DNA of 37,150 nucleotides from the IMG/VR virus record IMGVR_UViG_3300020183_000230, positions 1-37,150 of that record. One strand, 5' to 3'. This stretch comes from a virus. The translations under genes were made by a program, and so were the position numbers. This document shows positions 1 through 37,150 of the stretch, piece after piece. The notes beneath the pieces were generated by a model that worked only from the letters and a program-made list of their open reading frames with translations, made no database searches and had not been told where the DNA came from. Every line of letters begins with the position of its first letter. Position 1 is the first letter of the stretch.

Positions 1-334
1 GTTTACGCATAGTATTGACACTCAGTAAATTTACTTTCTTTTTGAAGTGTTCTTCTATAATATAAGCAAAAACTGCGTTATGTCTTGCAAGTGTTATGAT
101 TGTTTGTTGACTTGTAAAACCACCCGCAAAACTACTCAATGCAGATTCTAGGTTAATTTCTTCGAATGTTTTACAGTATTTATTTGATTCTATAACTGAA
201 ATAACACTATAAGTCTTTTCTTTAGTAATTTCGTACTTTTTAGTATCAACGAAACCAGCATCAAGTATCTTTCCGTTTTCACTGAAAGACCAACCTGTTA
301 CTGATGTAGAAGAATCTAACCCTAATATAACCAT
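1..334 (-). CDS. RuvC-like Holliday junction resolvase / endonuclease, 3' end beyond window
   Basis: This leftward gene begins at the ATG at 334 and runs off the window edge, so only the first 111 residues are visible. The N-terminus reads MVILGLDSSTSVTGWS, which matches the RuvC-type RNase H fold: an acidic residue (D7) on strand 1 followed by an S/T-S-x-x-T-G turn. A second conserved acidic position is E63, in the segment NLESALSSFAGG, and V107-N-T-M-R-K fits the following strand. RuvC-family enzymes of phages cut branched DNA during recombination or packaging. The gene sits 12 bases after the stop of the preceding gene and so is probably the distal gene of the virion transcript. The catalytic carboxylates expected near the C-terminus lie outside the window. 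The family is fairly sure; the exact substrate is not. Confidence 0.75.
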   Translation of the reverse strand, partial: MVILGLDSSTSVTGWSFSENGKILDAGFVDTKKYEITKEKTYSVISVIESNKYCKTFEEINLESALSSFAGGFTSQQTIITLARHNAVFAYIIEEHFKKKVNLLSVNTMRK

Positions 335-346
335 TAATAATATATA

Positions 347-841
347 TCAACGAGTAAATCCACCGCCTGTATATCTTTGGTTATTAAAACCTTTCATATA
401 AATTGAAAGTTGTTTTGAATTCTCACCAACAGCATCTTTAAATTGTGTAATACCTTGAGCCATCTTCAATTTAAAACCCGCATCTGTTGTGTAAAAAGCA
501 TCTTGAATTGAAGATCCTCCGTTCCAATTAGTTGCAATCTTGTTTACACCGTCTTTTTTAACGCCGCCATTGATTCCATCACTGTAATTTAACGCATTAT
601 CATTAAAATTTTCACCCGCATTTACAGATGTCATTTTAGGTTCAAAGCCAGGACTTATTGTGTAAGTAACAGATTTTTGTGTGTAACCATAAGGAGCTTG
701 ATTACCTAAAATAGCTGTATTTGTGGTGGCAGCATAAGCGTCAAATGCACCTCCCGCATTTTGAAGAGCTTGATATCTATCATATAAACTCTTTTTTGTT
801 GATTCACGATCTATTATTTTTGCATCTGGTTGAGTAGCCAT
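347..841 (-). CDS. small virion-block protein of unknown function
   Basis: A 164-residue protein starting MATQPDAKIIDRESTKKS at the ATG at 841. I do not recognise a family. The first 25 residues are charged and probably helical (KKSLYDRYQALQNAG). The rest is rich in Asn, Gly, Thr and Ala, with a C-terminus ending in YTGGGFTR. No signal peptide or membrane segment is visible. It is separated by 29 bases from the upstream fibre-like gene and by 12 from the downstream RuvC-like gene. Its composition and position suggest a minor structural or tail-associated protein, but that is inference from neighbourhood only. Upstream of the start, TATTTAT occurs about 20 bases away, farther than at the genes listed with a TATTTATA box. 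Confidence 0.7.
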   Translation of the reverse strand: MATQPDAKIIDRESTKKSLYDRYQALQNAGGAFDAYAATTNTAILGNQAPYGYTQKSVTYTISPGFEPKMTSVNAGENFNDNALNYSDGINGGVKKDGVNKIATNWNGGSSIQDAFYTTDAGFKLKMAQGITQFKDAVGENSKQLSIYMKGFNNQRYTGGGFTR

Positions 842-870
842 ATTTGTATCTTATTATATAATAAATATAA

Positions 871-3468
871 TTAAGTGTCCCATTTAACAATAATATTTAT
901 TGGAATTTCACCTGTATTCTTAATAGGTTGTGCTAACTTAGCCACTGCAACTAAATCTGCATTAGCATATAATCCAACTTGGGTAATGTAAGGTGCTAGA
1001 TATGACCCCGTTGAATCGATCGATGAACTATAATTAAAATCAAAAAATTCTTTTTTAATTGTATTTTTATTAAATTTTCCGGTCTTATCGTTTAAGAAAT
1101 TAACTATATCGTCAAAGCGAGTTCTTCTTGAGTTGCCATTTATATAATTTTTATAATTATTATAAGTTAAATCGTTTATAAAGTATTTCCAGATAAGTGT
1201 TCCATCTTGAATGGTTACAGTACCATCTTTATTTACATCGAAATCTTTTTTTGCACATTCACATTTTATTGTTTCAGTTAATTTATTTTGTGTATAATCT
1301 TGAATTGAAGATGAATAGTACCCAAATATACTTTGTTCGTCGTCGCCGTTTATAAAAGTATTCCACCATTCTTCAGACTTGGTTGTCGTAAGTTTTGAAT
1401 TAATAAATCTCAAAATTATGTCTAAATTTTCAAATTCAAATCTTTGTTTATTTAAAATGCCATAATCTATAATCGAAGATGATAAAGCAGTAGGATTTGT
1501 TGATATGTTAAATTCATCTGGTTCAATTTTGCAAACATATTGTTTTTCATACAAATTTATTTGACTTTCATATTCCATATGAACATACGGATAATCAGTA
1601 TTAACAGGATCCCGTGTAAATACGTTAAAAATGCTGCCTGTATTATTTATAACCACTCGATTATTATTATAGAATACATTTCCTATATTATAATTTGTTT
1701 GTAAATCGTTAAAATCATAAATAAACGTTCTACCGGTTAGTTGATCCACTACATCTTGTTCTTGTCTAATAGCAATTAATGTTTCTTCACCAGGTTTACC
1801 ATAAACAACTTCCTCTATTTTAAAATAAATTACATTTGATGAATCAGTACAATTTTCTGGATTATATGATGAAGTATTAACATAGTCAGGATCTACTAAA
1901 CTACCAGATTCTGTTATAAGCGGCGAAGATAAATATAAATCGTTATTTAAAGGAATTGGTGCACCTATAACTAAATTTTTATCCGAGATAGAAACTGAAC
2001 TGCCATAAGCAGTGTAACAATCTTCATAAGCTTTGCGTTTTGCAATGGGATCCGTTGTAACTTGAATTAAGTTCGAACCTGATATTTTATAGAACAAAGA
2101 TTGACCACTATAACTCGATTCGCCGAAATCGTTTATATTAAAAAATTTGTCAAATGTATTTAAAGACGATGATAAATAAATTGAACTGAATGGAAAATAT
2201 GGTTTTGGGGATCCTATCAAAATATTATTATCAAAACATGATACAGAATATCCAAACATATTATCTTTAAACGTTTTTTCATCACCATAAATTTTAGAAA
2301 TAAATGTAAAATTTTGTGAACCAACTGGACACTGATTATTTTGATAAATATATGCCGCTCCCCTTTGTCTCAGTAATGTTGATCCGGAATATTCATAATA
2401 TAATAAATCATTTGGAGATCCAATGACTAAAGTATTATTATTTATTGATACGGAATAACCGAATTTATTATTTCGCTGACCCTCTTTTAAAGATCCGGAT
2501 GGAATCCAGGGATATGTTATTCCATTTACACTTGGAGAGTATAAATAATTAGATCCAGTAATATTTTCAAATCGTTGAACTATTCTCCAACCATTTGAAC
2601 CTGATTTAAAAAGAAATACTTTACTAGAACTGATTTGATCAGACCCAACTAAAATTTTATCTTCGTAGTATTTATCTATACTTAAAGAAAATCCAAATCT
2701 TGTTTGATAACTATCTAATGACAGACTGCTACTTAAAACCGCATCCAGTGTATATTTAAAATCGACATCGTCGTATTTATATACATAAACCGCCCCTCTA
2801 CCGTTTAATGCATTTGGAGACCCTATTGCTAAAAAATTATTTGAAATATTAACACTTTTACCAAATTCTTCTTTGGCAGATCCTGTGATTGTAAAAATTG
2901 GATACGATGGCAAGTTAAAAGTATCTAAATTTTCCTGATCACACTCTGAATTTATTGGATGAATAGCTCCACTTAGTATTAATTCATAATTTGGATTTAT
3001 TTCATAAACATCAACAGAATTTTTTGAAATAAAATTGCCTGGATATGCACTTTGAGTGAATGATATATCGGATGCTGCTAAAAAATAATCACTTAAATCA
3101 AGTGATTCTCCATATTTGCTTTCATAAATAAACTCCGTACTTTTTTCTAAAACTAGAAAGCTACAACTTGTATTAACATTTGACAAACTACCGGAATTTG
3201 CAATAAACGATGATGTATTTAAATTACTAGCACTTTGTTCAGTATAATATGGATTTATTATATTTCTATTAAATAAATTTTTAAACGACTTTACAACCGA
3301 ATAATTGTTTTTATAATTATTTTTCTTTATTAATATAATTTCTCCAATTCTACCAAATCCTTCATTATAACTCCAATTTTTTGATGGAGGATTGCCAATT
3401 GCTATATAATCACCGTTTGTAGCAACTATATGTCCGTATCTTTCATTATATACGTTTAAAAGACTCAT
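871..3468 (-). CDS. FG-GAP-type beta-propeller fibre/adhesin with dockerin-like EF-hand loop
   Basis: An 865-residue protein with at least five repeats of the pattern F-G-x-S-V-x-I...N-x-L-x-I-G-x-P, for example near residues 16-27, 202-218, 337-352, 405-421 and 488-504. This is the signature of FG-GAP/integrin-alpha-like propeller blades. Around residues 744-755 the sequence DVNKDGTVTIQD fits a canonical EF-hand calcium loop of dockerin type (acidic or Asn at positions 1, 3, 5, Gly at 6, Asp at 12), followed by an amphipathic helix. The last about 42 residues (YITQVGLYANADLVAVAKL...) match the C-terminus of the gene at 4209-5345, a module I associate with virion proteins of T4-like marine phages. 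The likely role is a receptor-binding or decoration protein on the tail or capsid surface. It starts 2 bases after its neighbour's stop, so translation is probably coupled. The propeller call is strong; the exact location in the virion is not known. Confidence 0.75.
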   Translation of the reverse strand: MSLLNVYNERYGHIVATNGDYIAIGNPPSKNWSYNEGFGRIGEIILIKKNNYKNNYSVVKSFKNLFNRNIINPYYTEQSASNLNTSSFIANSGSLSNVNTSCSFLVLEKSTEFIYESKYGESLDLSDYFLAASDISFTQSAYPGNFISKNSVDVYEINPNYELILSGAIHPINSECDQENLDTFNLPSYPIFTITGSAKEEFGKSVNISNNFLAIGSPNALNGRGAVYVYKYDDVDFKYTLDAVLSSSLSLDSYQTRFGFSLSIDKYYEDKILVGSDQISSSKVFLFKSGSNGWRIVQRFENITGSNYLYSPSVNGITYPWIPSGSLKEGQRNNKFGYSVSINNNTLVIGSPNDLLYYEYSGSTLLRQRGAAYIYQNNQCPVGSQNFTFISKIYGDEKTFKDNMFGYSVSCFDNNILIGSPKPYFPFSSIYLSSSLNTFDKFFNINDFGESSYSGQSLFYKISGSNLIQVTTDPIAKRKAYEDCYTAYGSSVSISDKNLVIGAPIPLNNDLYLSSPLITESGSLVDPDYVNTSSYNPENCTDSSNVIYFKIEEVVYGKPGEETLIAIRQEQDVVDQLTGRTFIYDFNDLQTNYNIGNVFYNNNRVVINNTGSIFNVFTRDPVNTDYPYVHMEYESQINLYEKQYVCKIEPDEFNISTNPTALSSSIIDYGILNKQRFEFENLDIILRFINSKLTTTKSEEWWNTFINGDDEQSIFGYYSSSIQDYTQNKLTETIKCECAKKDFDVNKDGTVTIQDGTLIWKYFINDLTYNNYKNYINGNSRRTRFDDIVNFLNDKTGKFNKNTIKKEFFDFNYSSSIDSTGSYLAPYITQVGLYANADLVAVAKLAQPIKNTGEIPINIIVKWDT

Positions 3469-3470
3469 AA

Positions 3471-4166
3471 TTACGAATTTTGCAGATAACTACTTAAGCC
3501 GTATTGGCCATAACTAGTTACTAAACTTGTGTTATTTGATGTAAATTGATAATAATTTACAAAGTGGCTTCCTGTTAAATATAAACTATTGTTTCCATCA
3601 TCAAAAACGTCTGATAAAACATCTCCGGTTTGATTTATAATCATCAATGTTTTAGGACGAATTGTATCTCCGGCTTGATCTATTGACAAAGAATATAAAG
3701 AAAATTCGTTAGTTAAATTTAATTTTTTTGTTTGTAAATTTAAATCGTTCAAACCAAATATATTGTAACTATTGTTATAATCGTTATAATACATTTTTTT
3801 AATAGTATTATATACTTGTCCTTTATAACTTCCGTTATAATTTACAGGATTGGTTTCATTTGACCAACCAGCACTGCCAGAAGGATAAAATACTGAACTG
3901 GAATTAATTTGTTTGCCAATTTCAAATGTGGGAATGTCTTCTTGAATAAAATTACTATTCGCTAAATAAGCATTATCAATTTTAATTGGCTGACAACTAC
4001 CGGATTTATTATGATCGCATGCTAAAAATGGAATCGTGATTGGAAAAAGTGTGTCTTCGTTGTTATTGCCTAAAATTAAATCAACTAAGATGTTATCAAT
4101 TAACTGTGGTTTTGTGGCCACGAATCTAGTCGTTAAAACATCTTGAGTTTTGAAAAATTTAATCAT
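3471..4166 (-). CDS. virion structural protein, unknown family
   Basis: A 231-residue protein starting MIKFFKTQDVLTTRFVATKP at the ATG at 4166. It has no membrane segment or signal peptide. The composition (Asn, Ser, Tyr, Gly, Leu) and the beta-rich pattern resemble the neighbouring fibre-like proteins. Three cysteines occur, two of them in ACDHNKSGSCQP (about residues 49-58), which could be a disulphide or metal loop; this is only suggestive. It lies between two proteins that share a C-terminal module and is 2 bases from the downstream gene, so it is probably made with them as part of one tail or surface assembly. Its start is preceded by CTATTTATATAGGA, which combines the TATTTATA box described separately with a Shine-Dalgarno-like AGGA just before the ATG. 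The function is not recognised. Confidence 0.7.
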   Translation of the reverse strand: MIKFFKTQDVLTTRFVATKPQLIDNILVDLILGNNNEDTLFPITIPFLACDHNKSGSCQPIKIDNAYLANSNFIQEDIPTFEIGKQINSSSVFYPSGSAGWSNETNPVNYNGSYKGQVYNTIKKMYYNDYNNSYNIFGLNDLNLQTKKLNLTNEFSLYSLSIDQAGDTIRPKTLMIINQTGDVLSDVFDDGNNSLYLTGSHFVNYYQFTSNNTSLVTSYGQYGLSSYLQNS

Positions 4167-4171
4167 TCCTA

Positions 4172-4179
4172 TATAAATA
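4172..4179 (-). promoter_or_regulatory. TATTTATA box ahead of the gene starting at 4166
   Basis: On the coding strand TATTTATA ends 5 bases before the ATG at 4166. On the opposite strand it reads TATAAATA, identical to the T4 late promoter octamer. The 42-base gap upstream of this gene is large for the block, which leaves room for a promoter. Whether this is a promoter (in either direction) or a translation signal cannot be told from sequence. Confidence 0.4.
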
Positions 4180-4208
4180 GGAAATTTTAGAGAATTTATA
4201 TAACTGAA

Positions 4209-5345
4209 TTAAAAATCAATTCTTACTTTGATAAGTAATTCATTATCAAACGATTTTTGTGTTGGTTTGCTTAATTTACCTATAGCTAAAAGTTCGTTAT
4301 TATCATTATATAATCCAACCGATGTCAAGTAAGTTCTAGGATTATTAATTAAATCTGGATAAATAATTGTACCTTTTGTTTTACCATCAGTACCATCTGA
4401 TACAAACGTAGGATTATTACTATAGTTAAATTCTTTGTTTTTAACTCTAACGAAATAGTTAGTCGAAGGAACAAATTCAGATTTACGTATTCCCATTAAA
4501 CCACTTGAACGTTTTAATGTCAAGAATAAATCGTGGGTCCAGAGTCTCCAATAACCAGCTCTAAATGGATTGGAACCGTTATTTGAATAAGTATTACGGT
4601 TTCTAATTTGAAATAATGAAGGAGTATTGACAGTTGATGTTATACCTACTACCGTGTCCAATTGTATCGCGTTAAATACGACTATGCCATTAGATGGGTA
4701 GAATAATCCAATTCCATTGTAAACCGGAGATCCATTCTTTAAATATGGAGTGGGTACTCCGTTTATAATTGAACCCGAAATTAAATTATAAACATTTTGT
4801 TGTTTATTAATAATTTGTGAATCGTCAATGAATGAAAATTTATTTGGAGAAATTGCTCCACTTAAGCAAATTTGTATTTGACCAGGATCGATTTGATCTT
4901 TAAATTTGTTTGAAGCAAAGTTCAAAACGTAAATAGCTTCGCTGTCTATAGTTGTATTTAAGCTTCCCGACGCAAAACTAAATAAATCGTCGCCTGGTTG
5001 TAATAATACATTCTTATACTGAGAATATATAACCTTAGTTTCATTGGCTAAGACAGGAGTGTCGTATGTCAATACATCAAATTTTGAACTACCGCTATTT
5101 GCATAATCTCCATACGCAATGTCAAAATATAAATCACTTCCAGAATATACATCGAGATAATATTGACCATTTTTAACGTCATATGGAGACGATCCGGTTA
5201 ATTGATTGCCTTGACCATAAACGCCTGATTGAGTAACAAATGTGGATTGTTGTACAAACAAACTACCGGTACCAAACATTCCAGAAGAAACTTGATTAAT
5301 TCTTCCGATTACAATATCGTCAGTGTTAAATTTGCTAAATATCAT
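4209..5345 (-). CDS. virion structural protein with shared VGLY C-terminal module
   Basis: A 378-residue protein starting MIFSKFNTDDIVIGRINQVSSG. The C-terminal about 45 residues (YLTSVGLYNDNNELLAIGKLSKP..., ending IKVRIDF) align by eye with the end of the 865-residue propeller protein at 871-3468: the pattern is Y-[IL]-T-x-V-G-L-Y, then L-[AV]-[AI]-[AG]-K-L-[AS]-x-P. This ending is familiar from virion proteins of T4-like marine phages (recollection of the family, not a search). The middle holds many short G-S-G segments. No membrane segment is present. It is 9 bases downstream of the gene at 5355-5993. The likely role is a tail or surface structural component assembled with its neighbours; the shared tail may be the part that docks to a common partner. 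The specific function is unknown. Confidence 0.75.
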   Translation of the reverse strand: MIFSKFNTDDIVIGRINQVSSGMFGTGSLFVQQSTFVTQSGVYGQGNQLTGSSPYDVKNGQYYLDVYSGSDLYFDIAYGDYANSGSSKFDVLTYDTPVLANETKVIYSQYKNVLLQPGDDLFSFASGSLNTTIDSEAIYVLNFASNKFKDQIDPGQIQICLSGAISPNKFSFIDDSQIINKQQNVYNLISGSIINGVPTPYLKNGSPVYNGIGLFYPSNGIVVFNAIQLDTVVGITSTVNTPSLFQIRNRNTYSNNGSNPFRAGYWRLWTHDLFLTLKRSSGLMGIRKSEFVPSTNYFVRVKNKEFNYSNNPTFVSDGTDGKTKGTIIYPDLINNPRTYLTSVGLYNDNNELLAIGKLSKPTQKSFDNELLIKVRIDF

Positions 5346-5354
5346 AGATTTTTA

Positions 5355-5993
5355 TTAAGTTGTTGGTACGGTTACTGTAACCGTTATAGATGTATTACCA
5401 CCACTTTCATTACCAATTATCGTAATGTTTGTAGTAGTAGTTTTTGCTAAACCGGCGTTTGGTATGAATCTAAATTTGTTTCCTACCACGGATTGTGAAG
5501 TTTGTGAAGATAGATCTCCAGTAAATGACGGTACAGTAGCCGACGTTGAATTTAAACTATTGGTTTCTGTTACAATTAATGTTCCAACATCTTTATTTGC
5601 TAGAATTGCTGTATATCCAAGTGTTACGTTGTATGTAGGATTTGTACTTGGACTAATTAAAATTTCACCTGTATAATTACGATCTACTGTAATTACAGTT
5701 TGTGCTACGCTTATTGTTGGAACCGCCGTTACACCATCATTTAATGTAACGAGTTTATATTTCATAAGTTGGGACTCGTCTGTAATTGGTTCCATTATAG
5801 GCGTATTACGAATTGATATATCATAGAAAGCGCTACCTAACGGATGATTCGGATTAAACTGTGTATAATCAATTTCATCGTCTGCAAGAGCGAAAGCGGT
5901 TATATTTAAACCGCCAGTTTTTGCTAAAATTTCACGTCCTTTTTTCGTTAATACTGCGTTAACAGTAAGAACATTGTTGTCTAAGTATGCCAT
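5355..5993 (-). CDS. T4-like-phage conserved structural protein with Ig-like C-terminal domain
   Basis: The chosen start is the ATG at 5993 (MAYLDNNVLTVNAVLT); extending to 5999 would need a TTG and adds only two residues. The first about 90 residues, with AVLTKKGREILAKTG, FALADDEIDY and NPNHPLGSAFYD, resemble a family I recognise from virion proteins of T4-like marine phages. Residues from about 95 to 212 form a Thr/Val/Ser-rich stretch with alternating hydrophobics (TISVAQTVITVDRNYTGEI, and ending NTSITVTVTVPTT) that looks like one or more Ig-like beta-sandwich repeats. Such domains often decorate phage capsids and tails and bind surface carbohydrates weakly. The gene is followed after 9 bases by the VGLY-module protein. 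The family assignment is moderately sure; the precise virion location is unknown. Confidence 0.75.
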   Translation of the reverse strand: MAYLDNNVLTVNAVLTKKGREILAKTGGLNITAFALADDEIDYTQFNPNHPLGSAFYDISIRNTPIMEPITDESQLMKYKLVTLNDGVTAVPTISVAQTVITVDRNYTGEILISPSTNPTYNVTLGYTAILANKDVGTLIVTETNSLNSTSATVPSFTGDLSSQTSQSVVGNKFRFIPNAGLAKTTTTNITIIGNESGGNTSITVTVTVPTT

Positions 5994-6038
5994 ATACAAT
6001 AATTATGTTTGATTTTTACTTTTTATCTAAAAAATATA

Positions 6039-9000
6039 TTATAAATTGTTTATATAAGTATTCAAACTTGCACTCGTACATTGAGAAGCTGAAAGTGGTA
6101 ATGATTTAAATAAACTTGTGGGATTACCAGCAGATCCCGTTAATTCACCATAAATTGGGAAATTATTTGAATCTATGTCTAAACTTAAAAACCCCGGAAT
6201 TGTTATTATAGGGTCGGATCCGTTAGGTAATCCGTTTCTATTTATCGTGGTAGTTTTATCATTTTTACCTTTAGTAAACGTATAATACTCTATTTTTGCA
6301 TTTTTAGGATTTACAAGCATTTTTATCCCATTTGTAATTAAATAGTTGGAGGACGAAACTGCGGTATAACTGTAATTTGAACCAGGCAAAGTTTTTTTAC
6401 TAACATGAAACCGTGAATAACCACTATTTTGTTCACCTTTATACAAATTTTTTAATTTTTTGCTACCTGTTACTTGAATATTATATCCATAAACTATACC
6501 TGCTGTACCAGTGGTACCCGACATTCCTTGAGTACTGTCGGGATTATTGTTTAAAGTATAACCGGATCCAGAACCTATTATTTCTATACGATTATAGGAT
6601 GATGTAAACGAAGATACATATCCATTTAAATTATTTCTAGAAACACCTCCCGAAATTCCACTAGTACCGGCAGTACCCGAAGTTCCACTACCACCTCCTC
6701 CGGAAGTTCCACTTGCGCCATTTCCAGAATTTGTATTATTTACTAAAAGGTAATAGTCTTTTTCAGATATCAAAGGAGTTTCTCTTACTAGAAACCCATT
6801 ATTGTTTAAATTAACAATTTTTCCATATTTACTAAATATAAAGTCTCTACTGTCAATTATATCTTTGATTTCAAACATAGAATAATTATAAGTGTTAAAA
6901 TCTTTTTTAAAGATATTTTCCAGTGTGTTAATTGTTGAATTACTTGATGTATTAGAAGTATTATAAAAATTTGTTCTAAGTTTAGCTTGGTTATCTATCT
7001 TTATAGACAATATATCTGAATTAGAAAAATCTATGTCTTTGAAATTAAACTTTATTCTTTCAAATAAACTAGGTTCTAATATTAAACCGGTTAATAAATT
7101 TACTCTGGATGGCTTCAAATTTTTAACAAAATCAAATATAGAAAAGTCTATATAAAATTTATATGTACTATATGATTCTTGAGGATATATGTATTTTTTG
7201 TTAAATTTTTTAAATTCTTTTTGTAAACTTATAAGTTCCGGATACTCTTGTGAATTTAAATATTTTGGATTTCCAATTATATTAGTAATGCCTTCTTTAC
7301 CGATAAAATCTTTAATTTTATTGTTTAAAAAATTATATGGTGAAATGCCGAATTGTACCAAACTCGAATCATCTCCAATAATATCACTAAATGTAGTTGA
7401 ATAATCATATGGTACTAAATTAGATGATATCGTTTCTGAAATTTTACTAATTTTATTATTTCCAGCAAAATTAGGTCCAAAATTATTTGTATTAATAGCT
7501 TGTTTAATTTTTAGTGTATCAAATTGATACGGAAATTCGTCTACATTTAGTGTAGCACAAATTGGTGAATCGAAATATTTTGACTTTTGTTTGAAATTAA
7601 AAGCTAGAAAATAATTATACGGCCAATAAGAATTTTGATTTAAAACAGAACTGCTTAGAGAAGCCGAGTTATATAAATTTATAGGTGTGTCGAAACTCCA
7701 CAAATAAAACAAATTACTATAAACTTCCGATTTACTTTCAATTGATATTGAATCTGTGTTATAAGAATGTTCTAGAAAGTCTGAATCGCTTATTGCGTCT
7801 TTAAATATCTTTATTTTGTCAATGTTACCGATAAATGTTGTAGAGCCAGAATAATTTCCTACAAAATAACTTCCGGATGAAAAATATTGATTTGTTTCGT
7901 AAGTAAAAATCTTTTCAGTTTTACTATTAAAAATTTGATCTTTACCATCATATTGATTTACTTCTAAAGTATACAAATGAGGGACATATCTCCTCAAATT
8001 TTCAATAAAAAATGATTGAGTTAAACTTTGCTTTATAGGCGAAGTTACAACGAAATCGCCATCATCCTCAATAACAAAATTATTAAATGATGGTTGATTT
8101 TCTAATATTAGAGATGGATATTGATTTGTGTGATAACTAGCACTTATTCTGGGAGAATCAAATACAAATCCGGGTAAAACTTGTCGTCTCACCATTGTAG
8201 TAAAAATATTTCCATTAAAAAGTGGAAGTTCCAAACTTACAATACTGGATGTTTTTTGGGTTTCTTTAGGCGTAAATTCGAAAATTAATTTACCGGAAAT
8301 ATCTTGTTTTGATTTTTTTAAATAAATTTTCCAATCTTGATTTGTTCTGTGTTTCGAAACTAAAGGTATTTTATCTTCAAAATTATAATCTTTAGAATTT
8401 AATTTAAAAGAAAATTCAACGGTGGATACACCTTGATATACAGCTGTATATTCAATACTCTTAGTTAAATTATTATTAAAATAATTTTCAGATTGAAATT
8501 CAGATTCAATAAAAACAGAATCGCTACCTGTGTGATTAAATGTTACGTAATTATCTTTACCAAAACTTAAAAAATATTTTAAGTCTTCATATTCATAAAA
8601 AGTACTTCTATTAGATAAAATATCAGAACTACCATATTCTTTTAACTGTAAAAGTTCTGATGGAATACCAAAAATTGTTCTGATTAAATCGAAGGATGTA
8701 GATGTACCTTTGGATTTGTAAATCGCACTTATATTATTCGTAAGTCTATTTAAAATCGACTTTGCATAATCAAAGTAAGAAGACGATAATGAACCTGTTG
8801 TTTCACTGTTATTAAAGTATAACTGATTTAAGTTACTTTGTTCAAATTTATTTATATCAACATTCCAATTTAATGAATTTAAAAGTTCTTCAACATAGTT
8901 TTTGGGGTAATAGTTAGAATCGTTTGTAGATATAGGATAATTTTTAGGAAACTTTTTTATGTATACCAATATATTGTCGAAAAAATGTCCAACCATTGCT

Positions 9001-10763
9001 GTAAATTTTATATAATCAGCGGATTCTATATCGGTTTTTACATATTCCGGTAACTGATATACTAAACTGTTAAAATTATTTTTATCAAAAGATGTTCCAT
9101 TTTCAATTTTTTCATTAATACTGGATGTGTTAAAGAACAAATATGCTTCGTAATCATCAAATGAATTTAATAAATTAATTTGTTCTTTGGTTTTACTTTT
9201 TAAATCCGACGAATAAGATGCAGAAATTGAGTAAACAGAACTATTGGCTTTCGTTTTTATTTGATTTTTTTCCAAATCTATTTTGTAGTATTGTAAAATT
9301 TTATTTTTAGCAACTTTAGTTCTTAGTTCCGCAGAAGAATAATTAATAAAATTGTTGAAATCGTTGAAATCAATAAATAAATCGTTTATTTTTTGTTTTA
9401 ATTTTACGTTAGCATAATCGAGTGTATTTTCGTTTAAATCTTCGAATTGTTGATTTGTCGCACTAATAGTTGGTACTTCGACGTTGAAATTAACACCGTT
9501 TAGAAAAACTTTTCTAGATAGTTGTTTTGTAAATAAATTAACCTTGAAATAAATGGGTGTTATAGAGATATTAGATATCCAACAAAAATTCTTTACTTCA
9601 TATTGTGTTGGTAAAGGTTGATCTAATTTTAATTGTATATTAATCGAATTTTCAGTCTTATTAAAATAACTTGTATGATTTAGTATTGTAAATAAATTGC
9701 CATTATCAAAATTTAATGCATTTTTATAAAAAGAATAAAAATTATTATAATAATCATCCAAAAGTTTTTCGACTTGTGGTAACAACCAATCTGTATAAAT
9801 TACTTTTGTAAATAAATTTAAAACCGTAATCAATGAAATTGAATTGAGAGAAGTACGTTCTAAAATTCTATCCTGACTAACTTTTTGTACAATTATTCTT
9901 ATTGAATCTAATATTTCCTCCTTTGTAAATTCAACATCGTTGTATCTATAAGAAAAATTTTTAATTTGTTCTGAAATACCAACGAATTTTTTAGTTTCCA
10001 ACACATCATCATATTGATTAATATTTGTTTTTATAATTTTATCAAACCCGTTATATGTGCTATAAATAAATTCTTGTAGTTCCGATTTCGATTTTAATCC
10101 TAATAATTGCGCAATTTCATATAAATTAAAACTATTTTCATTATTAGCAAAATTTTGTTCAATTGGATTATTTTCAACTATGTAGATAAAATCGTCTTCG
10201 ATTTGTAATAACAAATATTTTTTATCGGCAAACGTTCGAATTTTAATAGCATCTAATCTAGACTTTTCATTTTTAGTCTGATCAAATGCATAAGACAATC
10301 TTAATTCAGTTCTACTAGGCGAAATTTCTTTAACAACTAATTTATTCGTATTATTTCCAGCAATATTTCTAATAGGATTATAAAGTAAATAATACAGTCC
10401 CGGTCCAACTTCATTTGATTTTAAATCAAATTGTGAATGAACGAGTATTTGATCATTATATCTTACAACGTTTGTATTTGGATTTGCGTAATTATAACTT
10501 TGTAATTGATTATTTATGTCTCTGTAAGATCCCTGTACAACAGAATATGTTACTTTAGGAATAATTCTATTAAAACTTAAAGGATTTTGATTATTGTCAT
10601 ATAAAGTGAATTCTACAATATCATCGTCACCATCTCCAAAAAATCCCTTTTCAGGTACTAAAGTTTGTTCGTATAATTTTTGTAAATCTTCATTTAGATA
10701 TGAAGCACTTACAATGCCAACGTTCAAACTATTTTCGTTTATTGTTAAATAATCGTAAGGCAT
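6039..10763 (-). CDS. very large tail/baseplate protein with LamG-like region and collagen-like linker
   Basis: At 1574 residues this is the largest gene in the window. It starts MPYDYLTINENSLNVG at 10763, 1 base from its upstream neighbour. The N-terminal region has FFGDGDDDIVEFTLYD near residue 40. Around residues 678-697 lies YKSKGTSTSFDLIRTIFGI, a helical segment that I associate with large phage tail proteins. Roughly residues 740-1010 are beta-rich, with features of a LamG/concanavalin-like lectin fold (for example FIGNIDKIKIFKDAISDSDF). Near residues 1345-1372 is a Gly-Thr-Ser stretch (SGTSGTAGTSGISGG) like a collagen-type flexible linker, followed by a C-terminal domain of about 200 residues. 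Its place two genes downstream of gp6 and its size make it a candidate for the peripheral wedge or a long fibre, analogous in position to T4 gp7, but no sequence homology to gp7 is claimed. Confidence 0.75.
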   Translation of the reverse strand: MPYDYLTINENSLNVGIVSASYLNEDLQKLYEQTLVPEKGFFGDGDDDIVEFTLYDNNQNPLSFNRIIPKVTYSVVQGSYRDINNQLQSYNYANPNTNVVRYNDQILVHSQFDLKSNEVGPGLYYLLYNPIRNIAGNNTNKLVVKEISPSRTELRLSYAFDQTKNEKSRLDAIKIRTFADKKYLLLQIEDDFIYIVENNPIEQNFANNENSFNLYEIAQLLGLKSKSELQEFIYSTYNGFDKIIKTNINQYDDVLETKKFVGISEQIKNFSYRYNDVEFTKEEILDSIRIIVQKVSQDRILERTSLNSISLITVLNLFTKVIYTDWLLPQVEKLLDDYYNNFYSFYKNALNFDNGNLFTILNHTSYFNKTENSINIQLKLDQPLPTQYEVKNFCWISNISITPIYFKVNLFTKQLSRKVFLNGVNFNVEVPTISATNQQFEDLNENTLDYANVKLKQKINDLFIDFNDFNNFINYSSAELRTKVAKNKILQYYKIDLEKNQIKTKANSSVYSISASYSSDLKSKTKEQINLLNSFDDYEAYLFFNTSSINEKIENGTSFDKNNFNSLVYQLPEYVKTDIESADYIKFTAMVGHFFDNILVYIKKFPKNYPISTNDSNYYPKNYVEELLNSLNWNVDINKFEQSNLNQLYFNNSETTGSLSSSYFDYAKSILNRLTNNISAIYKSKGTSTSFDLIRTIFGIPSELLQLKEYGSSDILSNRSTFYEYEDLKYFLSFGKDNYVTFNHTGSDSVFIESEFQSENYFNNNLTKSIEYTAVYQGVSTVEFSFKLNSKDYNFEDKIPLVSKHRTNQDWKIYLKKSKQDISGKLIFEFTPKETQKTSSIVSLELPLFNGNIFTTMVRRQVLPGFVFDSPRISASYHTNQYPSLILENQPSFNNFVIEDDGDFVVTSPIKQSLTQSFFIENLRRYVPHLYTLEVNQYDGKDQIFNSKTEKIFTYETNQYFSSGSYFVGNYSGSTTFIGNIDKIKIFKDAISDSDFLEHSYNTDSISIESKSEVYSNLFYLWSFDTPINLYNSASLSSSVLNQNSYWPYNYFLAFNFKQKSKYFDSPICATLNVDEFPYQFDTLKIKQAINTNNFGPNFAGNNKISKISETISSNLVPYDYSTTFSDIIGDDSSLVQFGISPYNFLNNKIKDFIGKEGITNIIGNPKYLNSQEYPELISLQKEFKKFNKKYIYPQESYSTYKFYIDFSIFDFVKNLKPSRVNLLTGLILEPSLFERIKFNFKDIDFSNSDILSIKIDNQAKLRTNFYNTSNTSSNSTINTLENIFKKDFNTYNYSMFEIKDIIDSRDFIFSKYGKIVNLNNNGFLVRETPLISEKDYYLLVNNTNSGNGASGTSGGGGSGTSGTAGTSGISGGVSRNNLNGYVSSFTSSYNRIEIIGSGSGYTLNNNPDSTQGMSGTTGTAGIVYGYNIQVTGSKKLKNLYKGEQNSGYSRFHVSKKTLPGSNYSYTAVSSSNYLITNGIKMLVNPKNAKIEYYTFTKGKNDKTTTINRNGLPNGSDPIITIPGFLSLDIDSNNFPIYGELTGSAGNPTSLFKSLPLSASQCTSASLNTYINNL

Positions 10764-10764
10764 A

Positions 10765-11241
10765 TTAAGTGTTTAATGGTAAGAATGGAAAATCGTCTGA
10801 AAAATCCGATGAGACATTTCCTTGACGCAATTTTATTCGTAAATTAACAATTTCAGATTTCATCGCCGCAATAACTTGTTTATCATCATTATTTTCGTAT
10901 TTTTCAATAAGTTCATTTACAGTTTGATTTAAAATTCTATTTTCTTCAATTAAATTGTTGTATTGTACAATAACATCTGTTAAGTTTCTTTTTTCCTCAA
11001 TAATTGGACTGCTTAATTCGGAAAATTCAACTGTATTTGTATCTCTTATTTTTAAATCGTTATATTCAAAATTTTTAATTGGAATTTTTACATAATTATA
11101 TTTTCCATCGTAAGATTGAGAAACGTTAAATACCAATTGCACGTTACCAAAATTATCAAAATTATTATCGAATATACCTAAATCTTTAAATTTTTGTACA
11201 TCCGATAATGAGACATCGTATATTAATGGTATATTTGCCAT
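10765..11241 (-). CDS. small coiled-coil virion-block protein
   Basis: A 158-residue protein starting MANIPLIYDVSLSDVQKFKDLG at 11241. The first about 80 residues are mixed beta (FGNVQLVFNVSQSYDGKYN), followed by a long predicted coiled coil from about residue 83 to 140, with regular Leu/Ile/Val spacing (LTDVIVQYNNLIEENRILN and the segment after it). The acidic C-terminus is SSDFSDDFPFLPLNT. The architecture, a globular head plus a trimeric-looking coil, is common in tail fibre connectors and baseplate pins. It lies 1 base from both neighbours, between the DNRLRE-type protein and the 1574-residue protein, so it could join these two. I do not recognise a named family. Confidence 0.72.
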   Translation of the reverse strand: MANIPLIYDVSLSDVQKFKDLGIFDNNFDNFGNVQLVFNVSQSYDGKYNYVKIPIKNFEYNDLKIRDTNTVEFSELSSPIIEEKRNLTDVIVQYNNLIEENRILNQTVNELIEKYENNDDKQVIAAMKSEIVNLRIKLRQGNVSSDFSDDFPFLPLNT

Positions 11242-11242
11242 G

Positions 11243-13135
11243 TTATCTTATTATTTTAAATACTTTATTAGTATTAATAATATCTACAGTGTTGTCAGCA
11301 TAAACTATTTTTATAAATATAGTTAAATATCTTTCTTGAGGTAATCCGGCTGTTTGTAAAACGAAATAATTGCCAAGATTCGCGTCACAGCTCAATTTAG
11401 TATAATTACTGAAATCTATTAAAACCTCTTCAGATTCAGCATCTTTAATCATGTAATATGAACTGGTTGGTAAATACTTTGGTGTAATATTATTCGGTTG
11501 TTGATAGGCCTTATTAAACTGTTTCAATGGATATTTGTCTCTAGCAAACACAAATATTCTTGGTATACTTCCAGCTTTATATTCGTTTTTCAAATATTGG
11601 ATGTCAAAGAGATTTTGTACAGACCCAGTAAGAGGAGATAAACTTCCGGTGTTGAATACACTATCATCCCAAGCGATGTCGATATAGGGACTATAAATTG
11701 TATTAGTTTCTTTACTAAAAAACTGAAGTAATCCATTAGTATTTTGAAGTGGGGGTGTAGATAATTCAAACGAGGTTAATAATATTAAACCTTGATTTGG
11801 TACACATCCACATAACCAACTTCTAACTATACTAGTTATATCCATTTTGATATCACTTTGTTGTCCGTAACTGAACGATTGACTGCAGATTAAACTTAAG
11901 TTTGATAATGGTGTATATTTAGAAGAACTACAAATCCATTTCGGTTTGTTTATATAAGAAGCAGGTACATTATAAAACCAAGTACCACCCTGATTTTGAA
12001 AACTAGCAGATGAATATGATGATGTCAAAAGATAATCAACTTTTTGATAACTATTAGTTAATGCGTTACCATACCACAAACCATTTTCTAAATAATTTTT
12101 GTAATTCCAACTACATCCATAATCGGATCCATTGTCGGCATATCTTCCGTTACCATTATTCCAACTTTGACTTATTGGATATGCATAAATTTTATAATCC
12201 AGTGGTAAATTTCTCGATCCACATGCTTTTAAATTTAAAATACATTCTAAATTCGAACTACTAATTTCATTTGTAGAAATAGATTGACTTAAAGAATTTA
12301 TATCAAATTTTAAAAGTGTTCTTGTAAATTCCGGAGTGATTAAATAATCGGCCGTCAGTGGTCTTTTAAAAGAACCCGTGTATATTCCTTTAAAATAACC
12401 TATAAAGTTTTTCACATCCGTAAAATATAAATTACTGGATGTTAAAGTTTCTATGTATAACTTAGAATTTGAACCACTAAAACTTCCTGTAAATGATCCT
12501 GATTTAAATGCTTTTACCGGAGAATAAAAACTAGAACTACAAGGTATACCTGTATTTGATTTACCCAGTATTTTTCCTCTTAATTTTTTAAAGCTTCCTG
12601 TGCCTGTCAAAGATGACGTTAATGGACTTGTTGTGTATGTAATGTTATTTACTTTTAAATTTGTAAAAAAACTACCAACTTTCACAGAACCAGAAAAACT
12701 ACCCGTACTCCAACTTCCAGTGAAGAATGAGTAACTTGTTATATTCATACTGCCTGTGAAAGATCCAGATGCAAAATTTGCAGATCCTGAAATATAAAGT
12801 GGTTTTTTTGGATTAGTAGTTACATTCGACAATCTACCTGTAAAATTAGCTATAAAAGACGTGTTTGGTATTACTGAAGAAGTTAGTCCGAAAGCGTACC
12901 ATTTGCTTCCAGAATAAATAAAAATTGATGATGTACTGTATGCTAACCAACCTTCATTTCCATAAGAAGAAGTTGTTTCGGGTTGTGCATGCCAAAAATT
13001 ATCTAAAAAGACGGTTTTTTTACCCAAATTTGAAGCGTAAATTTCAAGTATCTCGTCTAAACCAAAATTTTTATCAACATATTTTGTTGAATTGTTTATG
13101 TATGTATCTTGTGATGGATAAATAAAAGTATGCAT
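11243..13135 (-). CDS. DNRLRE-domain tail fibre protein interrupted by TGSF-rich repeats
   Basis: A 630-residue protein starting MHTFIYPSQDTYINNSTKYV at 13135. The opening (P-S-Q-D-T-Y-I...N-F-G) and later segments RTLLKFDINSLS (about 268-280), GGTWFYNVPASY and MDITSIVRSWLCG (about 430), followed by a G-L-I-L-L strand, match the order of landmarks in DNRLRE-type beta-sandwich domains, which occur in many extracellular and phage proteins. Between the first strand and the rest is an insertion of about 200 residues dominated by F-T-G-S-F-S-G-S-like repeats (about residues 95-225), the same low-complexity element as in the S74 fibre gene at 24688-26400. The last about 100 residues form a further beta domain. 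The gene directly follows gp6, suggesting a baseplate-attached fibre or wedge accessory. The domain call is moderately sure; the function is inferred. Confidence 0.7.
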   Translation of the reverse strand: MHTFIYPSQDTYINNSTKYVDKNFGLDEILEIYASNLGKKTVFLDNFWHAQPETTSSYGNEGWLAYSTSSIFIYSGSKWYAFGLTSSVIPNTSFIANFTGRLSNVTTNPKKPLYISGSANFASGSFTGSMNITSYSFFTGSWSTGSFSGSVKVGSFFTNLKVNNITYTTSPLTSSLTGTGSFKKLRGKILGKSNTGIPCSSSFYSPVKAFKSGSFTGSFSGSNSKLYIETLTSSNLYFTDVKNFIGYFKGIYTGSFKRPLTADYLITPEFTRTLLKFDINSLSQSISTNEISSSNLECILNLKACGSRNLPLDYKIYAYPISQSWNNGNGRYADNGSDYGCSWNYKNYLENGLWYGNALTNSYQKVDYLLTSSYSSASFQNQGGTWFYNVPASYINKPKWICSSSKYTPLSNLSLICSQSFSYGQQSDIKMDITSIVRSWLCGCVPNQGLILLTSFELSTPPLQNTNGLLQFFSKETNTIYSPYIDIAWDDSVFNTGSLSPLTGSVQNLFDIQYLKNEYKAGSIPRIFVFARDKYPLKQFNKAYQQPNNITPKYLPTSSYYMIKDAESEEVLIDFSNYTKLSCDANLGNYFVLQTAGLPQERYLTIFIKIVYADNTVDIINTNKVFKIIR

Positions 13136-13136
13136 A

Positions 13137-15122
13137 TTAAACTACAAGTCCTTTGATATCACTACTTGCGTATTTAATTTCAAAGACAGATGGATCTTTT
13201 GATGGATAAATAATATTATTCTGAGTTGCTATACTCAAGTTATATGCAATTGGTGAATAATCTCCATCGTCAATTGTTAAATTTTTAATTTTAATTTCAA
13301 TAACCGATTGTACACCTTCATTTTTCATTATTTCAAATGTTAATTGACTGAGATTAATAGGTTGATTGAATGACAAATTGTCAATATTAAAGAAAGTTTG
13401 AACGGTTTGTATACAAGTATTTAAAACATCTTTTTTATTAAATCCTTGAAAAACTGTGATTTTAAAATCAATTCCAAGGTTTATTATATAACCATCCAAA
13501 ATATTAATTTTATCTGTAATAATTTTGAAATTGTTTAAATAATTAACTAAATTTTGTAATGTTGCCGGATTTATCTTAGTTAATTTTTTATTACGATCAT
13601 ATCCGAGTACGTATAAATTATTTGTAAATGGATTATTTGATTGTAAAAACTTTTGACGATCTAAGGGATTTAAAGGTGAAAGATCTAATGTTTCATTATT
13701 TGATGTAGAAACCAATCCTTTAATTAACCCATTATATTGAATTTGTCTAGTTGCATTACTTTCCACATAAGCTTTAGCAATACTTCCTAGATATGATGGT
13801 AAAGAATATACTCTAAGTAAGTAATCTTCTTCAGTTATCATACGATTTTGTGAAGAAAAATTCAATATGGAATTTTGTCGTATTTGTTCATTTGTATCCG
13901 ATTCACCTCCACCTGTAGATGCATTTAGATTTGAAACCCTCAGTGAATTTTTAAGATTATTTAGTAAAATAACTTCGCTATCTGTTAATGAAGTTAAATC
14001 ATTTAAATAATTCGTAGAAGATAGTCTATTTATTTCTTCCGAATTTACATTTGAATCTAAACCACCACCCACTATATATGTTATCGTTAGTGTAGTATTT
14101 GATGGGCTAATACCATATGAATCATTTTTCAAAACATTTGTACCATCAAGACTAATATTTAAGTTTTTTAGATTGGATAACCCGATGCCTACATTTGAAG
14201 GATTTGGAATAACAATTGTGTTCTGAAAATTTTCTGTATTTGCTCCAAATTGTAAATAAGTAAAATTATTTTGATCGACGGTTGTAATAAAACGATTTTC
14301 TGTTCTTAAATATTTAAGAATTTTAGGAGTTTGCGCCTTGTATTTTGAAAGAGTTTGATTTGTCAATGGTACATTGTCAACTACAATCGGAATCGTGTCT
14401 TGAGCCAAATATTGTGCTTCATAATAATTTATATTATTTGAATCGACAATACTTATAATTTTTACAACATCAGTCTCGTCCAATTTTAACTTTAAAAAAG
14501 ATTGAGGATCGCCAACTGAAATTTGTTTTACAACAATTCTACCAGAATATGCTTTAACGGTTTTTTTAAGTAAATAAAATAGAGGTGCTCCTGTATTGTC
14601 TCTACTGTATACGCTAATTTCTCTTGGCGAAAATGATGTATCTTCACTAAAATCGACACTATCCTCGATTATAAAATATATACCATTCACACTAGACAAT
14701 TGTGTATACGGACTTAAGATTAAACAATACCGTTCGTCTGGTATGTAATTTTCATTGGTTGCAACGGATCTTAATGATGGAACAAGTTGATATAAATCTA
14801 CATCTACACTCGAAACAGAAGAGACTTTTGGTTTGTAACCTAAAAATTGGGCTAAATTAATCAAATTCTTTCGTTCTCCTGCAAATTGAATAAAACTTTC
14901 TTTAAACTGATAATCTGTGTAGTATGAAAGTACATCGCCAACAAAAGATGCTTGTTCTATAAAAATTTGTCCTGGTGAACTTTCACTAAAATCTCTATAA
15001 CTTTGTGGATAATATTGTTTAGTAAAATCGATAAGCTGCTGTTTTAATGAAGTAAAATCACGGTTTAAATACAAAACGTCTTTTGTATTAGCTTTAAATG
15101 TTTTATTTATTAACTGTGTCAT
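13137..15122 (-). CDS. baseplate wedge protein, gp6/J family
   Basis: A 661-residue protein that I recognise as the T4 gp6-like, baseplate J-related wedge subunit. The N-terminus carries LNRDFTSLKQQLIDFTKQYYP (starting at about residue 19), then SYRDFSESSPGQIFIEQASF (41-60) and the hallmark stretch VGDVLSYYTDYQFKESFIQF (61-80), followed by AGERKNLINLAQFLGYKPK. Around residues 400-445 is the J-type core motif GGGESDTNEQIR with SQNRMITEEDYLLRVYSLP. In T4, gp6 dimers form the inner ring of the baseplate and connect wedges around the hub. T4 gp6 is 660 residues, so the length agrees. Its ATG at 15122 overlaps the stop of the gp25-like gene by one base (TAATG), which implies coupled translation of two proteins that interact in the wedge. 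Confidence 0.92.
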   Translation of the reverse strand: MTQLINKTFKANTKDVLYLNRDFTSLKQQLIDFTKQYYPQSYRDFSESSPGQIFIEQASFVGDVLSYYTDYQFKESFIQFAGERKNLINLAQFLGYKPKVSSVSSVDVDLYQLVPSLRSVATNENYIPDERYCLILSPYTQLSSVNGIYFIIEDSVDFSEDTSFSPREISVYSRDNTGAPLFYLLKKTVKAYSGRIVVKQISVGDPQSFLKLKLDETDVVKIISIVDSNNINYYEAQYLAQDTIPIVVDNVPLTNQTLSKYKAQTPKILKYLRTENRFITTVDQNNFTYLQFGANTENFQNTIVIPNPSNVGIGLSNLKNLNISLDGTNVLKNDSYGISPSNTTLTITYIVGGGLDSNVNSEEINRLSSTNYLNDLTSLTDSEVILLNNLKNSLRVSNLNASTGGGESDTNEQIRQNSILNFSSQNRMITEEDYLLRVYSLPSYLGSIAKAYVESNATRQIQYNGLIKGLVSTSNNETLDLSPLNPLDRQKFLQSNNPFTNNLYVLGYDRNKKLTKINPATLQNLVNYLNNFKIITDKINILDGYIINLGIDFKITVFQGFNKKDVLNTCIQTVQTFFNIDNLSFNQPINLSQLTFEIMKNEGVQSVIEIKIKNLTIDDGDYSPIAYNLSIATQNNIIYPSKDPSVFEIKYASSDIKGLVV

Positions 15123-15523
15123 TATAAATTGTTGTTTGTAATTGTTACTTCAGTTTTACCCAACAGATCTCTATATGTAAAATCTACACTTATAAATATT
15201 TTAGTTTGATCATTATTAACGATCTGATTATCACTTAATTTTACTTTAATGTCTGTTACTATAACACCGTTCATAAATTTATCTAAATCGTTCTGTATTA
15301 AATTTACTAAAATGTCTTTGGATTCGTCTAAATTATTTTGTTCAAATAAAAACTTATATAAAGACGATCCAAACGTATTATTGAAACGTCTTTCGCCTGG
15401 TTTAGTAAGCAATAGATTGCGAATATTACTTGATACTTGTGAAACTGTATCAGTATTCATTTCAAAATAACCATCTCGACCTAATCTAAATGGTATTTTA
15501 AGTCCTATTGCTTTTTTAACCAT
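15122..15523 (-). CDS. baseplate wedge protein, gp25/GpW family
   Basis: A 133-residue protein with the typical gp25-like lay-out: a hydrophobic start (KAIGLKIPFRLGRDGYFEMN), then VSSNIRNLLLTKPGERRFNN, F-G-S-S-L, a helix (DESKDILVNLIQNDLDKFMNG), and C-terminal strands with V-D-F-T-Y-R-D. The LLLTKPGERRF and F-G-S-x-L-x-x-F-L-F-E-Q motifs are diagnostic for the family shared by contractile tails and type VI secretion baseplates (TssE). T4 gp25 is 132 residues, so the length agrees. In the wedge, gp25 joins gp6 dimers to the sheath and triggers contraction. The start at 15523 is preceded by AAGGGATAAAA, a usable Shine-Dalgarno, and its stop overlaps the start of gp6 by one base. Confidence 0.93.
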   Translation of the reverse strand: MVKKAIGLKIPFRLGRDGYFEMNTDTVSQVSSNIRNLLLTKPGERRFNNTFGSSLYKFLFEQNNLDESKDILVNLIQNDLDKFMNGVIVTDIKVKLSDNQIVNNDQTKIFISVDFTYRDLLGKTEVTITNNNL

Positions 15524-15525
15524 TT

Positions 15526-15993
15526 TTATCCCTTATTTCTTTTCTTGTCTACAGCTTTCATCAAAGATCTGTAATCTTTTGTCATAGCTTGATATACAGT
15601 TTTTATTTCTTTCGGAGCGTTTTCAGGTACTTTTATTTCATTAATTTGTTCTTTCCCTACATTTTCATCAAACCTATCACCAATTAAACCCACCAATTCA
15701 CCTTCTCTAGGTACACCACCTTTAGTTTGATTCAAAATTTCATTTAATACTGGATTAGATGTATACCTTACTTGTTTCTTAGGTTTCAGAGGCTGTTCTT
15801 GCATTTCCTCTTCTATTAACGAGTCAGTTTTTTCAAGAAAAGACTCTGTGTGAACTGAAGTGTTGGTATTATTCTTAAATTGATTACCTAAAAGTATTTC
15901 GGCCAATTGACTTTTGAGTTCTTCTTTAAGAACATTGCGAATTTCTTGTTGTACTGTTTTATGAATGTATTCTTTTAATGCGTCTATTTTCAT
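15526..15993 (-). CDS. hypothetical protein upstream of gp25
   Basis: A 155-residue charged protein starting MKIDALKEYIHKTVQQEIRN at 15993. Residues 1-35 are a strongly amphipathic, probably coiled-coil helix rich in Glu, Lys and Gln. A low-complexity linker follows (about 36-75). Residues 76-110 contain VRYTSNPVLNEILNQTKGG, and the basic C-terminus ends in DYRSLMKAVDKKRNKG. No membrane segment or signal is present. It is 2 bases upstream of the gp25 gene and 14 bases downstream of the glycine-zipper protein, so it is co-expressed with baseplate parts and could be a small wedge component or assembly factor. I do not recognise a family and no function should be taken from position alone. Confidence 0.72.
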   Translation of the reverse strand: MKIDALKEYIHKTVQQEIRNVLKEELKSQLAEILLGNQFKNNTNTSVHTESFLEKTDSLIEEEMQEQPLKPKKQVRYTSNPVLNEILNQTKGGVPREGELVGLIGDRFDENVGKEQINEIKVPENAPKEIKTVYQAMTKDYRSLMKAVDKKRNKG

Positions 15994-16007
15994 AATATAA
16001 TATATAA

Positions 16008-17567
16008 TTATCTAAATGTAGGCGATTTAGGTAAATTTAATAATGTTTGAGCGCCTTTTGTGCTATCAGGTCTGGGTATTTTAACAGTCTTAATACGAGG
16101 TGTGTTTAGTGGTTTTGGTATTTTTGGTTTTGGCATACCATTTTGTACTTTAGCTAATTTAGCAGCAGCAGCACCAATAACCCCTCCACTTGCAGTTCCT
16201 ATTAAAGCTCCCTGTCCACCACCAACCGCTGCTCCAATACCACCTCCTAATCCGGCACCCGCTAATGCTGTGCCGCCAATTCCGCCTAAAGAAGCGCCAG
16301 CTCCTATTGCACCACCACTTAAACCACCAATTAAAGCTCCTTGTCCACCACCAACCGCTGCTCCAATACCACCTCCTAATCCGGCACCCGCTAATGCTGT
16401 GCCGCCAATTCCGCCTAAAGAAGCTCCAGCCCCTATTGCACCACCACTTAAACCACCAATTAAAGCTCCTTGACCGCCTCCGGTTATTGCTCCAATACCA
16501 GCACCAATACCTCCACCTAAAGCTGCGCCTCCTAATGTCTTAGCTAGAGTTGACGTAGAACCGATCGTACCAGTTTTAGGATCAACATATTTTGTATTTC
16601 CCGCTATAGATTGTGGACTAAATTTATCAGAAGACCAATCTTTACCAAGACCGTCCGGAATTGAACCTTTTGGATTTAATTTATCGGTTGTAGAAGTTAC
16701 TGTTGAAGTTACTGAAGTTTGTGCTTTATTGAGAGAATCCTGTGCTTTATTTAAACTACTTTTGGCTTCATTTAAAGTACCACTTGCTGCGCCTTGAGCT
16801 TGACTTACTGCACCACTTGCTGCGCCTTGAGCTTGACTTACTGCACCACTTGCTGCGCCTTGAGCTTGACTTACTGCACCACTTGCTGCGCCTTGAACTT
16901 GATTGGTAGTATTGGAAACTGAACTTTTTGCTTGACCAACCGCATCTGTTGCCGATGTTGCAGTGAGACTTTTTACTTCTTGTGAAGGTAATTTTACATT
17001 AGGGTTATCAACTACAGGTGGTTTATTTGTAATTCCGGATACAGTTTGAGTAGGTGGGCCTGGCAAAGCCGGATCTGGATCTATAAAAATAGCATCTGGT
17101 TCTATTGTAAAACCATCATCCGCTAATTGACCTTTAAGTGTTTGTATAAAAGATTCACGAAGATTTATTAAAGATACTGATACCGATTCTCCTGGGCTAG
17201 GTCTTTCTCTAATATCCGTTTTACTTGTTGCTCCCGCGACAGTTCGTATTTTTCTATTAGCCTCCGTACTTTCAATTTTTGTACCTCCTGTAAGAAGTGC
17301 TCTATAAAAACCTTTTTCATTCGGAGTATCTGAGACAACCCCTTCTACAGAAAATTCAATTTGATTTGGAAAACTAGCGTCTGGAGTTAAATTTCTAGTT
17401 TTAACATCAAATATCAAAGATACATCTTGTTCGGATATTAAATTAGGATTTTGTAAATCTATGTTTGAAACGAAAGAATTCCAATCTTTTCTAAATTGAT
17501 TCGGTGAAAAAATGCGATTCCATTGAATAGTTTGTTTATATGCAAAATAATATTTTTTTGTTGCCAT
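16008..17567 (-). CDS. repeat-rich glycine-zipper virion protein
   Basis: I place the start at the ATG at 17567 (MATKKYYFAYKQTIQWNRIF), 4 bases after the upstream stop and behind GAGGATTGATATT; the longer reading frame back to 17636 would overlap the spike gene with an unlikely basic leader. The 519-residue product has an N-terminal domain of about 160 residues, then a linker with DPDPALPGPPTQ. Four copies of an 11-residue unit based on AQGAASGAVSQ follow, then a helical KAQDSLNKAQTS stretch. A long Gly/Ala/Ile glycine-zipper region comes next, built of two near-identical 43-residue repeats plus a partial third (GGLSGGAIGAGASLGG-type). The tail is basic and proline-rich. Glycine zippers pack in membranes, so a role in the tail tip or membrane penetration is possible, but a flexible structural role is equally open. 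It sits between the spike and gp25. Confidence 0.75.
   Translation of the reverse strand: MATKKYYFAYKQTIQWNRIFSPNQFRKDWNSFVSNIDLQNPNLISEQDVSLIFDVKTRNLTPDASFPNQIEFSVEGVVSDTPNEKGFYRALLTGGTKIESTEANRKIRTVAGATSKTDIRERPSPGESVSVSLINLRESFIQTLKGQLADDGFTIEPDAIFIDPDPALPGPPTQTVSGITNKPPVVDNPNVKLPSQEVKSLTATSATDAVGQAKSSVSNTTNQVQGAASGAVSQAQGAASGAVSQAQGAASGAVSQAQGAASGTLNEAKSSLNKAQDSLNKAQTSVTSTVTSTTDKLNPKGSIPDGLGKDWSSDKFSPQSIAGNTKYVDPKTGTIGSTSTLAKTLGGAALGGGIGAGIGAITGGGQGALIGGLSGGAIGAGASLGGIGGTALAGAGLGGGIGAAVGGGQGALIGGLSGGAIGAGASLGGIGGTALAGAGLGGGIGAAVGGGQGALIGTASGGVIGAAAAKLAKVQNGMPKPKIPKPLNTPRIKTVKIPRPDSTKGAQTLLNLPKSPTFR
16201..16525 (-). repeat. 129-bp tandem repeats in the glycine-zipper gene
   Basis: The unit starting ATTAAAGCTC on the + strand begins at 16201, 16330 and 16459, exactly 129 bases apart. 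The first two copies are nearly identical and the third diverges after about 20 bases. The unit is 43 codons, so copy-number change keeps the frame. The stretch is visibly more GC-rich than its surroundings because of the Gly/Ala codons. Confidence 0.9.
16781..16900 (-). repeat. 33-bp tandem repeats (11-residue Ala-rich unit)
   Basis: The string CACTTGCTGC recurs on the + strand at 16781, 16814, 16847 and 16880, a strict 33-base period. It encodes four copies of an A-Q-G-A-A-S-G-A-V-S-Q unit, the outer ones slightly changed. The period is a multiple of three and keeps the frame. Confidence 0.9.
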
Positions 17568-17571
17568 AATA

Positions 17572-19257
17572 TCAATCCTCAAATTCAAATTCAATCTGTA
17601 CCGGACCTTCACGGCGATTGCGACCTTTGAAATCACCTACAACACCTTGTCCTGTTACGGTATTAATTTCTACCGGATTTTTACAATCACCTTCACTTCC
17701 AATTGGTTTAACCCCGTTGCTACCAGGTGCGTAACCGCCGCCTGTTACAAAGACTCGTCTGCTTAAAGATTTGTGTAGACTATCTCTTAATAACTGAAGT
17801 TTAATTTGTTGAACAGGTATTTGTGTTTGATCGGGGTTAGCGTCAACTGTTATACCCGGACTTTCACCTCCTGCGTCAGGATGACTATGAGGATATGGAT
17901 GTACATGATGATACCAATGCACGTGATCTAACAACCAATTACACAAATCATATAACCAATCTACAGTAGTTTGACCAAGTAAAACTGGTTCGTTTGTTTC
18001 TCCATATTGTCCTAAAAATATCTGTGGTGAATTTAAACAAGTTAGTCTATTAGTACTAAGCACAATTTGATCATTTGCGTCAACTGTGTATTCACTGTCA
18101 GTTGATATAGCGTATCTAGCTTTACTAAAATGAATAGTTTCTGCCAATCTACTCTGCATTACAATGCGATCTGAATTTATAACAATCTGGTCTCCGGATA
18201 AAATGGGATAAACAAATGTTGTTGAATTCTCCGGATTAAATTTAATCTGTTCTTCAGTTGGTTGTTTATCAACACTTACTCCGAATATTGATTTATATAC
18301 CGAAGTTACAAATTTACTCGTTGTAGCGCCGCTTGTAATTGCTATAGTACTGCCATCGTTATTTATATCTTCTTCAATTTGACCACCGAAATTTTTTTCT
18401 TTTTCAGTTATTTTCGGTATTCTCGGTAGTTTACGATGTACTCCTGGTGTGTCTTTATCTTGTGATATATTTCTTTGACGATTTCTAATGATAATCATAG
18501 GATTACCATAACCACCCCCCTTTGAATTTACTAATTTATCACTGACCGTATATGAAGCATACAGGTTAGTTTTGTCAATTAATCTGTTATCATCATAAGC
18601 TGAAAATCTTATTGATTGTCCAAATCTACTTTCAATTGTTGTATCCCCCTCATATTTTACTACATTTCTTATAAATGGGTTTTGAATAAAATATTCACCT
18701 GCATAACCTAAATTATTATATTTTGAATATATTGGCGCGGCTGTATATGTTTGTCTTTCTCCGTCGTAATAAAAAGGAACCGCTGATTTACCGTCTTCAC
18801 TATAAACTGTTTCAACCGAATAATCTAAATTGTTTGGGAAATTGTTTTTATTAAAAGGTTTTGAATAATAGTACGTATCTCCTACTTTTTGAACAACTAC
18901 CAATTCATTTACTAAAGGATATTGTGTAATTGTCTGGTCTAATGGAATTGCCCAAGGTAGTTTTTCTTTCGGCGTTTTTTTCTCTTGAGATAATATACGA
19001 ATTTTAGCTCTGCCTAAATAACTGTAATCAACATCTTTTATAGAAGCTGGTTCATTTTTGTAGTTCAATGGTAAATGTTGAGGATTGACCATTGGTTTTG
19101 ATTGGTCTTGTAATTTAACATGTAATTGAGTACTTATAACGTCTACAACAACTGCGATTTGTACAGGTGAATTTATATCAACAAGATCTTTAATTTTTTG
19201 ATCTTTTAAATCAACGTTCTTTTTAATTTTAGATACATCCGTGGAAATCATAATCAT
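17572..19257 (-). CDS. gp5/VgrG-like baseplate central spike protein, no lysozyme domain
   Basis: A 561-residue protein with an N-terminal OB-fold-like region (about residues 30-140: QIAVVVDVISTQLHVKL, LGRAKIRILS, TQYPLVNELVVVQKVGDTYY), typical of the gp5/VgrG/gpV spike family. A middle region with RFGQSIRFSA follows, then a repetitive beta stretch at 350-415 (GDQIVINSDRIVMQSR) as expected for a trimeric beta-prism. At 445-459 is the cluster HVHWYHHVHPYPHSH, very likely a metal-binding tip as in spike apexes that coordinate iron. Unlike T4 gp5 there is no recognisable lysozyme domain, so wall cutting must come from elsewhere or not occur. The first ATG at 19257 overlaps the previous stop (ATGA); a second ATG at 19251 is also possible. 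The family is fairly sure, and the His cluster is seen directly. Confidence 0.8.
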   Translation of the reverse strand: MIMISTDVSKIKKNVDLKDQKIKDLVDINSPVQIAVVVDVISTQLHVKLQDQSKPMVNPQHLPLNYKNEPASIKDVDYSYLGRAKIRILSQEKKTPKEKLPWAIPLDQTITQYPLVNELVVVQKVGDTYYYSKPFNKNNFPNNLDYSVETVYSEDGKSAVPFYYDGERQTYTAAPIYSKYNNLGYAGEYFIQNPFIRNVVKYEGDTTIESRFGQSIRFSAYDDNRLIDKTNLYASYTVSDKLVNSKGGGYGNPMIIIRNRQRNISQDKDTPGVHRKLPRIPKITEKEKNFGGQIEEDINNDGSTIAITSGATTSKFVTSVYKSIFGVSVDKQPTEEQIKFNPENSTTFVYPILSGDQIVINSDRIVMQSRLAETIHFSKARYAISTDSEYTVDANDQIVLSTNRLTCLNSPQIFLGQYGETNEPVLLGQTTVDWLYDLCNWLLDHVHWYHHVHPYPHSHPDAGGESPGITVDANPDQTQIPVQQIKLQLLRDSLHKSLSRRVFVTGGGYAPGSNGVKPIGSEGDCKNPVEINTVTGQGVVGDFKGRNRREGPVQIEFEFED

Positions 19258-19595
19258 TCACCTTTACTTATGGTAATTACCTCTTCCATCAATTGTTTAC
19301 GATCTTCTTCACTAAGTATCATAGCATTACCTTCACCGGTTTCTTGTCCTTTAGCTACCAATCGTTGTACAACAGCTGCCAATTTAATTAACTGTTCATC
19401 ATTTTTAACACCCACATCATAATAATCTTTTATCAACGGGACAATTATAACAGCGTCATTTACAGTTTTAATTAGTGTTCTTAACTCAGAAATCAAAATA
19501 TCTATTTGATCCTTTTTATTTTCTGAGTTTTTAACTATATCTTTGCAAAGATTTGAAAAATTCTTACCTTTATAAATTTCAAAGTTTAAATCCAT
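19254..19595 (-). CDS. conserved small protein at head of the baseplate block
   Basis: The start is taken at the ATG at 19595 (MDLNFEIYKGKNFSNLCKDI). Reading further back to 19622 requires a TTG that lies inside the terminator hairpin, so it is rejected. The 113-residue product is mostly helical: a D-Q-I-D-I-L-I-S-E-L-R-T-L-I helix, V-I-V-P-L-I-K-D-Y-Y-D-V-G-V-K-N-D-E-Q-L-I-K-L-A-A at the middle, and a C-terminal EEDRKQLMEEVITISKGE. I recall related small proteins next to spike genes in large T4-like phages, but no function is established to my knowledge. It is the first gene after a terminator and a TATTTATA box, and its stop overlaps the spike start by four bases, so it probably opens the virion transcript. 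A chaperone or small baseplate role is possible. Confidence 0.75.
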   Translation of the reverse strand: MDLNFEIYKGKNFSNLCKDIVKNSENKKDQIDILISELRTLIKTVNDAVIIVPLIKDYYDVGVKNDEQLIKLAAVVQRLVAKGQETGEGNAMILSEEDRKQLMEEVITISKGE

Positions 19596-19600
19596 ATGAC

Positions 19601-19608
19601 TATAAATA
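19601..19608 (-). promoter_or_regulatory. TATTTATA box ahead of the gene starting at 19595
   Basis: On the coding strand CTATTTATA ends 5 bases before the ATG at 19595 and directly follows a terminator hairpin. A fresh initiation site is expected here because the upstream transcript should end at that hairpin. The opposite strand reads TATAAATA, the T4 late promoter octamer. Confidence 0.45.
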
Positions 19609-19610
19609 GA

Positions 19611-19638
19611 AAAACCACTCAAATAATTGAGTGGTTTT
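19611..19638 (-). terminator. hairpin terminator after the sigma-like gene
   Basis: A perfect 12-bp stem (AAAACCACTCAA pairing with TTGAGTGGTTTT) with a 4-base loop lies 20 bases past the stop at 19659. In the leftward direction it ends in a short T run (TTTTTC). It separates the sigma operon from the baseplate block and could also act weakly rightward. Confidence 0.8.
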
Positions 19639-19658
19639 GTAACTAATTGTTATTTTAA

Positions 19659-20633
19659 TTAAAGTGTACCTTCATTGTGATAATTTTCAACTATTGTATC
19701 TTGATAACCTTTCATTTTGTTTATAATCTTGGTTATCTGTTGAGTTTTACAATTACTCATCTCTCGTATATACAAATATAATGTCTTTTTATTGAAATTC
19801 TCTAATCTATCACAATTTCTAAATAATTCAATTACCGCATATGCTATATGCAAGTCTTTAACTTTATTAAATATTTTATGTACATTTTTTTCCCAATATG
19901 CAACTAAAAGTTTCATAAACTCTTGTGTTTGTACATTTTTATAATGTGCATCTTCAGTTTGTAAACAGACAGACGTTTCACTTGGAGTATCACTAATATC
20001 TACATGTTGATTATATCTCTTATAGTTGTTATTATTGTGAAAAATAAGATAGTTTTTTGCTACAATACTAAAATAACTAAATGCTTTACCCTTACCTGCT
20101 TGAAATTTATGTATGTTAGACACCAAATGACTTACCGTTTCTTTTTGAATTTCTAATGGACTGTTGTCAAAATAAGTAAACTTAAATGTATTGAATATGT
20201 TTTCAACCAGCTTTTCGAAACTAAACTTAATTTTGTTTTCGTAAATTTCATTACGTTTTCTATCACACGTTTCGGCATTATATTCTATAATAGCTTCTTC
20301 TGTTTTTTTACTAAAATATATCTTTTCTTTTTTATTTCTACCACGTCTTCTTTTTTTTGGAGCATCATCATTATCTTCTACAAATTCTTCGGATTCATGT
20401 TTTTCTGTTTCTATCTTTACGTCAATTGTTCTCGGAATTTTAATACCAAGTTTATTTTTTTTTGGAGTTTTGTTTTCTTTTTTCTTTATCAAAACCAAGT
20501 CAATTTTAATCTCAGGCTTTTTAGTTTTCTTCACACTATTAACCTTTAATTTTTTATTAAATTTTTGTTTCTTACTAGAAGACTTTTTAAGTTTTGTCTT
20601 TTTCATCAAAATTTCTTGGTTTGTCATTATCAT
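19659..20633 (-). CDS. putative RNA polymerase sigma factor for late genes (gp55-like)
   Basis: Up to 324 residues. Residues 1-110 are an extremely Lys-rich, low-complexity N-terminal extension (PKKRRRGRNKKEK near 92-104). From about 112 to 210 the sequence resembles sigma-70 region 2 as found in late sigma factors of T4-like phages: FSFEKLVENIFNTFKFTYF, then NIHKFQAGKGKAFSYFSIVA followed by KNYLIFHNNNNYKR, which corresponds to the F-x-P-x-x-G-x-x-F-x-x-Y-x-x-x-x-I-R core. The remaining C-terminal region is helical (about 238-310). Such factors direct host polymerase, with a sliding clamp and co-activator, to late promoters. The start is uncertain: ATGs at 20633, 20627 and 20606, with only the last having a weak AAGAAA. 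The first overlaps the upstream gene by 47 bases. The family assignment is by eye and moderate. Confidence 0.65.
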   Translation of the reverse strand: MIMTNQEILMKKTKLKKSSSKKQKFNKKLKVNSVKKTKKPEIKIDLVLIKKKENKTPKKNKLGIKIPRTIDVKIETEKHESEEFVEDNDDAPKKRRRGRNKKEKIYFSKKTEEAIIEYNAETCDRKRNEIYENKIKFSFEKLVENIFNTFKFTYFDNSPLEIQKETVSHLVSNIHKFQAGKGKAFSYFSIVAKNYLIFHNNNNYKRYNQHVDISDTPSETSVCLQTEDAHYKNVQTQEFMKLLVAYWEKNVHKIFNKVKDLHIAYAVIELFRNCDRLENFNKKTLYLYIREMSNCKTQQITKIINKMKGYQDTIVENYHNEGTL

Positions 20634-20892
20634 TAGTTTGAATACGTTTATTTGTAAGCTCTATTATTTCTAATATAATTTTAAATACGACACCAACGTC
20701 GTCGTCTTTTTCAAACATACCACGTTGATCTATGTTTTTCAATTTTTTATATGTATTATTAATCAATTGTTTGAAATCAATCAACCAATCTTCCAAAATA
20801 TCAATTTGATTAAAAGCGCGGCGTAAAGCAACGATCAAAAATACATTGATTATTGAAGAAGTTGATAGCAAAAATAATAGTGTAAATAACAT
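20587..20892 (-). CDS. small membrane-anchored protein
   Basis: A 101-residue protein starting at the ATG at 20892. Residues 2-24 (LFTLLFLLSTSSIINVFLIV) form one hydrophobic membrane helix, followed by ALRRAFNQ, so the positively charged side and the rest of the chain should be cytoplasmic. Residues 28-90 are helical and charged (IDILEDWLIDFKQLINNTYK), ending in a polar tail NDNDKPRNFDEKDKT. I recognise no family. The 3' end overlaps the beginning of the sigma-like gene by up to 47 bases, and the gene starts 5 bases after the 45-residue gene upstream, so the three are one expression unit. Confidence 0.72.
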   Translation of the reverse strand: MLFTLLFLLSTSSIINVFLIVALRRAFNQIDILEDWLIDFKQLINNTYKKLKNIDQRGMFEKDDDVGVVFKIILEIIELTNKRIQTNDNDKPRNFDEKDKT

Positions 20893-20897
20893 TAGTT

Positions 20898-21035
20898 TTA
20901 TTCTTCAGAGACATCATCGTCAGTATCTAAATACTCACTGATATAATCAATTGATTCTTGTATTGTGTCCCAACAGGATCTGTCATATCCTCGTTTAATT
21001 AGTCTATAAAGTTCAAAAAGTTGTTCTTCATCCAT
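20898..21035 (-). CDS. very small acidic protein, 45 residues
   Basis: A short open frame between two membrane-protein genes: ATG at 21035, TAA at 20898. It encodes an acidic peptide starting MDEEQLFELYRLIKRGYDRS and ending in DTDDDVSEE. The first half would form an amphipathic helix. It fits exactly in the gap (5 bases to the next start) and uses the same strand and codon style as its neighbours, which supports it being real. Upstream is an AT-rich stretch with no clear Shine-Dalgarno. The function is unknown. Confidence 0.6.
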   Translation of the reverse strand: MDEEQLFELYRLIKRGYDRSCWDTIQESIDYISEYLDTDDDVSEE

Positions 21036-21085
21036 AATCGGTATATGTAAATATATCAATCTAAATAAAAAATAACTTTTTTTAT

Positions 21086-22087
21086 TTAAAAACTAAACAT
21101 TCCTCTTACACCGGGAACTCTTTTTCTAGGTTTTTCTACTTCTACTATTTTCTCAACAATTTTCTCTACCGGTTTTTCCACTTCTATTACTTTTTCAACG
21201 ATTTTTTCAACAGGTTTTTCAACAATAACTTCTTTAATTATTTCTTTTATTTCTTTTGGTTCTTCTTTTTTGGTTTCTTCATAAAGTTCATAATCTTTTT
21301 CTGATTGTAAATCTACTCTTTTTAATGAAGTATTATAGGCTAATAGTAAAACTATGGCTAATGGATCAAATACGCCAATTAATAATATTATAAACCACTT
21401 AACAACTGTTTGTATAGTTGTATTAAATTCCTGTGCTACAAACTTAAACGTAGTGATATCCTTTTTAGAACTATTGTCCGTTTTTAAATTAAATATTTCT
21501 TCATCTAATTTACCAACTTTATCACCGGAAACTTTTAATTTTTCATTTTCAGTTTCCATTTGTTTATTTAAACCTTCAATTTGTTCATTTATTTGATTTT
21601 GAAGATTTTGCATTGCGATCGGATTTCTTGCAATTAAAGCATTTGTCATACTTTCACTTAATCTGCCTTCTTGACTACTTCTTAACTTAAACAAATTATC
21701 AATTGCTTGTTTTGTAGAGTCAATTTTCTTAGTTTCTTGACTTTTTTGTTCTTCTAAAGCAACTATCTTACTGTTAGATAATTCTGTTTCTAATGAACTC
21801 TTTTGAAATGCCGCGGCCAAAAAACCAAATATACCCAACGAAGTTATACAAATTAAGACAAACACGGCTACGGTCATATAGGTTTTTAACAGTATGTTAG
21901 CCTTATACCAGTTTCTAAATAACCAACTGGTAGACACTAACTTACCCAATTCCAAAGATACTGCCATTATCATAGCTGCTATTGTTGCGCCTGAAAACAA
22001 TAAACCAATACCATAAACACTAAAGTAAGCGGCACATCCAGCTATAAGCATAGAAGTTGCTATTACGAGGTGTTCTAATTTAATCAT
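21086..22087 (-). CDS. multi-pass membrane protein with coiled coil and VEKPVEK-type tail
   Basis: The start is taken at the ATG at 22087 (MIKLEHLVIATSMLIAGCAA); the longer frame from 22150 would run through the hsp20 terminator. The 333-residue product has three hydrophobic segments in the first 95 residues (about 5-28, 32-50 and 70-94). A long charged coiled coil follows (about 98-215, with KLKVSGDKVGKLDEEIFNLK), then a fourth hydrophobic segment near 232-258 (WFIILLIGVFDPLAIVLLLA). The C-terminal tail repeats E-K-P-V-E-K-I-V-E-K (about 285-322) and ends in RKRVPGVRGMFSF. Topology suggests the coil lies between membrane segments on one side and the basic tail in the cytoplasm. It could be a phage inner-membrane protein for host takeover or assembly at the membrane; no enzyme motif is visible. 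Confidence 0.75.
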   Translation of the reverse strand: MIKLEHLVIATSMLIAGCAAYFSVYGIGLLFSGATIAAMIMAVSLELGKLVSTSWLFRNWYKANILLKTYMTVAVFVLICITSLGIFGFLAAAFQKSSLETELSNSKIVALEEQKSQETKKIDSTKQAIDNLFKLRSSQEGRLSESMTNALIARNPIAMQNLQNQINEQIEGLNKQMETENEKLKVSGDKVGKLDEEIFNLKTDNSSKKDITTFKFVAQEFNTTIQTVVKWFIILLIGVFDPLAIVLLLAYNTSLKRVDLQSEKDYELYEETKKEEPKEIKEIIKEVIVEKPVEKIVEKVIEVEKPVEKIVEKIVEVEKPRKRVPGVRGMFSF

Positions 22088-22090
22088 ATC

Positions 22091-22098
22091 TATAAATA
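22091..22098 (-). promoter_or_regulatory. TATTTATA box ahead of the gene starting at 22087
   Basis: TATTTATA on the coding strand ends 3 bases before the ATG at 22087 and lies just past the hsp20 terminator, where new initiation would be needed. The opposite strand reads TATAAATA. Confidence 0.42.
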
Positions 22099-22108
22099 TA
22101 GAGATATT

Positions 22109-22138
22109 AAAAAAACCCGTCACTTTATATGACGGGTT
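22109..22138 (-). terminator. rho-independent terminator of hsp20
   Basis: In the leftward direction AACCCGTCA pairs with TGACGGGTT around a 7-base loop and is followed by an unbroken T run extending the stem end to seven Ts. It lies 22 bases after the hsp20 stop. This is a textbook intrinsic terminator and shows that hsp20 is expressed as a single-gene unit. Confidence 0.9.
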
Positions 22139-22160
22139 AACATAACACATTATTTACTTA

Positions 22161-22643
22161 TCAAAGAATCTTTACCTTCTTAGTAGGTGGAATACTTGGT
22201 TTTACCTTTCTAAATGTTACCGTAAGTAGTCCATTTTCAAACTTTGCTTCGGGATTATCAGAATCAATGATTTCACCCAATGTGAAACTACGCTTAAAAT
22301 TACTATGTTTCAATTCTCTACGAATATACTTTCCGGTGGCCTCTTTATCTTCAAGTTTCTTGACTTTTTGTCCGCTAATAGTGAGTATATTATCTTGCAC
22401 TTCTACAGCGACTTCATCTTTGCTTAAGCCCGGAATTTCTGCTTGAATTTCAACACGATCATTATAGTCCACCACATCTACTCGTGGATAACTTTGCTTT
22501 TCAAAAAAACCTACACCAAATTCTTTGGTTAGTTCTGGAAAAGCAGTTGCAAACACTTCATCAAAAACACGATCAAATGGAGTTAAAAACTCATCACGAT
22601 CTACATTACGCAGCATAGCTGGATTATATCTAACAATACTCAT
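22161..22643 (-). CDS. hsp20: small heat shock protein, Hsp20/alpha-crystallin family
   Basis: A 160-residue protein with a complete alpha-crystallin domain at about residues 53-145. Landmarks are PRVDVVDYNDRVEIQAEIPG (53-72), PGLSKDEVAVEVQDNILTIS, the GQKVKK turn, FKRSFTLGEIID and the family signature NGLLTVTF (137-144). The C-terminal V-K-I (157-159) fits the I-x-I motif that links dimers into larger oligomers. The N-terminus (PFDRVFDEVFATAFPELTKE) is typical of bacterial class members. The protein holds unfolding proteins without ATP; in T4-like marine phages it is thought to protect virion or host proteins during infection. It has its own TTGACA-type promoter, about 100 bases of leader, a good Shine-Dalgarno (AGAAAGGAAATAT before the ATG) and a terminator, so it is independently controlled, probably early. 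Confidence 0.95.
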   Translation of the reverse strand: MSIVRYNPAMLRNVDRDEFLTPFDRVFDEVFATAFPELTKEFGVGFFEKQSYPRVDVVDYNDRVEIQAEIPGLSKDEVAVEVQDNILTISGQKVKKLEDKEATGKYIRRELKHSNFKRSFTLGEIIDSDNPEAKFENGLLTVTFRKVKPSIPPTKKVKIL

Positions 22644-22694
22644 ATATTTCCTTTCTTTTAATAGTTAAGTTATTAACCTATTAACCTAGTAGCC

Positions 22695-22733
22695 TCACAC
22701 GAGCACTACAGTAGATGACATAACTAACATCAT
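22695..22733 (-). other. possible 12-residue upstream peptide in the hsp20 leader
   Basis: Two consecutive ATGs at 22733 and 22730 open a 12-codon frame (MMLVMSSTVVLV) ending in TGA at 22695, wholly inside the hsp20 leader. It may be chance; no Shine-Dalgarno beyond a nearby TTAGG is evident. If translated it could tune hsp20 expression. Confidence 0.25.
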
Positions 22734-22743
22734 CCTAAAATAT

Positions 22744-22771
22744 ATATTATTCAAAAACCGAAAACTGTCAA
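22744..22771 (-). promoter_or_regulatory. sigma70-like promoter of hsp20
   Basis: Leftward TTGACA (22771-22766) is followed after 16 bases by TAATAT (22749-22744). An alternative -10, TATATA, lies 3 bases further on. The -35 matches consensus fully. The predicted transcript would start near 22737 and carry a leader of about 95 bases. That leader contains GTGTGAGGCT and the direct repeat AGGTTAAT, AGGTTAAT before the ribosome site. Confidence 0.65.
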
Positions 22772-22775
22772 TTTT

Positions 22776-24686
22776 TTAAAATGGATTTGAGGTACCACCT
22801 AATTGAGTTAAGTTAATATAAGCACCTAAAGAACTGTCATTTTTTCTTAAGAAGTAAATATAAAAATTTGATGTACCATAAGTTGCGTTACTAACTGTCA
22901 CGTTATAAGTACCACTAAATTGTGAATCATTACAAACGTAAGTTTGGATTGGAGATGTTGTTACTAAAGTCCAAGTCAGAGTTAAATTTACATTTTGTTC
23001 TGTAATATTTATAGGCAATTCACATCCATTCAAAGGTAACGCTGAAATTATACCGTTAGCATACAATTTATCTGAAAAAGTTCCATAATCTATTGTATTT
23101 TTAATTTTTGTTTTAATCGCACTCCAAGTTTCATTAGTTTTTCCAATATAAATTACATTGCCTATATTACTTGTTTGAGAAACTAAATCTGGAAATGTAA
23201 CGCCTATCAAACATGAGTTTTTATCAAAAATAGCTTTAAATTCGGAATCTAAAGTTCTTGGTTCATATCCATGTCCATCCGGTAAAGAAAAATTAGCTTT
23301 AGTTCTTATTTCAAAATAAGATGGTTGGTTGGAGTTTGCATAATGCGTTACTCCAAATCCAATACTTATTTTCTTAAAAGATTTTGGTGGAATAACTAAT
23401 GGTGTAGATGGAAATATTTCTATAGGAGTGAGATATTCATCGATAATATTGCCAGAAAAATCTGTCCAATCGTTGGAATCGTTTGAAATTACTACAGTTA
23501 AATTATGATCGTTTTGATTTGTTATTACAAAACTGGAGGAGTGTCTGACTTGATTTTCGTTTTTCGGATTACAAAAAATTTGTGTTTTTCCAACACCACA
23601 ATCTAATTTACCACACGTTGGTCCTCTCACATAAAATGTAGATGGTATGTATCCAATTTTTGTAGGCGGATCGTCACAATTTGTACCAGTTTTTACATTT
23701 CTTCCTAAAATATATAAATTAATGTCACCCTTCGTGTTTACATTTTCAAAAGAATAATAATAATCTGGTATATTTCCAGCATTACTAGACGCATATACTG
23801 AACCATTGTAAATATAATTTTTATTTGTATTTTGGTATATTAAACCAGTAAATCTGTATGTACGTTGGTATCCGGTTGAATCTTTAGAAGTAATAATTGG
23901 TTCTAAATTATTTTGTGTTTTAAAAAGTTTAGAATTTGTTATAACTGACGCTAAATTATTGAGAATTACCTCCATTAAATCTAATCTTTGCGTCAAAGTA
24001 ATATTATTGCCGAGATCTATTATTTCTTTTTTCATTAAACTGATTGCGGCGTCAAGGCTTAGTGTAGAAATTGATAAATTAAAAGATGGTTGTGTAATAA
24101 CGGTGTCTGTACAGTTACCAATAAACATACTTGACGTAAACGAATTAGATAAACAATCTTCTACAGTGATTTTATAAGAATTTGTGTCAACTAAACCATA
24201 AAAATTATATACATTGTTTCCCGATCTAGTAATTGAATAAACTTTTTCAAAATTTGTATCTGTTATTGGTGTGGTCGTCCCATTTTTTGTATATAAACTG
24301 TATTTATATACTTGATCCTGACTATTACCTGTCAAAAAATTATTAGTGATTATAGTAATTGGATATGTATTTACAGTTACAATTCCATTACTGTCTTGTT
24401 CAATAGAAGCACTTAAATATGAAGCGTTAAAAAATGAACTAAATCTAATTTGTTTAGTACCGTCGTAATTTACGAGCCCCGAACCAATGTTTCCACCGTT
24501 GGTTCCATCTACGTAGTTACCTTTTCTTTTTACTAATTCGCTTAACGATGCGGATAATGATACGTCTTGTAGCGTAATTGTTGTAAAATTTTCTAACAAT
24601 GAGTTTATTGAAGATCCTGAACTGAAATTAATAGTAGAACTTTCAAAACAAAGTGGTCCCAACTTGTTAAGTATATTGATTGGCAT
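22776..24686 (-). CDS. tail fibre-like structural protein
   Basis: A 636-residue protein starting MPINILNKLGPLCFESSTIN at 24686. It is beta-rich with many Ser, Thr, Asn and Ile residues and no membrane segment. The N-terminal part (about 1-85) has SGSSINSLLENFTTITLQDV and a D-G-T-N-G-G-N-I-G-S-G loop. The middle contains Cys pairs (TCGKLDCGVGKTQIFCNPKN, about 353-372), unusual for a cytoplasm-made phage protein and possibly metal-binding. Helical LTQRLDLMEVILNNLASVI falls near residue 235. The C-terminal region (about 560-636) is an Ig-like beta sandwich with FSGTYNVTVSNATYGTSNFY. Its position beside three fibre-type genes and the 0-1 base spacing suggest a receptor-binding or fibre accessory. 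I do not recognise a specific family. Confidence 0.7.
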   Translation of the reverse strand: MPINILNKLGPLCFESSTINFSSGSSINSLLENFTTITLQDVSLSASLSELVKRKGNYVDGTNGGNIGSGLVNYDGTKQIRFSSFFNASYLSASIEQDSNGIVTVNTYPITIITNNFLTGNSQDQVYKYSLYTKNGTTTPITDTNFEKVYSITRSGNNVYNFYGLVDTNSYKITVEDCLSNSFTSSMFIGNCTDTVITQPSFNLSISTLSLDAAISLMKKEIIDLGNNITLTQRLDLMEVILNNLASVITNSKLFKTQNNLEPIITSKDSTGYQRTYRFTGLIYQNTNKNYIYNGSVYASSNAGNIPDYYYSFENVNTKGDINLYILGRNVKTGTNCDDPPTKIGYIPSTFYVRGPTCGKLDCGVGKTQIFCNPKNENQVRHSSSFVITNQNDHNLTVVISNDSNDWTDFSGNIIDEYLTPIEIFPSTPLVIPPKSFKKISIGFGVTHYANSNQPSYFEIRTKANFSLPDGHGYEPRTLDSEFKAIFDKNSCLIGVTFPDLVSQTSNIGNVIYIGKTNETWSAIKTKIKNTIDYGTFSDKLYANGIISALPLNGCELPINITEQNVNLTLTWTLVTTSPIQTYVCNDSQFSGTYNVTVSNATYGTSNFYIYFLRKNDSSLGAYINLTQLGGTSNPF

Positions 24687-24687
24687 A

Positions 24688-26400
24688 TCATTTTATCTGA
24701 GATTTTAAATAACTTACTTCTTGTTTTAGTTCTTGAACCGATTTTATTAATAAAGCAATTAATGGATTATATTTGACCACTTTATAACCCTCCATATTTT
24801 CAGTTACAAACTCTGGATATATTTGTTCGATTTGTTGTGCGATGACACCGTAATCTTTTTTAGTATTATGTTTCCAATAAAATTCAACCGGATTAATTGA
24901 CTCAATTTTATCCAATGCATTTTCAATTGTTGTTACCTTTTCTTTGAGTCTTTCATCCGATGTGGCAAATGTTGAAAAAGCAACAATATCTCCTTTTACA
25001 TCCATTTGTCCACTTCCACTAACTCTCATTAATTTAGTAAACGTACTACCCGATGTTATTAAAAACACATTTTTATTAGGATTATATCCACTTGCATATC
25101 CACCACCTTCAATTGTATGATCTGGCCATCCAAATGAACTAGATAAGTGAACGTGAAGTTGTGCAGCTATATTTGAAGCTTGATAAAAGTGTCCAACGCC
25201 GAGTAAACGTTGTCTAGCTACTAAAGTTGTGAATCCATACTTCCCACTTTTAGCTTCTGAGGTAGGTCTCAGAATTCCATCTTTACCAAATCCGGAATAT
25301 AATCCGACATCGTAAGATCCGGAATAAAATACAGAAAAACTTGCAGCGGTTCTAATATAATTATTTGAAATTTGTAATCCCAAATCATACATATCTACTC
25401 TTGGTTGAGTTGATGTAGATGACGAAAACTGAATTAAATGTTGTCCAACAAGACCACTTCCAAAAGTTCCTTGTTTTCCAACGTTTAACGGTCTAAATAA
25501 CAATGTTCTTCCGGTAGTAGCAGGCCATCCTCCTCCGACAGCAGTCATTGAACTGGATCTTGCAATGTAATCATTTTTAGCAAGTTTATTTACATCTGTC
25601 CAATACGGTGTGAAATTAATTTCACCGGAACCACTTGGATTTCCATAAGAAAATCGTGTTATCTTAGCAAAACTTGAACTAAAAGCACAACTAGAAGTGC
25701 CATAAAATGCTATTTTTCTATTTTGGTTATATATAGTAGATCCACTTATTAGTCCTTTAAAACTACCCGATAAACTGCCTGTCAACCTAACATTTTTGCT
25801 TATTAAAGAACCAAAATAACTTCCGCTAAAACTACCTGTAAGTTTAGAATTTTTGCTTATTAAAGAACCAAAATAACTTCCGCTAAAACTACCTGTAAGT
25901 TTTGAATTTTTACTAATCAGATTGCCATGCGTACTTCCACTAAAACTACCTGTAAGTTTAGCATTTTTACTAATTAAATTACCACGGTAACCGTATAAAC
26001 TTCCACTAAAACTGCCTGTTAATTTTGCAGTTTTGCTCAATAAAAATCCATATATACTTCCACTGAAACTGCCTGTAGTTTTACCACGAAAACTTCCAGA
26101 AAAACTACCAGTATGTTTAGCTCTAGTACTTCCTGTAAAAAATCCTTTCAAACTGCCTGAAAAACTTCCTGTGAATTTACCCGTAGCTCTTTTTATAGAT
26201 CCACTGAATGAACCGGTGAAAGATCCTGTTGTGGTAAAAATGTATTTAGCAATATCACCGAACGTACTACGTCTAGAATATAAATCATTATACGATCCTG
26301 ATTCTATTGTTAAAATAAAATCTTTTGTAGTCAGACTACTATATCTGACCAAATCACTAACTTTAATCTGATTTACAGTGATTACATTACAAGTAGACAT
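24688..26400 (-). CDS. tail fibre with TGSFSG repeats and C-terminal S74 chaperone
   Basis: The start is the ATG at 26400 (MSTCNVITVNQIKVSDLVRY), since a longer frame would need a TTG inside the preceding gene. Of 570 residues, about 1-60 form an adaptor-like segment shared with the next two genes upstream. Residues about 60-235 are repeats around LTGSFSGS, in part perfect 19-residue units. A beta-rich region follows. The last 90 residues are an intramolecular chaperone of the Peptidase_S74 type: TSDERLKEKV (480-489), INPVEFYWK, DYGVIAQQIEQIYPEFV and a C-terminal coiled coil (LIKSVQELKQEVSYLKSQIK). S481 and K486 correspond to the Ser/Lys dyad that drives self-cleavage after trimer folding in endosialidase-type tailspikes. 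The mature fibre should therefore end at about T480. Confidence 0.9.
   Translation of the reverse strand: MSTCNVITVNQIKVSDLVRYSSLTTKDFILTIESGSYNDLYSRRSTFGDIAKYIFTTTGSFTGSFSGSIKRATGKFTGSFSGSLKGFFTGSTRAKHTGSFSGSFRGKTTGSFSGSIYGFLLSKTAKLTGSFSGSLYGYRGNLISKNAKLTGSFSGSTHGNLISKNSKLTGSFSGSYFGSLISKNSKLTGSFSGSYFGSLISKNVRLTGSLSGSFKGLISGSTIYNQNRKIAFYGTSSCAFSSSFAKITRFSYGNPSGSGEINFTPYWTDVNKLAKNDYIARSSSMTAVGGGWPATTGRTLLFRPLNVGKQGTFGSGLVGQHLIQFSSSTSTQPRVDMYDLGLQISNNYIRTAASFSVFYSGSYDVGLYSGFGKDGILRPTSEAKSGKYGFTTLVARQRLLGVGHFYQASNIAAQLHVHLSSSFGWPDHTIEGGGYASGYNPNKNVFLITSGSTFTKLMRVSGSGQMDVKGDIVAFSTFATSDERLKEKVTTIENALDKIESINPVEFYWKHNTKKDYGVIAQQIEQIYPEFVTENMEGYKVVKYNPLIALLIKSVQELKQEVSYLKSQIK
25798..25911 (-). repeat. 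57-bp tandem repeats in the S74 fibre gene
   Basis: GCTTATTAAAGAACCAA starts at 25798 and again at 25855, two near-perfect 57-base copies (19 codons, unit L-I-S-K-N-S-K-L-T-G-S-F-S-G-S-Y-F-G-S). Degenerate copies continue to about 26240 through the whole TGSFSG region. Copy-number change would lengthen or shorten the fibre in frame. Confidence 0.88.
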
Positions 26401-26405
26401 AATTT

Positions 26406-26942
26406 TTATTTCCAAACATAAGTTTTAATTTGCCAATTCGATTTATTCAATGAAATAAGAGTTGTAGCACTTGACGGATTATAAACATATATGTCAGAAA
26501 AACTTAAAAACGATACTTTTACATAAGTTGAATTTGAAGTAACTGTAGACAATTGTCTATAATTTTCATTCATACAACTTGATATATCGATTTCATCATT
26601 ATTTAAAAATGAACCATCATTGCTATTACACAACAAAACAACTCTGACCAAAGCAGGTTTACTACCTAAACCGTGAGAAAAAGTATAAAATTTACCTGTT
26701 TCATAAAAATTGATGGTATTACTGTCAGTTGCTACATTATACGATATTCCGAATGGAAATCCGGATAAACCAGAGTCTAAAATATAACCTCTAACATCAC
26801 TTAGTTGTGATTGTCTTGAATATTTTGAACCCCCAGTATTTTCAACGATCATTAATTGGTCGTTATCTTTTATAGACGAATAACTAGATAATTGACTTAC
26901 CTTTATTAATTGTACATTTAAACTGTTACATGGCGTTGACAT
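26406..26942 (-). CDS. short tail fibre / receptor-binding protein with lectin-like C-terminus
   Basis: A 178-residue protein starting MSTPCNSLNVQLIKVSQLSS. Residues 1-55 align with the N-terminus of the S74 fibre downstream (Q-[IL]-K-V-S-x-L...Y-S-S...D-x-x-L-x-I-E...S-R-[QR]-S), so both probably dock to the same tail part. The C-terminal domain (about 60-178) has FYTFSHGLGSKPALVRVVLL, then C-N-S-N-D-G and N-N-D-E-I-D-I. This pattern is familiar from small beta-sandwich domains at the ends of phage tail fibres and related to H-type lectins, where carbohydrate binding is expected. The gene lies 5 bases ahead of the S74 fibre gene and 12 bases after the stop of the 908-residue gene, with a TATTTATA box in the gap. 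Confidence 0.75.
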   Translation of the reverse strand: MSTPCNSLNVQLIKVSQLSSYSSIKDNDQLMIVENTGGSKYSRQSQLSDVRGYILDSGLSGFPFGISYNVATDSNTINFYETGKFYTFSHGLGSKPALVRVVLLCNSNDGSFLNNDEIDISSCMNENYRQLSTVTSNSTYVKVSFLSFSDIYVYNPSSATTLISLNKSNWQIKTYVWK

Positions 26943-26946
26943 ATAT

Positions 26947-26954
26947 TATAAATA
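26947..26954 (-). promoter_or_regulatory. TATTTATA box ahead of the gene starting at 26942
   Basis: TATTTATA on the coding strand ends 4 bases before the ATG at 26942 and begins immediately after the stop codon of the preceding gene. The opposite strand reads TATAAATA. The 12-base gap is almost entirely this box. Confidence 0.4.
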
Positions 26955-29681
26955 TTAATTGTCGTAGTATATAATTACATATCCTTTCATGTTGTCGGTA
27001 GGTATACCCGCCGTGGCATAAACTTTAAAATATACACTATTATCTGCTATGTTTAGTGGACCTTCAATGGTAAATGGTATAGGACAACCCGTTGGTGCTT
27101 TCATTACAGTGCCCCATCCAGAACTACAAAACGTACTAGCATCATCTAGGGGGCCCACATTTTCTTTATAAGAAACACCAAAGATTTGATATGGAGTATT
27201 TGGATTGTTTGAAATTATAGTACCTGTAATTTTGAACCATCTTACTTTTTTCTTTGGTGGAACAACTAAAGCTTTAGTCCGAACAGGTCCTGACGGATCG
27301 TTGTTTATTGGAAAAGAATAAGACTGTGCAGTTAAAGCACCAACACTCGCATCTCTACTACCATAATTAGCACTTGAATATAAATGATAAGGTATTAAAG
27401 ATGTATAACTCGAACTATAACTTACTAAAGACGAACTACACTTAGACGAAAAACTACTGCTTACTGTATGACTACCCGTACCGAAGAAACTCACGTTTTT
27501 ACCATTTATTGTCCACCCAGTTCTTCCTATAAATGATCCTGTTGTATATCCAATGAAATTTGTATTTCCAGCAGCGTATACATCACCTTTTGAAGAAATT
27601 AAAAATTTATTTGTTAAACTACCCGATCCATACCGTATCAAAAATGCATTGTCAAATAGTCTAGTTGTAGCATTACCCGACCAGGCTCCTTTACCTTTTA
27701 AATCTAGACTAGAACTAAAAACATCAATTTGAAACTTAGCTAGTAAAGGAGAAGATGATGTAACCGAATCGTTTGATGTCTGAACTCCCAATCCCATACC
27801 ACAATCTCTTCCCAAAGAAGAATGTGTCCATAGATCAGACCCATAATAAATGTTGTTTTGAATAATTTTTATCGCATTTGCCAAATTTTGTTGACTGGTA
27901 ATTGCGTAGTTCTGAAATTGAGAATTATTGAAATTGAAAGAAGTAACTAATGATTGGAAGAAATAACTACCACTTACATTTATTTTACTTATCCAACTTT
28001 CGGGGCCATGTAGTACTTCACCGGGAGTTCTTATTGATCGATTTTGATTTACGCTTAAAATTAACAAAGACTGTCCTAAACTTGGAGAACTAGCTTTAGA
28101 ATCTACTAAAAACGCGTTTAAATAGTTGCTTCCTGAAAAAGACAAATATTTAACAGTGTCACCTAAATATCCTTTATAAGTTAAATCGGATAAACTTGTT
28201 AATTGATTTCCATTATAGTATGCTAATGCGCCCGTTTTAATATTTGAAAATTGTGATACATATGATGCTGTGTATGCTGATTCTGCTAAATCTGCTGTCG
28301 TAGCATGTACAGCATTCTGAACAGAACCTTCAACTGTGATCGCTTTAAACGCATACGACGAAGTCAAATTTCTTAAAGAATATGACGATGTGCCGTAAAA
28401 CCTGCTAAATTTTGCTTCACTTGTACCTGAATCTAACACCAATTCTTCCGCTGGAGTTTTTATATCTCCATAAACATCGCCTGTCAAGTCGCCAATCAAA
28501 TTGCCCACATTAACAGTTGATGCTTCATTGGTACCAACAAAGTCATCACCAATAAATGTTGTTGCTGTTACTGTTGTTGCTGTTACATTACCAGTTACGT
28601 TTCCAGTTACGTTTCCAGTAACGTTTCCAGTAACGTTTCCAACAACATTACCAGTTAAATTTCCCTTAATGCCATTTTCAGCCAATATTTTTGAACCTGT
28701 AATTCTAGAAGGTGTGAAATGTCCTATGACAACATCATCGACATTTCCACCATCAATGTCTACAGTTGTTAATTGACTATTTGCGGCGAATAGATTATTG
28801 TTTACATTTAAATTTAAAATATTACTTGTTCCAGCTGATACATTTACGTTTCCATTTAATGTACCATTTACATTTCCACTTAAATCTCCAGTTACATTTC
28901 CGTCAACATTACCAACTAAATCGCCGATAACATTACCAGTTAAATTTCCCTTAATACCATTTTGAGCCAATATTTTTGAACCTGTAATTCTAGAAGGTGT
29001 GAAATGTCCTATGACACTATTATCAATCGTTCCGCCATTAATATCGGCATTGTTAATTGTGGTATATGTAACAGTTAATTGATTATCAACATTTAAATTG
29101 AAAAAGTAACTTTGACCTGTTCCTCCAGTGTAATTTATATTACCGACAACATTACCTGTTAAATTACCAATAAATGAATCTGAAGAAATAGATTCCGCAC
29201 TTAAAGGCGTATTTATCATATTCAAACCGTCTGGATAATCTTTTATGTCAATTTTACTTAAAGCATCACCGTTACCCAAAAATTGTACAGTTGTATTTCC
29301 ACCTTTTTGTGTTTGATTTACAGTGAAATCGTTTAGATAAGATGTAAAACCCGAATTTACAGAAGAATTTTCACCCAATTCAATATAGTTCAGAACTTTA
29401 ATTCGTTTAATTATATTAGGAATTCCATCCGTTAAAATTGAGTATGGATCGTCTAAATTATTAATTGATCCTGTAAAGGAATTATTATTACCAGTAAAAT
29501 CTAAATCATTTAATTTGGTGATTATACTTGCTGCTTTTGTACAAAAATCAGTAATAGTTGACTTCTTTGTGGAATTGCTTGCGACGTTCTGAATGATTAA
29601 AAAATCAGAATTACCTATATTACCAGATGTTAATGCTGGTAACTCAGGAACTGTTCTTCCTTGATTTGACAAAATTGGCAT
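26955..29681 (-). CDS. long tail fibre protein with GNVTGN repeats
   Basis: A 908-residue protein starting MPILSNQGRTVPELPALTSG at 29681. Residues about 10-50 (L-P-A-L...N-S-D-F-L-I-I-Q...K-K-S-T-I-T-D-F) share the adaptor pattern of the next two fibre genes. Residues about 165-375 hold many G-N-[LV]-T-G-[ND]-V units, including a run of four perfect 4-residue units, which probably build a beta-helical or triple-beta shaft. The block VIGHFTPSRITGSKILA occurs twice, 95 residues apart. A region with coiled, Ser/Tyr-rich segments follows, and a C-terminal beta domain (about 790-908) begins near KALVVPPKKKVRWFKITG. There is no S74 chaperone, so folding must differ from the S74 fibre, or that fibre's released chaperone might act in trans. 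The fibre assignment is strong by architecture; the receptor is unknown. Confidence 0.8.
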   Translation of the reverse strand: MPILSNQGRTVPELPALTSGNIGNSDFLIIQNVASNSTKKSTITDFCTKAASIITKLNDLDFTGNNNSFTGSINNLDDPYSILTDGIPNIIKRIKVLNYIELGENSSVNSGFTSYLNDFTVNQTQKGGNTTVQFLGNGDALSKIDIKDYPDGLNMINTPLSAESISSDSFIGNLTGNVVGNINYTGGTGQSYFFNLNVDNQLTVTYTTINNADINGGTIDNSVIGHFTPSRITGSKILAQNGIKGNLTGNVIGDLVGNVDGNVTGDLSGNVNGTLNGNVNVSAGTSNILNLNVNNNLFAANSQLTTVDIDGGNVDDVVIGHFTPSRITGSKILAENGIKGNLTGNVVGNVTGNVTGNVTGNVTGNVTATTVTATTFIGDDFVGTNEASTVNVGNLIGDLTGDVYGDIKTPAEELVLDSGTSEAKFSRFYGTSSYSLRNLTSSYAFKAITVEGSVQNAVHATTADLAESAYTASYVSQFSNIKTGALAYYNGNQLTSLSDLTYKGYLGDTVKYLSFSGSNYLNAFLVDSKASSPSLGQSLLILSVNQNRSIRTPGEVLHGPESWISKINVSGSYFFQSLVTSFNFNNSQFQNYAITSQQNLANAIKIIQNNIYYGSDLWTHSSLGRDCGMGLGVQTSNDSVTSSSPLLAKFQIDVFSSSLDLKGKGAWSGNATTRLFDNAFLIRYGSGSLTNKFLISSKGDVYAAGNTNFIGYTTGSFIGRTGWTINGKNVSFFGTGSHTVSSSFSSKCSSSLVSYSSSYTSLIPYHLYSSANYGSRDASVGALTAQSYSFPINNDPSGPVRTKALVVPPKKKVRWFKITGTIISNNPNTPYQIFGVSYKENVGPLDDASTFCSSGWGTVMKAPTGCPIPFTIEGPLNIADNSVYFKVYATAGIPTDNMKGYVIIYYDN
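28591..28638 (-). repeat. 12-bp tandem repeats (G-N-V-T units)
   Basis: On the + strand CCAGTTACGTTT is repeated at 28591 and 28603, and CCAGTAACGTTT at 28615 and 28627. Four perfect-period 12-base units encode G-N-V-T. Flanking degenerate copies extend the array on both sides. Confidence 0.9.
28648..29015 (-). repeat. two dispersed near-identical copies of about 80 bp, 285 bp apart
   Basis: The + strand segments 28648-28730 and 28933-29015 are nearly identical, with a run of 50 matching bases from 28681 and 28966. Both encode S-R-I-T-G-S-K-I-L-A and its flanks. The offset is 95 codons, so recombination between copies would delete one shaft unit in frame. Confidence 0.85.
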
Positions 29682-29701
29682 AGTATATTAATAATTATAG
29701 T

Positions 29702-30421
29702 TTACTGTATCTTTTTTAGTTTTTTTAATATAAATTTTACGAGACCACTTCTTACGATGTCATTTTCATCAAACTTAAATATAAATATACCATTCTGTCT
29801 ACTTTCTTCATCATCAAACACATTCATTATCGATGTAAATCCACTTTTACCATTAATATCACTCTGATCTGGATCTCCACAAATAAACAATTTGCTGAAC
29901 TCTCCAACTCTTGTTATAAGCGTTGTAAGTTCTTTTTTAGTCATATTTTGTGCTTCATCGGCTACTATGACTTTTGCATTCCAATTCAATCCTCTTAAAA
30001 AGTTGATGGGAAACCCATGTATTCGTTCTTCCTTTTTAAGTTTTTCAACATCACATTTGGGCAATAATTCTTCTAATTTGTCCACCAACGGTTGAATATA
30101 AGGACTCATTTTTTCATCCATTTCACCTGGCAAAAATCCTAACTTACTATCACTACTTTCAACCGCACTTCTTACATAAATAATTTCACTTACCTTTTTT
30201 TCGTTAATTAATTTTAAACCTGCTAATATTGATGTAAAAGTTTTTGATGTACCCGCCGGACCAGATATAAACACCATTTTTGTATTTTTGTCTAAAAGCT
30301 TTTTTAATAATTCATTTTGTTTACTGGTTAATTCTCTTTCGTTAATTTTTATAGTGTCTCTAAGTTTATCATTCTGGTGAATTTTTGGACTTGTGTCTCT
30401 TTTTTTGTTTTTTTTGCTCAT
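29702..30421 (-). CDS. phoH: PhoH family ATPase
   Basis: A 239-residue P-loop ATPase of the PhoH family. The Walker A motif is GPAGTSKT (54-61) and the Walker B is VIVADEAQNM (151-160). The family signature LGFLPGEMDEKMSPYIQPL (94-112) and the sensor-like CGDPDQSD (181-188) are also present. The length is normal for phage PhoH. The N-terminal 20 residues are very basic. PhoH proteins are nearly universal in marine T4-like phages. Their role is not settled: RNA metabolism is suggested by fusions to PIN and KH domains in bacteria, and phosphate starvation regulation is known only for the E. coli name-giver. The start overlaps the upstream gene by 53 bases. No terminator is evident after the stop, and 20 bases later the long fibre gene begins, so read-through into the fibre block is likely. 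Confidence 0.95.
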   Translation of the reverse strand: MSKKNKKRDTSPKIHQNDKLRDTIKINERELTSKQNELLKKLLDKNTKMVFISGPAGTSKTFTSILAGLKLINEKKVSEIIYVRSAVESSDSKLGFLPGEMDEKMSPYIQPLVDKLEELLPKCDVEKLKKEERIHGFPINFLRGLNWNAKVIVADEAQNMTKKELTTLITRVGEFSKLFICGDPDQSDINGKSGFTSIMNVFDDEESRQNGIFIFKFDENDIVRSGLVKFILKKLKKIQ

Positions 30422-30716
30422 TTGTATCTAATAGTTTTTTGAGTTGACTAACACGCTTACAGAACTCGTAGAGTTCTTTTTCCAAATAGAAATTGTAAAT
30501 GTTTTCTACATTATCCTTGAATGAAGAATATTCTAAAACCACAATAAAGTCCGATCTATCAAAACAAAATATTTTTACAGTTTGTAAATTATTTACCACC
30601 GCATAATGTACGGATGTTATGATATGTTCAGTTAATTTGACTTTATTGCTTACAATAAACTTTTCCATTTCGTCATAATCCGATGGCAACACTAATGGAG
30701 TAACTATTTCTGTCAT
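30369..30716 (-). CDS. hypothetical protein overlapping phoH
   Basis: A 115-residue protein starting MTEIVTPLVLPSDYDEMEKF at 30716. It has a small alpha/beta body: helix 13-30, strand TVKIFCFDRSDFIVVLEYSS (about 45-64), then helices including NFYLEKELYEFCKRVSQLKK. The end is very basic (KKQKKRHKSKNSPE). The 3' end overlaps phoH by 53 bases in another frame, so the basic tail is encoded by the same DNA as the basic phoH N-terminus. This is a strong sign of translational coupling and of a shared function with PhoH, perhaps as partner. I do not recognise a family. The gene comes right after the terminator at 30749-30776, and its start is preceded by CTATTTATTTGGTGA, a near match to the TATTTATA box. 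Confidence 0.78.
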   Translation of the reverse strand: MTEIVTPLVLPSDYDEMEKFIVSNKVKLTEHIITSVHYAVVNNLQTVKIFCFDRSDFIVVLEYSSFKDNVENIYNFYLEKELYEFCKRVSQLKKLLDTNEQKKQKKRHKSKNSPE

Positions 30717-30723
30717 TCACCAA

Positions 30724-30731
30724 ATAAATAG
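30724..30731 (-). promoter_or_regulatory. TATTTAT-like box ahead of the phoH pair
   Basis: CTATTTAT on the coding strand ends 7 bases before the ATG at 30716 and follows a terminator. It lacks the final A of the full octamer, so the opposite strand does not read TATAAATA exactly. Confidence 0.3.
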
Positions 30732-30748
30732 GTAAATAAAAAACAAAA

Positions 30749-30776
30749 AAAGGCGTTACCGTGAAGTAACACCTTT
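30749..30776 (-). terminator. rho-independent terminator after the small-gene operon
   Basis: In the leftward direction AAAGGTGTTAC pairs with GTAACGCCTTT (one G-U pair, 6-base loop), followed by a continuing T run (TTTTTTTG overall). On the + strand the same position is a C-A mismatch, so the hairpin is better in the leftward direction. It lies 18 bases past the stop at 30794. Confidence 0.85.
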
Positions 30777-30793
30777 CATTTAAAGTTGAGTTT

Positions 30794-31012
30794 TTAACTC
30801 TTTTTAGTCTTGTTTTTAACCTTCTTGGGTTCAACCGGCTTATCAATAGACTTTGGAGGTAGGTTGTTTAACTCACTCAATCTAAGTCTAGCAGTTGACT
30901 TCCAAGAACTCTTGGTGAGTTTACTTGCCATGTCAAAAGTATTACCATTTGAAAGAAGTGAAACAATTTCACTTTCTGAATTGGCCTTTCTAATTTGTTC
31001 TCGCAGTCCCAT
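30794..31012 (-). CDS. small basic hypothetical protein
   Basis: A 72-residue basic protein starting MGLREQIRKANSESEIVSLL at 31012. The first about 50 residues look like a small helical fold (SESEIVSLLSNG, ASKLTKSSWKSTARLRLSEL), and the last 20 are a Lys/Pro tail (KPVEPKKVKNKTKKS). The charge suggests nucleic acid binding, which is only inference. The gene is preceded by AAAGGTAAGTAATT, a plausible Shine-Dalgarno, and is 2 bases from the preceding stop. It is the last gene before a clear terminator. Confidence 0.72.
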   Translation of the reverse strand: MGLREQIRKANSESEIVSLLSNGNTFDMASKLTKSSWKSTARLRLSELNNLPPKSIDKPVEPKKVKNKTKKS

Positions 31013-31014
31013 AA

Positions 31015-31215
31015 TTACTTACCTTTCACTTCAACGATTTCAAGTTTGCTACCATCTGGCCACCTAGTAATAATTCGGTTCCAATGTTCATATTCACTCT
31101 TAGCATCTTCCCTGGTAGGATACTCAGAGTCAGAAACTCTAGCTCCGTTCCTAATAACTACATACTTAGCACTGTCTGACGATTTAGTTACATTACCCTT
31201 GATTTTATTTGACAT
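31015..31215 (-). CDS. small hypothetical protein
   Basis: A 66-residue protein starting MSNKIKGNVTKSSDSAKYVV at 31215. It has a likely beta-beta-alpha-beta outline: KYVVIRNGARVSDSEYPTRE, then a helix DAKSEYEHWNRII and a final strand KLEIVEVKGK. This resembles small domains in which a residue column and a short helix handle a ligand, but I cannot name a family. It lies downstream of the TTGACT/TATAAT promoter with a leader of about 70 bases and leads a two-gene unit closed by the terminator at 30749-30776. It is therefore probably expressed early by host polymerase. Confidence 0.72.
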   Translation of the reverse strand: MSNKIKGNVTKSSDSAKYVVIRNGARVSDSEYPTREDAKSEYEHWNRIITRWPDGSKLEIVEVKGK

Positions 31216-31294
31216 ATTATCTAATTAGATATTTTTGATATTTAATAATTGGTAAAATGTTAACAATGTAAGATTACCAGCCTCACATAATTTA

Positions 31295-31322
31295 ATTATA
31301 CATACATTGTAACTACAGTCAA
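31295..31322 (-). promoter_or_regulatory. strong sigma70-like promoter of the small-gene operon
   Basis: Leftward TTGACT (31322-31317), a 16-base spacer and TATAAT (31300-31295): 5 of 6 and 6 of 6 matches to consensus. The predicted start is near 31288, giving a leader of about 70 bases before the ATG at 31215. The first transcribed bases include TATGTGAGGCTGGTAATC, which shares GTGAGGCT with the hsp20 leader. Confidence 0.75.
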
Positions 31323-31330
31323 ATCTTTTT

Positions 31331-31690
31331 TTATTCTAAATTTCTATTATAGAACTCTACATTTTTATGTTTAACAACTGCTTCAGGATAAAGTACCTTA
31401 TATTCATCTAATGAACGGTTATAAACTCTTACTCCACCAAATGGATAACTTGGTTCACCTGGATTGTAATATGAAATCAAGTATACATCGTGAGACTCTG
31501 GATAATAAGCCGTAAACACTCGTCTACCTTTTTCCACAGTTTTATCTAGTTTAAGTTCTTCTGGAAGTAGACTAAATACTAAGTGTGCTGAACCGCCTTG
31601 TTTATAAATCTTTTTTATAATGTTTAAATCTTTGCTTAATTTTGATATTTCTTTATCAACTTCTATGATTTTTTTCTTCATTCTTTTCAT
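31331..31690 (-). CDS. hypothetical protein with N-terminal helix
   Basis: A 119-residue protein starting MKRMKKKIIEVDKEISKLSK at 31690; a second ATG at 31681 is equally possible. Residues 1-32 are a basic amphipathic or coiled helix. The rest looks beta-rich: HLVFSLLPEELKLDKTVEKG, RRVFTAYYPESHDVYLISYY, then N-P-G-E-P-S-Y-P-F-G-G-V-R-V-Y-N. I recognise no family. It faces the large rightward gene at 31746 across a 55-base divergent gap. In that gap the leftward strand reads TATAAATA at 31740-31733, a perfect T4 late promoter octamer placed so that transcription would begin about 35 bases before this start. The sigma70-like promoter at 31322 begins 9 bases past its stop. Confidence 0.72.
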   Translation of the reverse strand: MKRMKKKIIEVDKEISKLSKDLNIIKKIYKQGGSAHLVFSLLPEELKLDKTVEKGRRVFTAYYPESHDVYLISYYNPGEPSYPFGGVRVYNRSLDEYKVLYPEAVVKHKNVEFYNRNLE

Positions 31691-31732
31691 TTTAACATAT
31701 TAAATATATTTGTAAACTTAGTTTATTTACAA

Positions 31733-31740
31733 TATTTATA
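31733..31740. promoter_or_regulatory. TATAAATA / TATTTATA box in the divergent gap
   Basis: Leftward this octamer reads TATAAATA, the T4 late promoter box, well placed for the gene starting at 31690. Rightward it reads TATTTATA and ends 5 bases before the ATG at 31746, like the other boxes listed. This is the only site in the window where the late octamer points at a gene in the classical orientation. Confidence 0.5.
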
Positions 31741-31745
31741 TTATT

Positions 31746-34682
31746 ATGACGTTTACTATTGACAAAAAAAGTCCTTATTACGAACACGATCTTAAACTAA
31801 TGCGTAAGGCCAATGTAGCATTTGAAAAAATGCTATTAGAGCTAGCGATGTTAGACGAATATATAGAACAAGGCAAATTACATTTATTAGAATATAAGTT
31901 AAGTAAAAATACCCGCAGAGTCTATAATGAAATAAAACATCAGAATAATTCTAATTTTAAAAAGTTACTAGAAGAAGCTGCTGCTACTGATGCAACAACT
32001 GCTGCCAATCCAGCTTTGGATACCGGCAAAAATATTTTGGGTTTAATAAATAAATTTCATCAAGACAATAGTGCTGAAATTGGATTATTATCCTCGGATG
32101 ATACATTTAAAACATCAATACCCAAAAATATTGGTGCACAACCAGGCATTCTTAAAAAAATAACATCCAAAGCAATTGGCGCGGGTAGTAAATTAGGACA
32201 GATGACAGTAAATTTTTTGATTTCTATTTTGACAGGCGCTTTTCAAAAAATGGAGAAGGCGTATTCTCAATTTAAAAGCGACTTTTTAGATGCTAAAAAA
32301 CAGGATACCGCATGGAAATTTATCTACAGCAAAATGGGTCCAAGTATGACTGTAGCAAAAAGAAAAGAAGATGGTACCATTGAATATGTAAAAGATTCAT
32401 CTGGACCCGGTTTTTTAAATTGGTTAAAAGACTTTGTAACTAAAAATCCAAAATGGGCAAATGTTGTTGTTGGTATATTAATCAACGGTGCAAAATTCGC
32501 TTCAGTAACATTAGCAGGTGCAACAGGTGGAGCTTCACTGGCGGTAGGTGTAATCGTTGGTTTGATTTTAAGAACTCTCGTAGGTAGATTAAAGGGTGAA
32601 AGTTGGGGTACCGCTATTAAGAAAGCTGTAATAGTAACTGGTATGTCATTAATCGGTGGTGCTATAACTAAAGGATTGTTTAGTTATTTTAAAGGAGGAG
32701 GATTTTTAGATGGTGCTAAATCATATTTCACAGGAGTTCCTGGCACAGATCAAGCAGCAAGTGCTATATCAAATCAAACACTTGATGCAAAAGCAATTGC
32801 GTACGCAAAAGCAATGAAAGGTGCCGCGAATTTGTCTCAATTCAAACAAACTCCCGAATATAATGAAATGATAAAAAATCTTTCTATATCAGATTCTAGT
32901 CGAAGTACTGACGCAGCTGCGTCAAAAATTGCAACATTTTTTGCAAATAAAGATAAAGTATCTGATGTACAGTTACAATCATTTTTTAAATCCGGTTTAT
33001 CTGGTAGACTCGCTATATTAACAAAACAAGGAGTACCAACGGATAAAATCTTTTCTAATACAGCTAACACAGTTAAATCAGCAATTCAACAAGCTGAAAT
33101 TGATATGGAAACATTAAAAATGCCAAACATATCAAATTTAACTTCACAACTACATAAAGCATTTCCTCCAGATCAACCACCTACTGCTGACAGTTTATTG
33201 AAGTTCTTTACTAATAAAGGACTGAATCCTGAAAGTGCGAAGGATTTAGCAAAATCAATTACAGGTGGTGATAATGCTTCCGCAGCAGAAAAATTCAGAG
33301 ATTTGTGGAGAATGGGTGGTACTTCAGGAGATACAACAATATTCAATAAGTTGAAACTTATGGGAGACCTTCCAAAAGATCAATATGATAAATTGTTGGG
33401 TAGTGCCGATGCAACGGATGCAGCAACAACTGTTGTGGGTGGTCTTAAAAATTTAAGCGGATCACAATTAAAAGATATGGTAAGCAAAGCAGGTGGTCCC
33501 GATAAATTTTTGAATCAATTAGAAGAAAAAAATCCAGAGTTATATCAAAAGCTCCTGGCAGCGACAGATCGATACACACAAGGGCAAGGCGGTCCGGACT
33601 TCCAACTTAAAAATTTATTGTATAGACCCGAAAATGAAGTGTCCGTGCGAACTTTTAATAGAATTATAAACGCAGCCGGTGGTTTACCACAATCTACGAC
33701 TGGAGATGTAGTTACACAAGCTGCTGGTGTTGCTGATGCAGCAACAGCTGTTGTGGGTGGTCTTAAAAAATTAACTACACCACAGTTAGAAGATTTACTA
33801 AAAAAATCAGGTGGAGCTATAGCATTGAGAAACGCACTAGAAGATGACATTGCATATTCTGCTAAATTGACAGCAGCCGCTGAAAAGTTGTATCCAATGA
33901 ATGATTCAGATCGTGCAATACAGTATATATTTAATCAAGCAGCAAGAGGCGATGTAGAACAACTACAAAACCTTTTAAACGCAACCGGTGGTTTACCACA
34001 ATCTGTGATAGATACAGAAACAGCAGCACAACAAGCTTTACAAGTATCTGGAGGATTTAAACTTGCAAATCCTGAAGTAGCAAAACAAATTTTAGCAAAA
34101 GCTGGATTGCCAGCTGACGCAACATCCGAAAGTGTGTTCAGCAAAGGAGTAAAAGGTGTATTTGGTACAATGAGTATGGATCCAGAGCAACCATTTGCTG
34201 AAAGTACAAATAAACTGAATAGATTTCTTTTGGATTATGTTAAAGAAAGTTCATCACAAGGACAATCCGGTCTTTCAGCAACTGGATTTTTTAACTATTT
34301 ATCATCAAAAACAGGTGTACCTCTTAAAAGTTTGTCACAAATGATTGCGGGTGAAAATGCTGGAGAAACAGCTTTGGTAAAACAACATTTAACTCAAGTT
34401 TTAAATCAAGCTGCTGCAAATGCAGATGCTGGTGGAACTGCGAAAGATACTTTGTACGCATTATCAAGAGAAATGATGGGAAATTTGTCTGAAAAAATGC
34501 AACAATATCCTACACTTATGAGAGACTTTGGAGTTTCTGCTGCAGATGTTGCTAAACAGTCTGCTATTAATCAAGCAAAGAATGCTGGAACACAAATGAT
34601 ACAATCGGCTCCTCAATCTCTGGGTTCACTTGGATTAGACGAGTCAATTTATAAAAAAATGATTAAAAATTTATACTTATAA
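31746..34682 (+). CDS. large putative internal/ejected virion protein with membrane segments and helical repeats
   Basis: A 978-residue protein. Residues 1-77 are a charged helical leader ending FKKLLEE, then AAATDATTAAN. L75-E76-E77 before A78 fits the (L/I)-x-E cleavage rule of T4-type prohead protease. Residues about 237-315 hold long glycine-rich hydrophobic stretches (NVVVGILINGAKFASVTLAG, SLAVGVIVGLILRTLVG and AVIVTGMSLIGGAITKGLF) that could span a membrane. From about 340 to 960 the chain is Ala/Gln/Lys-rich and helical, with repeated units about 103-106 residues apart (VVGGLK near 561 and 667; GGLPQS near 643 and 746). This suits a protein packed in the head and delivered into the cell envelope, but a tail tape measure or other structural role cannot be excluded. 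The neighbour downstream is 3 bases away. Confidence 0.65.
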   Translation: MTFTIDKKSPYYEHDLKLMRKANVAFEKMLLELAMLDEYIEQGKLHLLEYKLSKNTRRVYNEIKHQNNSNFKKLLEEAAATDATTAANPALDTGKNILGLINKFHQDNSAEIGLLSSDDTFKTSIPKNIGAQPGILKKITSKAIGAGSKLGQMTVNFLISILTGAFQKMEKAYSQFKSDFLDAKKQDTAWKFIYSKMGPSMTVAKRKEDGTIEYVKDSSGPGFLNWLKDFVTKNPKWANVVVGILINGAKFASVTLAGATGGASLAVGVIVGLILRTLVGRLKGESWGTAIKKAVIVTGMSLIGGAITKGLFSYFKGGGFLDGAKSYFTGVPGTDQAASAISNQTLDAKAIAYAKAMKGAANLSQFKQTPEYNEMIKNLSISDSSRSTDAAASKIATFFANKDKVSDVQLQSFFKSGLSGRLAILTKQGVPTDKIFSNTANTVKSAIQQAEIDMETLKMPNISNLTSQLHKAFPPDQPPTADSLLKFFTNKGLNPESAKDLAKSITGGDNASAAEKFRDLWRMGGTSGDTTIFNKLKLMGDLPKDQYDKLLGSADATDAATTVVGGLKNLSGSQLKDMVSKAGGPDKFLNQLEEKNPELYQKLLAATDRYTQGQGGPDFQLKNLLYRPENEVSVRTFNRIINAAGGLPQSTTGDVVTQAAGVADAATAVVGGLKKLTTPQLEDLLKKSGGAIALRNALEDDIAYSAKLTAAAEKLYPMNDSDRAIQYIFNQAARGDVEQLQNLLNATGGLPQSVIDTETAAQQALQVSGGFKLANPEVAKQILAKAGLPADATSESVFSKGVKGVFGTMSMDPEQPFAESTNKLNRFLLDYVKESSSQGQSGLSATGFFNYLSSKTGVPLKSLSQMIAGENAGETALVKQHLTQVLNQAAANADAGGTAKDTLYALSREMMGNLSEKMQQYPTLMRDFGVSAADVAKQSAINQAKNAGTQMIQSAPQSLGSLGLDESIYKKMIKNLYL

Positions 34683-34685
34683 AAT

Positions 34686-36398
34686 ATGAACGAAAAAAAT
34701 TATAGTGGTGAATTATACCAGCAATTAATATTGGATGAAGGTTTATTTGATAAACTTAAAGGTTCATTGGGTATAAAGGGTAAAAAATTAACGGGAGACA
34801 ACTTAGATAAATTAGAAACAAATATCACACAATTATTAGGTAATATTGCTAAAGAATTAGGCGCGGTAGATTCATTAGAATTAGTCAAAAATTTAGAAAA
34901 ATATAAAACCGATGGTATTATTACAGACGATATAGCTAAGTATATTACAGATTTAAACAATTTATTAAACTCGATAAAAACAAATAAATCAAAATATACA
35001 ACTGCTACATCTGGTACAGCAGGACAAACAGGTACAGCAGGGCAAACAGGCACATCAGGGCAAACAGGCACATCTGGAGAAACAGGTACTTCCGGTTCAG
35101 ATGTAGTCCAACCCCCAGTTGCCGGTGGAGATTACGATAATATCAATATTTCCGATTTAAGGGTAGGCGATAATTTAGGCGACGATATTAAAGTAGGTCA
35201 AATTGATGCTTCAACTCTAAGTGGTATTCAAACCGATTTAAAAAATTTATATAATCAACTACCACAATCTGCAAGATTTAAATTGGATAATATACCAATT
35301 AAACTTCCACAAACAATAAGAAGAGTAAAACCGCCTGGTTTTGCTCCTACAATACCAATATCCGAAGAGTTAGCTCATTTTGATGATACACAAAATGTAG
35401 ACAATTTTAAAAAGACATTTGATGCTGTACTCAAAAAGTATAATGGTAAATTTGGCGATCCAAAAATAGGTTGGGAAGATTTACAAAAATTGGTAGCCAC
35501 TCTGTCTGTAAACGGAATGTTTAATGATCCTTTATTTGGAAAGTTATTTACAGCTTATATTACACTAAAAGCAGGCGGTTCATTAAACAGTCTAAGTACA
35601 ACGCCAAGTGGAGAAGGTACATCTGGTACCGGCGGACAAACGGGTACCGGCGGACAAACGGGTACCGGCGGACAAACGGGTACCGGCGGAAAAGATGGTG
35701 GCACATCTGGTACAACAGGTGGTGGTACTAGTGGTGGGACTGGAGCTACCGACGAAGCAGAATTAACAGAACTTGATTTAAAAAAATTTGTTGCATATTA
35801 TTCACAATTAATAAGAATACAAACCGAATTGAAAAAAGATCTGGGCGCTGATTTAAAAATAAATAAAGATGTCAATAGATATTATTCAATGTTGAAAAAT
35901 AGTTTAGTGTCGTTGCCTTTGATAGCTCACATCACAACAAAAGATACACCTACAACCAAAAAACTAAAGAGAAAATTTATAATTAGATTTTTGTGGGAAT
36001 TAAAAAACACACCTGCTATAGGTCAGGCAAAAGATTTAATCGGTAATGTAAATAAACTAGAAGAACAAGAAGCTTCGGTTGGATCAGGCAATACAGATGT
36101 TAATATACTAGCAAAATTTGCAGCGCAATCCAGCACATTAATTGATGGTATTAAAAAAAGTCTGCCAACAATGGTGATGTTGTTAAAAGCACTTTCAAAA
36201 AGTAAAATATCAACTCCGGAAGATAAAATGTTATTAACTATAATAAAAACATTTTTGAAATCTGTGATTAATAAAAATACAAACGATATTAAACCCGATC
36301 AAAAAATAGCTGATTCGGTAAAAAATTTATCATATACAAAGCCAGTTTCTGAAAGTTCAAATTACTTTAAAACCAGTGATTATAAATACTTTTTTTGA
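34686..36398 (+). CDS. putative virion protein with two collagen-like linkers and a CTS-like N-terminus
   Basis: A 570-residue protein in three helical domains (about 1-105, 140-305 and 353-560) joined by two flexible linkers: a T-G-T-[AS]-G-Q type stretch at 108-136 and a G-T-G-G-Q-T repeat at 308-352. The N-terminus MNEKNYSGELYQQLILDEGL resembles the capsid-targeting sequences of T4 internal proteins (a short amphipathic peptide ending in F/L-I-x-E before A/G). L16-D17-E18 before G19 fits the prohead protease rule. The C-terminus ends in aromatic SDYKYFF. It is coupled to the 978-residue gene by a 3-base gap and is on the opposite strand to the tail block. The likely role is as a head-packed or head-associated partner of that protein; this is inference. 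Confidence 0.65.
   Translation: MNEKNYSGELYQQLILDEGLFDKLKGSLGIKGKKLTGDNLDKLETNITQLLGNIAKELGAVDSLELVKNLEKYKTDGIITDDIAKYITDLNNLLNSIKTNKSKYTTATSGTAGQTGTAGQTGTSGQTGTSGETGTSGSDVVQPPVAGGDYDNINISDLRVGDNLGDDIKVGQIDASTLSGIQTDLKNLYNQLPQSARFKLDNIPIKLPQTIRRVKPPGFAPTIPISEELAHFDDTQNVDNFKKTFDAVLKKYNGKFGDPKIGWEDLQKLVATLSVNGMFNDPLFGKLFTAYITLKAGGSLNSLSTTPSGEGTSGTGGQTGTGGQTGTGGQTGTGGKDGGTSGTTGGGTSGGTGATDEAELTELDLKKFVAYYSQLIRIQTELKKDLGADLKINKDVNRYYSMLKNSLVSLPLIAHITTKDTPTTKKLKRKFIIRFLWELKNTPAIGQAKDLIGNVNKLEEQEASVGSGNTDVNILAKFAAQSSTLIDGIKKSLPTMVMLLKALSKSKISTPEDKMLLTIIKTFLKSVINKNTNDIKPDQKIADSVKNLSYTKPVSESSNYFKTSDYKYFF
35006..35090 (+). repeat. 15- to 18-bp-period collagen-like repeat, first linker
   Basis: Degenerate copies of ACAGGTACAGCAGGGCAA-type units encode G-T-A-G-Q-T and G-T-S-G-Q-T. 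The period is 18 bases. The sequence divergence between copies shows that this block is older than the second linker. Confidence 0.8.
35625..35692 (+). repeat. 18-bp perfect tandem repeats, second linker
   Basis: GGTACCGGCGGACAAACG begins at 35625, 35643 and 35661, with a fourth copy at 35679 that diverges at its end. The copies are identical, which points to recent expansion, and the block is far richer in G+C than its surroundings. It encodes G-T-G-G-Q-T. Confidence 0.92.
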
Positions 36399-36444
36399 AA
36401 ATTTCTAACTATATATTAGAAAACTGATATTAATATTATAAACT

Positions 36445-36735
36445 ATGAGTGATGTTACAAAATTTACAGATGAAGAAATGCAAGAAATTGCGGGATTACA
36501 AGCTAAATATCAACAAAAGATATTTGAACTGGGTCAACTACAACTACAAGAAATTGATCTAGAACAAACAAAAAAGCTTTTAGCTGATAAAAAAACTGAA
36601 TTGTTAGATAATTGGAAAACCGTTCAAAAAGAAGAAGAAGTACTTCTTAATAAATTGGCCGGTAAGTACGGTAATGGTAGTCTAAACTTAAAAGACGGTA
36701 CATTCAAGCCAGCTCCCCAACAAACATCTGTTTAA
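36445..36735 (+). CDS. small coiled-coil protein
   Basis: A 96-residue protein starting MSDVTKFTDEEMQEIAGLQA. Residues 8-75 form one long coiled coil with heptad-like Leu/Ile spacing (QKIFELGQLQLQEIDLEQTK), followed by AGKYGNGSLNLKDGTFKPAP and a short tail. The shape resembles small chaperone-like or prefoldin-like hairpins and is common in T4-like phages near structural genes, but I cannot name the family. It follows the rightward structural pair after 46 bases, in which a weak AT inverted repeat (TTTCTAA at 36402 and TTAGAAA at 36416) is seen. It is closed by a strong terminator. Confidence 0.78.
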   Translation: MSDVTKFTDEEMQEIAGLQAKYQQKIFELGQLQLQEIDLEQTKKLLADKKTELLDNWKTVQKEEEVLLNKLAGKYGNGSLNLKDGTFKPAPQQTSV

Positions 36736-36752
36736 TATAACCAATGCAAAAT

Positions 36753-36783
36753 AAAAGCCGGTCTTTATTGACCGGCTTTTTTG
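36753..36783. terminator. bidirectional terminator between convergent genes
   Basis: AAAAGCCGGTC pairs with GACCGGCTTTT around the loop TTTATT. A T run follows rightward (six Ts), and in the leftward direction TTTTATTTTG follows the stem. It lies 18 bases past the stop of the gene at 36445-36735 and immediately past the stop of the convergent gene at 36785-36961. Confidence 0.92.
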
Positions 36784-36784
36784 T

Positions 36785-36961
36785 TTATTGAGTTGAACTT
36801 GCTTCCTCAACAATTGCTTTAATCTCGGATTCAATTTCTTTCATCTTTTCCTTGTAACCCGCAGCAACATCCTTAAAATCCTTCTTTACATATAGAAGTT
36901 TTTCGGTCAATTCATATACCTTTTGTTCTGCTTGTTGTTTTGTTAATTTGATATTACTCAT
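36785..36961 (-). CDS. small coiled-coil protein, 58 residues
   Basis: A short leftward gene with ATG at 36961 and TAA at 36785. The product MSNIKLTKQQAEQKVYELTE... is one continuous amphipathic helix with a charged heptad pattern up to about residue 52 and a short polar tail ending in SSTQ. It has no family that I recognise. The open frame fills the gap between the shared terminator and the divergent gene at 36988 exactly, which supports it as real. No Shine-Dalgarno is visible in the AT-rich 26 bases before the start. Its resemblance in length and helix content to the convergent 96-residue protein is only general. Confidence 0.68.
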   Translation of the reverse strand: MSNIKLTKQQAEQKVYELTEKLLYVKKDFKDVAAGYKEKMKEIESEIKAIVEEASSTQ

Positions 36962-36987
36962 AATTTATTTATTAAATATTTATTTTT

Positions 36988-37150
36988 ATGGACGAAGTAA
37001 ATTTCCATGATATAAAAATTCACAATCATGAAATTACTATATGGGACAATCGGTTTGTTGTTTTAAGACATCCCGAAAAATGTGACATGTACGAAGATGA
37101 AAATTGTAGAGAAAAATTACTAAAATACTTAAGCGATGAAGGTTATATAA
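36988..37150 (+). CDS. rightward hypothetical gene, 3' end beyond window
   Basis: The ATG at 36988 opens a frame that is still open at the window end (54 codons seen), starting MDEVNFHDIKIHNHEITIWD and continuing with RFVVLRHPEKCDMYEDENCR. The visible part mixes beta strands and charged helix and has two cysteines close together (C-D-M-Y-E-D-E-N-C), which might bind metal. The start is preceded by ATATTTATTTTT, a near match to the TATTTATA box with 4 bases between TATTTAT and the ATG. The family is not recognised. Confidence 0.6.
   Translation, partial: MDEVNFHDIKIHNHEITIWDNRFVVLRHPEKCDMYEDENCREKLLKYLSDEGYI

Follow-up and report, generated by a model that had tools for sequence, protein, structure and literature searches.

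The window is the entire record (G000), a stretch of 37,150 nt. It contains the octamer TATTTATA a few bases upstream of five ATG codons on both strands, a variant, TATTTATT, near three further ATGs, and a gene for a probable gp55-type sigma factor (Table 1). An earlier sequence-only reading had placed the octamer 5, 5, 3, 4 and 5 nt before five starts and a form without the final A before two others, and all of these were confirmed. The box before 4166 sits within a dyad, TCCTAT..ATAGGA (4167-4182), an altered form of which is retained in the related contig G003 (TTCTATTTATAATAGA). In the four relatives, genes in a setting like that of the gene starting at 841 carry the box 18-20 nt upstream.

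Table 1 Putative promoter boxes, terminator-like hairpin and probable sigma factor gene of the window
Feature	Position	Strand	Remarks
Putative leadered late promoter box TATTTATT	860..867	-	18 nt before ATG at 841
Putative late promoter box TATTTATA	4172..4179	-	5 nt before ATG at 4166; boxed at 5 nt in 5/5 orthologs
Putative late promoter box TATTTATA	19601..19608	-	5 nt before ATG at 19595; 5/5 orthologs boxed
Intrinsic-terminator-like hairpin and T-run (AAACCACTCAATTATTTGAGTGGTTTTT)	19610..19637	-	Directly upstream of the box at 19601-19608
Probable late sigma factor	19659..20633	-	gp55-type region 2 (residues 105-228) and extra C-terminal helical domain
Putative late promoter box TATTTATA	22091..22098	-	3 nt before ATG at 22087; terminator 5'; 4/5 orthologs boxed
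Putative late promoter box TATTTATA	26947..26954	-	4 nt before ATG at 26942; 3/3 orthologs boxed
Putative late promoter box variant TATTTATT	30723..30730	-	6 nt before ATG at 30716; terminator 5'
Putative late promoter box TATTTATA	31733..31740	+	5 nt before ATG at 31746; divergent intergenic gap; 2/3 orthologs
Putative late promoter box variant TATTTATT	36977..36984	+	3 nt before ATG at 36988

Thirty-three starts were tested in the window, using dinucleotide-shuffled upstream regions (1000 shuffles) as the control. TATTTATA lies 2-7 nt upstream of 5/33 starts, against a shuffle mean of 0.14 and a maximum of 2 (0/1000 reach 5), and TATAAATA, its reverse complement, of 0/33. The total of 17 copies of TATTTATA in the window is not unusual (10.8 expected; 7/100 shuffles as high). 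Because the window is a complete record, the genome-wide count was made on relatives. Scans in which the gp6-like protein and the sigma gene served as queries yielded 160 loci, and 46 non-redundant loci (847 kb) were analysed; the long related contigs G001, G003, G008 and G009 span 99-304 kb, and the genomes are 60-70 % AT. Genes of the relatives were called by a simple coding-potential script rather than a standard caller. The octamer was found 2-7 nt upstream of 13/94, 15/110, 13/84 and 24/328 starts in G001, G003, G008 and G009, respectively, where shuffle means were 0.09-0.47, and in none of the five genomes did any shuffle reach the observed count. The comparison with shuffled upstream regions proposed alongside the first observation thus placed the count far above chance in the window and in the four relatives. 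Among AT-only octamers in the 46 loci, TATTTATA had the highest share of copies with the ATG of an ORF of at least 60 codons 2-6 nt downstream (77/314, 24.5 %), compared with a mean of 1.6 % over such octamers and 3/314 for TATAAATA. In the 14 nt 5' of starts in G001, G003, G008 and G009, moreover, no other 7-mer is as frequent as TATTTAT, with strand asymmetries of 26/7, 27/4, 20/2 and 56/9 in the same order.

A set of 102 boxed genes gave the consensus [A/C]TATTTAT[A/T], mostly 3-5 nt before the start with a mode of 4, and no -35-like signal was found upstream of the box in these genes. The start was ATG in 102/102, the box search having been restricted to ATG. Ortholog sets carry the box in 5/5, 5/5, 4/5, 4/4 (several sets) and 3/3 members, while about half of the pairs show differences in the bases flanking it. 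Mismatches between orthologs in codons 2-12 of boxed genes number 208/157/397 at codon positions 1/2/3, and this excess at third positions directly after the boxed ATGs indicates that the starts are genuine. Boxed genes from several different families (window 4166; G001, G003, G008 and G009) open with MIK[FL], encoded by ATGATYAAR, which possibly reflects a start-region preference of leaderless mRNAs.

Boxed genes had been described in the sequence-only reading as mostly the first after a terminator or a gap, and both kinds of count agree with that description. Of the same-strand boxed genes, 0/72 follow the preceding gene by less than 11 nt, compared with 158/446 unboxed genes (Fisher p 5e-13), a difference that is partly forced because the box needs room. 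Terminators lie 5' of 17/49 boxed genes (35 %) and of 9/229 unboxed ones (4 %; p 1e-8). The compared genomes share ancestry, so the counts are not independent and these Fisher values overstate independence. The hairpin before the gene starting at 19595 occupies the equivalent place in G001, G003, G008 and G009 with a different sequence, its T-run ends 1 base 5' of the box in 5/5 genomes, and the distance from the end of the T-run to the ATG is 13-14 nt. Some short divergent gaps, such as those of 39 and 49 nt in G001, have an outward box at both genes. Near the major capsid protein, portal and terminase genes of the window's lineage the box is absent, and transcription of these unboxed structural genes may start further upstream or at a promoter of another kind. 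In the leader of the boxless capsid gene (G001 81644, G003 51654, G008 60694, G009 17634), a weak Shine-Dalgarno sequence accompanies the inverted repeat CTCGCA...TGCGAG.

Homologs of the gene at 19659-20633 were identified in Flavobacterium phage immuto (78174-78872), Mel-JY01 and LR756508, the last two of which showed no clear box in the parts examined. Matches to the predicted structure of the product are sigma factors throughout, with gp55 in the T4 open complex (7d7c_F) first (Z 11.4, residues 105-228), the model itself being of modest confidence (pLDDT 60 overall, better from residue 105; pTM 0.33). Profile-profile comparison (hhalign) with nine gp55 proteins aligned 97 columns (E 9e-5, probability 59 %), while the lineage-only alignment, made without distant members, was unsupportive (E 0.17), so that the relation to gp55 is a distant one. 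The gp55 PHROG phrog_234 has the immuto homolog as its sole match (E 0.008), and the gene in G003 is weakly matched by Pfam sigma region 2; PHROG and Pfam gave no significant sequence match to the window's protein, and a PDB sequence search with the sigma profile gave none. Neither a gp45-type clamp (PF02916) nor IF3 was found in these records, many of which are fragments. The structural and profile matches make the product a probable gp55-type sigma factor with an extra C-terminal domain; the sequence-only reading had already named a gp55-like sigma in the window.

Together, these observations indicate that [A/C]TATTTAT[A/T] is very probably a coding-strand late promoter read by a phage gp55-type sigma and that in the window's lineage it usually abuts the start codon and yields leaderless mRNAs. 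The box would act as a -10-like element without a -35 in a clade of T4-related phages, recognised by host RNA polymerase together with the product of 19659-20633, a pairing suggested by the co-occurrence of sigma gene and box. The leading idea of the sequence-only reading, a coding-strand -10-like late promoter, is thereby well supported by the comparative evidence, while its leaderless start is inferred from promoter geometry.

Recognition by a host sigma or some other factor, without a specifically late role, is unlikely. The phage sigma assignment is weak by sequence and the boxed genes include some of unknown function, but the box has no -35 and its sequence departs from TANNNT, and promoters of the host type, TTGACW-TANNNT, are present in the same genomes. 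Evidence against it also comes from immuto, whose shared proteins are roughly 30-55 % identical to those of the window's lineage and which has both the sigma gene and the same box. Its boxes concentrate at structural genes, where they leave leaders of 16-30 nt in front of terminase, portal, sheath, tail completion, hub and tape, and several boxed orthologs occur in the window's lineage. The immuto late boxes are separate from the early TATATTTAG boxes of this phage, which differ from the late box and lie outside the structural regions in 17/17 cases. In the early genes of immuto (MW353175.1 62-77 kb, L199) a repeated GTTG...TATATTTAG promoter of the Bacteroidetes -33/-7 type is located 21-30 nt before the ATG.

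The possibility that TATTTATA is an AU-rich translation-initiation signal in the mRNA, substituting for Shine-Dalgarno and comparable to the A-rich sites of Bacteroidetes, had been raised from the start and has little probability left. The box does occupy the Shine-Dalgarno position, its distance from the start varying little (3-5 nt), and genes with a near box have no Shine-Dalgarno (0/102); since the box fills the usual place of that sequence, its absence there is not independent evidence. A translation signal would not, however, account for the gap of at least 11 nt that separates every same-strand boxed gene from its upstream neighbour or for terminators directly 5' of the box. Nor would it explain why immuto and relatives of the window have the same box at 13-54 nt upstream, where a separate Shine-Dalgarno or A-rich site often accompanies it, or why other immuto genes carry a different box. 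Sheath and tail-completion genes of the relatives have both a Shine-Dalgarno sequence and the box, the latter 24-54 nt upstream, and a Shine-Dalgarno-like tetramer is present in 14/43 genes boxed at least 11 nt upstream versus 26/274 genes that have room for a box but lack it (p 2e-4). The immuto box is identical, including the A/C rule, and usually lies 13-35 nt upstream, with predicted short A-rich leaders providing an A-rich ribosome site; only 3/30 of its boxes are within 7 nt of the start, against 79/128 in the window's lineage (p 3e-7). A box that accompanies a leader in one branch, or a leader with Shine-Dalgarno in the other, argues against a pure translation signal.

Antisense late promoters, in which TATAAATA on the opposite strand would drive transcripts away from the gene, are very improbable. 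The sequence-only reading had offered them and had noted that the box, read on the opposite strand, gives exactly the T4 late octamer; that relation holds. The arrangement is nevertheless strand-specific and tied to the downstream ATG, many of the transcripts would run into an upstream terminator or gene, and immuto, with its homologous sigma gene, likewise uses TATTTATA on the coding strand. On the coding strand TATAAATA occurs 2-7 nt before starts at chance level, and in the 46 loci, the long contigs and the shuffle test it was not enriched before starts, so antisense promoters are not needed. The box is read the same way round as that of T4 and departs from TATAAATA in two central bases, and the mirror relation appears incidental. 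An AT-rich coincidence or gene-caller artefact, which the base composition of the genomes might suggest, is ruled out for practical purposes by shuffle counts below those observed in five genomes and by the third-codon-position excess that confirms the starts.

For a late promoter read by the phage sigma, the T4 late box offers a measure of the transcript start, since TATAAATA spans -13 to -6 (PMC1524935). With this spacing, a distance of 5 would make the A of the ATG the +1 position, and at distances of 4 and 3 the transcript would start 1-2 bases inside the codon. On these grounds late transcripts of the window's lineage, where the box is usually 3-5 nt before the start, would have their 5' ends at the AUG or no more than two bases away from it and would be translated by the host as leaderless mRNAs, while in the Flavobacterium-phage branch, with the box usually 13-35 nt upstream, they would carry short A-rich leaders. 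The boxed genes have the features of leaderless types, namely a -10-like box some 10-12 bp ahead of the predicted start, ATG as the start codon and no Shine-Dalgarno.

A second promoter class in the same genomes, TTGACW-N16-18-TANNNT, is followed by an ATG 6-9 nt after the -10 (in the early regions of G009 and G003, for example L187 and L176). Among the 35 copies of TTGACT having an ATG within 60 nt, 24 fit this spacing, compared with none for control hexamers. In canonical sigma70 geometry such transcripts would start at or within about 3 bases of the AUG. Both classes abut the ATG, so both appear to be leaderless here, early genes as well as late ones, as judged from promoter spacing. The TTGACW-TANNNT type argues against a Bacteroidetes host. 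Host searches by genome-contig scans with the sigma alignment, and with a tmRNA-tag pattern in the GTDB collection, gave no match. The relatives encode a tmRNA with the tag A[EK][ED]NV[VI]SYDFSY..V..AA (L165:2451-2834, L177:757-1144, L185:12191-12571), and some carry many tRNAs.

The proposed system resembles T4 late transcription by gp55 from TATAAATA, as described in PMC7892883 and PMC1524935, in its 8-bp -10-like element, lack of a -35, gp55-like region 2 sigma and placement before structural genes. It differs in the TATTTATA core preceded by A/C, which departs from the TATAAATA consensus, and in a near-zero leader, whereas in a T4 control TATAAATA lay 14-28 nt upstream with Shine-Dalgarno in 8/8. 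Compared with gp55, the window's sigma is also extended at its N terminus and carries an additional C-terminal domain, a longer helical one at the end where the gp55 family has its clamp-binding motif. T4 gp55 works with gp33 and the gp45 clamp, and a gp45-type clamp was not detected here. Aeromonas phage Aeh1 is another T4-like phage with a diverged late box (CTAAATA) matched by a diverged gp55, but its box sequence is different and the available part of the report on it (PMC1524935) does not mention leaderless placement. The boxes found here in immuto, [AC]TATTTAT[AT], and its homologous sigma gene make it another parallel, although its leaders, A-rich ribosome site and a host with another early promoter set it apart. 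Leaderless genes with an adjacent -10, the TA-led type, are common in Actinobacteria and Deinococcus-Thermus, where the -10 lies about 10 bp before the start (PMC3160421, PMC12340547), an arrangement like that of the leaderless mRNAs predicted here; those genes are, however, bacterial and read from TANNNT by a host sigma, and the late class here has a different box. The late promoters of giant phages are likewise short elements (phiKZ TATG, AR9 AACA-N6-TA/G), but these are read by phage multisubunit RNA polymerases, and AR9 mRNAs have leaders of 26-491 nt (PMC5312081). No earlier description of a phage late promoter TATTTATA, or of leaderless T4-type late genes, was found in the open-access literature.

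It seems reasonably likely that a T4-related lineage moved both its early expression, dependent on host sigma, and its late expression, dependent on phage sigma, to leaderless mRNAs by means of promoters abutting the start, while a leadered Flavobacterium relative has the same box and sigma gene; the switch would probably have followed a change to a host competent in leaderless translation. The box is likely to be the late-promoter consensus of immuto and of a large freshwater group of uncultured phages, distant relatives of T4 from lakes. Related phages that use one sigma box either with a leader or leaderless provide a natural comparison, through which the evolution of gp55-type sigma specificity and the adaptation of phages to the translation initiation of their hosts could be tested, and the strictness of the box aids the annotation of start codons and operons.
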